From contig JAEYMU010000040.1 in assembly GCA_023407175.1 (NCBI GenBank), positions 84,038 to 148,037 of the forward strand: 64,000 bases of DNA, in the 5' to 3' direction. The notes under the pieces were generated by a model. It was not told the origin of the DNA. It did not search any database and saw nothing but the letters and a program-made list of their open reading frames with translations. Of the stretch, positions 1 through 64,000 are shown piece after piece; position 1 is the first letter of the stretch; each line of letters opens with the position of its first letter. A program made the position numbers and the translations under genes. The DNA is from Bacillota bacterium. Lineage in GTDB: Bacteria > Bacillota_A > Clostridia > Lachnospirales > Lachnospiraceae.

Positions 1-221
1 AAATGAATGATTAGAAAGATTTCCTATTTCTAGAATATAGTATTATAATAAAGCATGCCGCTTTATTTGTAAATATTTTGTTTAAGTAAAAAATATACAG
101 ACTTTTTGTCACTATTTGTATACAATAAACAAAGCAAGGGCTGCCGTATCAGGTAAACCTTCTGCAACACCTCCGGCTTCTATGGTACGACAGCTCCTTT
201 TTTGAATTCCCTGGAAAGGAA
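1..221. other. Left-edge intergenic stretch, nothing recognised
   Basis: This AT-rich stretch lies downstream of leuA, which reads leftwards and ends at 222. I see no credible open reading frame, RNA gene or strong terminator hairpin in it. Confidence 0.5.
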
Positions 222-1748
222 TTATTCTACTTCCAGGATAATCTTATTTACCGCATTAATGAATGCAAGTGCGCTGGCCTTCATCACATCCCGCTCAATT
301 GCTTTTCCCTGATATAATTTCTCCTGGTATCTGATCTGGGTAGTCACCTTTCCCAGGCTTCCCTTCCCCCTGCTTAAGTTATTGATACGGTATTCGATTA
401 GTTCAATCGGATATTGTACGGCCTTGATAATGGAGCTATACAAAGCGTCAATTACCCCCAGACCATTACTGCTGGTAATCACTTTTTCCTCTCCCTTTGC
501 TAATTTTACCGTAGCCATTGGCAGTGTGCTGTTTGCCACCATCTGGTATTCCTCCAGTTGCCATAACTCTTTGCCGGAGGTGCATTTTACATTGGGAAAG
601 CTTTGAAATAAGGCTAAGATGTCATTATCATACAGCTCTTTTTTCTGATCCGCTTCGTTTAAAAACCTCTGGAATATTTCTGTCACCTGCTCCTCAGGTA
701 TCTCAAATCCTAATTTTTCAGCTACATGAAGAAATGCATGCCTGCCCGACCTGGCCGTCAATACAATCTCCATCGGCGGAGCCCCTACGGTTTGAGGGTC
801 CATAATTTCGTATACATCCTTTGATTTCAGTAAACCATCCTGATGTATTCCTGAGGAGTGGGCAAAGGCATTCTCTCCTGTAATTGCCTTATTGACCTGC
901 ACATCCAGACCCATGGTAGCGCTGACCACACGAGAGGTTTCATAAATTCTGCCGGTATCAATTGTCGTATGTCCTCCATAGTATTCCTCGTGCAGCTTAA
1001 TTCCCATGACTACCTCCTCTAAGGAAGTATTCCCTGCCCTTTCTCCGATTCCATTGACAGTGCATTCCACCTTATCCGCTCCGTTGCGAACAGCAGCCAG
1101 GGTATTGGCCGTTGCCAGGCCGGTGTCATTATGGCAGTGTACACTTAATAATACCTCCGGATTTAAATTTTTCAGCCGGTCATTGATGCGGCTGATCAAC
1201 TGTCCGAATTGCTCCGGAACGGCGTAGCCTACCGTATCCGGTATATTTATAATCGTAGCACCTGCCTTTACTACAGCTTCTATGGTCCTCCACAGATATT
1301 CAAATTCAGACCTGCTGGCATCCTCCAGCGAATATTGCACCTGGGGAAGATATTTCTTGGCATATTTTACAGAAGCAACTCCCATTTCAATTACCTGCTC
1401 CGGTGTTTTGCGAAATTTCTTTGACACGTGCACCTCGGAGGAACCTAATACAATATGAATCAAGGGATTTTGTGCCTGTTTGATGCTCTGGTAAATGGCG
1501 TCAATATCTGCTTCAACCGCCCTCCCCAGGGCAGCAATACAGACCTCCTGGCCAATTTTCTTACTGATTGCCTTCACTGCTTCAAAATCTCCCCTGGAGG
1601 AGGAAGGAAAGCCTACCTCCATCATATCCACCTTCATCCTGGCAATCTGTACCGCTACCTCCAGCTTTTCCTCCAGATTAAGCTTTGCTCCGGGTACCTG
1701 TTCCCCATCTCTTAAGGTTGTGTCAAACACATAAATTTTTCTCGACAT
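222..1748 (-). CDS. leuA: 2-isopropylmalate synthase
   Basis: This 508-residue protein condenses acetyl-CoA with 2-oxoisovalerate, the first committed step of leucine biosynthesis. The HMGL-like barrel starts with the TTLRDGEQ motif (about residues 10-17), the metal-binding HCHND lies at 204-208 and GIGERAGN at 233-240. The C-terminal part (about 380-508) fits the LeuA allosteric dimer domain that binds leucine, and the length is normal for the family. The ATG follows an AAGGAG ribosome site. A Leu T-box precedes the gene, so it is expected to be induced when charged tRNA-Leu is low. A homocitrate or citramalate synthase is an alternative, but the Leu T-box favours leuA. Confidence 0.95.
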   Translation of the reverse strand: MSRKIYVFDTTLRDGEQVPGAKLNLEEKLEVAVQIARMKVDMMEVGFPSSSRGDFEAVKAISKKIGQEVCIAALGRAVEADIDAIYQSIKQAQNPLIHIVLGSSEVHVSKKFRKTPEQVIEMGVASVKYAKKYLPQVQYSLEDASRSEFEYLWRTIEAVVKAGATIINIPDTVGYAVPEQFGQLISRINDRLKNLNPEVLLSVHCHNDTGLATANTLAAVRNGADKVECTVNGIGERAGNTSLEEVVMGIKLHEEYYGGHTTIDTGRIYETSRVVSATMGLDVQVNKAITGENAFAHSSGIHQDGLLKSKDVYEIMDPQTVGAPPMEIVLTARSGRHAFLHVAEKLGFEIPEEQVTEIFQRFLNEADQKKELYDNDILALFQSFPNVKCTSGKELWQLEEYQMVANSTLPMATVKLAKGEEKVITSSNGLGVIDALYSSIIKAVQYPIELIEYRINNLSRGKGSLGKVTTQIRYQEKLYQGKAIERDVMKASALAFINAVNKIILEVE

Positions 1749-1779
1749 AATAGCATCTCCTTCTATGAATTATAGTATA

Positions 1780-2165
1780 AAAAAGCTCCCTCCATCTCTT
1801 ATGGATGACAAGAGACGAAAAGGGAGCCTTCCGCGGTACCACTCTAATTCATACAAGCTGTATGCACTTACTCGATACCCTATATTGTAACGGCGCTAAA
1901 ATCAGATTACTATATAAAAAAACTCCTGCCTCCCGAAGAGACAGAAGTTAATCTGCTGCACCACTCTATACTGGTTAATTTCAATACAGGTACAATAAAA
2001 CCGATATCTATCCCCTGTAACGGTGGGCTTCCGACACAGCCTACTTAATTTCAGCCGGCAACTCAAAGGCGAGTTCACTATTCTCTAATTCCTGCTTCAC
2101 ACCAACCAGCAGGTCTCTGAAAATTATCAAACAGCTACTACTCCTTTTCAACGTCTTTTTCTTAT
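1780..2165 (-). ncRNA. T-box leader (leucine) for leuA
   Basis: On the minus strand the conserved T-box core AGAGTGGTACCGCGG lies at about 1831-1845. It is followed by a terminator hairpin (about 1780-1829) built from a GGCTCCCTTTT / GGAGGGAGC pair and a T-run. The Stem I specifier region reads GAA-CTC-GCC, with CTC (Leu) at 2071-2073. T-box RNAs bind uncharged tRNA through this codon and through the CCA end, which switches terminator to antiterminator. The leucine specifier agrees with the downstream leuA. Confidence 0.93.
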
Positions 2166-2174
2166 TTATAATGT

Positions 2175-2203
2175 ATCATATACAACAATTTTTATTTTGT
2201 CAA
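2175..2203 (-). promoter_or_regulatory. Sigma-A promoter of the leuA T-box transcript
   Basis: On the minus strand there is TTGACA (2198-2203), a 17-base spacer and TATGAT (2175-2180), just upstream of the T-box Stem I. Confidence 0.75.
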
Positions 2204-2293
2204 TAAAATATATTCCGTTTTTATAAAATAATTCCCGGTACCTAAAAATCTCATTACAGTTTTCTAAAAACAAATATATCTTTATTCCCAGCA

Positions 2294-2971
2294 TTAATAC
2301 TCCGCTATTTTAATCTTTTCTATCGTTACCTTCTCTGCCGGAACACCCAACTCCTCATCGCTTTTCTTAACCTTGGAGATTTCGGTAAGGACCTCGTAGC
2401 CTTGATAGACCTGACCAAATACAGTATTAAGCCGGTAGAACCAAGGGGCTCCTCCTACACTGGAGTAGTTCTTTCTTGCCGTGTCATTGAATTCTATATT
2501 ATATTTTTGCTCAATCTGATCAAGCAGCTCGTCCTTATAGGTCTGGTTAGCTTCCACGATGAAGAAACGGCTTTCATTCGTATCCGGTCCGGTATTACTC
2601 ATACAAAGGGCTCCATAATATGGCTGAAGTGCCGGGTTAAATTCATCCTCGAAATCCTCTCCCCAGATGCTTACTCCACCATTTCCCGTTCCGGTAGGGT
2701 CACCGCTTTCCAGAATGGAATCCTCAAAGATACGGTAGAAGGAAACCCCATTATAATATCCCTCCCTGGCATGGGTTATAAAGTTTTCAACGGCCTTGGG
2801 AGCCCCATCTGCAAAAAGCTTTACATAAATAGTTCCATAATCCTGAACAACAATTTCCGCAATCGTGTCACCCTTTTGCGGCTTTGACAGCTGATTGATT
2901 TTCTTCTGACAACCGGACAACAGGGTAACTGAAAAAAGCAAGCATACTATTAATAGAAATAATCTTTTCAT
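2294..2971 (-). CDS. Peptidyl-prolyl cis-trans isomerase, cyclophilin type, lipoprotein
   Basis: This 225-residue protein has a lipoprotein signal peptide: a positively charged start, a hydrophobic stretch and a LLSGC lipobox at about residues 18-22. It should therefore be anchored outside the cytoplasmic membrane. The rest matches a cyclophilin domain, which isomerises prolyl peptide bonds and helps fold exported proteins; the FYRIFEDSILESGDPTGTGNG region and the SNTGPDTNESRFFI region are typical. The ATG at 2971 is preferred over the in-frame TTG six bases upstream because AGGTGG sits at the right distance. It is monocistronic or loosely grouped with the membrane protein upstream. Confidence 0.88.
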   Translation of the reverse strand: MKRLFLLIVCLLFSVTLLSGCQKKINQLSKPQKGDTIAEIVVQDYGTIYVKLFADGAPKAVENFITHAREGYYNGVSFYRIFEDSILESGDPTGTGNGGVSIWGEDFEDEFNPALQPYYGALCMSNTGPDTNESRFFIVEANQTYKDELLDQIEQKYNIEFNDTARKNYSSVGGAPWFYRLNTVFGQVYQGYEVLTEISKVKKSDEELGVPAEKVTIEKIKIAEY

Positions 2972-3016
2972 TGTCAAACCACCTTGTTTTATCTCTTGTT
3001 ATTTTAAATTTTCTTT

Positions 3017-4783
3017 TTATCCTTTGATATCCACCAGAACATAGACATCCGCATACCTGTATATCCCGCTTTCCGATATATTAATGCTGATTGACTGGGC
3101 AATTACCGTGATAGCCGCCGATGCATTTTCCTGTGTAAAGGTTAGTTCTCCGGTATCCACAGTTGAAGTCTCGGAATTCATAAACCAATCAAACAGCTCT
3201 GTTGTATCAAAGCGAACCAGCTCCTGCTCGCCTTCCTTCAATATCATAACCGGCATTCCATCCGCAGGCTCCTCTATAGCAAGCCCATAACTGACACCGT
3301 CCTTATTATATTCGTATGCGGACTTATTGCCGCTGTCCGAGGTAATATCCAGACGTATCAGATAATCATGTCCTGTAATCGGTATCAGGGAGCCGTCCTT
3401 CCTTGAAATATAAATATAGCGGGTATCATTTTTATCTACGGCAAAGGATGAGAAGCCAAAGGTCTTTTCAAAATTGCCGGATTCATAGTAACCGGATAGC
3501 CAGGATATCTTCTTTGTATCATCAAAACGGTCCAGATAGTTGACGGAGGAAATAATCGTCTCCTGATCCTTTTTTGAAATTTCGGGGTTTGGTATGATTT
3601 CCTTCCCCTCAAGCATTTGATTTTCCTTCAGAACAGCCTCCAGACGTGATACCTGATTGAATCTGCTTACAGTAAAGGCATCACAGGGAGGAATAATCGA
3701 AACCAAGGCCAGGAATATCAATATCGGAACAATGACGCCGTTTTTTCGCACAGGGAGAATACAGAACAAAATCCCTGCAATCATTGCGAAGGTCCCAAAC
3801 AGGATGACATAATATCTGCCATAGGTAACGCCCTCATTGATCCCTTTGATTATGGAGGATACTGTTTGAAACAGTACCACGGGTACAAGTATCTTCGGAA
3901 AAACCATTCTAAAATATTTGGCAAATAGATTGGACATCCGGGCTGCCAGCAGATAAATCATAATTACAGCGATGGAATAAGAGATTAAAAGCGGCTCCAA
4001 TAAATTATTTGTCCAAAAATCGCCCATAATATGAAGGGCTATATAAAGCAGCAGGATTATGGTGTAAACCACCGCAATCGGAATAATGATATAGGAAACC
4101 AAGGTTTCCAAAAACCTCGCCGGAACGGTTGCCTTTCTAAGCTTTTCCTCATACAGTTCATCCTCTTCCCGGAGTTCCTTCGGATAGGCAGGAATCAGAG
4201 AAAGAAAATAAACCGGAGCAAGCAAAAGAAAAACAAGATTCGCCGAATGCTCATAGGGATGGTATCTGTCAACAGGAAGGATAAGGCCATTGATTGCGAC
4301 CACTATAAGTACTATCCCCAAAAACAAAATTCCATTGAAAAAGACCGCTTCAAAAAAGCTTTTAAATACCGCCATAAAGCTTTGATTAAAATCAAACCTG
4401 CTTCGTATTGCCGGAACCCACAAAAAGGCAAGGAACAGGATAAAGAATATCACACTGGTTCTTGTAAAAAGCTCTGTCCCCTCCTTGGAAGCATGAACAA
4501 GCAGGTAAAATATAACCGCAGCGATTGCTGTAACACCGGCAAAGATCAGGCGCACTGTTTTATTTATATAAAATCTTTCGTAAATCAACTGCAAGACCAC
4601 AGATAAAAACACTCCGAAATAAAGGGCTGTTAAGTATTCCATAAGGGATTCCTCCCCTTTTCCTGAAATAACAACCGAATTAATAATAACAGCAGCGACC
4701 AGCAGTATCACTGTGAATGGAAAACGGATTATCGTATCAAGGAATCCCTTCCAGCGAACCTTTATATTGGTAATCAGCCTCAC
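3017..4783 (-). CDS. DUF4153-type integral membrane protein
   Basis: This 588-residue protein has about ten hydrophobic segments in its first 370 residues, followed by a soluble, probably extracytoplasmic C-terminal part of about 210 residues. The layout and the N-terminal segments resemble the DUF4153 family, whose function is unknown. The likely start is GTG with AAGGGGATAG upstream. It reads in the same direction as the cyclophilin gene 46 bases downstream, so both could share a transcript. No catalytic motif is recognised. Confidence 0.65.
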   Translation of the reverse strand: MRLITNIKVRWKGFLDTIIRFPFTVILLVAAVIINSVVISGKGEESLMEYLTALYFGVFLSVVLQLIYERFYINKTVRLIFAGVTAIAAVIFYLLVHASKEGTELFTRTSVIFFILFLAFLWVPAIRSRFDFNQSFMAVFKSFFEAVFFNGILFLGIVLIVVAINGLILPVDRYHPYEHSANLVFLLLAPVYFLSLIPAYPKELREEDELYEEKLRKATVPARFLETLVSYIIIPIAVVYTIILLLYIALHIMGDFWTNNLLEPLLISYSIAVIMIYLLAARMSNLFAKYFRMVFPKILVPVVLFQTVSSIIKGINEGVTYGRYYVILFGTFAMIAGILFCILPVRKNGVIVPILIFLALVSIIPPCDAFTVSRFNQVSRLEAVLKENQMLEGKEIIPNPEISKKDQETIISSVNYLDRFDDTKKISWLSGYYESGNFEKTFGFSSFAVDKNDTRYIYISRKDGSLIPITGHDYLIRLDITSDSGNKSAYEYNKDGVSYGLAIEEPADGMPVMILKEGEQELVRFDTTELFDWFMNSETSTVDTGELTFTQENASAAITVIAQSISINISESGIYRYADVYVLVDIKG

Positions 4784-5180
4784 CGATTTCTATCCCCTTC
4801 CGCAATTTATTCATCCAATGCTTTGGATGTTGTCAATTATATTATATCTCCTGTTCTCTGGCATATTCCAGTTGACCGCAGGTATTTTGCCACTGGATTT
4901 GTTGTGCCATAATTACGCAGATCATTATATCATGTATTTATGCAGATTAGGAGCTCAAGGACTGCGTCTTTTCGTGTACATTATAGCATGAATCCAGATA
5001 ATTTTTCCATCCATATTATTTCTTAGTCATACCTTTCAACAAGATTCTTGAATATTTTGGTAATTATTTCTCAAAGCTTATGCTTTTTATGGATTTTTTT
5101 ATCAATTATATACCAAAAACCGCTTTACAAATGGATAAAAATATGTCAAAATAAAAAAAATCTCAGGAGGTATATTTAAC
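4784..5180. other. Intergenic region between divergent genes
   Basis: About 400 AT-rich bases separate the leftward DUF4153-like gene from the rightward permease gene. It must hold both promoters, but no convincing -35/-10 pair or riboswitch-like structure stood out. A good AGGAGG ribosome site lies just before the permease ATG. Confidence 0.4.
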
Positions 5181-6650
5181 ATGGCTTCAAAGACGAACCA
5201 ACCTTCCGGCTATTTGCCGGACGAAAAACCCCCGGTCGTGGAACTAATCCTGTTTGCATTACAACAGATCGTTGTAATGTTTCCGGCAACAGTGCTTGTT
5301 GCATTGATTACCCATTTCCACGTATCAACTACTATTTTTGCCAGCGGTTTGGCAACCCTCTGCTTTATTCTTATCACCGGCAGGAAAATACCATTATACT
5401 ATGGTTCCAGCTTTTCCTACATCACTGCCATCGGCTCCATTGTTACCGCAGATATTATCAGTTCAAATGACCCCGCTCTTTTGAATTCAGCAATAGCCCA
5501 AGCCCAGTTCGGTATCGTAATGTCGGGCTTCGTGTCCATAGCCGCCGGCTTTATCATTAAAAGCCAGGGCAGGAAGACAATTGATCGGATTCTTCCTCCC
5601 ACTGTAACCGGCAGTATCGCCATGATCATTGGATTATCCCTTGCTGCAAATGCAATGCAGAATGCCGCCAGTACAAGTGATATCTCCTATATTCTGAGCA
5701 ATCCGGATATTTTCGCAAAATCTGTGGTGTCCGCAGCCGAATCCAATGTGTTTACTAACTATTCCTGGATTATAGCCATCATTACTCTTGTTTCTACAAT
5801 CGTATATTCTGTATACCTGAAGGGCAAATTAAGTCAGTTGCCTATTCTTTTTGGTCTTTTAACAGGATATGCCGCCGCCCTGATTATCGGTGCCGCAACG
5901 GGTCTTCCCTTTGTAAGCTTCGATGCATCCATCAAGGGAGTGGCTTCCAGTGAATTAACAGGTATCTTCCACCTGCCGAAGTTCACACTTCCGATACCGA
6001 GCCTTGCAGCTATTGCAGCAATTATGCCCATTGCTATCGCTACCATTCCTGAATCAACAGCCCATGTTTATCAGCTCGATATCTATGTAAATGATTTGGC
6101 TAAGAAAAAGGGCTCCAAGAAAAAATATAATATCGCCGATAAATTAGGCCTGAACCTGATTGGTGACGGTTTGGGCGATATTATCTCCGGTTTTATCGGA
6201 GGACCTGCCGGAACCAATTACGGCGAGAATATCAGTACCATGGCTATTTCCAAAGTATTTGCTATTCCCGTATTAATTGCTGCCGCTATCATTACAATGG
6301 TTATTTCCTGCTTTACTCCGCTCATCACTCTGGTATACTCCATACCGACATCGGTAATTGGCGGACTTTCCATCTATCTGTTCGGTGTTATTGCAGCACA
6401 GGGTATTACCATTATGTTAGCCAGCAAGGTTGATATGTTTAAAGCAAAAAATCTGGCAGTTATCGCAATCATATTAGTAATTGGCCTTGGAGGCTCCTAC
6501 GGATTTTCCCAGGGTATGATCAAGGTATTCGGCGTTCAGTTCCCGGCCCTTGCTACTGCGGCAGTTGTAGGTATCGTTTTCAACCTGCTGCTCTCGATCG
6601 GTCAGAAGGATGAAACTCCTGCAACGGAGCAGCCGGATAATATACAGTAA
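5181..6650 (+). CDS. NCS2-family uracil/xanthine permease
   Basis: This 489-residue membrane protein belongs to the nucleobase:cation symporter-2 family (UraA/PbuX type). It begins with PVVELILFALQQIVVMFPAT and has about 12-14 membrane segments. The conserved IPESTAHVY segment (about residue 290) and GGPAGTNYGENI (about 340) carry the substrate-contacting glutamates of the family. Together with the LALQQIV-like first segment this favours uracil, but xanthine or guanine cannot be excluded. It stands alone, with no pyr genes beside it and no recognisable PyrR-binding loop or purine riboswitch upstream. Confidence 0.85.
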   Translation: MASKTNQPSGYLPDEKPPVVELILFALQQIVVMFPATVLVALITHFHVSTTIFASGLATLCFILITGRKIPLYYGSSFSYITAIGSIVTADIISSNDPALLNSAIAQAQFGIVMSGFVSIAAGFIIKSQGRKTIDRILPPTVTGSIAMIIGLSLAANAMQNAASTSDISYILSNPDIFAKSVVSAAESNVFTNYSWIIAIITLVSTIVYSVYLKGKLSQLPILFGLLTGYAAALIIGAATGLPFVSFDASIKGVASSELTGIFHLPKFTLPIPSLAAIAAIMPIAIATIPESTAHVYQLDIYVNDLAKKKGSKKKYNIADKLGLNLIGDGLGDIISGFIGGPAGTNYGENISTMAISKVFAIPVLIAAAIITMVISCFTPLITLVYSIPTSVIGGLSIYLFGVIAAQGITIMLASKVDMFKAKNLAVIAIILVIGLGGSYGFSQGMIKVFGVQFPALATAAVVGIVFNLLLSIGQKDETPATEQPDNIQ

Positions 6651-6708
6651 TGACATGTGCAGATTATAATATAGTCCGGCTTCGCCGAATCATATCGCAT
6701 TAAAATCA

Positions 6709-6731
6709 GGAGGCAGCTAATCGCTGCCTCC
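6709..6731. terminator. Terminator between the permease and EF-G-like genes
   Basis: A perfect 9-base-pair GC-rich hairpin (GGAGGCAGC, 5-base loop, GCTGCCTCC) lies between convergent genes. On the plus strand a short T-run follows at about 6740. It probably ends both transcripts. Confidence 0.7.
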
Positions 6732-6778
6732 CTTCATATCTTTTTATCTTGCGCCGTCTTAGGGCCTGCAAACAGACT

Positions 6779-8866
6779 CTAGGATTCTGTCTCCTCTTCC
6801 TTGGCGTTCTCCTCCATTACCTTTTGCTGTACATCGGAAGGCGCCTGCTCATAGCGGGTGAACTCATAGGAAAATTCCCCGATACCGCCCGTCATCGAAC
6901 GAAGATCGGTGGAATAGCCATATAGCTCTGACATTGGAATGTCGGCCACAATTTCCTGTTTTCCTCCGGTAATTGGATTCATTCCCAACACTCTGCCTCG
7001 ACGTTTATTCAAATCACCCATGATATCACCGGTATACCTATCCGGAACCACCACCTTTAAGGATGCGATAGGCTCAAGAAGCACCGGGGAGGCGTCCATA
7101 AAGCCCTGCTTGAAGGCCTGAATGGTTGCCATCTTGAAGGCCATTTCTGAGGAGTCAACCGGGTGATAGGAGCCGTCAACCAGGGTTGCCTTTAAGCCTA
7201 CGACCGGATAGCCTGCTACCGGTCCCTTTATAACACATTCTGCGATACCCTTTTCCACTGCCGGGAAGTAATTCTTCGGTACGGAACCACCGAATACCTT
7301 CTCTTCAAAAACATAGGCTTTCTCCATATCCCCGGAGGGTTCAAATTCAATATGAACATCTCCGTACTGCCCATGACCGCCAGACTGCTTCTTATACTTA
7401 CCCTGTATCCGAACCTTCTTACGAAGGGTCTCACGAAACGGTACTCTGGGCTTCATAACCTCAATTTCTACCTTATATCTGGTCAGCAACTTGGTTACCA
7501 CAATTTCAAGCTGCTGGTCACCAATGCCGTATAAAAGGGTCTGCCTGTTTTCCTTATCATTTACAACCTTCAGGGTCAGGTCTTCATCCATCAGCTTTCC
7601 AAGGGCTTGGGATACCTTATCGTCATCTCCCTTATTCTTGGTCTTAAAGCGCTGGCAGGTATAGGGTATAGAAACTGTAATCCTGTCATATACCACCGGA
7701 ACAGCCTTCGTAGACAGGGTATCCCCTGTCACGGTATTACTAAGCTTTCCTAACGCACCGATATCGCCGGCATGGAGCTCGGTTACTTCAATCTGCTCCT
7801 TACCTCTCAGTACATAAAGACGGTTTACCTTTTCCTCTGTATCCTTATCTGCATTAAAGATAACAGAATCCGATTTGATCACACCTGAGTAAATTTTAAA
7901 TAAAGAAAATTTTCCGATGAAGGGATCGGCAATTGTCTTGAATACTCTTGCGGAGAAGGACTTCTTCTCATCATAATCCGCTGCAAACGTTTCTCCCGTT
8001 TTAACATTCTTTCCTGCGACACTCTTTTTGGCCGGATCAGGAAAATATTTTTCAATCGCCTGCAATATCATTGTGGTTCCCTGAGCATTAATGCCGGAAC
8101 CGCACATTACCGGAACAATAGAACCATCTATCACATTATTTCGAAGTGCCATTGAAATCTCTTCCTGCGTAAACTCTTCCCCTGAGAAATATTTATCCAT
8201 CAATTCCTCGCTGGTCTCAGCCACTGCATCAAGCAACGCTTCTCTGGACTTCAAAAGATTTTCCATACTATATTCAGGAATTTCACATTCTACATAATTG
8301 CTGGCATTGGTAAATCTTCTGCCCGCCATCTTAACCACATTAACAAATCCCACAAATTTCTCATTTTCCCTGATCGGAATATGAAACGGAGCGATCTTTT
8401 TCCCGTAAAGGTCGGTTAATTTCTCAACTACTTCCCGGTAGCTTGCATTATCGTCATCCATATCTGTCACAAAAACAAGTCTGGGTAAATTATATTTCTC
8501 ACAATAATCCCAGGCCCTTATTGTACCAACCTCAACTCCCGCTTTGGCCGAGATTACGATAATTGCGGCATCTGCCACCGCCAGTGCCTCTTCTGTTTCA
8601 CCTACAAAGTCAAAATATCCAGGGGTGTCCAATAAATTAATCTTAACATCCTCATAAATAACTGGTACTACGGTTGTACTGATGGAGAATAGTCTCTTTT
8701 GCTCCTCTTTGTCATAATCACTGATTGTATTTCCCTCTTCCACTTTTCCCTGACGCTTGAGAATCCCTGTTGTATACGCTATGGCTTCGACTAAAGTAGT
8801 CTTGCCACAGCCACCGTGGCCCAACAAAACAACATTGCGAATCTTTTCCGAAGTGTAAACATTCAT
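6779..8866 (-). CDS. Elongation factor G-like GTPase (FusA2-type)
   Basis: This 695-residue translational GTPase has the EF-G domain order. The P-loop GHGGCGKT is at residues 16-23 and DTPG at 80-83. The domain II-V regions include GGHGQYGDV of domain IV, which in EF-G mimics tRNA. The G4 motif, normally NKxD, reads TDMD at 134-137, which is unusual for an EF-G and may alter nucleotide recognition. The reading frame is open for 70 codons further upstream, but the ATG at 8866 has an ideal TGGAGG site. EF-G paralogues of this class are common in Firmicutes and poorly characterised, so this is probably not the housekeeping EF-G; TetM-type protection proteins differ in the G domain. Confidence 0.82.
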   Translation of the reverse strand: MNVYTSEKIRNVVLLGHGGCGKTTLVEAIAYTTGILKRQGKVEEGNTISDYDKEEQKRLFSISTTVVPVIYEDVKINLLDTPGYFDFVGETEEALAVADAAIIVISAKAGVEVGTIRAWDYCEKYNLPRLVFVTDMDDDNASYREVVEKLTDLYGKKIAPFHIPIRENEKFVGFVNVVKMAGRRFTNASNYVECEIPEYSMENLLKSREALLDAVAETSEELMDKYFSGEEFTQEEISMALRNNVIDGSIVPVMCGSGINAQGTTMILQAIEKYFPDPAKKSVAGKNVKTGETFAADYDEKKSFSARVFKTIADPFIGKFSLFKIYSGVIKSDSVIFNADKDTEEKVNRLYVLRGKEQIEVTELHAGDIGALGKLSNTVTGDTLSTKAVPVVYDRITVSIPYTCQRFKTKNKGDDDKVSQALGKLMDEDLTLKVVNDKENRQTLLYGIGDQQLEIVVTKLLTRYKVEIEVMKPRVPFRETLRKKVRIQGKYKKQSGGHGQYGDVHIEFEPSGDMEKAYVFEEKVFGGSVPKNYFPAVEKGIAECVIKGPVAGYPVVGLKATLVDGSYHPVDSSEMAFKMATIQAFKQGFMDASPVLLEPIASLKVVVPDRYTGDIMGDLNKRRGRVLGMNPITGGKQEIVADIPMSELYGYSTDLRSMTGGIGEFSYEFTRYEQAPSDVQQKVMEENAKEEETES

Positions 8867-9060
8867 CTTGATTTCCTCCAATACGCTTATAGTAAGTAGG
8901 TTTAGGGTAACGCAGCCTCGAAAAATGCATAAAAACCGCGAATAACAGCATATCTTCACCCAAAGATACTTCTTAGTATATTTTACTAGAGCAAGTCCAC
9001 ATTTACAATAGTTTTTTGTAAATATAACCAAACATTGTTTTACAATTACAGAACAGGGCA

Positions 9061-9103
9061 AAAGTCCTGCATACACACTATAAAAGTATGCTTGCAGGAC
9101 TTA
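9061..9103 (-). terminator. Terminator of the sigma/anti-sigma operon
   Basis: A strong inverted repeat (AAGTCCTGCATAC / GTATGCTTGCAGGACTT) is followed on the minus strand by a T-run. It lies 58 bases past the end of the anti-sigma-like gene. Confidence 0.75.
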
Positions 9104-9161
9104 CACAGGCTAACTTCACAAAATATTTTTTACGGCAATAAAAGCTTCCTTTCCATTTCAA

Positions 9162-10454
9162 TTATTTTATCTGTACGGTAACGGGTATGTCCAGTGACTG
9201 CACCGGTGTATAAATCCATTTCACTTTATACCTATGTTCTTCGTAATTCTTTATCCTTAACGTAGTATATACGGTGCTTTTATCCTCCGGTTTTGCTGCC
9301 ATGTTAAAGTCTGTGGAATAACAGTTCCCCTCCGTGTCATAATATTCAAAGGGAATGACCTGTTGAAAGGAATTGGGCCGCTCAGAAGCATTCTTAATTA
9401 CAACCACCAGGGTTGTATCCTCCATGGTCATGGAGTCCACACTGACACCCTCCGGCATATTTGTGATTGTTTTTCGGGAATAATCTATTTCTCCGTACAG
9501 CTTATCCTTATCTTTCATTCTGATACCGTTAATGTACAGGGTCAGATCAGACGAATCTGAAAAATAACTGCTTTCATAATACAATGCCAAGGCCCCCTGG
9601 TCCTCACCTTCAGACCATGCAGTAACACCATCACCGGTTGGTACTCCATACATATTCCCCTTTTCATCCTCGAACGTTACCTCCAGTCCATCGATAACGG
9701 CGCTGTTTTTATCATCATAGTCAAGATGCAATATGGACTGGGTAGGATAGATATCAAGAGACTTTAAATAAATTCTCTGCTCCATGACTTCAATCCACCG
9801 GTCAATTATAATTGTTGCTTTGGCCTTGATATACTGGCTGTCCGGATGCAGCTGAAAGCTGAAGGTATCATTCCCGGCCGCATTCACGGTCACTGTGAAG
9901 ATAAAATCCTCCGGCATTTCCTCCGCGTGTATAAAATCAAGTGAAACCTCCTCCGTTTTACCTGGTTCATATACTGAATCCGCGGTAATAAACGCCGTTA
10001 ATTCATTCCCATTGACATCCCGGAATTTATAATTCCAGGTTCCTTCCTTTACCGGAGCCTCCACGCGAAAGAACAATGAAATGTGCGTGGAATCCAGTAT
10101 CATATAATCAACGGTAACTGTTACATCCTCCTGGGTTTGGCTCTCACCGATTGCCTGATAATATTCATGATCCACAGCAGCCTTCAAGCTCTTATCCAGG
10201 GCAACAGCACGTACAAGCTCCTTCAGCGCCGGTATATCACTCATCGCCAAAGCTACGGCGGGAAACAGATTAACTGCTATTACAAAGGCTGCTGCCAGGG
10301 ATGCAAAGAAAATTGACGGGGTCTTTAATATTGCAGCCCTTCTTCTACTCTTCTTTGCTCTTTTCACCGCTTTGACAGGCGAATATACTGTCACTCCAGA
10401 CAATTGCTCCAGTTCTACCTTCAGTTCCTTGAACTCTTCCATGCGATCCATCAT
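9162..10454 (-). CDS. DUF4179-type membrane protein, probable anti-sigma factor
   Basis: This 430-residue protein has a cytoplasmic N-terminal part (about 1-45, rich in Lys and Arg), one membrane segment (about 47-70) and a long extracytoplasmic region. It fits the DUF4179/DUF5643 layout found beside ECF sigma factors. It starts at an ATGA overlap with the stop codon of the sigma factor gene, so the two are translationally coupled. Its inferred role is to hold the sigma factor inactive until an envelope signal arrives; the signal is unknown. Confidence 0.75.
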   Translation of the reverse strand: MMDRMEEFKELKVELEQLSGVTVYSPVKAVKRAKKSRRRAAILKTPSIFFASLAAAFVIAVNLFPAVALAMSDIPALKELVRAVALDKSLKAAVDHEYYQAIGESQTQEDVTVTVDYMILDSTHISLFFRVEAPVKEGTWNYKFRDVNGNELTAFITADSVYEPGKTEEVSLDFIHAEEMPEDFIFTVTVNAAGNDTFSFQLHPDSQYIKAKATIIIDRWIEVMEQRIYLKSLDIYPTQSILHLDYDDKNSAVIDGLEVTFEDEKGNMYGVPTGDGVTAWSEGEDQGALALYYESSYFSDSSDLTLYINGIRMKDKDKLYGEIDYSRKTITNMPEGVSVDSMTMEDTTLVVVIKNASERPNSFQQVIPFEYYDTEGNCYSTDFNMAAKPEDKSTVYTTLRIKNYEEHRYKVKWIYTPVQSLDIPVTVQIK

Positions 10455-10918
10455 TCCGCCTCCAATTCCAGCCTTAATAAGGCCAATGCTTTCCTCTGTC
10501 TGGTTGCAACCGTTCCCTGGGGAAGCTTTAATATTTCTGCCGTCTCCACCAGGGTATAATCATTAAAATACCTCAGATTAATTATGATTTGAAGCTCAGA
10601 GGGGAGCTTTGCAATTGCCTCCCTAAGCGGAAGTGAATCATAATCAATATGGCTTTGCTCCGGTACTTCTTCCAGCGGAGCCACCCTCTTTAAATGCTTC
10701 AATTCCTTATTACAGACATTGATCAAAATTCTTGTTATCCAGGTTTTAAGGTATTCCGGATGCTTTAACTTCCTTATATTTTTATAAGCAAGATATGCTG
10801 CTTCATCCACGGCCTCAAGTGCCGCAGCCTCACTTCTAAGGTAAAGATATGCCATCCGGTAAAGCTGGCCCTTCAGGGTATTGAATTCGGATATGAACCT
10901 ATCCTCCGGCAGTTTCAT
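10451..10918 (-). CDS. ECF-type RNA polymerase sigma factor
   Basis: This 155-residue protein has a sigma region 2 (about residues 8-70) and a region 4 helix-turn-helix (about 100-150, with TLVETAEILKLPQGTVATRQ). It is of ordinary ECF length. It precedes and overlaps the membrane-bound DUF4179 gene, the usual sigma/anti-sigma order. Such sigma factors commonly transcribe their own operon, but I could not identify a convincing ECF promoter upstream. Confidence 0.88.
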   Translation of the reverse strand: MKLPEDRFISEFNTLKGQLYRMAYLYLRSEAAALEAVDEAAYLAYKNIRKLKHPEYLKTWITRILINVCNKELKHLKRVAPLEEVPEQSHIDYDSLPLREAIAKLPSELQIIINLRYFNDYTLVETAEILKLPQGTVATRQRKALALLRLELEAE

Positions 10919-11298
10919 AAGGCTTTTCCTTTCTCCATATCATTTTCAAACAGGGGATTGCATTCTAATGTCGTTTCCACTTTTCTCCTGTTTTCTTATA
11001 TCTATTAGAGCAATCAGAAGCACAAATTTATTGCGATAAAACAATTTTTTTTCAGAACTTGCATCTGCAATGATACCGATCCCTGATGAAACTCCTTACC
11101 GGTTGCGATTGATCGGAAAATATTACTGATATCATACCACATAAGAAAGAAAGATTAAAATTCCTCTCTGATTATTTTAATGCCTCCTGGTAGCTTAAGC
11201 ATATTTACAAGCAGCTTAAGAAATGGTAATATCCGATATATAATCTTAAATCATATCGAGGGTTTTCATGAACATTACATAGGAGGTAAGCTTGCATT
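10919..11298. other. Divergent intergenic region with a promoter for the dCMP deaminase gene
   Basis: This 380-base AT-rich gap lies between the leftward sigma factor gene and the rightward deaminase gene. Within it, TTTACA (11204-11209) and TAATAT (11227-11232) are 17 bases apart on the plus strand. An AGGAGG site lies just before the deaminase ATG. No other structure was recognised. Confidence 0.5.
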
Positions 11299-11787
11299 AT
11301 GGAAAGACGTGATAAAATCAATTATTATCTGGATTTGGCTGAAATGGTTTCGCAGAGAGGCACCTGCTTAAGAAAGCTTTACGGTGCGGTTATCGTTAAG
11401 AATGATGAGGTTATCTCAACCGGTTATGTAGGCTCTCCAAGAGGCCGGAAGAATTGTTCAGATCTCGGGGTATGTGTCCGTGAAAAGCTAAAGGTTCCAA
11501 GAGGGGAACGTTATGAGCTGTGCCGCAGCGTCCATGCAGAGGCAAATGCAATCATAAGCGCTTCCCGGGATAAGATGATCGGAAGCGCGATATATCTAGT
11601 AGGCATCGACATGAAAACCGGCGGTTATGTTGAAAATTCCAGCTGCTGTTCTATGTGTAAACGGCTGGTAATTAACGCAGGAATTGAAAAGGTAATCATA
11701 AGAGATACCAAGGAGGATTACCGGGTAGTCAATGTTGAGGATTGGATCAACGATGATGAGTCACTTTCCGGCACCTTCGGATATTAG
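11299..11787 (+). CDS. Deoxycytidylate (dCMP) deaminase family protein
   Basis: This 162-residue zinc deaminase probably converts dCMP to dUMP in thymidylate synthesis. The catalytic HAE motif is in RSVHAEANAI (about residue 75) and the remaining zinc cysteines are in SCCSMCKR (about 115). The N-terminal GAVIVKNDEVISTGYVGSPRG segment is typical of ComEB-like dCMP deaminases. It has a strong AGGAGG ribosome site, appears monocistronic and ends before a perfect hairpin. Confidence 0.88.
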   Translation: MERRDKINYYLDLAEMVSQRGTCLRKLYGAVIVKNDEVISTGYVGSPRGRKNCSDLGVCVREKLKVPRGERYELCRSVHAEANAIISASRDKMIGSAIYLVGIDMKTGGYVENSSCCSMCKRLVINAGIEKVIIRDTKEDYRVVNVEDWINDDESLSGTFGY

Positions 11788-11831
11788 AAATTGTGCAGGC
11801 CTCACCTGCTTTTATTGTAAAACGCAAAATA

Positions 11832-11870
11832 ATCGCAAAAGTATTCCGCTAAACGGAATACTTTTGCGAT
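11832..11870. terminator. Bidirectional terminator
   Basis: A perfect 17-base-pair inverted repeat with a 5-base CTAAA loop lies between the convergent deaminase and HPr-like genes. The AAAAG/CTTTT arms give T-runs on both strands. Confidence 0.75.
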
Positions 11871-11901
11871 ATCAGCTGTTCTTCCTGTATTCTTCATTCT
11901 G

Positions 11902-12129
11902 TTAAATTCCATCAACTGCCCATTTGTTAATTTTTTCCATAAAGCTTTTATCCTCTGTCACTACTTTTATCGCATGATTGTAATCAAGGGCCATTAAGCC
12001 CAGGATTGATTTTGCATCTGCTATCTGATTATTATCGGTGTGCACTCCGACATCATAGCTTGATTTACATGCCAAGTTCATAAAGTCCCTTAAATCATTC
12101 GCCTGTGTCAGCTTGATAAAACGATACAT
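11902..12129 (-). CDS. HPr-like domain protein lacking the phosphorylatable histidine
   Basis: This 75-residue protein resembles HPr of the phosphotransferase system. The AKSILGLMALD segment (about residues 39-49) matches the region around regulatory Ser46 of Gram-positive HPr. The usual histidine of the GxHARP motif near position 15 is absent: residues 13-20 read LRDFMNLA. A role as a PEP-dependent phosphocarrier is therefore unlikely; a Crh-like regulatory role is possible but unproven. The start at 12129 is preferred over the ATG five codons upstream because GAGGTG lies at the right distance. It is separate from the sugar ABC operon that follows. Confidence 0.7.
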   Translation of the reverse strand: MYRFIKLTQANDLRDFMNLACKSSYDVGVHTDNNQIADAKSILGLMALDYNHAIKVVTEDKSFMEKINKWAVDGI

Positions 12130-12310
12130 AAAACACCTCTTCATTATTTTCTATTCACCGATGCCCTACGGTTAAAGCCGCACCTTTTCCTCATTGCTGC
12201 CCTGAATTGCCGATTAGCTGTAAAGGTATGGCAATTAACCGTAAAAACACCGAAGGCTATCTCTTATGTAGCAGTTAAGTTCTGCCATTAATCGCAAACA
12301 TCATGGCATA

Positions 12311-13357
12311 TTATTTCATTGCTGCAAAGGTCAGGCTGTCATCAACGAAGTCGTCTACATTGCTTTTATCAATTACACCGGTTCCGGCATCCACATATTC
12401 ATCATAAGCTTCTCCCTTAAGAATCTTAAGTGTGGTGTCCACAGCGGCTTTACCAAGGGAACCTGGGTCGTTCATGGCTGTAATTGCATAAGCTCCTTCC
12501 TTGATCTTCTTTACGGCTTCCATCAATCCATCCACTCCGGTAACAACAACATCATTGATGCCATTCTCCTGAAGCACCTGTAATGCGCCTAACGACATAT
12601 CATCATTATGTCCGTAAACTGCGATAATATCAGGATTGCTTTGAATTAAGTCCTGTGTCGCAGTTACAGCCTTGGATCTTGTATAATCACAGTAGGCAGA
12701 TTGGATAACCTGAAGACCGGGTGCCTCTGCGATTGCATTTTCAAATCCGTCTCTTCTTGCCATCATTACTGTGTCACCGGCCGCACCCTGAATTTCAAGA
12801 ATTTTTCCGCTTGCTTTTTCTTTACCGCCGAGAAGCTCAACCAATGCTTCTCCCACCAGACGTCCCATTTCCTCGTTATCTCTTCCTACATAAGCCGTGT
12901 TTCCGTCGGAAACATTTCTGTCTACGGTAATAACCGGAATTCCTGCTGCCTTACACGCTTCGATACCGGGCTGTACTCCTTCGGCATTTACCGGATTCAG
13001 TATTAAAGCATCAATTCCGCTGGAAATCAGGTCCTGAATATCTGTATTTTGCTTTGAAACATCGTTTTGCGCATCGGCATAAACAAATTCAACCCCAAGT
13101 TCCTTTGCATAATCTTCCGCAACATCCTTCATGGCAACATAAAAGGGCGAATCTAAGATACATTGTGAAAACCCAATCTTATATGTAGTATCCTCACCAC
13201 TGTCTGAGGAAGCATCCGGTGCCTTTGTTGCATCACCTGTCTGTTCCGTTGAATTGTTATCGCCTGATGTCTCATCGGATTTTTGCGAACAACCGGCAAA
13301 CGATAATATCACCATCATTACCATCAACAAAGCTATACCCTTTTTACATTTTTTCAT
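12311..13357 (-). CDS. Sugar ABC transporter substrate-binding lipoprotein (RbsB-like)
   Basis: This 348-residue lipoprotein is of the periplasmic-binding-protein type I class (ribose/galactose/allose family). It has a signal peptide ending in a FAGC lipobox at about residues 22-25. A Ser/Thr/Asp-rich linker follows, then the binding domain with IDALILNPVNAEG, PVITVDRNV and YGHNDDMSLGALQ, typical of sugar binding. It is the last gene of the kinase-rbsA-rbsC-rbsB operon. The ATG at 13357 has AGGAG eight bases upstream; an in-frame GTG two codons earlier is less likely. The ligand is unknown; the context suggests a pentose, deoxy sugar or polyol. Confidence 0.88.
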   Translation of the reverse strand: MKKCKKGIALLMVMMVILSFAGCSQKSDETSGDNNSTEQTGDATKAPDASSDSGEDTTYKIGFSQCILDSPFYVAMKDVAEDYAKELGVEFVYADAQNDVSKQNTDIQDLISSGIDALILNPVNAEGVQPGIEACKAAGIPVITVDRNVSDGNTAYVGRDNEEMGRLVGEALVELLGGKEKASGKILEIQGAAGDTVMMARRDGFENAIAEAPGLQVIQSAYCDYTRSKAVTATQDLIQSNPDIIAVYGHNDDMSLGALQVLQENGINDVVVTGVDGLMEAVKKIKEGAYAITAMNDPGSLGKAAVDTTLKILKGEAYDEYVDAGTGVIDKSNVDDFVDDSLTFAAMK

Positions 13358-13442
13358 AATCACTTCTCCTTTTCTTGATTTTGCATTATTATATTATGAA
13401 GAGACTTTTTCAATAGTCCGGACTATTGAATGAGCAGCTCAA

Positions 13443-14396
13443 TCATACCGCTTTATTTTTCTTTTCCACAAGCATTTTATTAAGCAATAATGCGGCTACT
13501 ATGATCGCACCCTTTGCTATCTGCTGATAAAAGGATGCCAGTCCCACAAGATTAAAAATATTTGTAAGTATCTGCAACAGGAATACACCTCCAAAGGTTC
13601 CTATCACGGTTCCGACACCACCGGAAAGACTTGCCCCTCCGATAACAGCCGCAGCAATTGCGTTCAGCTCCATTCCGTCACCCGCTGTCGGCTGGCCGGT
13701 TGCCAGCCAGGAGGCGGTCAGAATACCGGCAAAAGCCGCCAGACAGGCTGATATTGCATAAGTAATGATGTAATTCATCCTCGTCTTTATTCCTGAGAGC
13801 ATGGCTGCTTCTTTATTACCCCCAATCGCATAAAGGCTTCGTCCAAAGGATGTGTATTTCAGCATAATAGATACAAGAATCGTTAATACAATCCATATAA
13901 TTCCGCTGATCGGCACACCTGATATAAACCCGCCGCCAAGCTTTCTGAAACCACCGCTTAATCCAAAAACCGGAACTCCCTTTGTTGTCAGCAGTGCGGC
14001 ACCTCTCGCCGCCTGCATCATAGCCAATGTTGTGATAAAATCCGGCAATTTGAATTTAGCGATCAGCAAACCATTCAGTGCACCTAATCCAACACCCAAA
14101 ACCAGACTGATTATAATCGCAGCCACAAAATTCATGTTATGGCTAAGCAGGATGGCGCATATCATACCCGAAAAAGCCGCAACGGATCCCACCGAGAGAT
14201 CAATACCGCCTATGATGATGACCAGTGTCATACCGATTGCCACCACTCCGGGAATGGATGCCTGCTGCAGCAGATTCAGAAAATTTTTAACCTTCAGGAA
14301 ACTAGGTGATAGAATCGAAGCGATTACAATAAAAACCAGCAGCAGCACTAACAAATTATACTTTTTTAACCATTCGCCCATATTAATTTTTTTCAT
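13443..14396 (-). CDS. Sugar ABC transporter permease (RbsC-like)
   Basis: This 317-residue permease of the ribose/xylose branched family has about eight to ten hydrophobic segments. The family signature GGIDLSVGSVAAFSGM is at about residues 63-78 and the conserved GGASLSGGVGT at about 250. It overlaps the ATP-binding gene by 14 bases and is followed by the binding protein gene. Together they form one importer whose substrate is probably the sugar processed by the neighbouring kinase and microcompartment. Confidence 0.92.
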   Translation of the reverse strand: MKKINMGEWLKKYNLLVLLLVFIVIASILSPSFLKVKNFLNLLQQASIPGVVAIGMTLVIIIGGIDLSVGSVAAFSGMICAILLSHNMNFVAAIIISLVLGVGLGALNGLLIAKFKLPDFITTLAMMQAARGAALLTTKGVPVFGLSGGFRKLGGGFISGVPISGIIWIVLTILVSIMLKYTSFGRSLYAIGGNKEAAMLSGIKTRMNYIITYAISACLAAFAGILTASWLATGQPTAGDGMELNAIAAAVIGGASLSGGVGTVIGTFGGVFLLQILTNIFNLVGLASFYQQIAKGAIIVAALLLNKMLVEKKNKAV

Positions 14397-15903
14397 CGTG
14401 AATTCCTCCTGTCACCGATACCTGTAATATTCTATCCTGATTAAAATTGGCTTTTGAAGATGCCATTACCTGCCTGCCGTCATACATAACCGAAATGTTG
14501 TCGCAGATTCTAAGCAATTCCTCCAATTCCGAAGAAACAACAATGATACTCTTTCCCTGCTCAGACAACATTCTTATTATTTTATATATTTCTTCCTTGG
14601 CCATAACATCGATGCCCTGTGTCGGCTCATCAATCAGCAGAATATCACAATCCTGGGCAAGCCATTTGGCAAGAACAACCTTCTGCTGGTTTCCGCCCGA
14701 TAAATTTTGTGTTACCGTTTTGATAGTCGGTGTTTTTATATTCAGCTTTTTCTTATAATCATGGCAGGTTTCATCAATGGATCTGTAATGAATAAATCCT
14801 CGTCTGATAAACCTTTTTAAGGCAACCATGGACATATTTTCCCAAACTGGAAGGATCAATATCAGTCCCTGTGTTTTTCTGTTTTCCGGCACCAGGCCGA
14901 TTTTATGCCTGATTGCATCCTTCGTGCTTTTAAAGCACACTTTTTTACCGTTTATCAGGATTTCTCCCCCGGTATATGGATCCACACCAAATATTGATCT
15001 GAGAATTTCAGTTCTCCCCGAGCCTACCAGGCCATAAAAGCCCAGCACCTCACCCTTATGCAATTTAAAATTAATTCCTGATACCTTATGATTGCTCATA
15101 TTCTTCATTTCCATGACCACCTGGTCGGATATGGGATTTACATCGCTCTCCTCCTTATGAAGCTGACTCAGTCTGGCGCCTGTCATATATTCCACCAGCA
15201 TATCTTCATTTAATTCATTCACCAGCTTGCAAACCACAAATTTTCCATCCCTGAGTACTGTAATTCTGTCACCGACAATAAACAATTCCTCTAAATGATG
15301 AGAGATATATATAATTGTGATGCCCGCCTTCTTTAAATCTTCAATGACCCTCAGCAAAGTTTCAAATTCGCTTTTGGATAAGGTAGAGGAGGGCTCATCC
15401 ATTACAATTAATTTTGCATTACTCGCCAACGCCTTCATAATTTCTGTCAGCTGACGCTGGCCGATATTCAATGACTTGATCTTTGCCTTGACATTAATCC
15501 TTAAATTCAACTGATCCGCAATTTCCTGCGTCTTCTTATAAACCTCGTTCCAATTGACCAGTCCCGCCTTATTTCTGGGATAATTGTTAATAAAAACATT
15601 TTCCCCCACATCCAATTCGTTAATTAATGACAGCTCCTGATAAATAACAGAAATACCCTGCTTTTTCCGTTCCAGTGTTCCATGGGGCCTTAACTCTTTT
15701 CCGTCAAAAATAATTTTGCCTCCGTCCTCAACATAAGCTCCGGACAGTATCTTCATTAATGTTGATTTACCCGCACCGTTGGCGCCGATCAGACAGTTGA
15801 CTTCACCGCGTTTCACACAAAAGTCTACCTTGTCTAAGGCTCTTACCCCCGGAAACAGTTTATCAATTGCTTTCATCTCCAAAATATTACCCTGTTCCTG
15901 CAA
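14383..15903 (-). CDS. Sugar ABC transporter ATP-binding protein (RbsA-like, tandem domain)
   Basis: This 506-residue protein has two ATP-binding cassettes, as in RbsA/XylG/MglA. The first has Walker A GANGAGKST (about 42-50) and Walker B LIVMDEPSS. The second has a degenerate Walker A (GLVGSGRTE), LSGGNQQKV and LLIDEPTQGID, a pattern usual for this family. The start is probably TTG with AAGGAGG nine bases upstream. It lies between the FGGY kinase gene and the permease gene in one operon and energises the importer. Confidence 0.92.
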   Translation of the reverse strand: MQEQGNILEMKAIDKLFPGVRALDKVDFCVKRGEVNCLIGANGAGKSTLMKILSGAYVEDGGKIIFDGKELRPHGTLERKKQGISVIYQELSLINELDVGENVFINNYPRNKAGLVNWNEVYKKTQEIADQLNLRINVKAKIKSLNIGQRQLTEIMKALASNAKLIVMDEPSSTLSKSEFETLLRVIEDLKKAGITIIYISHHLEELFIVGDRITVLRDGKFVVCKLVNELNEDMLVEYMTGARLSQLHKEESDVNPISDQVVMEMKNMSNHKVSGINFKLHKGEVLGFYGLVGSGRTEILRSIFGVDPYTGGEILINGKKVCFKSTKDAIRHKIGLVPENRKTQGLILILPVWENMSMVALKRFIRRGFIHYRSIDETCHDYKKKLNIKTPTIKTVTQNLSGGNQQKVVLAKWLAQDCDILLIDEPTQGIDVMAKEEIYKIIRMLSEQGKSIIVVSSELEELLRICDNISVMYDGRQVMASSKANFNQDRILQVSVTGGIHDEKN

Positions 15904-15933
15904 CTTAAATTTCCTCCTTTAACATAAGCTGTA

Positions 15934-17439
15934 TTACTGCTCATGCATCATATCTTTTAAGTTTTCATATAGCCCCAGATATCTTTTAAAATGGATTTTA
16001 TATTCTTCGTGATTCTTTAAATCAGGTTCTATAATAGATTTAGGCCGAACCATACCGCACGCCGCAGCATCAACATCCTTATAGCAGCCCGAGCCTGAAG
16101 CAGCTACCACACAGCAGCCCAGAACACCCGCCTGAGAATCCCTGTTTACAATTATTTTTTTACCCGTAACATCCGATATGATCTGCATCCATACATTATC
16201 CCTGGTAACTCCGCCACAGGCTGTAATCGAATGAATCTGATAACCCTGTGTTTCAAAATTACGGATAATATTATTTGTTCCGAAGGCTACGGATTCAATT
16301 AACGCACGGTAGACATGCTTCCATGTATGCTTAATATTCAGTCCGAATATGACTCCCTTCGCCATGGCATCCTTATAAGGTGTCCGATTGCCCTGAAAAA
16401 AATCAAGAACCGTAATTCCATCTGCACCAATCGGCATGTCGGCTGCACTTTTCTCCAGCATGGCATAAGGATTTCCGCCTTCATTCCCGATATGAAAGTT
16501 TTCCCTGAACCAATTTACCAGTCCTGAAGCCGAAATCTGTCCGCCCTCCAGCAGCCACAGACCATCGACAACCGCACTGTCATAGGGGCCCCAGACTCCT
16601 GATATATCCGGCTTATCCTGGGACAGGCACAAATGTACGAAGCTTGTACCCATGATAATCCCCAGCTTCCCCGGTCGAAGCACATCCAGTCCAAACATAG
16701 CCATATGCGCGTCTATCCCTCCCTGTACAACGAGCATACCCTTATTAATTCCAAAGGTCTCGGCAAGATCGGTACGGATTTTTCCAAGCACAGCTCCGAT
16801 TTTGTCAACCCGGGTCACGATTTTCTCTTCATAATCTTCGAAGCCTATTTCTTCGAAAAAATCTCTTTGATAACCGCCCAGGGATCTCACATAATTCCAC
16901 TTACAGGTAGTATTGCAGATAGAAGAAGACAAAATTCCGCACAGCTTAAAATTAATCCAATCCAACTGCTCCACCAGCCTATAGCAGCTATCATAAACCT
17001 CCCTACGATTATGCTTTATCCAAAGAGCCTTCGGGATCATCCACTCAAAGGAGGTCTCCTGACCGCAGTAATTCAAAACCGGGTGCTTCGAATGGTTGAT
17101 CTTTATCATTTCATTCTTTGATCTGGCATCCATCCACATCATGGCATCCATCAGAGGAGCCCCCTCTTTATCAATTGCAAAGACCGTGGAAGATGTGGAA
17201 CAGACGCTGCAGGCTATGATGTGCTGTTTCTCCTCCTCAGATAAATCATTCATGCAATTCTTGAGAGTATCAAGAATTGCATCCCACCAGTCAAGGGGCT
17301 TCTGTTCTGCCCATCCAATTTCGGGATATGTAGTTTTCCAGGACTTTTGATGACTGGTTATCATGTTTCCGTTTTCATCACAGATACCGATTCTGACCCC
17401 CTGCGTGCCTGTATCGATTCCCATAAAATAAGAATTCAT
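15934..17439 (-). CDS. FGGY-family carbohydrate kinase
   Basis: This 501-residue sugar kinase has the phosphate-binding GIDTGTQG motif at 7-14, the catalytic aspartate in GGIDAH (D243) and the adenosine-region motif ACGGVTRDN near 405. The family includes ribulo-, xylulo-, glycero- and erythritol kinases. The sequence looks closest to pentulose (ribulokinase-like) members, but the substrate cannot be read from sequence. It is the first full-length gene of the importer operon. Its ATG overlaps the stop codon of a 45-codon ORF as ATGA, so translation is probably coupled. Its product presumably feeds the aldolase microcompartment encoded nearby. Confidence 0.88.
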   Translation of the reverse strand: MNSYFMGIDTGTQGVRIGICDENGNMITSHQKSWKTTYPEIGWAEQKPLDWWDAILDTLKNCMNDLSEEEKQHIIACSVCSTSSTVFAIDKEGAPLMDAMMWMDARSKNEMIKINHSKHPVLNYCGQETSFEWMIPKALWIKHNRREVYDSCYRLVEQLDWINFKLCGILSSSICNTTCKWNYVRSLGGYQRDFFEEIGFEDYEEKIVTRVDKIGAVLGKIRTDLAETFGINKGMLVVQGGIDAHMAMFGLDVLRPGKLGIIMGTSFVHLCLSQDKPDISGVWGPYDSAVVDGLWLLEGGQISASGLVNWFRENFHIGNEGGNPYAMLEKSAADMPIGADGITVLDFFQGNRTPYKDAMAKGVIFGLNIKHTWKHVYRALIESVAFGTNNIIRNFETQGYQIHSITACGGVTRDNVWMQIISDVTGKKIIVNRDSQAGVLGCCVVAASGSGCYKDVDAAACGMVRPKSIIEPDLKNHEEYKIHFKRYLGLYENLKDMMHEQ

Positions 17440-17573
17440 AAAGCATTGCCCTCCACCGGCATTGTCACTTTGGATAAATCTTCATTAATCATTACCTCAT
17501 CCGCTTCAACCCCCGGCATAGCAACTTCCTCCACTCTGATATCTCCCAGGGCATAAAGTCTTACTGCTCTCAT
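17436..17573 (-). pseudogene. 45-codon ORF: N-terminal remnant of a zinc alcohol dehydrogenase
   Basis: This small ORF starts MRAVRLYALGDIRVEEV, nearly the same as the N-terminus of the Zn-dehydrogenase encoded at 22648-23712 (MRAVRLFAPKDIRCVEV). After about 24 residues it diverges and ends, so it has no catalytic cysteine, zinc site or cofactor domain. It has an AGAGGT-type ribosome site, and its TGA overlaps the ATG of the FGGY kinase gene. It may be a deletion remnant kept as a leader ORF for coupled translation of the kinase. Whether the peptide has a function is unknown. Confidence 0.6.
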
Positions 17574-17623
17574 AATCGGTACCTCTACCTCTCTGTATCA
17601 GATTTTCATCAATTGTTATAATG

Positions 17624-17640
17624 TTATGAACATGTTATAA
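17624..17640. promoter_or_regulatory. Palindromic operator candidate for the kinase/importer operon
   Basis: The sequence TTATGAACATGTTATAA is a 17-base palindrome with one mismatched pair of positions. It lies about 20-36 bases downstream of the predicted transcription start, a typical roadblock-repressor position. It shares TATGAACAT with a site before the divergent iron-alcohol dehydrogenase gene. Direct repeats of TGTTATAATG (17614-17623 and 17633-17642) overlap it. The nearby SorC-family regulator is the likely binder (inference). Confidence 0.45.
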
Positions 17641-17666
17641 TGCACAAGGAACATTTGTATATCTTC

Positions 17667-17695
17667 ATAATACTATATATTTTTTTCGTTGTCAA
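17667..17695 (-). promoter_or_regulatory. Sigma-A promoter of the kinase/importer operon
   Basis: On the minus strand there is TTGACA (17690-17695), a 17-base spacer and TATTAT (17667-17672), about 95 bases upstream of the 45-codon ORF. Confidence 0.75.
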
Positions 17696-17851
17696 TAATT
17701 AATAAAACAAACTTTTAAATTAATTATTTTTTGTATACAATTAAATGGGTAAATTCGGGGGTTTTCTGTTTTTTTAACAAGCAAAAAAAACAAAGATTGC
17801 CAGTAAATCAAGCATTTCAAGGCCATATCGTCAATACGGGGCAAAAATTCA

Positions 17852-17880
17852 TTGACATTTTCATATTATTATGATATTTT
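17852..17880 (+). promoter_or_regulatory. Sigma-A promoter of the iron-dependent alcohol dehydrogenase gene
   Basis: On the plus strand there is TTGACA (17852-17857), a 17-base spacer and TATTTT (17875-17880), about 80 bases before the ATG. Confidence 0.7.
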
Positions 17881-17889
17881 AAATTTGTG

Positions 17890-17929
17890 ATTACATATGA
17901 TACATTTATAATTACATATGTTCATATAA
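17890..17929. promoter_or_regulatory. Operator candidate at the alcohol dehydrogenase promoter
   Basis: Two direct copies of ATTACATATG (17890-17899 and 17911-17920) are spaced 21 bases apart, right at the expected transcription start. The second copy runs into ATGTTCATA (17918-17926), the reverse complement of the TATGAACAT core found at the divergent kinase promoter. A shared regulator, probably the SorC-family protein, is inferred. Confidence 0.4.
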
Positions 17930-17958
17930 TTAAGGATTTCGAAAGGAGTTTTCACTTT

Positions 17959-19122
17959 ATGATCAGAAGCTACCGCGAATTATTTCAGCCCGCTCATACG
18001 TTGATCGGCATGGGCTGTATCAATGAAATTCCCCGCTATATTGATGCGTTTAACGCCAAGAAAGCGTTCATCATTTCAGATGCAGGCCTGGTTAAGATAG
18101 GAACTGTAAAGAGAATAACCGATGTGCTGGACCGTGCCGGAAAAGCCTATGAGATTTTTGACAAGGTTCTTCCAAATCCCACCACCGCCATAGTAAAGGA
18201 AGCAACCGAGGCTCTTCAAAAGGAACGCTGTGACTATATTATCGGTATCGGAGGTGGCTCCCCGCTGGATGTTGCAAAGGCCGTCGGCATTCTGGCGGTT
18301 AACGGCGGAGAGATCAGGACCTATGAAGGTATTAATAAATCGGCTAAACCGGCTCTCCCCCTGATTGCCGTCAATACTACCGCCGGTACAGGCTCCGAGG
18401 TTACCCGGGATTATGTGATCACCGACGAGGACAAAAAAATAAAAATGCTTATGGTGGATTCCAATTGCCTTGCAGCCCTGGCAATTGACGACCCGCAGCT
18501 TATGCTTGAAATGCCTCCTCATCTGACTGCGGCAACCGGAATGGATGCGATGACTCACGCGATCGAGGCATATGTATGCAAATCTAATTTCCCCTATTCT
18601 AACGGACTTGCACTCGAGGCCATTGCGCTGGCAGCGAAATCCTTGAAGAAAGCTGTCCAGGAAGGCAATAATGCAGAAGCCAGAACGGATATGTGCTGGG
18701 CTGAATATATGGCCGGGCTGGCATTTTCCAATTCCGGACTGGGCCTGGTTCATGCAATGGCCCACCAGCTTGGCGGCTTTTACAACATGCCTCACGGTGT
18801 TGCCAATGCAATTCTTCTTCCCTTCGTAATGGAATACAATTCATTGGTATGCAAAGAGCGATATAGCGCCGTCGCAAAGGCACTCGGAATTAATACCGGC
18901 AAAATGACTGCGGATCAAGCTGCCAACGCGGCCATTCAGTTCATCCGGGATCTATCCTGTGAGCTCAATATCCCCTCTCTTCACTCCTTAGGCTTTAATC
19001 CGGCCGATGTGATTACCCTGTCGTTAAATGCTTTGAACGATACCTGCTTATCCGATAATCCAAGAAGCCCCAGTCTGGTTGATGTTCAGAACATCTATAT
19101 GAATGCCTATGAAAGCAAATAA
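17959..19122 (+). CDS. Iron-containing alcohol dehydrogenase
   Basis: This 387-residue group III alcohol dehydrogenase has the nucleotide-binding GGGSP at 98-102 and TAGTGSE near 141-147. The metal ligands appear as D196, H200, H265 and H279. The family reduces aldehydes or ketones with NAD(P)H (ethanol, 1,3-propanediol or lactaldehyde types). It has no N-terminal targeting extension, so it is probably cytosolic. Given the aldolase in this locus, reduction of acetaldehyde to ethanol is a plausible role (inference). The ATG at 17959 has GAAAGGAG upstream; the frame is open further upstream but without a ribosome site. Confidence 0.88.
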   Translation: MIRSYRELFQPAHTLIGMGCINEIPRYIDAFNAKKAFIISDAGLVKIGTVKRITDVLDRAGKAYEIFDKVLPNPTTAIVKEATEALQKERCDYIIGIGGGSPLDVAKAVGILAVNGGEIRTYEGINKSAKPALPLIAVNTTAGTGSEVTRDYVITDEDKKIKMLMVDSNCLAALAIDDPQLMLEMPPHLTAATGMDAMTHAIEAYVCKSNFPYSNGLALEAIALAAKSLKKAVQEGNNAEARTDMCWAEYMAGLAFSNSGLGLVHAMAHQLGGFYNMPHGVANAILLPFVMEYNSLVCKERYSAVAKALGINTGKMTADQAANAAIQFIRDLSCELNIPSLHSLGFNPADVITLSLNALNDTCLSDNPRSPSLVDVQNIYMNAYESK

Positions 19123-19131
19123 GTGATAACA

Positions 19132-19171
19132 AAAAAGTGACTATTGCATTCCTGTGCAATAGTCACTTTTT
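19132..19171. terminator. Bidirectional terminator
   Basis: A perfect 17-base-pair hairpin (AAAAAGTGACTATTGCA, 6-base loop, complement) ends in a T-run on both strands. It lies between the convergent alcohol dehydrogenase and SorC-type regulator genes. Confidence 0.85.
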
Positions 19172-19192
19172 ATGTCAGCCTCATAGAATCTT

Positions 19193-20161
19193 CTATTCAT
19201 CGTCAAGGCTATCATCACCAAACCTGTTCAGTACCCATCCAGCCGTTTCTTCATTTGTAATCAGTACATTAATACATCCGCCGTTCAAAGCCCCGCAAAT
19301 ACAATTCACCTTGCTTTGGCCCATGGCAACACCGATCCTGTATTCCTTTTCCCTGATATTCGCCAACGGTACGGCGATTGTTCTGTCATCCAGCTGCCGG
19401 TCACATAAATTACCGTTAAAATCAATGACATGGGAGCAAATATCACCTACCGCACCTTTTTCAGATAATTGTAACATTTGTTCCTTACTCAGATATCCCG
19501 CACTGACCAAAGCGCTCTGATTTCCAAAGGAGCCCATGGTAAACATAGCTATATTTGATTTCATGCCATAATCTATAATTCTATCAATATTATGATCCTG
19601 AAGCATAAATTTCTTCAAGGTACTGTCATCAACCACAGCCGGTAAAGGCAGTATATAGGGTGTTCCGGATAAAGCCGATGAAAAATTCTTTGCTATCTCT
19701 GTTGCATAAATATTACTTTTCAGATTACTGATACCTCCGCAAAGCTGTACGGTCACAATGTTATCCAAATCGTTTCTTTTAAAGGCCGCGCGTGAACAAT
19801 GATAAATCGTTTCACCCCAGGACAGGCCGATAATATCCCCGCTCTTCAAAATAGAATCCAAATATCTGGCGGCTTCCTTTCCTAACTTGGCGATCGGATT
19901 TTCATCTGTCCCCTTCGGCACTATGATTACTTTTTTCAAATTAAATTTATTTTTAAATTTTCTTTCCAGATTGGATTCAATTTTCGTAGGATCATGTACC
20001 TCAACCTTAACAATTCCCGACTCCTTCGCCTCATTCAATAGCTTTGATATGTATGGGCGCGAAAGATTAAGAGTTTTAGCCACCAGATCCTGGCTAAAAT
20101 TCTGTTCATAATACAGCTTTGCCACTTTAACCAAGAGCTCTATTTTTTTGTAGTCATGCAT
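19193..20161 (-). CDS. SorC-family (sugar-binding) transcriptional regulator
   Basis: This 322-residue regulator has an N-terminal helix-turn-helix (about residues 15-45, DLVAKTLNLSRPYISKLLNEA). A C-terminal sugar-phosphate-sensing domain starts near 60, with GLSWGETI and GDICSHVIDFNG typical of the SorC/DeoR-Bacillus/CggR family. These proteins bind phosphorylated sugars and usually leave their operators on binding. It sits between the importer/kinase/alcohol dehydrogenase genes and the microcompartment operon, so it is the best candidate local regulator. The start at 20161 is preferred because GGAGG lies eight bases upstream; an ATG five codons earlier overlaps that site. Confidence 0.88.
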   Translation of the reverse strand: MHDYKKIELLVKVAKLYYEQNFSQDLVAKTLNLSRPYISKLLNEAKESGIVKVEVHDPTKIESNLERKFKNKFNLKKVIIVPKGTDENPIAKLGKEAARYLDSILKSGDIIGLSWGETIYHCSRAAFKRNDLDNIVTVQLCGGISNLKSNIYATEIAKNFSSALSGTPYILPLPAVVDDSTLKKFMLQDHNIDRIIDYGMKSNIAMFTMGSFGNQSALVSAGYLSKEQMLQLSEKGAVGDICSHVIDFNGNLCDRQLDDRTIAVPLANIREKEYRIGVAMGQSKVNCICGALNGGCINVLITNEETAGWVLNRFGDDSLDDE

Positions 20162-20373
20162 ATTGTTATCCTCCATTATTAAGAATGCATTACGGTATTC
20201 TATGCTGGCTATTTTTTAAACCGATACATTGAGCTTATGCTGCCAATAAATAATATAGCACATATTTCAGGAATTATAAAGTTGTTATTAAACATTTTCC
20301 TTTGATTAAAAATTATCATAAAAAGCAATCATTCCATCCTTTGCTTTGCAAAAACGCAGAGATGAACTGCTGC

Positions 20374-22455
20374 CTACACAATAAATCTCTCGATTGCGCC
20401 GACCAGCTGCTGCGAATCCTCCTTTAGACAGCCCGCAGATTGATTCAGGGATTCGACCGACCGCAGCTGATTACCGGAGATCTGGCTCACGTTATTGCTC
20501 AGGGCGGCAATCTCCTCCAATACAGCTGAAATATTCTCGATTGCGCCCAGGGTATTTGCACGGGTCCCTTCCATATTCTCAACATTCTCAATGATCTGCC
20601 TGAGGTAATCCGTCAGGCGGTCGACACTTTCATTAATACCCCGATATGATTCCGCTGTGTTTTTTACCGCGTTATCCTGTAATACGATAACATTTTCGGC
20701 GCCTTTTGCGGTTTTTACCACATTCCGGGTGGTGTCCTGTATATTGTCAATAATATTCTTTATATCGTCAACAGAGCGCTTGGTCTGTTCTGCAAGGCTT
20801 CTTATTTCACCGGCAACGACCGCAAAGCCCATGCCTACTTCACCGGCTCTAGCCGCTTCTATGGAAGCATTCAGGGACAGCAGGTTTGTCTGATTGGATA
20901 TGTCATTGATTACATTTGTAATTGAACTGATTGACATTGATTTTTCCGCCAGCTCCTCGATTCCCTTTACAATTTCCGTTGTTATACTTATCGTTTGTTT
21001 GGTCTGGCTGGTAAGCTCCTGTGTCGCAGCTGTTCCCGCCAGGATGCTCTTCTTGGTTCCCTCTGCAATTTTTCCGATTTCACCGGCGCTGTAGCTCATC
21101 TTCTCTATTTTTCCGGACAGGCTGTCCATTTGATTCAGGCACTCTTCCGCCTCCTTCGCCTGAGTATTCACTCCCTGCTCAATTTCATTCATAGCGGAAG
21201 AAATATCACTGGTGGCTTTCAAAAACAGCTCGGAGGTTGACGATACATTGCCGGATGCTCTGGATACCTCTTCGCTTGATTCCTTTACCTGGCCTATAAG
21301 CCGCTTCATATTGGAAAATGTATTGTTTATTTCATTAATCAATAACCTGAATTCATCCTTGCGCCTGGTTGTAAAATCCACTGTCAGATCTCCGGCTGCT
21401 GCCTGCTTCAGCTTCCCGATAATATCCTTGATGGTTCTGTCTATCCCATATGATATGAACAAACCGATCATCACGGCAATAATGCATGCAATGATTACAA
21501 TTAAAACAGTAACGTGCTTAATCTTTTCAACCTGTTTAAGTATTGTGCTCTGTGGTATGACCGCACAAACCATGGCTCCCGTATCACCGATCCTGGAATA
21601 CATAAATAAGCTGCTTTTCCCCTGGAATTCAACATTAAAGGCATCACTCTCCTTATCCGAGGATACTGCCTTACTATAAAAATCCTTATCACAAAAGATA
21701 GCCTCCGAAGCCTGTCCGGTACCACTGTCTGTTATCTCTTTGCCGTCCGCCGTAACAAATGCAAGACTCCCTGTTTGATCAAAATTCATGCTTTGAAGGA
21801 TGTCTGTAACGGATTTACGATCCATATCAATAACAATAAGCGAATCTTCCCCAGTGTAGCTGCGAACCAGCCGCAATGCATACTTTTCCGGTCCTACTCC
21901 CAGCCGGCTGTCCAGATAATCATCCTGTCCCAGCCAGAGTATCTTCGCCGTACCCTTGATTACTGCGCCGTTCGTTGTCTCAAAATAGCCGCCGCATATT
22001 TTACTTATTATCGATGTCAGTGTCGTTGCAGACTGCTCCGAATCCGATAATACGGAAATATGAGAGATAAAATCATCCGCCGCTTCTTTTTCCAGAATGT
22101 CATTTTTAATATTCTTAAAATTCTTTGTTTTAAGCGATATATCATAATCATAGGTGCCTAAAAAGTATTTATTCATAATGTTATCATTCAGATATTGATC
22201 TGATGCGGCTTCCACCGAATCCACACCCATGCTTATATACTTCCCTGTCATCTCAATCGCCTGCCGGGTAGATTTCTCATAGCTGCTTCGTATGCCCTCA
22301 GATGCCGTATTAAAGGAAACTGCCCCCAGAAATATAATAAAGGCAATCGGTACAAAAAAACAGACAATCAGCTTCGCGCGTATTGTTAAAAAGTTGTGGC
22401 TGACCTGATGCTTTACTTTATGATCAGCCTTACGCTTTATCCTACGGTTCTTCAT
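20374..22455 (-). CDS. Methyl-accepting chemotaxis protein
   Basis: This 693-residue chemoreceptor has a first membrane segment at about 28-48 after a very basic N-terminus. An extracellular sensor of about 270 residues follows (Cache-like in layout), then a second membrane segment at about 325-348, a HAMP linker and a long cytoplasmic signalling domain. The signalling hairpin tip contains [19 protein letters not shown]. Its position directly downstream of the microcompartment operon suggests that it detects a substrate of that pathway (inference). The ATG at 22455 follows GGGAGG. Confidence 0.92.
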
Positions 22456-22527
22456 ATGATTTCCTCCCTTGTGATTCAATTATTCCTTTTCCGGCGCCGC
22501 AGGAGATAAAATACAGCAGTTGAAAAA

Positions 22528-22629
22528 GGGGACTGTCCCACTATTATTTGTTCATCAGCAGCAAACAGGCAAATTGATTATTACTTTAAATCAATATACT
22601 GTTTCTGAAAATAATAGTGCAACAGTCCC
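22528..22629. repeat. MITE-like palindromic element, 102 bp
   Basis: Imperfect 21-base terminal inverted repeats (GGGACTGTCCCACTATTATTT and complement, 19 of 21 matching) bound a core that is itself largely palindromic (AAACAG...CTGTTT). There is no coding capacity. It lies just past the Zn-dehydrogenase stop codon and before the chemoreceptor gene, so it could also act as a transcript-ending or stabilising hairpin. Confidence 0.55.
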
Positions 22630-22647
22630 GTTTTATTTTCATTCAGA

Positions 22648-23712
22648 TTACAGTTCCGGCTTAAATAAAACCTTTGTAAACACCTCTGTCCTGTTATACA
22701 TCATTTCAAATACCTGTTTACATTCCTCGAGGCGGACACGGTGCGTTATGAGCGGATTTACGTTGATCTGCCCGCTATGCATAAATTCGAGAGCACTCTG
22801 CCATTCATTAACCGGCAGTGGATTAATAGAAGAGTTCCAGCTGCCGTAGATTTTTAATTCCCCCCGTAAAATACTGGCAATGGCTTTATTGGGAAAGGTA
22901 ACATCATCGTATGTAATGCCTCCGTATACAACCTCTCCGTTTTTCTTACAAGCTTCAACCGCCTGTACATGGGTGATTTTATTCCCGGCAAATTCAATCG
23001 CGATGTCGACACCTTCACCCCCGGTTAACTCTTTGATTGCCTTCACGGCATCCCCTTCCTTACCGTTTACGCCATGGGTGGCACCAAGACGCTTCGCCAG
23101 CCTTAATTTATCCTCCGCTACATCGACAGCAATCACTGTGGTACAGCCCAGGGCCTTCAGCCACTGTGCCGTTATATAGCCAATTGCCCCCAGCCCAAAC
23201 ACCGCAGCTGATTTTCCGGCTATAATTTCCACTTTTCTGACAGCATGAAGGCCCACGGATACCGGATCTGTAAAAGAGCCCATTTCATAATCCACGTTGG
23301 CGGGAAGCTTTAAGCAGTTTCCCGACTCAACAACAATATATTCCGCCATCGCCCCGTCTCTTCTTGAACCATAGTAATCATAGGTATCACATAAATGCGA
23401 CTGACCAACCTTGCAATACTGGCATTCCCCGCATGGAAGCAGGGGCATTACCGCCACCCTGTCCCCGATGGCAAGTCCTCCCTTGACCTTATCGCCGCAA
23501 TTAATAACTTCACCGGCAAATTCATGACCGATTGTGGTTGGGAAATGATAGGTTCCCTTTACCATAACACGGGGTATGTCAGAGCCGCAGACCCCGCAGC
23601 TTTTCACCTTAATTAAAACCTGGGTATCCTTCTCGATTGACGGGACATCAACCTCAACACATCTGATATCCTTTGGTGCAAATAAACGTACCGCTCTCAT
23701 CTTCTGAGCCAT
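22648..23712 (-). CDS. Zinc-dependent alcohol/polyol dehydrogenase
   Basis: This 354-residue medium-chain dehydrogenase has a catalytic zinc site (C42 in SCGVCGSD, GHE at 62-64) and structural zinc cysteines C94, C97, C100 and C108. The Rossmann motif GLGAIGY is near 174. It resembles sorbitol, galactitol-1-phosphate and related polyol(-phosphate) dehydrogenases. It is the last gene of the microcompartment operon, downstream of deoC. It could oxidise a polyol phosphate to the sugar phosphate used by the aldolase, or reduce an aldehyde product; sequence alone does not decide. The ATG follows AAGGAGG. No targeting helix is present. Confidence 0.85.
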   Translation of the reverse strand: MAQKMRAVRLFAPKDIRCVEVDVPSIEKDTQVLIKVKSCGVCGSDIPRVMVKGTYHFPTTIGHEFAGEVINCGDKVKGGLAIGDRVAVMPLLPCGECQYCKVGQSHLCDTYDYYGSRRDGAMAEYIVVESGNCLKLPANVDYEMGSFTDPVSVGLHAVRKVEIIAGKSAAVFGLGAIGYITAQWLKALGCTTVIAVDVAEDKLRLAKRLGATHGVNGKEGDAVKAIKELTGGEGVDIAIEFAGNKITHVQAVEACKKNGEVVYGGITYDDVTFPNKAIASILRGELKIYGSWNSSINPLPVNEWQSALEFMHSGQINVNPLITHRVRLEECKQVFEMMYNRTEVFTKVLFKPEL

Positions 23713-23747
23713 AGTAATTCCTCCTTAAATTATCTGCCTGCCACCTG

Positions 23748-24518
23748 TTAATATGCACTTGTCGAGGCAGTTCCATTTATAATGGAAATACCGGAACTCG
23801 TTCCGAGACGGTTGGCTCCTGCCTCAATCATTTCTTTTGCGGTTTGCGCAGACTTTACTCCGCCGGATGCCTTAACGCCCATTTCCGATCCGACTGTTTT
23901 TCGCATCAGCCGAATATCCTCCACTGTAGCACCCCCGGTGGAAAAGCCTGTTGATGTCTTTACAAAATCGGCTCCCACCTCTTTACATATCTTGCACGCA
24001 TGAATTTTTTCATCATCTGTCAACAGACAGGTTTCAATAATAACCTTGACGACAGCTCTTCCATTCACACCGATTACAACATTGGCGATATCCTTTTTTA
24101 CAAAATCCCAGTTTCCTGATTTTATCATTCCGACATTAACTACCATATCCACTTCTTTTGCGCCGTTTTCAATCGCTTCGTTGGCCTCAAAAACCTTTGC
24201 CTTTGTGGTCGTGGCTCCCAGAGGGAAGCCAATAACGGTACACACCTTTACATTGGAGCCTCTTAGCTCCTCGAAGCACTGCGGAACATAGGACGGGTTT
24301 ACACAAACGGAGCAAAAATTGTTGTCCTTTGCTTCCTGGCAAAGCTTCTTAATTCCGTCAACGGTTGCATCCTGCTTCAGCAGGGTATGATCAATCATTC
24401 CTGCAATATTGCTGTTCCCTGAGAGCCCCCCGGTTTTCGCCGCAAATCCGCCCTCTCTTGCTAATCTTTGATAAATTTCGTCTACAATTCTTTCAATCAA
24501 TTTATCTGCTTCTGTCAT
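23748..24518 (-). CDS. deoC: Deoxyribose-phosphate aldolase with microcompartment-targeting helix
   Basis: This 256-residue aldolase cleaves 2-deoxyribose-5-phosphate to acetaldehyde and glyceraldehyde-3-phosphate. The Schiff-base lysine is K187 in VKTSTGF, with K216 in VKASGG and D124 in VDMVVN as the other catalytic residues. About 38 residues precede the normal start of the fold. They begin with an amphipathic helix (about 4-20, [13 protein letters not shown]) followed by a Gly/Ser-rich linker, the classic form of an encapsulation peptide. It lies among BMC shell genes, which supports location inside the compartment. The ATG at 24518 has a perfect GGAGG site. Confidence 0.93.
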
Positions 24519-24557
24519 AATTACCTCCATTTTGTGCTTCCAAAATCCAACTATACT

Positions 24558-24857
24558 TTAAATATGAAACGATGAGTGAACCTCTGCTTCGGAAATAGCA
24601 GGCAACTGATCCAATATGCCCAAAATCGCGGCATCCGTATAAACATCATTTCCAATAATCATCTTTGCAGAACCGCCCTCCGCCGTATACAGCACATAAT
24701 CACCGATTCCGGCACAGCTATTATCCATGGCAAGCAGAACCGGACCGCGTTCCGCGCCTGATTCATCCACCCCCCGAATCATCATAAGCTTTTTCCCATA
24801 GTGGGAGGGAATCTTAATTATTGAAATTAAATTGCCTACTACCTTTCCTATTGTCAA
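24558..24857 (-). CDS. BMC pentameric vertex protein (EutN/CcmL type), copy 1
   Basis: This 99-residue protein matches the EutN/CcmL (BMC-P) fold. It starts TIGKVVGNLIS after the initiator and ends with the conserved TDAAILGILD segment. Pentamers of this family cap the vertices of the microcompartment shell. The start is a TTG with GGAAAGGA about eight bases upstream, four bases downstream of the TAA of the preceding hexamer gene. The frame is open further upstream only through overlap with that gene. Three paralogues in one locus is usual for many BMC types. Confidence 0.9.
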   Translation of the reverse strand: MTIGKVVGNLISIIKIPSHYGKKLMMIRGVDESGAERGPVLLAMDNSCAGIGDYVLYTAEGGSAKMIIGNDVYTDAAILGILDQLPAISEAEVHSSFHI

Positions 24858-24858
24858 T

Positions 24859-25281
24859 TTATTTTTCCTTTCCCGGAAGAATATTTTCAACATCACTGTG
24901 AGGACGGGGAATAACATGAACCGATACCAATTCACCTACGCGCTTAGCCGCTGCCGCGCCAGCCTCTGTAGCCGCCTTTACAGCTCCGACATCTCCCCTT
25001 ACCATGACGGTAACCAGACCGCTTCCTATCATTTCCTTGCCTATCATTTTGACATTAGCAGCCTTTACCATAGCATCTGCCGCTTCGATGGCTCCTACTA
25101 ATCCTCTTGTTTCTATCATTCCTAATGCATTCTGTTCCATTATTTTCATTTCCTTTCTGATTGGTTTTTGATCGACTGATATTTTATTTTCAACTCTGGC
25201 TGAAACCGGATTATTCCCTGGCTGCAAGACATCGGCGGCTTTATTTTCCACTGTCTTTAAAGTCTTCTTCATTGTATCCAT
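24859..25281 (-). CDS. BMC hexameric shell protein, copy 1, with possible 47-residue N-terminal extension
   Basis: The BMC-H (PduA/CcmK-like) domain starts at [20 protein letters not shown] and has the pore loop GSGLV and the conserved HVIPRPH strand. Hexamers tile the shell facets. Two starts are plausible. The ATG at 25140, with AAAGGAA nine bases upstream, gives an ordinary 93-residue protein. The ATG at 25281 overlaps the stop of the upstream BMC-H gene as TAATG, which favours coupled translation, and adds a basic, helix-prone N-terminus of 47 residues. Both forms could be made, as with PduB and PduB' in propanediol compartments (analogy, not evidence). Confidence 0.9.
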
Positions 25282-25550
25282 TACGGAAGAATTCCTTCGA
25301 CATCCTCATGCGGACGCGGAATTACATGAATGGACACAACCTCCCCGATTCTCTTTGCCGCTGCCGCTCCGGCCTCCGTAGCTGATTTTACAGCTCCGAC
25401 GTCTCCTCTTACCAATACAGTAACCAATCCGCTGCCAGCCTTTTCTTTTCCGATCAATTGTACATTTGCTGATTTCACCATTGCGTCAGCTGCCTCAATT
25501 GCCGCCACAAGGCCTCTTGTTTCCACCATTCCTAGTGCATTTTTTTCCAT
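25281..25550 (-). CDS. BMC hexameric shell protein, copy 2
   Basis: This 89-residue BMC-H protein starts [20 protein letters not shown], has the pore loop GSGLV and ends with [15 protein letters not shown]. It is about 80 percent identical by eye to the BMC domain of the next gene, so the pair looks like a recent tandem duplication. The ATG at 25550 follows AAAGGAG; a GTG six codons upstream is unlikely. It lies downstream of two BMC-P genes in the same operon. Confidence 0.95.
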
Positions 25551-25578
25551 TCCCGATACTCCTTTCACACTTAAATTT

Positions 25579-25842
25579 TTATTTTTGAAGCCTCATTTCA
25601 TCTACAATGCCTACGATACTTGCATCCACAGGTACCATTCCAGCATTCAGAGCATTTGCTCCTTCCTTGCTGGAAGCAATGTAAACTTCATCACCATAAC
25701 CTGCCACATGGGATGCGTCTGCCGCCACCAGTATTTTATCCCCCATGTCCTTCGATAATCTGACAATAAGCAGCTTCACACCTGTGAGGGTTATATCCTT
25801 CGCCGTTGAAGTAATTGTACCAATAACCCTGCCGACAAACAT
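25579..25842 (-). CDS. BMC pentameric vertex protein (EutN/CcmL type), copy 2
   Basis: This 87-residue BMC-P protein starts [15 protein letters not shown] and ends with [12 protein letters not shown], both typical of EutN/CcmL vertex proteins. The ATG at 25842 has GGAGGTG at the right distance. The frame is open for 27 more codons upstream, but those residues do not resemble the family. Confidence 0.92.
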
Positions 25843-25923
25843 CTTTTCACCTCCAAGTCCCGGACCGGTATTAATATTTATATCCCATGAAAGTACATGG
25901 GAGCGACAAGATAACCGGAACAA

Positions 25924-26238
25924 TCACTCCGGTGTATCTTTGCCTTCGTATTTATGAAAGACGGTTTTTCCATCTATTTCTATGGAATCAATAATTCCGA
26001 TAATCGCCGCGTCCACCGGCCTCTTTTCTGAGATTGCAGAAAGTCTGGCCGAGCTTCCGCTCACCACCAGCACCGTCTCCATCTCACCCGCCCCCACCGT
26101 GTCTACGGCAACATAAATCTTCGACCCCGGCTGCATGGTATTCATATCAATTGTTCTTACGACAAGAAGGGACAGTCCCTTCAGCCCGTCTGTTTTATTC
26201 GTGCTTACGACATTACCAATTACTTTGCATACCTCCAT
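25924..26238 (-). CDS. BMC pentameric vertex protein (EutN/CcmL type), copy 3
   Basis: This 104-residue BMC-P protein starts MEVCKVIGNVVSTNKTDG, carries the VDTVGAGEMETVLVVSGSSAR core and has the conserved VDAAIIGIID segment. A C-terminal tail of about 18 residues (charged, KTVFHKYEGKD) extends past the usual end. A GGGGGATC site precedes the ATG. It lies in the shell operon after the BMC-associated protein of unknown function. Confidence 0.92.
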   Translation of the reverse strand: MEVCKVIGNVVSTNKTDGLKGLSLLVVRTIDMNTMQPGSKIYVAVDTVGAGEMETVLVVSGSSARLSAISEKRPVDAAIIGIIDSIEIDGKTVFHKYEGKDTPE

Positions 26239-26308
26239 AGTGATCCCCCGTTTCTGCGTATGGCCATGATCTATTCAACGCCGTCCCGGCAATATCGGAA
26301 AACAGTCT

Positions 26309-27025
26309 TTACTCCGGACAAAGCCGTATAATCCTTATATTATTCTCACAGATTATATCATTGGCCAGCGGGGTAATGATGCATCTGGCACTCACCGTAA
26401 TTTCGCCACTCCCTTCTCTCAGGGCATTTTTCACATCCTCTTCCAATAATACGGAAGGAGCGGCAATCTCTTTGCTCTTTGCTTCCGGCTGATTGAGATA
26501 ACAGATTCCGCACCCCAGTGCTTTTGCCTCAGCAAGCAGCTTATGATAGGTTTTCTGCACCAGATTCCTGTTTTCTATTCTCCTCGGCAGAACAATTCGT
26601 ACCTGTTTTCCTAAAAGCAGTGCCTTAATCAGCAATTTTACCGCCGGGTGGCAGCTGCCTCCAAGCTTGACCAACTGCTCCAAAAGCTCGATGTCCGGTG
26701 CATATATATCCATCTGCCGCACCTCGTCAAGACACCCATTCCATTTCCTGCATGTGGCCGGATTTTCGATATCATATACAAAATCCACCTGCATTTGCGC
26801 CCGCAATGCCCTCATATATTCCGCGAACTCCAAATCCCTGCAGATATTTTCCAGTGTCATTACAATTGCTTTCGGCTCCCCGGGATTTTCTTTTTTATCA
26901 GCTATGGCAGCTTTTTTATCAGCATCCGGTTCCTTACCCGCAATCAGTTCTCTGACGCTGCTGTCATTTAGTTGATTTATGTATTCTCTTACTAAATCCT
27001 CAATCATTTTTTTATGATCCGCCAC
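26309..27025 (-). CDS. BMC-associated protein of unknown function with targeting-like helix
   Basis: This 238-residue protein has an N-terminal amphipathic helix (about residues 6-19, KMIEDLVREYINQL) and a charged, disordered-looking linker to about 60. A mixed alpha/beta domain follows, ending in ITVSARCIITPLANDII, a tail seen in several BMC-associated proteins. The overall layout recalls the TIGR02536-type proteins of Gram-positive eut/pdu loci, whose biochemical role is not established. The GTG at 27025 has GGAGG seven bases upstream; an ATG at 27055, overlapping the tpiA end, is the alternative. No catalytic motif is recognised. Confidence 0.65.
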   Translation of the reverse strand: MADHKKMIEDLVREYINQLNDSSVRELIAGKEPDADKKAAIADKKENPGEPKAIVMTLENICRDLEFAEYMRALRAQMQVDFVYDIENPATCRKWNGCLDEVRQMDIYAPDIELLEQLVKLGGSCHPAVKLLIKALLLGKQVRIVLPRRIENRNLVQKTYHKLLAEAKALGCGICYLNQPEAKSKEIAAPSVLLEEDVKNALREGSGEITVSARCIITPLANDIICENNIRIIRLCPE

Positions 27026-27047
27026 ACCCAGTCCTCCATTTGACACA

Positions 27048-27842
27048 TCACTCATCAAGCAGGCCGATAATCTTTTTAAACGCCTCCGGCTTTAAGCTTG
27101 CTCCGCCGATTAAAAAACCGTCAACATTTTCTATTTTACTGATTTCTCCCACATTTTTTTCATTAACACTTCCTCCGTAGAGCAGGGCAGCCTGTCTTCC
27201 GAACATATTCTTGACTACCCCCTTGATGTAATCATGAGTTTCCCTGATTTCCTCAAGACTGGCGCTTACTCCTGTGCCGATTGCCCATACGGGTTCATAG
27301 GCTACGATTATGCCAGAAAGCATATCCTGTGTTATTCCGTGCAGATCCTCTGTGATCTGCTCCTTTATCACCACTTTCCAGGTTCCGTTCCTGCGCTGCT
27401 CCAGATTTTCACCGATGCAGACCAGGATGTTCAACCCATATTTGACACCAGCATGTACTTTTTTGTTGATTTCCTTATCCGTCTCATTATAATATGCTCT
27501 TCTTTCCGAATGTCCCGTCAACGCATAATCACACCCCAGCTCCTGAAGCATGGGTATTGAAATTTCACCGGTATAGGCACCACTTTCCTTGTAATGAAAG
27601 CTTTGCGGACCATAATGAATGTTTTCCGCTCTAAATTCCCCTGATAATGCGGCCAGAGAAGTATAAGGCGGGAAGATGACCAGCGTATTTGCCGTTTTAA
27701 TGCTTTCCATTTCAGTTAAGAATTTTTTCCCTTCCGAAATAGTCATATTCATCTTCCAATTACCGGCAATTATCAGCTTCTTCCTCAGACTACCGTACAA
27801 GGCATCTTTTACCGCCATAAAAATGTCATTTTTATTGATCAT
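27048..27842 (-). CDS. tpiA: Triosephosphate isomerase with N-terminal extension
   Basis: This 264-residue enzyme interconverts glyceraldehyde-3-phosphate and dihydroxyacetone phosphate. The catalytic residues are K30 (NWKMN), H111 (GHSERR) and E183 (AYEPVWAIGTG), and the phosphate loop YGGSV is at 222-226. Ordinary enzymes start at the equivalent of R20, so about 20 residues are extra. They form a helix-prone segment (NKNDIFMAVKDALYGSLR) resembling a BMC encapsulation peptide. Only the outer ATG has a ribosome site (AGGCGG), which supports the extension. It is the first gene of the shell operon, so it probably acts on the aldolase product inside the compartment. Related isomerases act on tetrulose phosphates in erythritol pathways, an alternative. 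Confidence 0.9.
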   Translation of the reverse strand: MINKNDIFMAVKDALYGSLRKKLIIAGNWKMNMTISEGKKFLTEMESIKTANTLVIFPPYTSLAALSGEFRAENIHYGPQSFHYKESGAYTGEISIPMLQELGCDYALTGHSERRAYYNETDKEINKKVHAGVKYGLNILVCIGENLEQRRNGTWKVVIKEQITEDLHGITQDMLSGIIVAYEPVWAIGTGVSASLEEIRETHDYIKGVVKNMFGRQAALLYGGSVNEKNVGEISKIENVDGFLIGGASLKPEAFKKIIGLLDE

Positions 27843-27863
27843 TTCAATTACCGCCTTTAATTA

Positions 27864-27901
27864 GTTACTTTTGATTATTGCTTTGTAAATTATGTTACTT
27901 T
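27864..27901. promoter_or_regulatory. Direct-repeat operator candidate before the microcompartment operon
   Basis: Two copies of GTTACTTT (27864-27871 and 27894-27901) are spaced 30 bases, about three helical turns. They lie at and just downstream of the expected start of transcription. No binding protein is known. Confidence 0.3.
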
Positions 27902-27907
27902 ATTTGT

Positions 27908-27936
27908 AGAATAGCATACCCTTTTTTAAATGTCAA
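27908..27936 (-). promoter_or_regulatory. Sigma-A promoter of the microcompartment operon
   Basis: On the minus strand there is TTGACA (27931-27936), a 17-base spacer ending in TATGC, and TATTCT (27908-27913). It lies about 65 bases upstream of the tpiA ATG. Confidence 0.75.
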
Positions 27937-28111
27937 CCAATTTTCATAAAAACGCAAATTAATTGATAATTACATCCAATACTCCACGGAATTTTATCTG
28001 TGAGAGCAGCTTCAGCTCATGAAAGCAAATTAATCGGCGCCCTGATTATCCAGTAATCAATATCGTTTGATAGTTATTCTGCATCAATTGTCACAAAAAA
28101 CTGCTATTTAA

Positions 28112-28140
28112 TAGACATCTATTTTCTCCTATGCTATAAT
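28112..28140 (+). promoter_or_regulatory. Sigma-A promoter of the glycerol-1-phosphate dehydrogenase-like gene
   Basis: On the plus strand there is TAGACA (28112-28117), a 17-base spacer and a perfect TATAAT (28135-28140). Transcription should start near 28147, which rules out the in-frame ATG at 28148. Confidence 0.7.
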
Positions 28141-28186
28141 TGCTGTCATGATAAAACAAATCCATCTCCGAAAGAAGGGTGTTATT

Positions 28187-29545
28187 ATGCTGCTATCCAG
28201 CCATTTATCTATTACAGAAATGATCCAAAGAGATTTTCCCTGCGAATGCGGACGAACCCACTTAGCTTCAATTAACTATGCAGCAATCGGTGAAGGGGTT
28301 CTGAAGGAGCTCCCGGGACTGCTGTTAAAAAATAGTCTTCAAAAATCCTTTATTCTATGTGATTCCTCCACCTATGCGGCTGCAGGTAAGTTCATTGTTA
28401 ACGAAATGAAGAACAGAGGACTTCCTTTTGTTAGCTATATAATCAATGAAGCTGAACCGGTACCGGACGAAAAAACACTCGGTGAGCTTTTAATCCATAT
28501 GGATCATGACTGCGACCATATCATCGCAGTTGGAAGCGGAACCATCAATGACCTCAGCCGTTTCTTAAGCTTCCGGCTTGGTCTGCCCTATATTATAGCC
28601 GCCACCGCTCCTTCGATGGACGGTTTCGCCTCCAATGTTGCGCCGCTGATTGTTAAGCACATGAAAACCACCTACGAGGCACATGCTCCCTTTGCTATTT
28701 TTGGCGATACCTCTGTTTTGGCCAAGGCCCCCCTTCTGATGATATTTGCGGGTATCGGAGATATCCTGGGAAAATACACCTGTCTTTGTGATTGGAGGGT
28801 ATCCCATATTCTAACAGGCGAATATCATTGTAAGATAATTGAAGCTATTGTAAAGCAGTCGATCGAAACGGTTGTAAGCCAGTTGGAACACGTGAAAAGC
28901 GGTGATCCAGGAGCAGTTGAAAACATTATGGAGGCTCTGGTTTTATCCGGTATTGCCATGAGCTTTTCCGGTAATTCAAGACCCGCATCAGGAAGCGAAC
29001 ACCATTTGTCCCATTACTGGGAAATGGTATTTTTATTTAACGGCAAAAAGCCGGTTCTTCACGGAACCAAGGTCGGGATTGGCACAATTGCAGTTATCCG
29101 GGCCTATGAATTACTGCTGTCCCGGAACATAGATTTTAAACGTGCAAGAGAGCTTGCTAAAATGTACTCCTTTGATGACTGGAAGCAAAAGATGAGGGCA
29201 GCCTACGGCCCTGCCTCTGATTCCGTCATCGCGCTTGAGGAGAAGCTTGGAAAGAATAGAACTTCGGACCGCCTTATGCGGATTGATTTAATAGAAAAGC
29301 ACTGGGACAGGCTGAAGGAAGTCATTGGTCAGCTTCCTTTAGCCGATACGGTATATGATTATTTATCCGAGCTTGGAGCTCCCGCCACACCGATGGCTGT
29401 CGGGATTGATAAGCAAACCTTTCTTGTAAGCTTTGCCGCAGCCAAGGAATTACGCAACCGCTTTGGATTGCTCCAGATACTGTATGATTTAAATCTATCG
29501 GAAGAAACAGCAGAGCTTGTATGGGACTATTTTATGAATAAGTAA
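28187..29545 (+). CDS. AraM/EgsA-like sn-glycerol-1-phosphate dehydrogenase
   Basis: This 452-residue protein resembles the AraM/EgsA group, which reduces dihydroxyacetone phosphate with NADH to sn-glycerol-1-phosphate. It has GSGTINDLSRFL (nucleotide binding), a SMDGFAS segment, and metal-ligand histidines in SGSEHHLSHYWE and in VLHGTKVGIGT. Members often accompany sugar operons in Firmicutes. It is divergent from the microcompartment operon and would use the product of the triosephosphate isomerase, a possible NADH sink (inference). The ATG at 28187 follows AGAAGGG. The end is followed by a long inverted repeat before the convergent peptidase gene. Confidence 0.85.
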   Translation: MLLSSHLSITEMIQRDFPCECGRTHLASINYAAIGEGVLKELPGLLLKNSLQKSFILCDSSTYAAAGKFIVNEMKNRGLPFVSYIINEAEPVPDEKTLGELLIHMDHDCDHIIAVGSGTINDLSRFLSFRLGLPYIIAATAPSMDGFASNVAPLIVKHMKTTYEAHAPFAIFGDTSVLAKAPLLMIFAGIGDILGKYTCLCDWRVSHILTGEYHCKIIEAIVKQSIETVVSQLEHVKSGDPGAVENIMEALVLSGIAMSFSGNSRPASGSEHHLSHYWEMVFLFNGKKPVLHGTKVGIGTIAVIRAYELLLSRNIDFKRARELAKMYSFDDWKQKMRAAYGPASDSVIALEEKLGKNRTSDRLMRIDLIEKHWDRLKEVIGQLPLADTVYDYLSELGAPATPMAVGIDKQTFLVSFAAAKELRNRFGLLQILYDLNLSEETAELVWDYFMNK

Positions 29546-29572
29546 TATAGCTTGTATCCTTTGTCAAAAAAT

Positions 29573-29700
29573 AAAAAGAGAAGGATGCCTCTAAGGTCAA
29601 TTATCCGTATATCATACATCATACTGTATTCTTATATAAGAATTCTTCCGTATTTTGCATTGCTTTTGGATATTATGACCTTGAGACATCCTCTTTATAA
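29573..29700. repeat. Long inverted repeat between convergent genes
   Basis: Arms of about 25 bases (29573-29599 and 29675-29700; cores GGATGCCTC and AAGGTCA with complements) enclose about 75 AT-rich bases. With A- and T-rich flanks it could end transcription of both araM-like and ygeY-like genes, or be a small MITE-like element. Confidence 0.45.
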
Positions 29701-29727
29701 TTTTTCGGTTTTTCAGCGAATCTGCAA

Positions 29728-30912
29728 CTATTTCAGCAGGGCCTTCATTACCAGCCGATAGCAGTCCGCCACCTTCTCCAACTGCTCCAGCTCGATATAT
29801 TCGCCAATGGTATGGGCCAGATTTTCTCTGGAAGGGCCAAGCCCTATTGTTTTAATCCCTGCCTCCCCGGCATAGTGGCTGCCGTTGGTGCAGAAATTAT
29901 ACTGGGAGATTTCAGGTGTGTATCCCTGCGCCGTCAGTTCCTGAAAGACATCCTGAATATAAGCTTCTGAAGCCTCAAACAGCCAGCCTGGGAAAAAGCG
30001 TTCCTCTTCGATAACTTCCCCTGTATAGCAGTGCTCCCTTCCAACTGCATAGGAAACCCTTGCCCTGATGTTTTCATCCTCACCCATCATCTCCATGAGC
30101 AGCTTTTTAATCGGTGAAAGAACACTCTCCTTTGTCTCACCGACCAGCAGCCGCCTGTCATAGGTGGCACGACAATGTTCCGGCACCACCGAGGCTCCCG
30201 GATACGGGTCTGATTTGATGTCTGTCAGCTCAAGGATACCTTTTCCCAGTACAGGATGCTCCGTAGGGGGTAAGGACCGGATTGCCTCTATCACTTTACC
30301 CATCTGATATACGGCATTGTTTCCCTTCTCAGGATTGGCGGAATGTGCTGGAACTCCAAAGGTCTCTATGACAATTTCCGCTCTGCCACGCTGACCAATA
30401 TTAATATTAAGCTGGGAGGACTCCCCGATGATTACATAATCCGGCTTGACATAAGCACTGATTTCCCTTGCCGCAACCCCTTCAAAGCATTCCTCATGTA
30501 CTACTCCTGCTACATAGATATCCCCTGCAAAATCCTTACCGGTTTCCCTTGCGTAGGCATAAGCCGCATAAGCCATGGCCGATAATGCCCCCTTCATATC
30601 GGAGGTTCCTCTACCATACATCCTTTGGTCACAAATTTCCCCGGCAAAGGGTTCGTGCTCCCATTTCTCCCTCTGGGTAACGGGAACCGTATCCATATGT
30701 CCGTCGAATAAAAGCTTCGGCCCGGGTTTCTTTCCCTTGATGCGGCCGATGGTATTGCCATATTTGTCTATATGAATTTCATCAAACCCATGAGTCTGCA
30801 TGAACACCTTTAACTTTTCCGAGACACCCTTTTCCTCCCCGGAATAACTCTTCTCCTGAATTAATTCCTGACACAGGCAAAGCAGTTGTGCTCTATCGTC
30901 TTTTGTAAGCAT
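29728..30912 (-). CDS. M20-family metallopeptidase, YgeY-like hydrolase
   Basis: This 394-residue dizinc amidohydrolase of the M20/M28 class has metal and catalytic residues in DGHMDTVPV (H72, D74), GRGTSDMKG and HEECFEG (Glu pair about 136-137). The sequence resembles YgeY, encoded beside diaminopropionate ammonia-lyase in E. coli and in purine-degrading gut bacteria. Its reaction is not settled; deacetylation or decarbamoylation of an amino acid derivative fits this operon. It is the last gene, overlapping the activator gene by 20 bases. The ATG follows TAGGAG. Confidence 0.82.
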   Translation of the reverse strand: MLTKDDRAQLLCLCQELIQEKSYSGEEKGVSEKLKVFMQTHGFDEIHIDKYGNTIGRIKGKKPGPKLLFDGHMDTVPVTQREKWEHEPFAGEICDQRMYGRGTSDMKGALSAMAYAAYAYARETGKDFAGDIYVAGVVHEECFEGVAAREISAYVKPDYVIIGESSQLNINIGQRGRAEIVIETFGVPAHSANPEKGNNAVYQMGKVIEAIRSLPPTEHPVLGKGILELTDIKSDPYPGASVVPEHCRATYDRRLLVGETKESVLSPIKKLLMEMMGEDENIRARVSYAVGREHCYTGEVIEEERFFPGWLFEASEAYIQDVFQELTAQGYTPEISQYNFCTNGSHYAGEAGIKTIGLGPSRENLAHTIGEYIELEQLEKVADCYRLVMKALLK

Positions 30913-32686
30913 AATTCTGTTCTCCTATTCCATCCATATTGACATTCCTAATTTTATAGGTATCCAGCTTTCTGTACAGGGTAGCCATTCCGATACCCAG
31001 CTTTTGTGCGATCCTGCGCTTGCCCTCTGTGGAATCCCCGTAAATCCAGATGGCTTTTTGTATCTCCTTTTCCTCCAGCTCCTGAATGGTATGTACATAT
31101 TGATCCTCCATACCGGTGGTAATACTCCACAAATCCAGGTTCAGATTATTACGCTCGATCATTCCGTCCTCCTCCATCATACTGACCATAAACTCAACCA
31201 CATTCTGCAGCTCTCTTACATTACCCGGCCAGTCATACCGTTTCAGCAGCTTAATCACCTCAGGGTCCATATATTTGAACTTTTTCTCCTGCAGCCGGCA
31301 GTACTTATGAATAAAATACATCACAAATTCCTCAATCTCCTCCTTGCGTTCCCGCAAAGGTGCCACATGGAGGGGAATTACATTCAGCCGGTAATACAAA
31401 TCCTCCCGGAAGACCTTCTTTTCCATCATTTCATGAAGATTTCGGTTGGAGGCGGCTATGATGCGTACATTAATGGGTATGCTCTGGCTGGAACCCACTC
31501 TTGTAATACGGTGCTCCTGTAAGACCCGAAGTACCTTTCCCTGCAGATGAAGGGGAAGATCACCGATATCATCAAGAAAGATCACTCCTTGATTTGCCAG
31601 CTCAAACTCACCCATCCGGCCGGCAGGGTCCGCTCCCTGGAAAGCTCCCGCCACATAGCCAAAGAGCTCACATTCCATGGTAGAATCCGGAATGGAGGCA
31701 CAGTTAATCACGACAAAGGGCTTATCTGCCCGGTCACTTTCCTTCCAGATAGCCTTTGCAACAACTTCCTTGCCTGTCCCGCTTTCTCCCGTAATTAATA
31801 CGGTTGTATTTGACCTGGCTATTTTTTTTATATTTTTTGTCAAATCCCTTGTGATAGCACTACTTCCGATAATTCCTTCCTCGCTGTAGGCTCTTGACTT
31901 CTGGCTGTATTCATACAGTTGATTCTGTAATACACTGATATCGCTGAATAGAAGCATCCGGCTGGCGGAATCACTCTGGTGCATATCATATAGGGAGCCC
32001 AGAACCGTATATTTGTGTCCCCTTATAGCGAGCAGATATTCCCTCTGGTGATTCATGCTGTCACCGGTTTCCCGAAGCTTCACCGTTTCCTTTTGTAAAT
32101 CCTCCTCTTCCTCCAGGTGCAGCTGCTTTCTGGCGGCTTTATTGGCCGATATGATATTATCCTCCTCCCCCAGCACCAGTACGCTTTGGTCCACCCTGTT
32201 TACCATTTCCTGCAAAATCAAATTTAATTCCCTGTTGCGTTCCTTCTCCTCCTGCTCCATGGCCTTGGAGGCAATCATATCCGCAATCTGGCGTAAAAAC
32301 TCCAGATAGGTGCTCTGCCTTCTCTGGATATGCTCCTTCTGTTCCTTTGTTACACAGGCAAGACCAATGACGCCGATTGCATTGCCAGCCATTAATATGG
32401 GAGCAGAGATCTCATAGGTTTCATTGCAGTTCCCCTGTCTGGGGCATTTACTGCAAAGCTCATGTCCGCCCGGCTCATCAATGATCATCTGCTCCCCGTG
32501 ATTCATTACATAATCAAAGACAAAGGCCGTACTGCCTACATAGGAATTAATCTCAGATTCAAAGATACCGGTACCGGCAATTCTGAAGAAGTCCGTATCC
32601 ACAATAACAACATCAACCTGAACCACCTCTGCCATAATTTTTGCATATTGCACCACTGCATCCTGTATTTTTCTTAAATAGGTCAC
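30893..32686 (-). CDS. Sigma-54-type AAA+ transcriptional activator with altered GAFTGA motif
   Basis: This 597-residue regulator has an N-terminal GAF-like sensor (about 1-145) with a cysteine cluster C78, C81, C87. A PAS-like segment (about 155-255) and an AAA+ domain (about 270-505; Walker A GESGTGKE at 300-307) follow, ending in a Fis-type helix-turn-helix (about 545-585). The loop that contacts sigma-54, normally GAFTGA, reads GAFQGA at 347-352, so sigma-54 activation may be impaired. It resembles PrdR/YgeV-type regulators. It starts at GTG with GGAGG and sits inside the catabolic operon between dpaL and the peptidase gene, so it probably regulates that operon. Confidence 0.85.
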   Translation of the reverse strand: MTYLRKIQDAVVQYAKIMAEVVQVDVVIVDTDFFRIAGTGIFESEINSYVGSTAFVFDYVMNHGEQMIIDEPGGHELCSKCPRQGNCNETYEISAPILMAGNAIGVIGLACVTKEQKEHIQRRQSTYLEFLRQIADMIASKAMEQEEKERNRELNLILQEMVNRVDQSVLVLGEEDNIISANKAARKQLHLEEEEDLQKETVKLRETGDSMNHQREYLLAIRGHKYTVLGSLYDMHQSDSASRMLLFSDISVLQNQLYEYSQKSRAYSEEGIIGSSAITRDLTKNIKKIARSNTTVLITGESGTGKEVVAKAIWKESDRADKPFVVINCASIPDSTMECELFGYVAGAFQGADPAGRMGEFELANQGVIFLDDIGDLPLHLQGKVLRVLQEHRITRVGSSQSIPINVRIIAASNRNLHEMMEKKVFREDLYYRLNVIPLHVAPLRERKEEIEEFVMYFIHKYCRLQEKKFKYMDPEVIKLLKRYDWPGNVRELQNVVEFMVSMMEEDGMIERNNLNLDLWSITTGMEDQYVHTIQELEEKEIQKAIWIYGDSTEGKRRIAQKLGIGMATLYRKLDTYKIRNVNMDGIGEQNYAYKRR

Positions 32687-32734
32687 GCTTTCACCTCCTA
32701 TATATCCAGATCAACCGGCCGATGCTCTATCATT

Positions 32735-33943
32735 CTACCGATCCAGTCCCCTCCAGACGATATTCTCGTATCTTTGGGGGTCCGTATCCCCCTCCGTGGA
32801 AAAGCATATTACTCTTGATGCTTCGTTTAGGCCCAGTGCGTTCTTTAAAGGAGCGTAGGCCTCCTCTGTCATAATCGCAGCCAAAGCGCCGAAGGGTACG
32901 GCGCCGGATTCTCCTGAGGTAACCGGAGAATCTCCCTTTCTGGGTGCTGCAAGCATTCGCATTCCTTGTACCGTTACCCAGTCCGGACAGGATAAGAAGG
33001 CTGTGGCATGATTTTTTAAAATATCCCAGGACAGGATATTGGGCTCCCCGCAGGCAAGGCCGGCCATAATGGTCGGCATATCCGTATCCACAATCCTGAT
33101 ATTTCCGTCTCCTGCCTTTGCTCCGAGGTAAATGCAGTCAGCCTCTGAGGCTTCGACAACAACCACCGCCGGAGGATTTTCCGAATATTTATTTGCAAAA
33201 TACCCCTGTACAGCACCTGCCAGCGAACCTACTCCCGCCTGGATAAACACATGGGTTGGCGGAGCGCCTGTTGCAGCTGTCAGCTGCTCATCCGCCTCCA
33301 TTGCCATGGTTCCATAGCCCTGCATAATCCAGGACGGAATTTTCTCATAGCCCTCCCAGGCCGTATCCTGAACCATAACACCATTAGGAACACGCTCCAC
33401 TGCCTCGGCCGCCATACGGACACAGGCATCATAATTCACCTCTTCAACGGTTGCCTCGGCCCCCTCCCTAAGGATATGGTTTAAGCGGGTCACAGTTGTT
33501 CTCCCCGGCATATAAATCACACATTTTTGTCCGAGAATTCTGGCTGCCCAGGCTACTCCCCTTCCATGATTTCCGTCGGTTGCGGAAAAAAAGGTCGCCT
33601 GGCCGAATTCTCCTTTGATTTTCTCTGATATCAGCTCCTGATAGGGCAGCTCGCTGATATCTCTTCCTGTTTTTTCGGCAATATATCTTGCCATGGCATA
33701 GGAGCCTCCCAGCACCTTGAAGGCGTTCAGCCCAAAGCGGTAGGATTCATCCTTGATCCATAGGGAGCCCACTCCCAGATAGGATGCCATTTTCTTAAGT
33801 CCCGTCAAGGGCGTAGGCTCATACATGGGAAAGCTTTCGTGGAAGGCCTTAGCCCTGCCAACCTCCTCAAGTCCCATGATGCTCAAATGCTTATCCCCTG
33901 TTTTGGGTAGGGAATTCATCACCCATTGTATGCTCTCTGTCAT
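32735..33943 (-). CDS. dpaL: Diaminopropionate ammonia-lyase
   Basis: This 402-residue PLP enzyme converts 2,3-diaminopropionate (and often D-serine) to pyruvate and ammonia. The PLP lysine is K76 in GLNAFKVLGG. SATDGNHGRGVAW and QAGVGSLAGAV form the phosphate- and substrate-binding parts. The sequence matches YgeX/DpaL over its full length. It overlaps the upstream hydrolase gene by 53 bases yet has its own strong site (GGGGGAAAGG) before the ATG. In this operon it would deaminate the amino acid released by the amidases. Confidence 0.92.
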   Translation of the reverse strand: MTESIQWVMNSLPKTGDKHLSIMGLEEVGRAKAFHESFPMYEPTPLTGLKKMASYLGVGSLWIKDESYRFGLNAFKVLGGSYAMARYIAEKTGRDISELPYQELISEKIKGEFGQATFFSATDGNHGRGVAWAARILGQKCVIYMPGRTTVTRLNHILREGAEATVEEVNYDACVRMAAEAVERVPNGVMVQDTAWEGYEKIPSWIMQGYGTMAMEADEQLTAATGAPPTHVFIQAGVGSLAGAVQGYFANKYSENPPAVVVVEASEADCIYLGAKAGDGNIRIVDTDMPTIMAGLACGEPNILSWDILKNHATAFLSCPDWVTVQGMRMLAAPRKGDSPVTSGESGAVPFGALAAIMTEEAYAPLKNALGLNEASRVICFSTEGDTDPQRYENIVWRGLDR

Positions 33944-34835
33944 AAGCCTTTCCCCCTTGATTATTCTCCAAAAATTTCATAATTATGGCTTCATAGGTCT
34001 CCGGCTCAAGGGTGGAAGCCCTTGCATGGGATGCAGCTTCCATAATATACAGCTCACAGGCACCCCCGCAAGCCGCTTTAAGTCTATGCTGGGTCTGCAC
34101 CGGAACCAGTTTGTCCTGTCCTCCTCCGATCAAAAGCACCGGTATCTGAATCCTTCCGATACTTTCTATAGTACTGCTGCCCTTTATCTTGAATTTACCC
34201 AACCTTCTGCACCAAAAGCCAATCCCCGGAGCATAAATTCTTTTAATCAGGCCAGAGGCTATCGGAAGCATCTTATCAAAAAGCTGTCCGGGATTTTCAT
34301 AGCTGCTGTCGGCAATCAGGGCAGAAGCCTTCCGGTTTATGAGCTCCGGCTCCAGCTGCAGCACTGCCGCCGCACCGGTAGAAACACCGTCCAGAATAAT
34401 CTCTGTTTGCTCCCCCAGCTCCCTCTTGAAATAAAGAAGCCAGTCCGCCAAATCCCGTCCGTCGGTGATGCCCATTCCCAGATATTTTCCGCTGCTGCCT
34501 CCGTGTCCCCGCAGATCCGGCAGGAACACATCATACCCAAGGCTATGATAGAAATCAGCCGCCTTAAGACGGGATAATCCGTCATCCATCCAACCATGCA
34601 CCAGCAGGACAAGTCCAGCACCTGTCTTACTCCGGTAATAGCCCTGAAGCCCTCCGGTTTCGCCTTCTATCCTTAGGATGCGGTAGCCCTCCGGAATTAC
34701 GGTCTTTATCACCTTCTTTTTCCCTGCCTGCTTTGGGCGTACACAGATCATGGAAAAATACTGATGCGTAACAAAGGCATAAAAACAGCCCGGTAAGACC
34801 ACCAAATTAAATAGGAGTAAAGCAGCCACTATCAT
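33891..34835 (-). CDS. Alpha/beta hydrolase, membrane-anchored
   Basis: This 314-residue hydrolase has one N-terminal membrane segment (about 1-22). The fold shows an oxyanion HGWMDD motif near 100 and a nucleophile elbow GVSTGAA (serine about 175). The acid GGGQDKLVP and the histidine in EAASHAR come near the C-terminus. It resembles the BAAT/YqkD-type lipase/esterase group, with unknown substrate. It lies between the D-aminoacylase and dpaL genes and overlaps the latter. Release of an acyl or ester group from the imported compound is possible but unproven. Confidence 0.8.
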   Translation of the reverse strand: MIVAALLLFNLVVLPGCFYAFVTHQYFSMICVRPKQAGKKKVIKTVIPEGYRILRIEGETGGLQGYYRSKTGAGLVLLVHGWMDDGLSRLKAADFYHSLGYDVFLPDLRGHGGSSGKYLGMGITDGRDLADWLLYFKRELGEQTEIILDGVSTGAAAVLQLEPELINRKASALIADSSYENPGQLFDKMLPIASGLIKRIYAPGIGFWCRRLGKFKIKGSSTIESIGRIQIPVLLIGGGQDKLVPVQTQHRLKAACGGACELYIMEAASHARASTLEPETYEAIIMKFLENNQGGKAYDREHTMGDEFPTQNRG

Positions 34836-34850
34836 ACCTTCTCACCCTCC

Positions 34851-36431
34851 TTATCTGTATAATACTTTTCCGGCCAGGGTATTTGTAAACTCTCCCTGCT
34901 CCACCGCTACGGCTCCGTTGACAATCACATATTCGATGCCCTCCGGATGCCTTGCCGGGTCTGTAAAGCTTCCCTTATCCCTTACCGTATCAGGATTGAA
35001 GATGCAAATATCCGCATAATACCCCGGTTCCAGCTTCCCCCGGTTTTTGATGTGCATTGCCTGTGCGGCCTTCCAGGTCATCTTATAAATTGCCTCCTCC
35101 AGAGTTAATACCTTACTCTCCCTGACATAGCTTGATAAGATACGTGCAAAGGCACCGTAAACTCTGGGATGAGGCTTACCTCCCAGCAGTCCGTCGGTGC
35201 AAGCATTCATCTCAGGCCTCTTCATGAAGCAGGCAATATGCTCCTCGGTGCCATAAAAATCCACCATCCCCACCGCATTTTCCTCCTCCAGCAAAAGGTC
35301 AAAGGCAGCTTCATAAGGGTCCTTCCCGCGAAGCTCTCCAAGCTGTACCAGATTTAGTCCCACGGCCTCCCGGTTTTTTTCCGTCTTCACACTGGTAATA
35401 AAGATCTGATCCAGCCCTGCGAAATCAATAAAATTATCCCAGCCCTCAATTCCATGTTCCATATCATAAATCATTTTCCTGCGCAGCTCCATATCGGATA
35501 ACCGCATAAGGAGCCGGTCTGTGCCTCCGTCATGGGCCCAGGGCGGTAATATGACCCCCAGCATGGTGCTTCCCGCCACATAAGGATACTGGTCAAAGGA
35601 TACCCTGACTCCCTCCGCGGCGCAGCGATCCAGTATGGCAAGCACCTCACCAATCTTATTCCAGTTTTTTCTTCCGCATACCTTAAAATGAGAGAAATGG
35701 ATGGGTATGACGCTTTTTTTGCCGATACGGACAATTTCTTCCATGGATTCCAGTATGCTGTCCGCTTCACTTCTCTGATGCACCACATAGATGCCGCCGT
35801 ATTCCCGGGCCACCTTACAGATTTCAATAATTTCCTCTTCCTCCGAATAGGCGCAGGGCATATAGATCAACCCGTCAGAGATTCCAATGGCTCCCGCCTC
35901 CATCTCCCTGCGGACAATTTCCTTCATCCGTTCCAGCTCTTCCTTCGTCGGCTGCCGGTTCTCAAGTCCCATGGCCTCCATGCGGATATTGCCATGGGGC
36001 AGCAGATAACATACGTTAACCGCCGGATGTGCCGCCTCGATCAGCTTAAGATAATGTGCCGTATCCTGATAGGTCCAATCAACGGAATCCGAGGCCCCGT
36101 CCAGCCCGGCCAGATTCTTACGCCAGGGGCTAATACAGGCTATAGGAAGGGGTGCCATGGATATGCCGTCCTGTCCAAGAACCTCCGTTGTAATTCCCTG
36201 CTTCAGCTTGGGAAGGACCTCAGGGCGAAGGAGCAGCTCAAGGTCGCTGTGGCTGTGGGTATCGATAAACCCCGGGGCTACTGCCAGTCCCTTCGCATCG
36301 ATCACCTGGTCGGCCCTTTTTGCCGTGCGGCCTATCTCTTCGATTTTGTCCTGATGAACCAGAATATCCCCATAATAACCCGGGCCTCCTGTTCCATCCA
36401 CGATATATCCATTCTTGATCAATATTCTCAT
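34851..36431 (-). CDS. N-acyl-D-amino-acid deacylase (D-aminoacylase family)
   Basis: This 526-residue amidohydrolase-superfamily enzyme has metal ligands HSHSD at 59-63 and the SHFK motif near 248. The closing segment GKLEPGYYADICIFNPDTVRD is typical of D-aminoacylases. These hydrolyse N-acyl-D-amino acids; decarbamoylation in a hydantoin pathway is also known for related amidohydrolases. The start overlaps the stop of the preceding ATP-binding gene as ATGA. The context (hydantoinase, racemase) supports a D-amino acid derivative as substrate. Confidence 0.88.
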   Translation of the reverse strand: MRILIKNGYIVDGTGGPGYYGDILVHQDKIEEIGRTAKRADQVIDAKGLAVAPGFIDTHSHSDLELLLRPEVLPKLKQGITTEVLGQDGISMAPLPIACISPWRKNLAGLDGASDSVDWTYQDTAHYLKLIEAAHPAVNVCYLLPHGNIRMEAMGLENRQPTKEELERMKEIVRREMEAGAIGISDGLIYMPCAYSEEEEIIEICKVAREYGGIYVVHQRSEADSILESMEEIVRIGKKSVIPIHFSHFKVCGRKNWNKIGEVLAILDRCAAEGVRVSFDQYPYVAGSTMLGVILPPWAHDGGTDRLLMRLSDMELRRKMIYDMEHGIEGWDNFIDFAGLDQIFITSVKTEKNREAVGLNLVQLGELRGKDPYEAAFDLLLEEENAVGMVDFYGTEEHIACFMKRPEMNACTDGLLGGKPHPRVYGAFARILSSYVRESKVLTLEEAIYKMTWKAAQAMHIKNRGKLEPGYYADICIFNPDTVRDKGSFTDPARHPEGIEYVIVNGAVAVEQGEFTNTLAGKVLYR

Positions 36432-37264
36432 AGAGCTATCTTGCCTTCTTCCAATAATTCCTTTATTTCATCAATATTGATGACACCATTATGCTCTCCG
36501 CTTGCATCCAGAAGCTGGGCCATACGGGTTACCATAGGCGGCTTTACATAGCCCTCCTTCAGCTTCTCCGGCTGTGAGAAAATCTCGGCCGGTGTTCCAT
36601 CCATATAGATCTCACCCTTCTTCATGACCATAATCCGCTTGGCATATTGGGCAACGATGTGCATTTCATGGGTGATTATCAGGATGGTATGGCCATGCTT
36701 TTCATTCAAATCCTTTAAAAACTCCATGATTTCAAGTGACTGTCTGTAATCCTGGCCTGTGGTGGGTTCATCTACAATGATTACCTGGGGCTTCAGAGAC
36801 AGGATGGAAGCGATGGCTACCCGCTGACGCAGGCCCTTCATCAAAAGCACCGGCTGTTCTTCAAACAGCTCTTCCTTTACCCCTGCGGTAGACGCCGCCT
36901 CCTTCACCCTTATCTTTACTTCCTTATCCTCAAGACCGATGTTCCGGGGAGCGTAAGCAATCTCATCGTATACCTTGGAGTTAAATAGCTGATGGTCCGG
37001 ATTTTGAAACACATAGCCAATATTTTTCACCAGCTCCTTTACCTTTGGCTTTTGCTCCACATGGAGCCCTCCGACGATGATCTCACCGCTGGTAGGCGCA
37101 AGAATTCCGTTCAGACATTTGGACAGGGTAGTTTTCCCACAGCCGTTTTGTCCGATCAGCGCCACGAATTCCCCCTTATTTACGGTAATGTTTATATTTT
37201 CCAAGGCCACTGTGCCGTCATCGTAGGTAAAGTTCAAATTTTTTACTTGAATTATTTCTTCCAT
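36428..37264 (-). CDS. ECF transporter ATP-binding subunit (second), variant signature motif
   Basis: This 278-residue ABC ATPase is like EcfA/CbiO. Walker A GQNGCGKT is at about 38-45, the Q-loop in VFQNPDHQLF and Walker B IIVDEPTTGQD at about 161-171. The signature motif, normally LSGGQ, reads LMKGLRQR at 141-148, a notable departure from the neighbouring subunit (LSGGQKQR). One ATP site of the heterodimer may therefore be degenerate. The ATG at 37264 follows GAGGAG; an ATG-like start four codons earlier overlaps the previous gene. Confidence 0.88.
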   Translation of the reverse strand: MEEIIQVKNLNFTYDDGTVALENINITVNKGEFVALIGQNGCGKTTLSKCLNGILAPTSGEIIVGGLHVEQKPKVKELVKNIGYVFQNPDHQLFNSKVYDEIAYAPRNIGLEDKEVKIRVKEAASTAGVKEELFEEQPVLLMKGLRQRVAIASILSLKPQVIIVDEPTTGQDYRQSLEIMEFLKDLNEKHGHTILIITHEMHIVAQYAKRIMVMKKGEIYMDGTPAEIFSQPEKLKEGYVKPPMVTRMAQLLDASGEHNGVINIDEIKELLEEGKIAL

Positions 37265-37272
37265 AGATCTCC

Positions 37273-38163
37273 TCATTTCTGCGCTGCTGATGGCCCCGCC
37301 TGCGAGGCTTTGCGCATTCCGGTTAACAGTTCTTTGATTTCCCGGGTGATCTCCTCTAATTTCACAGGTCCTGTTTTATCAATTCCGAATTTATCATAGA
37401 GATAATACAGCAGTTCAATTCCCTCCGGTACCTTCAGGCTGTTTTCCTTTAGCAGCTCCACATCCCGGAAGAATTCTCCGGTCTCCATATGACGGATAAT
37501 CCGGCCCTCCTTCATCAGCACTACTTCATCCGAAAGCTCTGCGATTTTTTCAATATTATGCTCTATAACAACAACAGTCATTTTTAATTCCTGCTTGATA
37601 TATTCCAGTATTTCAAAAACCTCATCCTTGGATTTTGGATCGAGCATGGAGGTGGGCTCATCCAGAATGATCATTTTTGGCTTTGTTGCCAATACCGAGG
37701 CGATGGCAACTCTTTGCTTTTGCCCTCCTGATAAATCAAAGGGCGGTTTCTCCAGAAGCTCCTCTAAATGACAGATTTCACTCACCCACGCGATTCTCTT
37801 CTCTATTTCTTCCACCGGAACTCCGATGTTCTCCAATCCGAAGGCAATTTCTTCCTCCACACTCATGGTCGTAAACTGGGCATCGGGATCTGAGAAGACC
37901 ATACCGGCCCTTTCTGCGATCACACGGGAATCACAGTCTTTTACCGGCTCTCCGTAAAGCAGTACCTGTCCCTTATAGATGCCGGTGGTGCTGTTAGGTA
38001 TAATCCCTTTGATACAGGATACCAGGGTTGTCTTTCCTGATTCGTTGGAGCCTACAATTCCCAAAAATATATTTTCCTTGATTGCCAGATTTACATGATC
38101 AAACACATAGTCCTTTGTTCCATCATATTTCCAGCATAAATCGGTTATTTCCACTGCGTTCAT
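37273..38163 (-). CDS. ECF transporter ATP-binding subunit (first)
   Basis: This 296-residue EcfA-type ATPase has a P-loop GSNESGKTT near 40-48, the signature LSGGQKQRVAIAS and Walker B MIILDEPTSMLDP. It has a short C-terminal tail of about 30 residues. It forms the energising module with the other ATPase and the T subunit encoded next to it. A strong AGGAGG site precedes the ATG. Confidence 0.92.
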   Translation of the reverse strand: MNAVEITDLCWKYDGTKDYVFDHVNLAIKENIFLGIVGSNESGKTTLVSCIKGIIPNSTTGIYKGQVLLYGEPVKDCDSRVIAERAGMVFSDPDAQFTTMSVEEEIAFGLENIGVPVEEIEKRIAWVSEICHLEELLEKPPFDLSGGQKQRVAIASVLATKPKMIILDEPTSMLDPKSKDEVFEILEYIKQELKMTVVVIEHNIEKIAELSDEVVLMKEGRIIRHMETGEFFRDVELLKENSLKVPEGIELLYYLYDKFGIDKTGPVKLEEITREIKELLTGMRKASQAGPSAAQK

Positions 38164-38186
38164 TTGCTTGCCTCCTGTCAGCTAAA

Positions 38187-39056
38187 TTATAAGATTGATC
38201 CAAACCATGCGTTCAGAACGGAATTCTTCAGCGCGAATATGTCAAAGGTGACTTTAAAGGTGAGGACTCCCACAAACAATGCAAGGATGGATACGGCTAC
38301 CACATAATCAAGGATGGTTTTCTTAAATTTGGTTCTTAGATAGTCCGGCCGCTTCTTTCCCTGGTAAGTCCCTTTGATTTCCGTACCCTTTGCATAAAGT
38401 CCGGTGCTAATGTCCTCAGAGCGCCGGATTGCAAGAGTGAACAGCGGGATCATGTACATGGGAAAATGACTCACCCTGGTGAGAAATTTTTCATGCTCCA
38501 TGTCAAGGCCCCTTGCCCTTTCCGCCTCCTTGACAATCCTGTAATCCTCCAGGAACATTCCTGCGGAGCGGAGCGTGAGGCCAAGAAAATAGGAAACTGC
38601 AAAGGGCACATTCATACAGCGAAGCCCTACCAGAATATCCCTTTCCCTATTCGTGGAGAAAAAGAAAATCGAGGCAAGTAACAGGGTTACGATACGAACA
38701 TAAACCATGATAGCCCATAATACGGAAAATCTGTAGAATTTCAACCCAAGTAATATTACAGGAACCTCACCATTAAGCTTTGTCGGAAACACAGTATAGG
38801 AAAAGGTAATAAAACAGGCTACCAAAATCAACATAGGAATATAAATCTTAAGCTGACGCATATCGATACGTGCAAACTTAAATAAACAAAGGGTAGCAAT
38901 TAACAAAAGAAGATTAACCTCCGGCATCTGAATGAGCAGGGGTACAAAGCTCATAGCCAAATACAATATAATTCTGGTTACCGGATGTAATATATAAATT
39001 GGGGATTTTATCGGTACATATCCCAGCACCGTTTTTCTCATATTTTCATGCTTCAT
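38187..39056 (-). CDS. ECF transporter transmembrane coupling subunit (EcfT)
   Basis: This 289-residue membrane protein has about five or six membrane segments. It carries the Ala-Arg-Gly motif typical of T subunits, in ERARGLDMEHE, followed by RRSEDISTGLYAKG. These bind the grooves of the two ATPases and couple them to the substrate-binding S subunit. The ATG at 39056 has GGAG upstream. It is separated from the S-subunit gene by about 190 bases with a GC-rich hairpin. Confidence 0.88.
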   Translation of the reverse strand: MKHENMRKTVLGYVPIKSPIYILHPVTRIILYLAMSFVPLLIQMPEVNLLLLIATLCLFKFARIDMRQLKIYIPMLILVACFITFSYTVFPTKLNGEVPVILLGLKFYRFSVLWAIMVYVRIVTLLLASIFFFSTNRERDILVGLRCMNVPFAVSYFLGLTLRSAGMFLEDYRIVKEAERARGLDMEHEKFLTRVSHFPMYMIPLFTLAIRRSEDISTGLYAKGTEIKGTYQGKKRPDYLRTKFKKTILDYVVAVSILALFVGVLTFKVTFDIFALKNSVLNAWFGSIL

Positions 39057-39190
39057 AAAAATCTCCATTCTGTCACAAACCCGCGAATTTGGGCATCAGC
39101 ACAAATTTGCCATGTGAAAAATCAAGATTTTCCACATTACGTCCTTCCACGGCATGCCATCATTTTTTTCTCATTTTAATAATTCATGGT

Positions 39191-39226
39191 TATAAGTTTG
39201 GGCAGCACTGAATGCTGCCCGCCTTA
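39191..39226. terminator. Intercistronic hairpin between S and T subunit genes
   Basis: An 8-base-pair GC-rich stem GGGCAGCA / TGCTGCCC (39200-39220) is extended by TATAAG / CTTATA. There is no long T-run, so partial termination or mRNA processing is more likely than full termination. Confidence 0.4.
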
Positions 39227-39244
39227 TAGCAAAGCTGCTTATTT

Positions 39245-39841
39245 TTATGCCCATAAGCCTTTGCAGAATGTTCTTGTTTTCATTACAAGTGGAGACAGGA
39301 ATTTTAACATAATAACACCTAGGATTGCAGATGCAACGGTGTTGCCTAAGAACCAGCCAAGGAAGTTCAGCGGAATGCCGGCCGGGGTGATGATGCCGAA
39401 GGCCAGTAATACCAGATTTCCCTCTGCCGCACCGATGATATTGGCAACCAGTGTGCCAAGAACTAAAAATACAGCATAGTCCTTGCCGCTCTTTAAACTT
39501 GGATCACAGTTCAGCTTCCGGAAAAAGTAACCTGCAAATGCCGCCTGGGCAAGGTTGCCGGGTATGTAGGCGATGGAAATCGGCAGCGCCGCCGACCCGG
39601 ATATGGCATTCGATATCATTGGAAAGACCACGGCTGCAATGGCTCCCCAGCCGCCGTACCAGATACATCCTACCGATTGAATCGCCTGTCCCGGCCAAAA
39701 ACATGATACCGGCCCGATAGAAACCGCAAGACTGCCGAAGGTTCCTACAACGATACCAACACCGGTGAACAATGCCATCATAACATAGTGGGATAGCCCG
39801 GGCTTTCTGACCTCACCCTCCTCAAGTTTCCAAATATTCAT
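39245..39841 (-). CDS. ECF transporter substrate-binding S component
   Basis: This 198-residue protein has six predicted membrane segments, as in S components (substrate-capturing subunits) of ECF transporters. Its size and location, followed by T and two ATPase genes, support the call. The substrate is not recognisable. Because the gene lies between hydantoin racemase and the amidohydrolase genes, a hydantoin, dihydropyrimidine or N-carbamoyl compound is the best guess (inference). It overlaps the racemase gene as ATGA and has an AAGGAGG site. Confidence 0.8.
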   Translation of the reverse strand: MNIWKLEEGEVRKPGLSHYVMMALFTGVGIVVGTFGSLAVSIGPVSCFWPGQAIQSVGCIWYGGWGAIAAVVFPMISNAISGSAALPISIAYIPGNLAQAAFAGYFFRKLNCDPSLKSGKDYAVFLVLGTLVANIIGAAEGNLVLLAFGIITPAGIPLNFLGWFLGNTVASAILGVIMLKFLSPLVMKTRTFCKGLWA

Positions 39842-40587
39842 CTCTTTTCCTCCTTATGTGGTTTAATATTTATTGCCTCGCATTCTGTGCGTTTTGGCTG
39901 ATGTTTTGCATAGAGCCCCGCCCCTGACACACTGTCCCCGTCGGAAAGAAGGGAAAGCAGGGTGGAAACTCCCGTAATAACCGGATCGATGACGGATACC
40001 TGCGTCTGCTCCATAATCTTTTTCTTTGAAACCATTGTCATACCTGCGCAGCCGTATATTACCACCTCCGCCTGCTTTTCCTTCGCCCCCTGAATCACCT
40101 TCAAAAGCTTTCCCTCCAGCTGCTCTGCATCGGATAAAAATTCCTCAATCGGGGTGTTCAGCGTCATTGAGCCGGCATTCCTTGCTTGCAGCCCATAGGT
40201 GTCAATCATGGACTCCATCATCGGCAGGGCCTTACTGCTGGCAGCCAGAACACTGAATTTATAGCCTAAGAGAAGGGCTCTGGAAAAGGCTGCTTCCGCA
40301 ATTCCGAGGACCGGTACCGGTGAGATTTCCTTCAGGGAATAGAGACAGGGATCTCCGAAGCAGGCTAACAAAATGCCGTCATACCGGGTCATATCCTGCT
40401 CCGTAAAATATTCAATGACCTCCGCTCCGGCCAGGGTATAGTCCGTAAAGCTTTCCAGCACCGGGGGAGCTTTTTTCATGCAGATTACTTCTATCTGCGC
40501 CGGCAAATTCTCCTTACTAAGGGTTTCTCTGATATCCCGTGTCATCTTCTCCGAGCTGTTTGGATTGATCACCAGTATTCTTCTCAT
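39838..40587 (-). CDS. Aspartate/glutamate/hydantoin racemase family protein
   Basis: This 249-residue racemase has the two catalytic cysteines of the family in LLACFGDP (about residue 83) and VIYGCAGM (about 180). It begins with RRILVINPNSS, typical of hydantoin racemases (HyuE). It would interconvert D- and L-5-substituted hydantoins for the hydantoinase encoded just upstream. The ATG at 40587 is preferred, five bases after the hydantoinase stop with AAGGTG upstream; earlier in-frame starts overlap the stop. Confidence 0.88.
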   Translation of the reverse strand: MRRILVINPNSSEKMTRDIRETLSKENLPAQIEVICMKKAPPVLESFTDYTLAGAEVIEYFTEQDMTRYDGILLACFGDPCLYSLKEISPVPVLGIAEAAFSRALLLGYKFSVLAASSKALPMMESMIDTYGLQARNAGSMTLNTPIEEFLSDAEQLEGKLLKVIQGAKEKQAEVVIYGCAGMTMVSKKKIMEQTQVSVIDPVITGVSTLLSLLSDGDSVSGAGLYAKHQPKRTECEAINIKPHKEEKR

Positions 40588-40592
40588 AGGCA

Positions 40593-41993
40593 TCACCTTA
40601 AGGAGCGGTGCAGGAATTTACCGCTTCCCGGCTCTGCCAGGAACTGACCGTCCCTGGCAATAATTTCACCCCGGCGCATGGTAAGTACCGGAAGTCCCTT
40701 TACCTGCTTGCCCTCATATACAGAGGAATCAATTCCGTAATGCAGCGTATTGGCTGACAGGGTCATAACCGCATCCGGATCAACCAAAACAATGTCCGCA
40801 TCGCTTCCCGGCTGGAGGACACCCTTTTGGGGATACATGCCAAAGACCTTTGCCGGATTGGTGCTGGTAAGCTCCACCACTTTCTCCAGACTCATTCTTC
40901 CGGTACCGACACCCTCTGTCATAAGCACGCTTAACCGTTCTTCCAGCCCGCTTACTCCGTTGGCGATTTTTTTATAATCCGGAATCGGATTCCCTTTGGC
41001 ATCCTTACTTAAATAGCTTGTTTTTTCCCTGTCATCATACAAACAGTTATCCGAGCTTACGATGCACAGGTTTCCCTTCTTCAGAGCCTCCCACAGTGCC
41101 TCCTGGTCTTCCTTGTCACGCAGGGGCGGACTGCAGATGTAGCGAAAGCCTGTTTCTTCCTCATCCATAACCTCCTTGGTAAACTGAAGATAGTGCAGGC
41201 AGGTTTCGGCTATAACGGGATATCCTTCGTCTTGCGCCTCCCTGATCGCCCTTAAGGCTTCCTCACAGGTCACATGAAAAATATACAGCTCACAGCCTGC
41301 ATATTTGGCATATTGAATCATCTTTGCCGTAGCAAGTCCCTCTACAATCGGAGGCTTTGACAGGTAATGATATTTCCAGCCCGTGGTTCCTTGCTGCTCA
41401 AACAGCTCATCATTGTATTCGGAGATAGAATTATCCTCCGCATGTACCCCCGGCCTTGCTCCCCACCTTTTCGCCTCCAGCATGACCCGGAGCACGTCCT
41501 CGTCAGGAATCATAACACCTGCCTTACGGTAGGTGGTGAACATTTTCAGTGTCGGGCACCCGGCTTCTACCATTCCCTTGATTTCCCCAAGAACAGAAGC
41601 TGTTGCTTCTACGATTTTGGCATGCACGCCATAATCAATGGCTGCCACCTTCATCTCCGCCTTTCTCTCTTCAATCTTTTGAAGTACGGAATCTCCCGGC
41701 TGGGTATTGGTAAAATCAATAATCGAGGTAACGCCTCCCAAGGCAGCCGCCTTACTGGCGCTGTAAAAATCCAGGGGACCGATGCAGCCCATAAAGGGGG
41801 CTGCTATATGAACATGGGGATCAATAAGACCCGGTATCACGTATTTACCCGAAGCGTCAATCACTTCCCTTGCTTCCCCGAATAATGAGCTGTCCCCGAT
41901 TGCCAGTATCTTCTCGCCTTCTACGGCAAGATCCGTATTACACATTCCCTTCGCCGTCACTACACTTCCATTTTTTATAATAAAATCCAGCAT
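40593..41993 (-). CDS. Dihydropyrimidinase/D-hydantoinase family amidohydrolase
   Basis: This 466-residue cyclic amidohydrolase has metal ligands H60 and H62 (DPHVHI), the carboxylated lysine K150 (TLKMFTTYR), histidines in VHAEDN and FHVTCEEA, and aspartate in SSDNC. It opens hydantoin or dihydropyrimidine rings to N-carbamoyl amino acids. It is related to YgeZ of the ygeX-ygeY cluster and to phenylhydantoinase. It is the first gene of a long operon including racemase, transporter and amidases. The ATG at 41993 has AGAAGGG nine bases upstream; the ATG at 42002 directly abuts that site and is less likely. Confidence 0.9.
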   Translation of the reverse strand: MLDFIIKNGSVVTAKGMCNTDLAVEGEKILAIGDSSLFGEAREVIDASGKYVIPGLIDPHVHIAAPFMGCIGPLDFYSASKAAALGGVTSIIDFTNTQPGDSVLQKIEERKAEMKVAAIDYGVHAKIVEATASVLGEIKGMVEAGCPTLKMFTTYRKAGVMIPDEDVLRVMLEAKRWGARPGVHAEDNSISEYNDELFEQQGTTGWKYHYLSKPPIVEGLATAKMIQYAKYAGCELYIFHVTCEEALRAIREAQDEGYPVIAETCLHYLQFTKEVMDEEETGFRYICSPPLRDKEDQEALWEALKKGNLCIVSSDNCLYDDREKTSYLSKDAKGNPIPDYKKIANGVSGLEERLSVLMTEGVGTGRMSLEKVVELTSTNPAKVFGMYPQKGVLQPGSDADIVLVDPDAVMTLSANTLHYGIDSSVYEGKQVKGLPVLTMRRGEIIARDGQFLAEPGSGKFLHRSLR

Positions 41994-42070
41994 CCTCTTC
42001 ATCCCTTCTCTTCCCGCTTGTAATAATTTTCTAAAATTATTTAGGTAACAGCCTTACATAATTTGCTATT

Positions 42071-42116
42071 ACATAAAAAAACGACAGTTCAAGTTTTACA
42101 ACCTCACTGTCGTTTT
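42071..42116 (-). terminator. Terminator-like hairpin in the leader of the hydantoinase operon
   Basis: On the minus strand an 11-base-pair stem (AAAACGACAGT / ACTGTCGTTTT) with a 17-base loop ends in a run of seven T. It lies between the operon promoter (42141-42169) and the first ATG (41993), so it may act as an attenuator. Confidence 0.65.
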
Positions 42117-42140
42117 GCTCTCATTTATTAAATTAAGCAG

Positions 42141-42169
42141 AGTATAGCACGGGCTCAAAACCCTGTCAA
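42141..42169 (-). promoter_or_regulatory. Sigma-A promoter of the hydantoinase operon
   Basis: On the minus strand there is TTGACA (42164-42169), a 17-base spacer ending in GTGC, and TATACT (42141-42146). No sigma-54 (-24/-12) element was found nearby. Confidence 0.75.
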
Positions 42170-42198
42170 TACGCCATTTTGCAGCATTTTTTTACCAT

Positions 42199-42276
42199 TT
42201 TATCATTTTGAGAATTAACCCAAAATAATATTCTCATTTTGATAATAGGCTAAATTTTTATTATCAAAACGAGAAT
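42199..42276. promoter_or_regulatory. Three spaced palindromic operator-like sites
   Basis: Three 17-base sites (42199-42215, 42230-42246, 42260-42276) share the pattern TTNTCA-N3-(T/C)GANAA. The second reads ATTCTCATTTTGATAAT. Their centres are 30-31 bases apart, three helical turns. They lie 30-105 bases upstream of the -35 element of the hydantoinase operon, a position suited to an activator. Confidence 0.5.
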
Positions 42277-42302
42277 ATTAACAAAAAATTTTTTATATTT
42301 TT

Positions 42303-44735
42303 TTAAGATATAAGTGTATGCTTAAAGGTGCTATGGTAATTGGTTAAAACGGCGACCACCGATGAAATGACTGTAATTAATATTGAAATAGCTGCAAATA
42401 TTAATACCGTAAGCGGATGAATTTCCGCTTTTATACTGTAAATCTGCGATTGATTCATCATACGGATGAAAGCCAGACCTACCAGCACACCTGTGCCTCC
42501 TCCTGTAATTCCCGAAATTAATCCGGCAACACTTCCTGTAAATATATACGGGAGTACTAAGCTTCGCTTTGTTAGCCCCAGCGTTTTTTCTATCATATGT
42601 GAATACTCATTATTTTTGATAATTAATGTTACCGTGTTGACCATGATAAGTGCTCCTGCAAACAAAAGGATGCCTATGAGCAGATAAAACAAATAAATCA
42701 ACCCCGAATTGGAGGAAACATAATCCGTTCTGCCTTCCTCTATGCTCTTTATCAATACGGTGTTATCATTAATCTCCGTCCTAAGATTTTGTATCAGCTG
42801 CTTTGCAGATACCTTGTCGCAAAAAACAATTAAGCTGTTTACGGTATAATCCTGATACAGTTGGAGGAATTTGCTCTCCGACAGCAGCAACAGCTTGCCA
42901 TCATGCTCCATGGATTTTATACTGCCAATAATGCGGTAACTTTTCGTACCCTTCGAGGTTCCGATACTTATACTGTCCCCGACCGTAAGCTTTAGCCGCT
43001 TCAGCAGTCCCTTAGAGGCAATTACAGTGTCTTCCTGTTCCAATCTTTCAAGGAGCTTTTGTGAAAGGCCAAAGGCTGTATTGTCCGTATAAATTCCTCT
43101 GACCTTGACCTCCACACCTTCTATATCTGTATATTTTACATAATTTTTTTCTACATTTTTTACTCCCTCCACCTGCTTTACCGATTGGAACAAAGAGTCC
43201 TGTATACCAATATCTGATTCTATAACCGCATCGCCATAATACATGGTATTTGCCACGTTGGAAATTGATTGTACGATTCCCGTCACGGCAAAATATATTC
43301 CTAAGGAAAAGGCCAAAACAGTGGAAAATAGCATTATCATATTAATTGTTTTACGCTTTTCCCGAAATAAACTATTTTTACTAAGCATTGCTGTCAGCGG
43401 TGCCATACCTTTCAATAACTGATACGAGAATACCGGTATAAAAGTAAACAATACTTTACTTAATAAAATAATGGCTGCAAATATCAAAAGTATTATGCTG
43501 ACTAATTTTAAATTATCATTGTTGCCAAGGACTGTTCCGGCAATACCTATGAAAAGAAGGATGATATATCCAGTCATTCCTCTCCTTTTCTCGGCCCTGC
43601 CCTCTCTGTAGGTTCCAAGTCCTTCCAGCACACCCTCTTTTGCTCCTCTGACAGCCTGCGGCAAAGAAACCGCCAGCATAAGAAGAAAGCTAAAGATCAG
43701 TATTGCGATAATCAATGGAATATTGTATGCGGTCTGTATCTCCTGGCTTCCAGAATCCAGCCGGGTACCAAGAAAGGCTACGAGACTCTGAGATAGAAAA
43801 ACCCCCAGTGTTGTTCCTATCAGGATTCCAACTACAGCGATCAGAACAACCCTGTCCAGTACGGTTTTTATAATATCCTTTCTTGTTCCGCCCAATGCTT
43901 TTATAATAGCAAAGGTCTTTCTCATATTCATTACATAATCCCTTAGCACCACGCTGATAAAAAGAGAGCTTAAAATAATAGCCAAAACTGCAAAACCCAT
44001 CATTCCATCAAACAAGGTTTCCATACTGCTTATAAATTCCTCGGCCTTGCCCTCCGGATAATCAATCCGGTATTTGCCTCCCAGTTCCTCTTCCATCCGT
44101 TTCTTGCAGTCTGGAACAGAAACTCCGTCCTTTAAAACAATTTTATAGGTTATCTCTCCATATTCATCAAAGGTATTCACATCAGTCAATATACAACGGC
44201 CCAAATTACCGGCGGCGATTCCGTTATCTGATACGATTCCTGTAATTATATAAGAAAAAGCTTTTGCTTTGCTGATTATACCAAGACTGTCCCCGGCCTT
44301 AAGTCCATATTGTTCTGCCATGACATCAGTAATTACACATTCCGTATTAGCCTTACCAAACCGACCACTCAGTAATTTTAATCCGCCATATTTTTCTTCC
44401 AATTCATAGTCTACAGCCAGCAATGAAAGCTGGGCATAATCTTTACCGCTGATCTGATAACAGCCCTCCGTACTGTAAAACTTTATCGCCTCTTGTATTT
44501 TCTCCTTTGAACCAGCCGCCTCAAGCTCTGCGTCACTAATTTTTTCTTCATAATAGGAGGTTAAAACCAGATCTGCTGAAGAACTTTGTTCATCAGCCAA
44601 AGCTCTATATTGTTCTTTTATGGATGTGATTGCAATCATCATGGATACGCATAGTGCAATTGCTATTACCACGGATGCAATTACTAACAGGGTTTTTCCT
44701 TTCTCTCTTTTAAAGCTCTTAAAAGCTAATCGCAT
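42303..44735 (-). CDS. ABC transporter permease, FtsX/MacB type
   Basis: This 810-residue membrane protein has one N-terminal membrane segment (about 15-35), a large extracytoplasmic domain, and two sets of three membrane segments (about 245-370 and 690-800) with FtsX-like domains. This is the layout of antimicrobial-peptide and lipoprotein-release permeases. It works with the ATPase encoded 22 bases upstream. The two-component system genes further upstream suggest that the pair is induced by a peptide or envelope stress (inference). Confidence 0.88.
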   Translation of the reverse strand: MRLAFKSFKREKGKTLLVIASVVIAIALCVSMMIAITSIKEQYRALADEQSSSADLVLTSYYEEKISDAELEAAGSKEKIQEAIKFYSTEGCYQISGKDYAQLSLLAVDYELEEKYGGLKLLSGRFGKANTECVITDVMAEQYGLKAGDSLGIISKAKAFSYIITGIVSDNGIAAGNLGRCILTDVNTFDEYGEITYKIVLKDGVSVPDCKKRMEEELGGKYRIDYPEGKAEEFISSMETLFDGMMGFAVLAIILSSLFISVVLRDYVMNMRKTFAIIKALGGTRKDIIKTVLDRVVLIAVVGILIGTTLGVFLSQSLVAFLGTRLDSGSQEIQTAYNIPLIIAILIFSFLLMLAVSLPQAVRGAKEGVLEGLGTYREGRAEKRRGMTGYIILLFIGIAGTVLGNNDNLKLVSIILLIFAAIILLSKVLFTFIPVFSYQLLKGMAPLTAMLSKNSLFREKRKTINMIMLFSTVLAFSLGIYFAVTGIVQSISNVANTMYYGDAVIESDIGIQDSLFQSVKQVEGVKNVEKNYVKYTDIEGVEVKVRGIYTDNTAFGLSQKLLERLEQEDTVIASKGLLKRLKLTVGDSISIGTSKGTKSYRIIGSIKSMEHDGKLLLLSESKFLQLYQDYTVNSLIVFCDKVSAKQLIQNLRTEINDNTVLIKSIEEGRTDYVSSNSGLIYLFYLLIGILLFAGALIMVNTVTLIIKNNEYSHMIEKTLGLTKRSLVLPYIFTGSVAGLISGITGGGTGVLVGLAFIRMMNQSQIYSIKAEIHPLTVLIFAAISILITVISSVVAVLTNYHSTFKHTLIS

Positions 44736-44756
44736 AATATGTCACCCTTCTTTGCA

Positions 44757-45434
44757 TCATTCATCTAAAATTCTGCCATCCTTAACTTCCATTACTTTTC
44801 CTGCATATGCTCTTTCTTTTTCAGAATGTGTGACCATTAATATGGTGGTATTAAAATCCTTATTAATCCCATCAAGCAGGGACATGATTTTTTCACTGTT
44901 ACAGCTGTCAAGATTTCCTGTGGGTTCATCTGCAAAAACAATCTTAGGATTTGATATCAGCGCCCTGGCAATGGAAATTCTTTGGTTCTGCCCCCCGCTG
45001 TACTCCTCAGGAAGCTTATCCGTATTTTTATTAATACCCACATAAGAAAGCATCTCCTGCGCCTTTTTTCTTGCAGTTCTGGCAGAAACCTTATTTAAAA
45101 TCAGGGGAAACATCACATTTTCCAATGCGGTTAATTCGGGTACCAAATGATATTGCTGAAATACAAACCCGATATTCTTTTTGCGAAATTTTGCTTTTTG
45201 TGATTCACTTAAATGGGTGATATTAGTGGTGCCGATCATAACCTCGCCTTCATCCGGCTTTTCAAAACCGGCCAGTATATTAAGCAGTGTGCTCTTACCC
45301 GACCCGCTTTCTCCATGAATTGCCCAGAAATCCCCCTCCTCAATATGAAATGAAATTCCATTTAAGACTTTTACCCTATTCTCATTTTTTCCATAAAATT
45401 TTGTCAACATATTCACATTTATAATTTGTGCCAT
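44757..45434 (-). CDS. ABC transporter ATP-binding protein, LolD/MacB type
   Basis: This 225-residue ATPase has Walker A GESGSGKST (about 37-45), Q-loop FVFQQYHLVP, a signature motif reading YSGGQNQR and Walker B IVFADEPTGNLD. The YSGGQNQR and GNLD patterns are typical of the MacB/LolD/BceA group. The ATG at 45434 follows CAGGAGG; an in-frame start seven codons upstream is less likely. It forms the exporter with the FtsX-type permease. Confidence 0.92.
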   Translation of the reverse strand: MAQIINVNMLTKFYGKNENRVKVLNGISFHIEEGDFWAIHGESGSGKSTLLNILAGFEKPDEGEVMIGTTNITHLSESQKAKFRKKNIGFVFQQYHLVPELTALENVMFPLILNKVSARTARKKAQEMLSYVGINKNTDKLPEEYSGGQNQRISIARALISNPKIVFADEPTGNLDSCNSEKIMSLLDGINKDFNTTILMVTHSEKERAYAGKVMEVKDGRILDE

Positions 45435-45612
45435 AACAACCTCCTGCTCTGCCATAGTGCTTTCCTATATGTTAATCATACAATTTTCCTAAGCTTCCTC
45501 AATATGCCTTTCGTCATCGTTTATAAAGGCAACCCCCATATCATATGACTTTAGTAATATTACCTTCGTGATTACAAGAGCTCCTATCTTTGACTTTTCA
45601 TCCTTTCCGAAT

Positions 45613-45664
45613 AAAAAAGCCCCTTTTGCAAGAATTATTTCATGGTTCTTACAAAAGGAGCTTT
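45613..45664 (-). terminator. Terminator of the two-component system operon
   Basis: A long imperfect hairpin (AAAGCTCCTTTTGTAAGAA with complement ending CAAAAGGGGC) is followed on the minus strand by TTTTTT. It lies 68 bases past the response regulator stop codon. Confidence 0.8.
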
Positions 45665-45731
45665 CTATTATAGGTTCCGCTATTTATCTATACGATAAAA
45701 GAATGCTGTTCCCGGTATTAGTTCAGCATTA

Positions 45732-46364
45732 TCATAAATCCTTTCCCATCAGTGAATTTAATTGGGTTCTTCTTTGTATGTTTAATTTTCTTAAGATTTT
45801 AGAAATGGTATTTTTTACTGTACCCTCTGTTATAAACAATGACTTTGCTATCTCAGAATTGCTCATTCCATTTACAATCATGCGTGCAATCATAAACTCA
45901 CGTTCCGTCAGCGAGCTTAATGCATCCGGCTTAGCCGGCTTTTCCTTATCATTGATCGCATTGATCAGCATCGGCAGGATTGCCGAATCAAACACGATCT
46001 TTTCGGAATATACCTTCCGGATACAGGTGTTAATTTCATCTATATCACTGTCTTTTAGCAAAAAGCCGTTAATCCCCAGGCGGATGCTGGAGAAAATATA
46101 TTCATCCTCCTTAAAAGTGGTCAGTATAATGATTTTAACCTTGGGGTACATTTCCTTAATTTTTTTAGCCGTTTCCAGTCCTCCCAGCTTTGGCATCTCA
46201 ATGTCCAGAAGAACAATGTCTATATAGTGCTTTGCCAGCTTATCAATTGCCTCATATCCGTTTTCCGCTTCACATATTACTTCAATATCCTGTGAAAGGG
46301 ATAGTAATCGTTTGATGCCTTCTCTTACAATATACAGGTCATCGACAATCATCACTCTGATCAT
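45732..46364 (-). CDS. Response regulator, NarL/LuxR family
   Basis: This 210-residue protein has a receiver domain (about 1-120; acidic DD at 8-9, phospho-acceptor in VLLDIEMP about residue 54, lysine in the TTFKEDEY region). A C-terminal LuxR-type helix-turn-helix lies at about 145-205 (LTEREFMIARM to NTISKILRKL). It overlaps the sensor kinase gene by 26 bases and has a GGGAGG site. It probably controls the ABC exporter genes directly downstream. Confidence 0.92.
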   Translation of the reverse strand: MIRVMIVDDLYIVREGIKRLLSLSQDIEVICEAENGYEAIDKLAKHYIDIVLLDIEMPKLGGLETAKKIKEMYPKVKIIILTTFKEDEYIFSSIRLGINGFLLKDSDIDEINTCIRKVYSEKIVFDSAILPMLINAINDKEKPAKPDALSSLTEREFMIARMIVNGMSNSEIAKSLFITEGTVKNTISKILRKLNIQRRTQLNSLMGKDL

Positions 46365-47526
46365 CTGCTTTCCCTCCCGGTATTTCTATCCTAATCTCAA
46401 ACCCTTTATTACTGCTGCTTTTATATACAACCTGGCCATTCATTCCTTCCACACGCTCCTGTATACCATTCAGCCCATATGAATTTATGATGCAGCCGCA
46501 GCCCTTTCCGTCATCAATAATATCTAATAACAGCTTATTTTCCTGAGTAAATTTCGTAAGACTTATTTTTATATGAGAAGCGTTTCCATGAATAATACTA
46601 TTGGTAATGGCTTCCCGTATTATTTTATAGAAGATATTTTTTGTATGATTCGGCAGACTTTCCATACTCTCATACGTATAGAATTGAATTTTAACAATTT
46701 TCAAGCTTTCAAACTGTACGGAGATACGGTTGATTTCCTCCGTCAAATTAATCTCCTCTTCCATTTCCCTGACACTATTCACACAGGTACGGAGACTTTC
46801 CACACATTGCTTTATCGTTTGTTCCGTCTTTGACAGCTCTGCTTCCATACTTTCGCCATTTTGGGGCTGAATGGCTTTGATATATCTTATATTATATAGG
46901 GCTGACATCAATAAATGTCCCAGGGAATCATGCAATTCCTGTGAAATTTTACTTCTATCCTCTGAGATCAGATATTCCCTTTCCTGAAAGGAATACTGAA
47001 CCAGGTTATAATATAACAATTTATATTTGTCTCTTTCTGCCTTAAAATAATGAATAATCCAAAAAATGACTACAATAAAAAAATAAAATACAAAGGAAGT
47101 AACCAAATTTAGAATAAAATCCAGATCCGGTCCCATTTCCTCTAAAATTCTAATTACCATAAAGTATAAAAAGTGCAAGGCAATAAATATATTTCTTGTA
47201 TTTTTATGCTTTATTTCAAAGATATCATCCAATAAGAAAAAATAATAAATCAAAATCGGAGAACCGCTCTTTTCAAGAACCATTACTATGGCTGAAACCA
47301 GCATAGAGCCTGATAAAACTACGATTCGCATTATTATTTTTTCGGTATATTTTTTTCTTAGCAACTCGGATATTACAAAAAGGACAACTAATAATAAAGA
47401 TAAAATTAAAATAACCTTATCCCTATGATACCTGGTAGCAGGAGCAAAGGCCACCAGGGCCAGAAGAATAAGCTTAATAATGATTGTAATTCTGTTAACA
47501 TGAGTTAAAAGCTGATTTCGTTCCAT
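46339..47526 (-). CDS. Sensor histidine kinase, NarX/DesK type
   Basis: This 395-residue kinase has about six membrane segments in the first 175 residues and no large external sensor. A HisKA_3 dimerisation domain follows, with phospho-acceptor histidine in SQELHDSLGHLL (about residue 203). A C-terminal ATPase domain has the N-box REAITNSIIHGNAS and the G-box DDGKGCG. It partners with the overlapping response regulator. A membrane-embedded sensor of this kind often detects membrane or peptide stress. Confidence 0.9.
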   Translation of the reverse strand: MERNQLLTHVNRITIIIKLILLALVAFAPATRYHRDKVILILSLLLVVLFVISELLRKKYTEKIIMRIVVLSGSMLVSAIVMVLEKSGSPILIYYFFLLDDIFEIKHKNTRNIFIALHFLYFMVIRILEEMGPDLDFILNLVTSFVFYFFIVVIFWIIHYFKAERDKYKLLYYNLVQYSFQEREYLISEDRSKISQELHDSLGHLLMSALYNIRYIKAIQPQNGESMEAELSKTEQTIKQCVESLRTCVNSVREMEEEINLTEEINRISVQFESLKIVKIQFYTYESMESLPNHTKNIFYKIIREAITNSIIHGNASHIKISLTKFTQENKLLLDIIDDGKGCGCIINSYGLNGIQERVEGMNGQVVYKSSSNKGFEIRIEIPGGKADDQSDDCR

Positions 47527-47538
47527 ATCCCAACCCCA

Positions 47539-48210
47539 CTATGCCTCCGCCAAATCCCTTTCGAGCTCCAAAATATTTATTTCCTCATATTTTATATCAT
47601 GAAAAGAACAAACAGCCACACACAGCTTATCAAATTTTAAGCTGCAAAAGCTTTTTCCATAAACATTGAATTCATTATATTGGCTAAATTGTGAAAAATC
47701 CAGCTCACGGATATCTCCATTAAGCCCTACACCCTGGCATTTTAAAAAGCTTTCCTTTAAAGTCCAGTATTTTGTAAATAAGTCCTCTCTCTTCTGAACA
47801 CTTCTGATTTTTTCTATTTCATTTGGGTGCATGCATAAATTCATGAGGTCATCTATTTGCACAATTGTACTTTCCACATCCACACCGATCGGATACTCAG
47901 AGATACCGCAGCACACAGCACTTCTGCAGTTGGATATATTGAAATGAATGTTCTTTTGATTTCTAAAATACGGTTTGCCATAGATTGAATATAAAATATC
48001 CTGTTCTGTAAAGTATATACCATTCCTTTGGCAGGCTGCAACAAATAATAAATAAGATATCATGCTTTGCACTTTATCCTGGTCAAAAACATAATTATTT
48101 ACCTTTTTCCTTCTCCCCTCCGGTAATTTACTATAAAAAAAGGCATACCGTTCTTCATCAACCATGCCCTGCTCTATTTTGCAAATATAAACTCTATCCA
48201 TCACTTTCAT
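47539..48210 (-). CDS. 4'-phosphopantetheinyl transferase (Sfp superfamily)
   Basis: This 223-residue enzyme transfers the phosphopantetheine arm from CoA to carrier proteins. The magnesium-binding motifs are clear: IGVDVE, and the WTLKESFLK motif preceded by FTKY. It is slightly shorter than Sfp (about 224) and far longer than AcpS, suggesting a secondary-metabolism type. The start at 48210 (or 48201) is preferred to the GTG at 48255, which abuts its ribosome site. It lies 13 bases upstream of the histidine kinase gene, probably in one operon. No NRPS or PKS genes are in this window. Confidence 0.87.
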   Translation of the reverse strand: MKVMDRVYICKIEQGMVDEERYAFFYSKLPEGRRKKVNNYVFDQDKVQSMISYLLFVAACQRNGIYFTEQDILYSIYGKPYFRNQKNIHFNISNCRSAVCCGISEYPIGVDVESTIVQIDDLMNLCMHPNEIEKIRSVQKREDLFTKYWTLKESFLKCQGVGLNGDIRELDFSQFSQYNEFNVYGKSFCSLKFDKLCVAVCSFHDIKYEEINILELERDLAEA

Positions 48211-48361
48211 TTTCAATAGCCTCTGTAATAAGTTATCAGCAGTTGTATAAAGCACAGCTCCAATGATTCATACCACATTATACCAAATTTCTACAATAAT
48301 TACAAGTCATAAAACTTGACCGCTTCGGAGCATAAATATGTCCATCCTCCCTCTCCGCCTG

Positions 48362-48397
48362 AAAAAGACAGTTGCAGCTTAACTTCTCGCAACTGTC
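48362..48397 (-). terminator. Terminator downstream of aroA
   Basis: On the minus strand a perfect 9-base-pair stem GACAGTTGC / GCAACTGTC is followed by TTTTT, 36 bases past the aroA stop codon. It ends the aroF-tyrA-aroA series. Confidence 0.8.
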
Positions 48398-48432
48398 CCA
48401 ACATATTTGTACCCTATCGTTAAATTCCACTG

Positions 48433-49731
48433 TTAACTGTATAATCTCTTTAAGTCACTATAAAAATCCGGATAGGATATATCTACACACTCGGCGTTCA
48501 AAACTTTCGTCTCCCCTTCTGCAAGAAGTGCCGCAATCGCAAAGGACATTGCAATACGATGATCTAATTTGCTTTCTACCACCGCTCCATGCAAGGGCCT
48601 TCCGCCATTAATAATCATTCCGTCCTCCGTCGCGGTGATGTCCGCTCCCATCCTTGTTAAATTATCCACCATCACATCAATCCGGTTGGATTCCTTCACC
48701 TTAAGCTCTGCGGCATCCTTGATCACGGTTTTCCCCTCTGCAAAACAGGCAAGGACTGCGATGATGGGAATTTCATCGATCAGAGTCGGTATGATTGCCC
48801 CTCCGATTTCTGTTCCCGTCAGCCCGCTGTACCTTACCAGAATATCCGCAGCCGGCTCACCGCCGTTATCAATCACATTCTCCAAGATAATATCGGCGCC
48901 CATCTGCCGGCAGACCCGGATAATTCCATCCCTGGTCGGATTAATCCCCACATTCTTAATCATAATCTCGGAGCCCGAAACAATCAGTCCTGCTGCAATA
49001 AAATATGCCGCAGAGGAAATATCTCCCGGAACATTGATTTTCCTTCCCTTCAAACACGGCTCCGGCTGTATGGTCGCCGTATTACCTGCGGCAGTGACCT
49101 CGGCTCCGAATTCCCGGAGCATCAGCTCCGTATGGTTTCTCGACAGGGAAGGCTCGGTTACCGCGGTTTCTCCTTCACTGTAAAGCCCGGCTAACAATAC
49201 ACAGGATTTTATCTGTGCGGAGGCAACCGGTGAATTATAATGGATACCGGTAAGCTTATGTTTTCTCTCCTGATTAGAATTTATTGCAAGTGGAGAACAG
49301 TCATTCCCCTTCAAGCTCCTGATGTCCGCACCCATCAGAGTAAGAGGAAGCATAATTCTTCCCATCGGTCTTCTCTGGATGGATTCATCCCCATTTAAAA
49401 CCACCTCAAAATCCTGTCCGCTTAAAATACCGGATATCAGACGCATTGTCGTACCGCTATTGCCCACATCCAGCAGCTGTGACGGCTTAGACAGGCCATG
49501 CAGTCCCTTTCCCTGAACAATAACCCGTTCGGAAGCACCCTCATTTGAAATATCTATCCCAAGACGGCGAAAGCAACGTATTGTAGACAAGCAATCGGCT
49601 CCCTGCAAGAAATTAGTAATTTCGGTTCTGCCATCTGCCAATGCACCAAACATTACGGCGCGGTGCGATATTGATTTGTCTCCCGGTACTGTAATGATCC
49701 CCTTCAAGGGTCCGCTTTTCTTAAAAATCAT
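48433..49731 (-). CDS. aroA: 3-phosphoshikimate 1-carboxyvinyltransferase (EPSP synthase)
   Basis: This 432-residue enzyme transfers enolpyruvyl from PEP to shikimate-3-phosphate in aromatic amino acid synthesis. Conserved parts are [11 protein letters not shown] (about 18-28), [11 protein letters not shown] (about 87-97), [11 protein letters not shown] and KVKESNRID. The length is normal. It is the last gene of an aroF-tyrA-aroA group on the minus strand, with an aroF-proximal promoter and a terminator after it. Confidence 0.96.
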
Positions 49732-49854
49732 AGAAATATTCTCCTGTCTGATTTTTATAATGAATATGATCTAAACCATCTAACCGGATTATAAATGTTC
49801 GGCAAAACCCAAGTCAAGCATAAGTGTTATTTATGTCCGGTAATTTATTTGCTA

Positions 49855-50991
49855 TTACTTCCTTTCATATATTTTATAATTATATCTTGTAAGAAGCGTG
49901 AAAGCCTTCTGCTGCGCCGGCTCATCATAGAATTCTATTCGAAGTACACCTTCTTCAAATTCCCGGTTATGGATAATGCCTATGTTTTTGATACTGATCT
50001 GATTGCTGGCAAGCAGCGTTGCTATGGTTGCGATTGCTCCGGCCTCGTCCATAATATCCACGTAAATTTCAAACAGCTTCTTCATCAGACCAATGGATTT
50101 ATTCGGAATGGCACTGCGGTATTCCCCGGCGGTGTCAAACATCCGGTAAAGAAAGGCTCCATCTCCTCTTTGCAGTGCCTCCAAGACCTCCTGTAAAGAA
50201 GCAATATATTGATTCAGCAGCAGCTTAATATCACCGGAATTGGTCAGACAGATATTCTGCCACATCACGGGTGAGGAGGAGGCAATCCGCGTAATATCCT
50301 TAAAGCCTCCAGCGGCAAGTGCTCTCATCTTCTCCGCTTCATCGTCTGATTCCCGCACCAGATTTACAAGCTGTGCGGCAATAATATGGGGAACATGGCT
50401 GATGGCTGCCGTAATCCTGTCATGCTCATAGGGATCAAGAAGAATCGGGATGGAGCCCATCTGCTCCACCAGCCCCTGCAACAGGGCTATCATCTGTTCC
50501 GGTACCTCCTGTGTCGGAGTAAGAATATAATATGCATTTTCCAACAGCAGAGCATAGGAATTCAGATAGCCGGTTTTCTCCGAGCCGGTCATCGGATGAC
50601 CTCCAATAAACTGTGCCTGCATGCCCAGCTCCTCAATGGCGGTATGGATATTTCCCTTGACACTGCCTACATCCGTCAGGATGCAGGTTGACTTTAATAC
50701 CGGCTTTAGCTGTTTCAGATAATTGATGTTTGATAATACCGGTGCACACAGATACAACAGATCGCAGCCGGCAAATTCTTCGTCCAGAGTGTTAGTGACA
50801 GAGTTTAGTACTCCATCGGACAGAGCGGCCTGTAAATCGGCACTTGGCTTATCCTTATGATAATCATAGGCAAACAGATAATATTCCTTGTTTATTTTCC
50901 TAAGTGCACGGGCAATTGACCCCCCGATCAGGCCAAAGCCAATAAATCCAATCCTAAAGTCGCTCTTAAAATCACTCTCAAAATCACTCAT
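49855..50991 (-). CDS. tyrA: Prephenate dehydrogenase
   Basis: This 378-residue enzyme oxidatively decarboxylates prephenate to 4-hydroxyphenylpyruvate for tyrosine synthesis. The NAD-binding [11 protein letters not shown] is at about 15-25 and the catalytic region GGHPMTGSE near 128. The last 75 residues fit a regulatory ACT domain, the probable site of tyrosine feedback. The N-terminus carries a repeated SDF motif ([11 protein letters not shown]), which looks like a small local duplication. It lies between aroF and aroA. Confidence 0.95.
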
Positions 50992-51054
50992 GAATACCTC
51001 CCGGTTTTATTTCTATGATTATTTGTCAGGGTATCTTTCTATTGTATTCGCTCC

Positions 51055-52068
51055 TTACAGCCTTTTTCCCATGAGTCCGGCAAGGGGTGTCAGCTCCCTG
51101 GTCAGACTTTCAAACTGTTCAAAGGTAAGGGATTGGGGTCCGTCAGACAGGGCTATGGATGGGTTTGGATGGGTTTCAATCATCAAGCCATCTGCTCCTA
51201 CCGCCACAGCACCCATTGCCAGCGGCTTAACATAGGCTCTGACTCCGGTAGCATGACTGGGATCAACAATAATCGGAAGATGGCTCTTTTCCTTAATCAC
51301 CGGAACGGCACTGATATCCAGGGTATTTCTTGTTGCCGTTTCAAAAGTTCGGATACCGCGCTCACACAGTACTACATTCGGATTTCCCTCAGCAATAATA
51401 TATTCGGATGCATTCAGCCATTCATCAATCGTGGCGGCCAGCCCCCTCTTTAGAAGTACCGGAAGTCCAGATTTACCGGCCTCCTTTAGCAGATAGAAGT
51501 TCTGCATGTTTCTGGCTCCGATCTGAAGCATATCCACATATTTTACTGCTGCCTCGATGGCCTCCTGGCTGGTAACCTCGCAAACTACAGGTAAGCCGGT
51601 TTCCTCTCTTGCTTCCTTCATATACTTAAGTCCCTCTTCCTCCAGTCCCTGGAAGGCATAGGGTGAGGTTCTCGGCTTGTAGGCACCGCCGCGCAGGATA
51701 TGTGCTCCCGCTTTCTTGATGGCATGAGCTGTGGCTAACAGCTGCTCCTTGCTTTCAACCGCACAGGGTCCGGACATAATAACCAGAGTATCGCCCCCGA
51801 TTATTACATTCCCCACCTTGATCCGTGACGGTTCGGGATGAAATTTACGGTTTGCAAGCTTATAGGTCTCCGTAACGGATACAATCTTATCAACATCTTC
51901 AAAAATCTCCAGGTTTTGATCCAAAATCTTTGACTTATCACCGATTACACCGATTATGGTTACTTCCCTGCCTGCGGAAATATGGGTCTCCAGACCCTTT
52001 GCTTCAATAATTCCCTTAATTCTCTCTATCGATTCTGCCTTAGCTAAAGGCTTCATTACTATAATCAT
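51055..52068 (-). CDS. aroF: 3-deoxy-7-phosphoheptulonate (DAHP) synthase
   Basis: This 337-residue type I-beta DAHP synthase joins PEP and erythrose-4-phosphate, the first step of the shikimate pathway. It has an N-terminal ferredoxin-like regulatory domain (about 1-70). The catalytic barrel has MSGPCAVES, the [15 protein letters not shown] motif and IVDPSHATG. The ATG at 52068 has GGAGGAAAA upstream; an in-frame start twelve codons earlier lacks a site. A sigma-A promoter just upstream starts the aroF-tyrA-aroA group. Confidence 0.95.
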
Positions 52069-52139
52069 ATTTTCCTCCATTCCTGCGCAGGCTTTCTGCG
52101 CCATCGAACTTAATTTTTTACATTTTTCTTGTTTTTGAA

Positions 52140-52168
52140 ATTATACTCTGATTAACATATGATGTCAA
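52140..52168 (-). promoter_or_regulatory. Sigma-A promoter of aroF
   Basis: On the minus strand there is TTGACA (52163-52168), a 17-base spacer and TATAAT (52140-52145), about 70 bases before the aroF ATG. The aro genes therefore need not depend on tyrS read-through. Confidence 0.8.
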
Positions 52169-52216
52169 TACTGTATCACTTTAAAGCGTAACGGTTTAAA
52201 GCATTAAACAAACTTA

Positions 52217-53509
52217 CTAATCTCTCTGGTTACCACGTACCGCTCTGACAAATTTTTTCTTTCCAATTTTCAGAACGATTTCACCCTCCGGCAGCTTAGT
52301 GTCGATCTCGGTTACCTTATCCTGGTTTAACTGAACCCCGCCCTGCTTTACCAGACGCCGGAATTCACTTGCGGAAGGAACAAAGCCCCCTTCTGCCAGC
52401 CAAGGAATTACCTCCAAAAGTGTTTTGCTTTCCTCAGCAATCAAAATAACCGGCATATCCTCCGGTATCTGCTTCTGCCGGAATACCGCATGAAAATATT
52501 CTTCTGCCCTCCTCGTATCCTCTTTATTATGATAAAGTCCAGTAATAATTCTGGCCAGCTCAAGCTTGCAATCCCTTGGGTTTCGGCCGTTATTAAGCTG
52601 TCTCTCCACCTCGATAATACGGTCCGGATGCTCATCCGTAACCAGCTCATAATACCGAAGGATCAGATGGTCCGGTATCTCCATCACCTTTTTGAACATA
52701 ACCCTGGCCTCTTCATAAATTCCGATATAATTTCCGAGGCTTTTGCTCATTTTCTCCTTGCCGTCCAGCCCCTCCAAAAGCGGCATAAATATCGCGATCT
52801 GCCGCTCCCTTCCCATACTGCCCTGAAGCGTTCTTCCCATCAGTATATTAAAGGTCTGATCAGTCCCTCCCAGCTCGATATCGGCAGTAATCTCTAACGA
52901 ATCATAAGCCTGCAAAAGGGGATAGAAAAATTCATGTAAGCCAATGGGTACTCCTGCCTTAAAACGATTTTTGAAATCCTCCCGCTCAAGCAGCCTTGCA
53001 ACCGTAACACCGGAGGCCAGCTTTATCATTTCCTCCAGATTAAGCTTTGACAGCCACTTGCTGTTGAAGTATACCGTTGTCTTGGACTGGTCGATGATTT
53101 TAAAAATCTGCTGCGTATAGGTCTCGGCATTCTGAAGCACCTGCTCTTTGGATAGGGGTATCCGGGTCTTGGATTTGCCGGTGGGATCGCCGATCTTACC
53201 CGTGAAGTCTCCGATAATAATGACTGCATGATGACCCAGCTCCTGAAGCTGCCTGATTTTACGCAGTACTACGGTATGCCCCAGATGAATATCCGGAGCC
53301 GTAGGATCAAGCCCCAGCTTCACAATGAGCGGTCGCTTTTCCTTCCTTGCCCGCAGCAGCTTATCCCGTAATTCCTCCTGTGAGATTACTTCTGCAGCCC
53401 CTTTTGTTATAATACGAATATGCTCATCGATTTCCCGGTTTAACCGGATATCAGGCGATAAACTATCTATCTCAGCCGTATTTTCGCCTGCTGTTTCCTG
53501 CTTCTTCAT
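52217..53509 (-). CDS. tyrS: Tyrosyl-tRNA synthetase
   Basis: This 430-residue class I synthetase has the HIGH-like motif reading DIHLGHT (about 64-70), the KMSKS motif in KEKMSKSLGN, and a C-terminal S4 RNA-binding domain (SEFRRLVKQGGVQLN). It lies downstream of a Tyr T-box. The ATG at 53509 is preferred because AGGAAAGG precedes it; an in-frame ATG eleven codons upstream lies in the inserted leader repeat region. Confidence 0.95.
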   Translation of the reverse strand: MKKQETAGENTAEIDSLSPDIRLNREIDEHIRIITKGAAEVISQEELRDKLLRARKEKRPLIVKLGLDPTAPDIHLGHTVVLRKIRQLQELGHHAVIIIGDFTGKIGDPTGKSKTRIPLSKEQVLQNAETYTQQIFKIIDQSKTTVYFNSKWLSKLNLEEMIKLASGVTVARLLEREDFKNRFKAGVPIGLHEFFYPLLQAYDSLEITADIELGGTDQTFNILMGRTLQGSMGRERQIAIFMPLLEGLDGKEKMSKSLGNYIGIYEEARVMFKKVMEIPDHLILRYYELVTDEHPDRIIEVERQLNNGRNPRDCKLELARIITGLYHNKEDTRRAEEYFHAVFRQKQIPEDMPVILIAEESKTLLEVIPWLAEGGFVPSASEFRRLVKQGGVQLNQDKVTEIDTKLPEGEIVLKIGKKKFVRAVRGNQRD

Positions 53510-53544
53510 CGTATCGTCCTTTCCTAAATTGATATTTAACAATA

Positions 53545-53670
53545 AAGAGCTTCGCTTGCGAAGCTCTCGCGCCGAGCGCGGTCAGCAAGGCTGACATACT
53601 ACCTTACGCACGAGTGCACATCCTGCACGGAGTGCTTTTTGCTTTATAGGACGCTCCTATAAAGCAAAAA
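53545..53670. repeat. Palindromic repeat cluster between the T-box and tyrS
   Basis: This stretch holds several short hairpins in a row. GAGCTTCGC/GCGAAGCTC is at about 53547-53567, GCGCCGAGCGC follows, GTCAGCAAGGCTGAC is at about 53581-53595, and a perfect 16-base-pair palindrome with CGC loop is at 53636-53670. Its G+C content is well above the surroundings. It has the look of a mobile palindromic element inserted in the tyrS leader. Confidence 0.55.
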
Positions 53671-54018
53671 AAAACCGCTCCTCTAATCACTTAGAGGGCG
53701 GGAATGTCTCGCGGTACCACCTCATATTTATCAGCTGCTCACACAGCCAACCTCTTTGAGTACGTCAAACAACAATGCTATTCTTTGCTCTTCGGTCAAT
53801 TGCTCATGCCGATAAACAAAAATCACCTATTCTCTGGTTATACTCTAGCACTATAACGGGTGCAGGGAACCGTCAGCAGCCTACTTAGATTACTCTGTTC
53901 AGTGTGAAGCTCAAAGATGTATTCAGAATTTACTTTCCTGCACCTCTCATCAACCGGTAGCTTTCTGTAAGAAAGTTCAAATTCTTACTGGTTCTTATCA
54001 TCGCTTTTTCTATATTTG
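53671..54018 (-). ncRNA. T-box leader (tyrosine) for tyrS
   Basis: On the minus strand the T-box core GAGGTGGTACCGCGA lies at about 53709-53723. It is followed by a terminator stem CCGCCCTCTAA / TTAGAGGAGCGG with a run of nine T. The Stem I specifier region reads GAA-TAC-ATC with TAC (Tyr) at 53919-53921. The codon fits tyrS, so expression rises when tRNA-Tyr is uncharged. Confidence 0.93.
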
Positions 54019-54024
54019 ATGGTT

Positions 54025-54053
54025 AGTATAAACATTATGTTTTGTTTTGTCAA
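54025..54053 (-). promoter_or_regulatory. Sigma-A promoter of the tyrS T-box transcript
   Basis: On the minus strand there is TTGACA (54048-54053), a 17-base spacer and TATACT (54025-54030). Confidence 0.8.
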
Positions 54054-54239
54054 GATGTTATTTTTAATAAAATAGAAATTAGTTTTTCATTACTTTTTTC
54101 ATTTGACCATAATTTTTTAAAATCACAAACTTTTTTTCAACCGGATACGTCATAATATTAGTATGAACGTTTTCCTATGAAAGATTATGGCCATATTTTT
54201 TCATAAAATATAAATCATCAGATGATAAAGGAGCAGAGC

Positions 54240-54749
54240 ATGGGTAAGAAAAGCAATTATGAATTAATTTGCGAATTTCTGACGGAGCATCGGAATTCGT
54301 ACTACAGACTGGCCTACAGCTATGTCCATAACAAGGAGGATGCTTTGGATATTGTTCAGGAAGCCGTATGCAAGGCTCTGTCCTCCTCTCGTGCCCTCGA
54401 TAATGCAGCGGCTGTGAAGCCCTGGTTTTACCGGATTGTTGTAAATACCTCACTGGACTATCTTCGTAAAAATCGCCGGCTTATTTTTGTTGAGGATGAA
54501 ATTCTGGAGAATACCGGGCCCTCCAGTGAGGACAAATATGAGGATGTAGATTTAAAGGCGGCAATTGACAAGCTTCCCCCGTTAAACCGTACCGTAATCA
54601 TACTTCGCTTTTATGAGGATATGAAGCTTGAGGATATTGCAAAGGTTTTAAATGAAAACCTAAGTACCACAAAAACCCGCCTCTATTCCACCTTAAAACG
54701 CCTTAAGCTGGAGCTTGAGGATACCAATAGATCAAGCAACGTATTATAA
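54240..54749 (+). CDS. ECF sigma factor, SigV-like
   Basis: This 169-residue sigma factor has region 2 (about 15-80, YRLAYSYVHNKEDALDIVQEA) and region 4 (about 110-160, LEDIAKVLNENLSTTKTRLY). The ATG at 54240 has an AAAGGAG site. It is followed after about 95 bases by an RsiV-like anti-sigma gene. By analogy with Bacillus SigV this pair may respond to lysozyme or other cell wall attack (inference). Confidence 0.9.
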   Translation: MGKKSNYELICEFLTEHRNSYYRLAYSYVHNKEDALDIVQEAVCKALSSSRALDNAAAVKPWFYRIVVNTSLDYLRKNRRLIFVEDEILENTGPSSEDKYEDVDLKAAIDKLPPLNRTVIILRFYEDMKLEDIAKVLNENLSTTKTRLYSTLKRLKLELEDTNRSSNVL

Positions 54750-54845
54750 GCCATTCACTGGTGCTAAAACACCACCCTTTTATCAGAAGCCAAAAGCGAC
54801 TTCTGTAGTTTATATCACACATACAAAAATGGAGGTAAAGTTATT

Positions 54846-55727
54846 ATGAAGGAAATAGAAAACTTGAAAAAGGATTATGAAGGAATTTCCATTCCAAAGG
54901 AGCTTGAATTTACTGTAAGAAAGGCCATTCAAAGGACCGGCAGAAGGCGCAGACTGTTAGCCGTAGGCAAAGGCTTCGCGTCAATAGCCGCAGGCATCTG
55001 TATTGTCTTTATCGGCACCGTCAATATCAGTCCGACTGCTGCCAACGCTATGGCAAAGGTTCAGGGACTTCGCTCCCTGGTGGAGCTGGTGAGCTTTCGC
55101 GAACTGACCTATGAGGATGAGCACCATGAGGTAGATATTCAGATTCCCAAGGTGGAAGGTCTTGAGGATAAGGAGCTTGAAGCCTCCATTAATGAAAAAT
55201 ACCTGGAGGAGAACACCAAGCTTTATGAGGATTTTATGAAGAGTATTGACAACCAGGAGGTCACTTCCGCCAATCTTGCCCTTTTTAAACAGTACGTAAT
55301 CCTGGTTCAGACCGATAATTTTATGGTAATTAAAAGTACAAAGACTGAGATCGCCGCTTCCGGCGCAGAAAGCGTAACCTTTGTTAATCTGGACTTGAAA
55401 AACCAACAGGCTATCTCCCTGCCCAGCCTCTTTACCGATGACAGCTATATTGATGTTATCAGCAATTACATCATCTCGGAAATGAAAGCCCAGATGAAGG
55501 ATGGGGAGCTTATGTATTTTCTCGCAGAAAACGGTGATATGGGAGGTTTTGAGAAGATTAAGGCGGAGCAGCCCTTCTACATCGATGCGGAGGGTCAGCT
55601 GGTCATCTCCTTTGATGAATATGAGGTTGCACCGGGTTATATGGGTGTAATTGAGTTTAAAATTCCGACGGAGGTAATCCAGAGCATCTTGGTAAGTAAT
55701 ACTTATGTGAAGAATGTCTCCCGATAG
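54846..55727 (+). CDS. rsiV: RsiV-like anti-sigma factor (DUF3298 domain)
   Basis: This 293-residue protein has a short cytoplasmic part (about 1-38, ending in RRRR), one membrane segment (about 41-60) and an extracytoplasmic region. The C-terminal part fits the DUF3298 domain of RsiV, with ISLPSLFTDDSYIDVIS and ISFDEYEVAPGYMG as typical elements. In Bacillus and Enterococcus RsiV binds lysozyme and is then cleaved, freeing SigV. The neighbouring sigma factor gene and a shared terminator support the same arrangement here. Confidence 0.88.
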   Translation: MKEIENLKKDYEGISIPKELEFTVRKAIQRTGRRRRLLAVGKGFASIAAGICIVFIGTVNISPTAANAMAKVQGLRSLVELVSFRELTYEDEHHEVDIQIPKVEGLEDKELEASINEKYLEENTKLYEDFMKSIDNQEVTSANLALFKQYVILVQTDNFMVIKSTKTEIAASGAESVTFVNLDLKNQQAISLPSLFTDDSYIDVISNYIISEMKAQMKDGELMYFLAENGDMGGFEKIKAEQPFYIDAEGQLVISFDEYEVAPGYMGVIEFKIPTEVIQSILVSNTYVKNVSR

Positions 55728-55822
55728 TGTCCTTCGTCCGCACCCTGGGAAAAAGCTGCAGTAAACAGGCACCAGGTAACCATTCCGAGTTTCTTCCAGC
55801 CTATCGGAAAATCTCATACAAC

Positions 55823-55877
55823 AAAACAGCTTCATATTTTCTCCACAATAATACGGAGAAATATATGAAGCTGTTTT
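55823..55877. terminator. Bidirectional terminator
   Basis: A long hairpin (AAAACAGCTTCATAT with complement, plus an inner TTCTCC/GGAGAA stem) ends in T-runs. It lies between the rsiV-like gene and the convergent secreted protein gene. Confidence 0.85.
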
Positions 55878-55963
55878 ATTTATATCCATCCGGTTATTCC
55901 GGTTTTAAATTACAGTTCGGCTTTATGGCATAAACTGTAGCAAGTTTTCCTCTTTTATATGCC

Positions 55964-57940
55964 TCATACCTTGCATTTTAGGACCTTACTGTATCTGCCG
56001 TAGATTCTCTTTCCATCCACAAGGATATAGGCTCTGACCTTGACATAATAGGTCGTATTATTTTTCAACCCCTTTATAACACCACTGTCGCTCTGAAGCA
56101 GCTTTGCCTTTTTGTCTGTAAATTTACTGTTCAATGAATATACCACCTGAAGTCCGTCATATCCGTAGTAGGTATCCGACCAATTCTCGATCAGCATGCT
56201 TCCGGCAGAATATTTCTTGATCCTTATATCGTTAATATCCTCCGGCATAATATAAAAATATAGGGTTTTACTGCTGGTATAACTGCCTTTTCCATGAATG
56301 ATTGCCGCCGCCTTTCCCGGCCACCAATTATCCTCATATTCCACAGAATAATCAATCCCCGGAATCAATGTCTTCCCCTGGTCAGTGATCATAACTGTAG
56401 GTGTTACTTCGTTACCATCTGAGAAATTCTGGTTCTTGATAGCGGAAAAAGTTAAGGTATTTATATCTGTAACGGGCACTGCTTCACCAACGCTTAAACA
56501 ATATCGTGTCAGGTTTTTGCTTACGCCGTCACTGCCCACCCAATAAATTCGGTTGTCCTTATAAACCGGCGCTTCATCACTGGTCAGGCGGGCATCCCTC
56601 ATCTGTGTTGCTTCCTGCAACACCTTTCCACTGGCTGATAAAACCATGTAATAGGTAGCCACATAGTTCTCCTCCTCTTCCTCCGTGGCATACCGGAACT
56701 TTTCCCACATGAGTATGATCCGGTCATCCTCTGTTACAATGAGCTTTGGATTAACCGCACAGTACTCCTTCGTGTAATCGGTCAGCCAGAGCACTCCGTA
56801 ATCCTTTTCTGTACCGCTTAAGAATGTTCTGGTCAGAGGATTGGAGGGAGCTGTCCCCTGCGCCGATCTGACCTCAGTATTTAACAGCTGGCAGTCCTGT
56901 CCGCTGTAGTTCCAAAAATCCTTCTTAAAAATTTGAATAAAAAGATTCCTCGCTTCACTATCTCCGCAGTATTCCCGGTTGGTGGGGTTCGTGTCCAGAG
57001 AAAGAGTTTTTTCCGAGGTGGCTGCCAAAACATAACCGGTGCTCACCTCACCGATTCCGCCAAGCTGGGCATAGGTCTCATTATAGCCGTAATCCCGGTT
57101 ACTGCCTTCCCGAAAATGAAAGGGCGTAAAATCATAGTTTTTCCGGATATTAGTATTATTACTTCTTACATAATTGATATGAAAGCCCCTCGGATAGGCA
57201 TCTCCCTGATCGGCGAAAATATAATTGCCATCCGAGGTTATGATTACCCTCTGGTCAAAGGAATGACTGGTATAGCAGGGAGCAGTATTTACCTTCTGCA
57301 TGGTATCACAGTCCACATAGATGACATGATTTGACTGATGCCCGCTATACATCTGCCTGGCATAACTGCAGACAAGTGTGTTTCCGTTCAGGGCCAGGCT
57401 GCAATTACCGCTTGAGAAAGGGTATCTGGTGCCCCATTCCAGCCCCTGGTAGGGACAGGTCTGGGAGCCAAGATAGTTTACACTTCCCAAAACTCCAAGA
57501 GTACTGTCGTATTTGACCACGGAAAGCACCACCGTATCCCCGGTAGCTGCCTCATCCCTCTGCCCGTAAACCACATAATAGTTCCCATTTTTATCACAGA
57601 TGGCTCCTCCAAAGAGGGGGTAGGGCTTCGTGGCAGAATAGGTTCCGGCTAATTGCATATTCCCGTCATAGCGAAGCAGGGTTATTGTTTTTTCCCCATC
57701 GTAAACTACATTAAAATTGCCGTTCTGATCAAGAAATTGTGAAACGGGTGCTACAGAAGCTGCATAGCTGTATAAGCTCTGGCAATCCGTAGCCTCCACC
57801 TGCTCTGTCGTACTAATTATATCATAATCAATCTTTGCTGTTAATTCTTCGGCGGCATACCCGGATTTTCCATAAAACCCCATCGCTCCGATGCATGTAA
57901 GAAATAATACAGCACAAAGCTTCTTCCATACTTTTTTCAT
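55964..57940 (-). CDS. Large secreted protein of unknown function
   Basis: This 658-residue protein has an N-terminal signal peptide (about 1-29, cleavage near YAA). The main part (about 50-480) contains repeated short blocks such as DKNGNYYVVYG, TSDGNYIFAD and EDDRIILMWE, which suggest a beta-propeller. The C-terminal 170 residues resemble an Ig-like segment followed by a fibronectin type III-like domain (VKVRAYILVDGKRIYGRYSK). No sortase signal or catalytic motif was recognised. An extracellular binding or wall-associated role is likely. It is preceded by GGAGG. Confidence 0.65.
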   Translation of the reverse strand: MKKVWKKLCAVLFLTCIGAMGFYGKSGYAAEELTAKIDYDIISTTEQVEATDCQSLYSYAASVAPVSQFLDQNGNFNVVYDGEKTITLLRYDGNMQLAGTYSATKPYPLFGGAICDKNGNYYVVYGQRDEAATGDTVVLSVVKYDSTLGVLGSVNYLGSQTCPYQGLEWGTRYPFSSGNCSLALNGNTLVCSYARQMYSGHQSNHVIYVDCDTMQKVNTAPCYTSHSFDQRVIITSDGNYIFADQGDAYPRGFHINYVRSNNTNIRKNYDFTPFHFREGSNRDYGYNETYAQLGGIGEVSTGYVLAATSEKTLSLDTNPTNREYCGDSEARNLFIQIFKKDFWNYSGQDCQLLNTEVRSAQGTAPSNPLTRTFLSGTEKDYGVLWLTDYTKEYCAVNPKLIVTEDDRIILMWEKFRYATEEEEENYVATYYMVLSASGKVLQEATQMRDARLTSDEAPVYKDNRIYWVGSDGVSKNLTRYCLSVGEAVPVTDINTLTFSAIKNQNFSDGNEVTPTVMITDQGKTLIPGIDYSVEYEDNWWPGKAAAIIHGKGSYTSSKTLYFYIMPEDINDIRIKKYSAGSMLIENWSDTYYGYDGLQVVYSLNSKFTDKKAKLLQSDSGVIKGLKNNTTYYVKVRAYILVDGKRIYGRYSKVLKCKV

Positions 57941-57967
57941 TTGCTTCCTCCATTTATAATATGTGCC

Positions 57968-59749
57968 CTATTCGAACTGTGCCTGATACAGCCTGTAATA
58001 TACGCCCTGCCGTTTCATCAGCTCCTTATGGGTGCCCTGTTCGACGACATTTCCCTGATCTACGACCAAAATATTGTCGGCTCCCTGTATGGTAGACAGC
58101 CGGTGAGCTATTACAAAGCAGGTCTTATTCTCCATCAGCCTGCGCATGGCCTCCTGAATTTTAATCTCGGTTCTGGTATCCACATTGGAGGTTGCCTCAT
58201 CCAATATCAGCATCCTCGCATCCGTTAACATTGCCCGCGCTATGGTTAAAAGCTGCTTCTGTCCCTTGGAGATATTGATGCCGTCTTCATTTATAACGGT
58301 ATCATAGCCTTGGGGCAGTCTCATAATAAAGGGATGTATGCCTGCCAGCTTTGCAGCCCAGACCACCTCATCCCGGTTGGCATTTTCCTTACCATATGCT
58401 ATATTATCAAAGATCGTGCCGGAAAACAACCAGGTATCCTGTAAAACCATCGCATATGCCTTACGCAGGCTGCTTCTTGTCAGTTCCCGAATATCTTCCC
58501 CATCCACATAGATATTCCCGTCCCAGACATCATAAAACCGCATCAAAAGATTGATAATTGTCGTCTTCCCTGCTCCGGTCGGCCCCACAATTGCTGTCAG
58601 ACTTCCGGGCTTTGCATGAAGTGACAGCTTCTTAAGGATTATCTTATCTGTGACATAGCCAAAGGATATGTCCTTAATCAGGATATCTCCCTTTACATTT
58701 GCAAGCTCCCTTGCCTTAGGCGCATCCGGTGGCTCCGGTGCTTCGTCCATAAGCTTAAAGACCCGTTCCGCAGCGGCCATCGCAGATTGCAGCTCGCTGA
58801 TAATATTGGCCGCCTCACTAATCGGTCCGGAAAATCTCCTGCTATATTGGATAAAGGAGGAGATACTGCCAAGGGTGAGCTGCTGCAGCAAATATAGGAT
58901 GGCTCCAAATACTGTAACCAGGGACAGGGTAATATTATTGATGAAATTCACGGTCGGTCCTGTGATGCTTCCATAATATTCGGCCTCATAATAGGATTCA
59001 ACCGCCTCCTGATTCAGCCGGTCAAAGCGCTCCAGAATGGACGCCTCAGCAGCATATGCCTTGATGGTTTTCTGCCCCGATACCATTTCCTCCACAAGGC
59101 CGTTCAACTGCCCCAGCTTTGCTGAGCGCCTGCGAAACAGCGGACGCAGCTTCCTTGCCATATAACGGGTATAAAACAGGGACAGCGGTATCATGAGCAG
59201 CATAATCAGCACCAGAACCGGGGACAGGAGGAACATCATAAGCAATGAGCCTGCCACTGTAATGATACTGGTAAAAATCTGAACCAGATCAGTAGAAAGA
59301 GAGGTATTGACTGTGTCAATATCATAGGAAATTCTGCTGATGATATCTCCCGCCTGATTGTTGTCAAAATATCCAACGGGCAGACCGGTCAGCTTCACAA
59401 ATACATCTTCTCTCATTTTCCCAACAATCCTCTGACTTAAACGCAGCATAAGCCTGGACAGGATATAGGACAGAAGGGCGGATATCAGATAGAATAATAC
59501 CATGAGCCCGGCATAGTAAAATACCTTGCGAAAAACCACCAGACCTTTTCCCGGTTCAATGGCATCAATTGCATAACCCGAAAGCATCGGGCCAAGAAGT
59601 GCAAATACATTACTGGCAATTGAAAGAACAACTGCTCCGGCCACCATAAAGCGGAAGCGGCTGACATAGCTTAAAAGGCGGCGAAGGACATATCTGACAT
59701 CCTTTGGCCTCTCTGTTTTTTCACTCATTTTTCCCACAAGCGACGGCAT
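57968..59749 (-). CDS. ABC exporter half-transporter, second subunit
   Basis: This 593-residue membrane-fused ABC protein has six membrane segments (about 35-330) and a C-terminal ATPase. The ATPase has Walker A GPTGAGKTT near 386, a signature reading ISKGQKQ and Walker B MLILDEATSNVD. It forms a heterodimer with the protein encoded 18 bases upstream, as in LmrCD/BmrCD-type multidrug exporters. The start ATG has GGGAGGTG. Confidence 0.92.
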   Translation of the reverse strand: MPSLVGKMSEKTERPKDVRYVLRRLLSYVSRFRFMVAGAVVLSIASNVFALLGPMLSGYAIDAIEPGKGLVVFRKVFYYAGLMVLFYLISALLSYILSRLMLRLSQRIVGKMREDVFVKLTGLPVGYFDNNQAGDIISRISYDIDTVNTSLSTDLVQIFTSIITVAGSLLMMFLLSPVLVLIMLLMIPLSLFYTRYMARKLRPLFRRRSAKLGQLNGLVEEMVSGQKTIKAYAAEASILERFDRLNQEAVESYYEAEYYGSITGPTVNFINNITLSLVTVFGAILYLLQQLTLGSISSFIQYSRRFSGPISEAANIISELQSAMAAAERVFKLMDEAPEPPDAPKARELANVKGDILIKDISFGYVTDKIILKKLSLHAKPGSLTAIVGPTGAGKTTIINLLMRFYDVWDGNIYVDGEDIRELTRSSLRKAYAMVLQDTWLFSGTIFDNIAYGKENANRDEVVWAAKLAGIHPFIMRLPQGYDTVINEDGINISKGQKQLLTIARAMLTDARMLILDEATSNVDTRTEIKIQEAMRRLMENKTCFVIAHRLSTIQGADNILVVDQGNVVEQGTHKELMKRQGVYYRLYQAQFE

Positions 59750-59767
59750 AGCCTCACCTCCCTAAAA

Positions 59768-61486
59768 TCAGTCCATCAGCTGGGATTGATAAATTTCTTT
59801 ATAAATCTCACAGGAATGTAACAGCTCCTCATGGGTTCCATAGCCTGCCATTCTTCCATCTTCCAGCACAAGTATATGATCAAGCTTCATAACCGAGCTG
59901 ATCCGCTGGGCAATTACCAGCGTCGTCGTTCTTTCATAATTCTCCCTGATTGCCTTGCGAAGCAGTGCATCCGTCTTATAATCAAGGGCACTGGAGGCAT
60001 CGTCCAGTATCAGAATCTCCGGCTTTCCGGCTAAGGCTCTGGCAATCAGCAGACGCTGCTTCTGCCCGCCGCTTAAGTTACTCCCTCTGATCGATAATTT
60101 GAAATCCAGGGTCTGGTCCAGCTCCTCAATAAAGGCAGCAGCCTGTGCATGCTCCGCAGATTCATGAATCTGCTCCTTCGCAAGCTCCCTTCCCAGACTG
60201 ATATTCTCCGATATTTTATCCGCAAACAGAACATCATTCTGGAATACCACACCGAAGCTCCTTCGAAGCTCCTTTTTATCCAAGGTACGGATATCCCTTC
60301 CGTTTAGCCGGATGCTGCCGTCACTGACATCATAAAACCGCATTAACAGATTAACCAGCGTTGTCTTGCCGGAGCCTGTGGAGCCAATGATACCAAGACT
60401 TCCCCCCTGGTCCACCTGAAAGCTGATATCCGTGACACAGGGCTCCCCGGTATAGGAAAAGCTGACATGGTCAAATTCTATCTGGACCTTTGTCTCTTTT
60501 TCCTTTTGTTCCTGAATGTTCTGTTCCCGGTCCACCTTAAGGTCCTCCTGTACCTCCAGTACTTCGGCAATGCGTCCCGCTGAGGCACTGGCCTTGGAAA
60601 AGGTTACGAATATTCTGGTAATAGCCATTACGGCTTGGAGCATTATCGCAAAATAAGAAAGAAAGGCAACAATTTTACCTGGCTGTGTGGCTCCGCTGTT
60701 CACCTGGTATGCTCCGATTACCACCACCAGCGTTAATCCCAGATTGAGCAGCAGGTTCATGACCGGATTTGTGACCGCCATGACAGTACCTGCATGAAGC
60801 TCCTTTTTGACCACCTCCGAATTAACCGCAAAAAAACGTCCTTTCTCATATTCCGTCTTCGACAGGGACTTAATAACGCGAATACCGGTTATATTCTCCC
60901 GAACGACTCGCACCATCCGGTCAACGGACAATTGCAGTTTCTTGTATAGGGGAATTCCTTTCCTTGAGACAAGCCAGACTACTAGAAACAATAAAGGCAG
61001 TACACCGATCAGGACAAGGGACAGCACCGGCTCCATCATACTGGTAATCACAATTCCGCCAATCAGAATGATTGGGGCCCTTACTCCGATCCGCTGCATC
61101 ATTCCGATCATATTATGAATATTGTATGTATCCGAGGTCATTCTGGATTCCAAAGAGGGAATCGTAAAATAATCCATCTGGGTTCCCGAAAGACTAAGTA
61201 TTTTCGCAAATAAATCATGGCGCAGACATTTGGTCGTATCTCTTGCCACTGTACTTGCCATCTGATTGGCAATAATGTTAAAGGTTCTGGCCCCGATGGA
61301 CAGGGCAATCATCACTACTCCCCACCAGAGAATTAGGGATATGCTTTTATGCGGGATTACATGATCAAGAATATAGGCCAAAACCCATGGAAGTCCCAAG
61401 TCCATAAAGGTACCCCCTACCTTAATCAGAAAACCTGCCAGCATTCGCATTCCATATGGTTTCAGATAATGAATTACTTTGTTCAA
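59768..61486 (-). CDS. ABC exporter half-transporter, first subunit
   Basis: This 572-residue half-transporter has an N-terminal membrane domain (about 10-310) and an ATPase with Walker A GSTGSGKTT, signature LSGGQKQR and LILDDASSALD. Aspartate replaces the usual catalytic glutamate (DDASS), so this subunit probably carries the degenerate ATP site of a heterodimer. The likely start is TTG at 61486 with GGAGG eight bases upstream. The frame stays open to an ATG at 61555, but that stretch overlaps a repeat remnant. Confidence 0.9.
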   Translation of the reverse strand: MNKVIHYLKPYGMRMLAGFLIKVGGTFMDLGLPWVLAYILDHVIPHKSISLILWWGVVMIALSIGARTFNIIANQMASTVARDTTKCLRHDLFAKILSLSGTQMDYFTIPSLESRMTSDTYNIHNMIGMMQRIGVRAPIILIGGIVITSMMEPVLSLVLIGVLPLLFLVVWLVSRKGIPLYKKLQLSVDRMVRVVRENITGIRVIKSLSKTEYEKGRFFAVNSEVVKKELHAGTVMAVTNPVMNLLLNLGLTLVVVIGAYQVNSGATQPGKIVAFLSYFAIMLQAVMAITRIFVTFSKASASAGRIAEVLEVQEDLKVDREQNIQEQKEKETKVQIEFDHVSFSYTGEPCVTDISFQVDQGGSLGIIGSTGSGKTTLVNLLMRFYDVSDGSIRLNGRDIRTLDKKELRRSFGVVFQNDVLFADKISENISLGRELAKEQIHESAEHAQAAAFIEELDQTLDFKLSIRGSNLSGGQKQRLLIARALAGKPEILILDDASSALDYKTDALLRKAIRENYERTTTLVIAQRISSVMKLDHILVLEDGRMAGYGTHEELLHSCEIYKEIYQSQLMD

Positions 61487-61514
61487 AACTATTCCTCCAA
61501 CTGCGGCTGTATCT

Positions 61515-61531
61515 CCAGGGCCTGTTTGAAA
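61515..61531. repeat. Solo terminal repeat of the MITE at 61754-61915
   Basis: The 17 bases CCAGGGCCTGTTTGAAA match the outer right end of the larger element (in reverse orientation) and are followed by a related AGCTGCAATAAG segment. It lies in the leader of the ABC exporter operon. Confidence 0.5.
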
Positions 61532-61753
61532 GCTGCAATAAGTTTTCAGCCGCATTCTAATACCTCATCCACTTATTATAAACTTTCTGATCTATTTTTC
61601 AATAACATGACCTCTTTTTTTGTCAGAGACTAATGGACCCATTGCATATATACTTAAGCTCTGCGACTTTTAGAAATTATTTGCTATGGCAAAATTATGT
61701 AATCTGTTGTAATATTAATCTTAGAAAATAAGGAAAAGCCCGTTTGTTTTGTT

Positions 61754-61915
61754 AGGGTCTGTTTGAAAACTGCTTGTGCCGGACTTGATGCTACAGTTTG
61801 TGGAATACAAGGAGTGATTTGGGAGGCGTAGTGGGCTACGTTTCCCAAAATCACGATGCAGTATTGCGCAAGGTGGAGCGTTCAGAACGGTGCAATGAGT
61901 TTTCAAACAGGCCCT
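61754..61915. repeat. MITE-like palindromic element, 162 bp
   Basis: Terminal inverted repeats of 27 bases (22 matching; outer core AGGG(T/C)CTGTTTGAAAACT) bound a core with a second palindrome (GTGATTTGGGA / TCCCAAAATCAC). It has no coding capacity. The whole element could fold into one long hairpin. A matching solo end lies 220 bases away. Confidence 0.65.
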
Positions 61916-61967
61916 GGAAACAGCAAGTGTGGAAATCCGTCAGATCAGGCAGGAGGATAAGAATTCC

Positions 61968-62378
61968 ATGAATCCATATTTTATAAAATCCGGAAGAGAT
62001 GAAATGCAAATTGAAGATATTAAGAGCTTGCTAGGGCAAACCTATTGGGCAAATATGCGTGATATTGAAACAATAAAAAAGTCTATTGATAATTCCTTGT
62101 GTTATGGCGCATTTTTAAAAGAAAACGGTAAGCAAATTGGATTCTCGCGTGTGATTACGGATTATGCAACCACCTATTATATTTGTGATGTAATTGTAGA
62201 TGAACATTACAGAGGAATGGGAATCGGAAAGGCGTTGTTGGATGCGATACATGACAACAAGGAGGTATCTTCCTTAAGAGGGATTTTAGCTACTCGTGAT
62301 GCACATGAATTTTATCGAAGATATGGCTTTCAGGACGGAGGAAATATTTATATGGGAAAGCCAAGAGAAGAAGTATAG
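61968..62378 (+). CDS. GNAT-family N-acetyltransferase
   Basis: This 136-residue acetyltransferase has the acetyl-CoA pyrophosphate loop in HYRGMGIGKALLD and the closing FYRRYGFQDGG strand. The N-terminal YWANMRDIETI segment recalls the small GNAT group annotated as ArgA-like or YjcF-like. The ATG at 61968 follows AGGAGG; a GTG start at 61929 lies at the edge of the MITE-like element and is less likely. The substrate is unknown. Confidence 0.85.
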   Translation: MNPYFIKSGRDEMQIEDIKSLLGQTYWANMRDIETIKKSIDNSLCYGAFLKENGKQIGFSRVITDYATTYYICDVIVDEHYRGMGIGKALLDAIHDNKEVSSLRGILATRDAHEFYRRYGFQDGGNIYMGKPREEV

Positions 62379-62497
62379 TGTCGGCTTAATTCATGCTCAG
62401 ATCAAATACGGGGCTAAGCTTCTTAAGGCGGTACCATAAGAATAAAAATTAAAGCAACCAAATATACCAATGGGAAATTGATATAGGAGATTACGGG

Positions 62498-63136
62498 ATG
62501 TTTGCAGTTAACACTTACGAAGAAATTGAAAAAAGGGAAATTGAACTTGGAGAGAAGCACCTGATTATTTTTCTGTTTGTGCGTCCAAGCTTGGCTGGTG
62601 CAAAGGAGATAATTGATGAATTTAACTACATTCATTATAATTCGGGAAGATATTGTTCAATTTACGCCATAGGATATACGAATGATTCAACGAGCAGCTA
62701 TGATAGCTTTACAAAAATTAAAGGAATACAAAATTCTGAATGGTATTATAGTGATGCCACTTTTGTCCAATTTAAAAGACATCTTGAGAAACGCTTAAAA
62801 TGGAAATATAGCGGTGAAATCGAAATGATAATTCTGCAAAGTAATCCTGGCAGTAGCAGCATCCTTGATTTTAGAAATTATATAGCAGTTGATGTTCTTC
62901 ATGGAATACGGAAAGAATACATTGAATCATTTCCCAGATTTATGGAATCACTCATTCGAAGTTCACAATCACAGGTTGAAGCCAAATCAGCGGTCCAACA
63001 AGCAGTCATTAAGCAGATTAAAATCAAAGATATTGTATGTGATTCTATAAGCAAAAGTAAAAGAATACCGACTCCAGTGAAGATAATTTTGAAGGATCGT
63101 CTTTTCTATCACACTTCAAAATCTTACTCATCTTAA
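62498..63136 (+). CDS. Protein of unknown function
   Basis: This 212-residue protein has no recognised domain, signal peptide or membrane segment. The first 90 residues alternate hydrophobic strands (LIIFLFVRPS, YCSIYAIGY) with charged turns, suggesting an alpha/beta fold. The C-terminal 60 residues are basic and rich in Ser and Lys. It lies between two acetyltransferase genes in a loosely packed region. Codon use is more AT-rich than in the operons to its left, which may point to recent acquisition. Confidence 0.6.
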   Translation: MFAVNTYEEIEKREIELGEKHLIIFLFVRPSLAGAKEIIDEFNYIHYNSGRYCSIYAIGYTNDSTSSYDSFTKIKGIQNSEWYYSDATFVQFKRHLEKRLKWKYSGEIEMIILQSNPGSSSILDFRNYIAVDVLHGIRKEYIESFPRFMESLIRSSQSQVEAKSAVQQAVIKQIKIKDIVCDSISKSKRIPTPVKIILKDRLFYHTSKSYSS

Positions 63137-63245
63137 AATTATTACTATGCTCAATCTTCCCCTTATGAATAATAGGCAGATGGTAAGTATCAAGTCCTAT
63201 GTATATAAATGAATGATGTATTACTAAAAGATTGGATGGTGCATT

Positions 63246-63689
63246 TTGGAGATAAAAAGTATTTACGAAAACAAAAAGCGGTTCCTGGATTTACTCTTGT
63301 TAGCTGATGAACAAGAATCCATGATAGACAAATATTTAGAGCGAGGGGATCTTTTTGCCTTATATGATAGTGACTTGAAAAGCGTGTGCGTAGTTACACG
63401 GGAAAGTGATGATGTATGTGAGCTAAAAAACATAGCCACCTATGAAAAATGGCATGGTAATGGCTATGGCAGCAAACTTTTGCATCACATTTTTTCACAT
63501 TACAAAGGCAAGTACACGACTATGATTGTGGGAACAGGTGATAGCCCATGGATATTACGGTTTTACGAAAAAAACGGTTTTAGGATTTCGCATAGGGTTA
63601 AGGACTTTTTCATAGACAATTATGACCACCCCATGTTTGATAACGGTATTCAATTAGTGGATATGATTTATTTGAGTAAGGCTTTATAA
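63246..63689 (+). CDS. GNAT-family N-acetyltransferase
   Basis: This 147-residue protein has the GNAT acetyl-CoA loop in [13 protein letters not shown], a central beta strand [11 protein letters not shown] and the C-terminal [12 protein letters not shown] motif. The start is probably TTG at 63246. It is small and monocistronic, with unknown substrate. Confidence 0.83.
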
Positions 63690-63783
63690 CTTAGTCAACA
63701 TTCTTATCCAAAGACGCAGAAACGCATTATCGTAAGAATACGAAGTAACGATTAGTTTTTTATTATCCACTCTCAACAGATAC

Positions 63784-63806
63784 TGCGAAATTGAATTTCG
63801 CATAAT
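63784..63806. repeat. Short palindrome
   Basis: A palindromic segment around TGCGAAATTGAATTTCGCA lies between the acetyltransferase gene and the larger terminal element. It shares the TTTCGCA core with that element. Confidence 0.4.
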
Positions 63807-63857
63807 GAGCATAAGCAACCAATCAGAATTTATTGACTTAACTACAGATTATTTAGG

Positions 63858-64000
63858 TAATTGCGAAACTCGCAAAAGTTAATAATTTTTTGAACAACAA
63901 ATACAATTTCGGAGCGGAAGTTAAGCGGAAGGAGCGTTGGAGCGGAGAAATTTGTATCTGTTGTTCAGAAAATTTAGTGGATTATAGTGTTTCGCAATTA
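63858..64000. repeat. MITE-like palindromic element at the window edge
   Basis: Perfect 12-base terminal inverted repeats TAATTGCGAAAC (63858-63869 and 63989-64000) bound a second, longer inverted repeat (TTTTGAACAACAAATACAATTT and imperfect complement). Its centre is a purine-rich GGAGCGGAAG-type core. It has no coding capacity. The element may continue past the window. Confidence 0.6.

Follow-up and report, generated by a model that had tools for sequence, protein, structure and literature searches.

The locus described here is best read as a reduced metabolosome based on deoxyribose-phosphate aldolase (DeoC) and triosephosphate isomerase (TPI), which is related to the sugar phosphate utilization (SPU) class of bacterial microcompartments (BMC) as that class appears in the cited parts of the published surveys, and which lacks the RpiB and aldehyde dehydrogenase (AldDH) features of the class. 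The locus lies in a window of 64 kb, the whole stretch of DNA that was analyzed.

Results

Gene organization and shell proteins

As listed in Table 1, the shell operon occupies positions 27842-22648 on the minus strand and comprises nine uninterrupted open reading frames, encoding TPI, a PduM-like protein, three BMC-P proteins, two BMC-H proteins, DeoC, and a GatD-like Zn dehydrogenase (ZnADH). The intergenic gaps from TPI to ZnADH are 22, 70, 0, 10, −1, −77, 27, and 35 bp. The operon is adjoined by a DeoR-type regulator, an FGGY kinase, an Fe-alcohol dehydrogenase (Fe-ADH), and a ribose-type importer. A BMC locus carries both BMC-H and BMC-P genes, and the Pfam search returned two PF00936 and three PF03319 proteins, all above the cut-off. 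This agrees with the shell-gene count in a preliminary description of this DNA, and every gene named there is present at its position. The PduM-like protein, the encapsulation-type (EP) helix of DeoC, the N-terminal extension of TPI, and the ZnADH as the last operon gene were absent from that description. Both BMC-H proteins carry GSG at what we take to be the usual pore position, and an N-terminally extended BMC-H is also found in two other loci (L058 and L062).

Table 1. Features of the locus in the window, with the main evidence for each assignment.
Feature	Position	Strand	Evidence or remark
TPI, N-terminal extension of ~20 residues	27048..27842	-	TIGR00419 150.2 bits (cut-off 130.6)
PduM/TIGR02536-like BMC accessory protein, N-terminal amphipathic helix	26309..27025	-	Family matches below cut-off
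BMC-P (pentamer) a	25924..26238	-	PF03319 97.4 bits
BMC-P b	25579..25923	-	PF03319 61 bits
BMC-H a	25281..25568	-	PF00936 102.9 bits
BMC-H b, possible N-terminal extension of ~45 residues (start codon uncertain)	24859..25281	-	PF00936 101.1 bits, residues 52-127
BMC-P c (start codon uncertain; ORF overlaps BMC-H b)	24558..24935	-	PF03319 56.3 bits
DeoC, N-terminal encapsulation-type helix	23748..24530	-	TIGR00126 296 bits (curated cut-off 117.3)
GatD-like Zn dehydrogenase, last shell-operon gene	22648..23712	-	Nearest solved structure galactitol-1-phosphate 5-dehydrogenase 4a2c, 217.6 bits
SorC/DeoR-type regulator	19193..20176	-	DeoR model NF053881 327.9 bits (cut-off 420); LsrR 151.3
Fe-alcohol dehydrogenase (FucO-like), proposed acetaldehyde reductase	17959..19122	+	Lactaldehyde reductase model 443.3 bits (cut-off 523.15)
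FGGY carbohydrate kinase	15934..17439	-	PF00370/PF02782
Ribose-type ABC importer	12311..15903	-	SBP 12311-13363, permease 13443-14396, ATPase 14383-15903

The PduM-like protein matches TIGR02536 with 29.8 bits and PduM PRK15428 with 27.5 bits, both below the respective cut-offs of 152.6 and 179. The moment of its N-terminal helix was reached by 25 of 2000 shuffles, and its counterpart stands after TPI in one orthologous locus (G384). Among 1202 candidates, only two proteins reached E ≤ 0.001, one being 99% identical, and the low-confidence model (pLDDT 60.7) gave no Foldseek match at E ≤ 0.001.

An AraM-like protein near the operon matches its family below any equivalog cut-off in NCBIfam/Pfam, and a chemoreceptor at 20374-22479 was named from its translation. 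The preliminary description had listed both with the locus; neither was matched in the examined stretches of the four orthologous loci introduced below, and they are probably neighbours rather than parts of the system.

DeoC, TPI, and candidate encapsulation tags

The helix at the N-terminus of the window DeoC has a moment of 0.78, which was reached by 1 of 2000 shuffles; the corresponding counts are 13 in Robinsoniella, 29 in G384, and 124 in G592 (each of 2000). An EP-like pattern occurs at this position in all five DeoCs of the module loci. Judged from its sequence, the window DeoC clearly begins with an encapsulation-type helix, a candidate cargo tag.

All but one (46 of 47) of the closest database clusters carry a TPI extension of at least 18 residues. 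The window TPI falls in a clade separate from the housekeeping TPIs (support 93/97), and the six other TPIs encoded by Robinsoniella, G384, and G717 do not have the extension; the TPI of G592 also starts without it and lies outside the clade. In the AF2 model of a 99% identical TPI (P0003), residues 4-17 form a helix; the pLDDT is 79 over residues 1-10 and drops to 64 over residues 11-20. The amphipathicity of the extension at 100 degrees is ordinary, since the moment was reached by 505 of 2000 shuffles for the window and 1179 of 2000 for G384; for Robinsoniella, the count was 33 of 2000. The profile moment of the family at 100 degrees was likewise non-significant in two tests (2784 of 10000 and 2523 of 20000), and the strict EP pattern was not matched in TPI. 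The profile moment is larger at 90 degrees (0.59 vs 0.33), an after-the-fact observation that was set aside as evidence. The TPI is a probable dedicated BMC paralogue, and its extension, helical in the model, may possibly serve as an address tag. The active-site motifs of TPI and DeoC, whose residues presumably have their usual roles, and the motifs searched for in ZnADH are present.

Dehydrogenases, kinase, regulator, and importer

The GatD-like ZnADH shows 70-88% identity across four other genomes, the highest conservation among the enzymes. Its N-terminus is not EP-like, as the moment was reached by 372 of 2000 shuffles. For the Fe-ADH, whose 68% orthologue adjoins the same kinase in Robinsoniella, the counts were 57 of 2000 in the window vs 395 of 2000 in the Robinsoniella orthologue, and this N-terminus reads as an ordinary family start.

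The FGGY kinase is nearest to pentulose-type kinases, below the equivalog cut-off, and has orthologues of 69% (partial) in L001 and 59% in L055. It is not universal: no match was found in the 23-kb G592 contig, where a ketohexokinase-like gene takes its place, and the G717 stretches show a truncated FGGY2 only. Related loci contain a second FGGY kinase and two further Zn-ADHs. Upstream of the window kinase lies a Zn-ADH-like remnant of 45 codons, which fits gene loss at this locus.

Orthologues of the regulator, for which DeoR of Bacillus is the best model, occur in L001, L055, and L062. The importer scores 184.1 bits for RbsB and 252.8 bits for the ribose permease, both below the equivalog cut-offs; its ATPase was named from the translation, and the system is not orthologous to the importers of Robinsoniella and G384 (SBP 26-28%). 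The kinase, the two alcohol dehydrogenases (Fe- and Zn-type), the SorC regulator, and the importer SBP and permease named previously thus have family matches; because these proteins and the AraM-like protein all score below equivalog cut-offs, their substrates are not fixed. Autoinducer AI-2 (Lsr) systems draw their kinase, regulator, and importer from the same families; such a system was rejected here because the kinase and regulator score higher with the ribulokinase and DeoR models than with those of the AI-2 kinase and LsrR. No shared operator was found among the promoters of the shell operon, kinase/Fe-ADH, regulator, and chemoreceptor, where the best ungapped 16-mer beat all 6 shuffles in 0 of 6 region pairs.

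Recycling core and orthologous loci

In tblastn searches, queries for AldDH, RnfC, and Pta from one relative and for PduL from Robinsoniella had no match in the 64 kb, which bears out, within this range, the earlier statement that AldDH and phosphotransacylase (PTAC) are absent. A BMC-T query from one relative matched only the two BMC-H genes of the window itself within the 64 kb, and one RpiB query gave no match in the window. Of the classical metabolosome core of AldDH, PTAC, and alcohol dehydrogenase (AlcDH), alcohol-dehydrogenase-type proteins alone were found at the locus.

Four orthologous loci (Robinsoniella, G384, G717, and G592) were compared. AldDH, RnfC, and BMC-T are present in three of them (G384, G717, and G592), with Pta also in G384 and G717. 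In Robinsoniella, the closest relative, the module has one BMC-H with no BMC-P beside it, and AldDH, PduL, RnfC, and shell genes are located ~33 kb away at a class II aldolase BMC locus. The RpiB genes of G384 and G717 lie on another contig or ~0.9 Mb away, and those of G592, whose assembly is fragmented, are found on contigs other than that of the module. Within the stretches examined, the window shell proteins were matched in 4 of 38 TPI-based loci (L001, L005, L016, and L033) and not in the other 34. The missing core looks derived: it was probably lost or relocated, because AldDH, RnfC, and BMC-T all occur in three of the four orthologues of the locus, and the AldDH of Robinsoniella sits in a separate BMC locus. 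The preliminary description had regarded the missing core as distinctive; the absence holds within the 64 kb, but it is probably the outcome of such loss or relocation.

Discussion

In the cited parts of Axen 2014 (PMC4207490) and Sutter 2021 (PMC8217296), SPU loci have a DeoC-type aldolase as their signature, with acetaldehyde and glyceraldehyde 3-phosphate (G3P) as inferred products, and carry AldDH; in the latter, DeoC and RpiB (PF02502) are common to all seven SPU subtypes. The window shares the aldolase, tested here with TIGR00126 in place of the published PF01791, and the inferred products, which agrees with the earlier suggestion that the general class may be known. It differs from SPU as described in these parts in that RpiB and AldDH are absent from the 64 kb, and in its extended TPI, GatD-like dehydrogenase, and FGGY kinase. 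The pairing of DeoC with TPI, previously considered distinctive, is not new, since the part of PMC4207490 used here already reports a TPI in one Atribacteria SPU locus. A probable new SPU subtype of a Firmicute MAG, in the cited part of the BMC Caller paper (PMC9052549), has the SPU signature enzymes and two BMC-H types, one of them N-terminally extended, as may also be the case in the window; however, one of its BMC-H proteins has a lysine-lined pore, whereas both of the window have GSG at the presumed pore position.

In BMCs of the class II aldolase kind, such as PVM and GRM5, an aldolase likewise splits a sugar phosphate into a triose phosphate and an aldehyde, the fucose/rhamnose route giving DHAP and lactaldehyde (PMC5322786, cited part), but this aldolase belongs to a different family (PF00596) from DeoC, and the locus of this kind near the Robinsoniella module has its own AldDH and PduL. 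The BUF loci in the cited part of PMC4207490 resemble the window in having shell genes without AldDH or PTAC. However, they contain amidohydrolases and deaminases and are defined by lacking AlcDH as well, whereas a sugar-phosphate pathway can be read from the genes of the window, where an Fe-ADH adjoins the operon. The window locus was not found in the open-licence PMC literature; the supplementary tables of BMC catalogues may already list it under a type name.

We consider it fairly probable that the locus encodes a reduced, SPU-like DeoC/TPI metabolosome without RpiB, in which the DeoC and TPI reactions occur in the lumen. After import of a pentose-type sugar or alditol, the FGGY kinase would phosphorylate it, and the GatD-like dehydrogenase would, if required, oxidize the product to a 2-deoxyaldose 5-phosphate. 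Inside the BMC-H/BMC-P shell, tagged DeoC would cleave this compound to acetaldehyde and G3P, and TPI would convert G3P to DHAP in the lumen; the profile matches establish the two families, and the location and flux are what the model supposes. The DeoC equilibrium favours condensation and the TPI equilibrium favours DHAP, so that a lumenal TPI would pull the unfavourable cleavage and remove the reactive aldehyde. The shell would retain acetaldehyde, which would then be used by one or both of two enzymes: the Fe-ADH encoded nearby, giving ethanol, and an acylating AldDH from another BMC locus, as is suggested by the Robinsoniella genome. An AldDH-RnfC-BMC-T block would have belonged to the ancestral locus and is now missing in the window. 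The previously proposed route, from the kinase through a deoxy-sugar phosphate to acetaldehyde and G3P and then to DHAP, is the most natural reading of the DeoC/TPI operon on its gene content, but it omits the GatD-like dehydrogenase in spite of the high conservation of this enzyme.

There is some chance that the substrate is other than a 2-deoxypentose, with the kinase and GatD-like dehydrogenase taking another polyol or ketose and DeoC and TPI a related phosphate. The nearest relatives of the kinase (pentulose-type) and of the dehydrogenase (galactitol-1-phosphate 5-dehydrogenase), all at sub-equivalog level, are consistent with such a substrate, as are the additional FGGY kinase and Zn-ADHs of related loci, and a dehydrogenase is superfluous for a plain deoxyribose pathway. 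However, the score of DeoC far above its cut-off and the DeoR model of the regulator argue against it. It is rather unlikely that AldDH and phosphotransacylase are unneeded and that the metabolosome works with no CoA pool, the Fe-ADH spending NADH from the GatD-like dehydrogenase to reduce acetaldehyde to ethanol. The ZnADH within the shell operon and the Fe-ADH adjoining the kinase fit this cycle, and so does the distribution of the Fe-ADH, which is found in both lineages without local AldDH (the window and Robinsoniella) and has no match in the examined stretches of the three AldDH-bearing loci. Nevertheless, the closest relative has AldDH at another BMC locus, the ZnADH N-terminus is not EP-like, that of the Fe-ADH scores in the window and not in Robinsoniella, and the absence of AldDH is established for 64 kb only. 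Slightly less likely again is its specific form, a CoA-free shell with tagged aldolase and tagged TPI, where NAD would be cycled between the polyol(-phosphate) dehydrogenase and the Fe-ADH and the products would be ethanol and DHAP. The missing AldDH-RnfC-BMC-T block and the truncated Zn-ADH could also mark a larger locus decayed to a non-functional remnant; this is very improbable, as the nine operon genes are uninterrupted, the motifs of TPI, DeoC, and ZnADH are present, and TPIs with the extension, at 47-75% identity, are found in dozens of database clusters.

The reduced DeoC/TPI metabolosome would represent a microcompartment lineage set apart from SPU by its isomerase, in which a glycolytic enzyme has a dedicated paralogue that may carry an address tag. 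Compared in series, the loci that have AldDH (G384, G717, and G592), the one whose genome has it in a separate BMC locus (Robinsoniella), and the one for which none is known (the window) would show how the cofactor-recycling core of a metabolosome is lost or shared. The locus also raises the question of the purpose of the organelle, which may be the containment of acetaldehyde or the pulling of an unfavourable aldol cleavage by on-the-spot removal of G3P.

Organization of the window locus

The gene list of the preliminary description is correct, and the named genes are present in the window. A single minus-strand operon runs in the order TPI (triosephosphate isomerase), a PduM/TIGR02536-like gene, BMC-P, BMC-P, BMC-H, BMC-H, BMC-P (shell proteins), DeoC (deoxyribose-phosphate aldolase) and a GatD-like Zn dehydrogenase (ZnADH), with intergenic gaps, in gene order, of 22, 70, 0, 10, −1, −77, 27 and 35 bp. 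Neighboring genes encode a chemoreceptor, a DeoR/SorC regulator, an FGGY kinase, a ribose-type importer and, transcribed from the plus strand, an Fe-alcohol dehydrogenase (Fe-ADH). Active-site motifs are present, and the scores of DeoC and TPI exceed curated cut-offs. For the kinase, both dehydrogenases, the regulator, the importer SBP, the permease and the AraM-like protein, family matches stay below the equivalog cut-offs, so any substrate name would be a guess.

The AraM-like enzyme could be a consumer of DHAP; its gene has no match in the fetched stretches of relatives. The 45-codon open frame listed in the Table resembles the N-terminal part of Zn-ADH proteins, including the window's own ZnADH (57% over about 29 residues, E 7e-5), and is probably a remnant of a second Zn-ADH gene.

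Table. Coordinates of features in the window and in related loci (L056–L065, fetched stretches; C22, Robinsoniella contig)
Feature	Position	Strand	Remark
TPI	27842-27048	-	first gene of operon
ZnADH	ends 22648	-	last gene of operon
AraM-like glycerol-1-phosphate dehydrogenase	28148-29545	+	upstream of TPI operon, diverging from it
45-codon open frame	17439-17573	-	directly upstream of FGGY kinase
DeoC, G384	L056:1186-2031		281 aa
DeoC, G717	L064:13793-14638		281 aa
TPI, G592	L062:15329-16174
Three serine-recombinase-like ORFs, G717	L065:4530-9373		right after truncated FGGY2
Module, Robinsoniella	C22:230-233 kb
AldDH, Robinsoniella	C22:266 kb
Weaker AldDH match (35%), Robinsoniella	C22:350 kb

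Related loci and the recycling core

A genome scan with TPI gave 38 loci. The clear orthologue among them is that of Robinsoniella peoriensis, which of the named organisms is the nearest to the window at this locus; the host is accordingly likely to be a Lachnospiraceae-like Clostridium. Identities to the window are 69% for FGGY, 51% for TPI, 70% for DeoC, 88% for ZnADH and 65% for the regulator; there is one BMC-H gene and no BMC-P gene within the 20.7 kb examined. Searches with ZnADH (E <= 1e-150) matched 2/397, 2/392, 2/145, 1/145 and 1/396 genomes in overlapping samples, corresponding to four distinct genomes, Robinsoniella, G384, G592 and G717, all with DeoC paralogues elsewhere. The module is rare among the sampled genomes. 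In three Spirochaete and Bacteriovoracales contigs (L005, L016 and L033), a TPI gene is close to genes for DeoC, CoA-acylating aldehyde dehydrogenase (AldDH), RnfC, BMC-T-like and shell proteins; a search of their examined stretches with one RpiB query gave no match.

The locus of G384 has the order regulator, importer, ZnADH2, ureidoglycolate-lyase-like gene, FGGY, FGGY2, ZnADH3, ZnADH, TPI, PduM-like gene (identified from its ORF), AldDH, RnfC, BMC-T, BMC-H, BMC-H, DeoC, three BMC-P and the phosphotransacylase Pta. G717 keeps this order from a truncated FGGY2 through Pta; its fetched stretches contain no match to the regulator, the importer SBP/permease or the first FGGY. Three ORFs read from translations as serine-recombinase-like follow the truncation, an arrangement that would fit the insertion of a mobile element. 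In G592 the order is TPI, AldDH, RnfC, BMC-T, BMC-H, BMC-H, DeoC, ZnADH and three BMC-P, with a divergent regulator; the 23-kb contig has a ketohexokinase-like gene and no match to Pta or an FGGY kinase. The AldDHs of G384 and G592 score 645 and 630 bits against PRK15398 (cut-off 403), a model of the EutE/PduP type, and the G717 AldDH is 95% identical to that of G384. Fe-ADH has no match in the fetched stretches of these three loci.

The absence of AldDH and phosphotransacylase from the locus, as first proposed, was borne out within 64 kb: tblastn with G384 queries for AldDH, RnfC, Pta and BMC-T and a Robinsoniella query for PduL, another phosphotransacylase, found none of these, the BMC-T query matching only the window's own BMC-H genes. 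A metabolosome working without CoA, the most novel of the surviving readings, would account for this absence, but we consider it unlikely. A PduM-like gene follows TPI in both G384 and the window; it is followed by the AldDH-RnfC-BMC-T block in G384 and directly by shell genes, in a different order, in the window. The simplest reading is that the block was lost or relocated in the window lineage, a direction resting on four relatives and no rooted locus tree. Robinsoniella shows such relocation or sharing of the core: its AldDH (49% identity with the G384 enzyme) is encoded in another locus of the same contig, together with a class II aldolase and PduL, RnfC, BMC-T and BMC-H. The genome has 21 BMC-domain matches and, besides these, 2 BMC-P matches, both of which lie outside the module. 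Its Fe-ADH is 68% identical to that of the window and adjoins the kinase in both. The locus is less strange than was proposed, its missing core being most simply a derived loss or relocation.

Possible targeting of DeoC and TPI

For ORFs of at least 150 aa from the window together with seven fetched stretches, a strict encapsulation-peptide-like pattern occurs in the first 45 residues of 9/148, including all five DeoCs, against a background of 37/993 internal 45-residue windows. The helix moment of DeoC was reached by 1 of 2000 shuffles for the window, 13 for Robinsoniella, 29 for G384 and 124 for G592; the corresponding counts for FGGY, AraM and Pta, which are expected to be untagged, were 387, 460 and 594. 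The test misses some expected tags, since of two AldDHs examined the count was 1678 for that of G592 (43 for that of G384). The G384 DeoC ends in a cysteine-rich tail, CVGCGNCTKKC, resembling an iron-sulphur motif, which the window DeoC lacks.

The evidence on TPI differs in kind from that on DeoC. Among 88 TPI cluster proteins (E <= 1e-60; best-sharing 8000 candidates scored), 46 of the 47 closest to the window TPI are extended N-terminally by 18 residues or more, the remaining one starting inside the barrel, compared with 7 of the 41 next-closest, six of which resemble the G384 type. In Robinsoniella, G384 and G717, the six remaining TPIs open with the barrel itself. TPIs with the extension group together in a single 12-row clade (support 93/97, below the starred level), which does not include those of G592 (on a long branch), L005 and L016. 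The G592 TPI has no N-terminal extension and a C-terminal one of about 25 residues, a possible tag at the opposite terminus. The AlphaFold model of P0003, a TPI 99% identical to that of the window, considered with 29 others, has a helix at residues 4–17 and a confident barrel, with pLDDT of 79 for residues 1–10 and 64 for residues 11–20. The moment of the extension was reached by 505 (window), 1179 (G384) and 33 (Robinsoniella) of 2000 shuffles, and the family-profile helical moment was not significant. This ordinary amphipathicity counts against reading the extension as a tag.

Proposed pathway

The genes, their order, the active-site motifs and the orthology are observed directly; on these, the kinase and ZnADH would prepare a 2-deoxyaldose 5-phosphate, DeoC would split it in the lumen, and TPI would convert G3P to DHAP. 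Because the DeoC equilibrium favors condensation and that of TPI favors DHAP, cleavage would be drawn forward by a TPI in the lumen. Fe-ADH would reduce the acetaldehyde, or an AldDH encoded at a different locus would take it up. The scheme is weakest at the dehydrogenase step. Plain deoxyribose would not need a dehydrogenase, yet no enzyme of the module is better conserved, by sequence identity, than ZnADH; alditols and other reduced compounds are therefore candidate substrates.

Relation to published microcompartment types

In the accessible text of the surveys, sugar-phosphate-utilising (SPU) loci are named for a DeoC-type aldolase with RpiB and AldDH (Axen 2014, PMC4207490), and PF01791 and PF02502 are common to all seven subtypes (Sutter 2021, PMC8217296). 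The window has the aldolase and, within 64 kb, neither AldDH nor RpiB (one query); G384, G717 and G592 have DeoC and AldDH, with RpiB only elsewhere than the locus. The pairing of DeoC with TPI had been regarded as distinctive. The accessible text already notes TPI in one Atribacteria SPU locus (Axen 2014, PMC4207490), while an RpiB-less DeoC/TPI type was not found described in the open-licence PMC literature, catalogue supplements and closed-access papers aside. An unassigned Firmicute locus, described in the accessible text of BMC Caller (PMC9052549) as a likely new SPU subtype, may be of the same kind. Since the window lacks RpiB and AldDH and its relatives have RpiB only elsewhere, the locus, which is real and informative, is best classed as a variant related to SPU rather than an SPU member.
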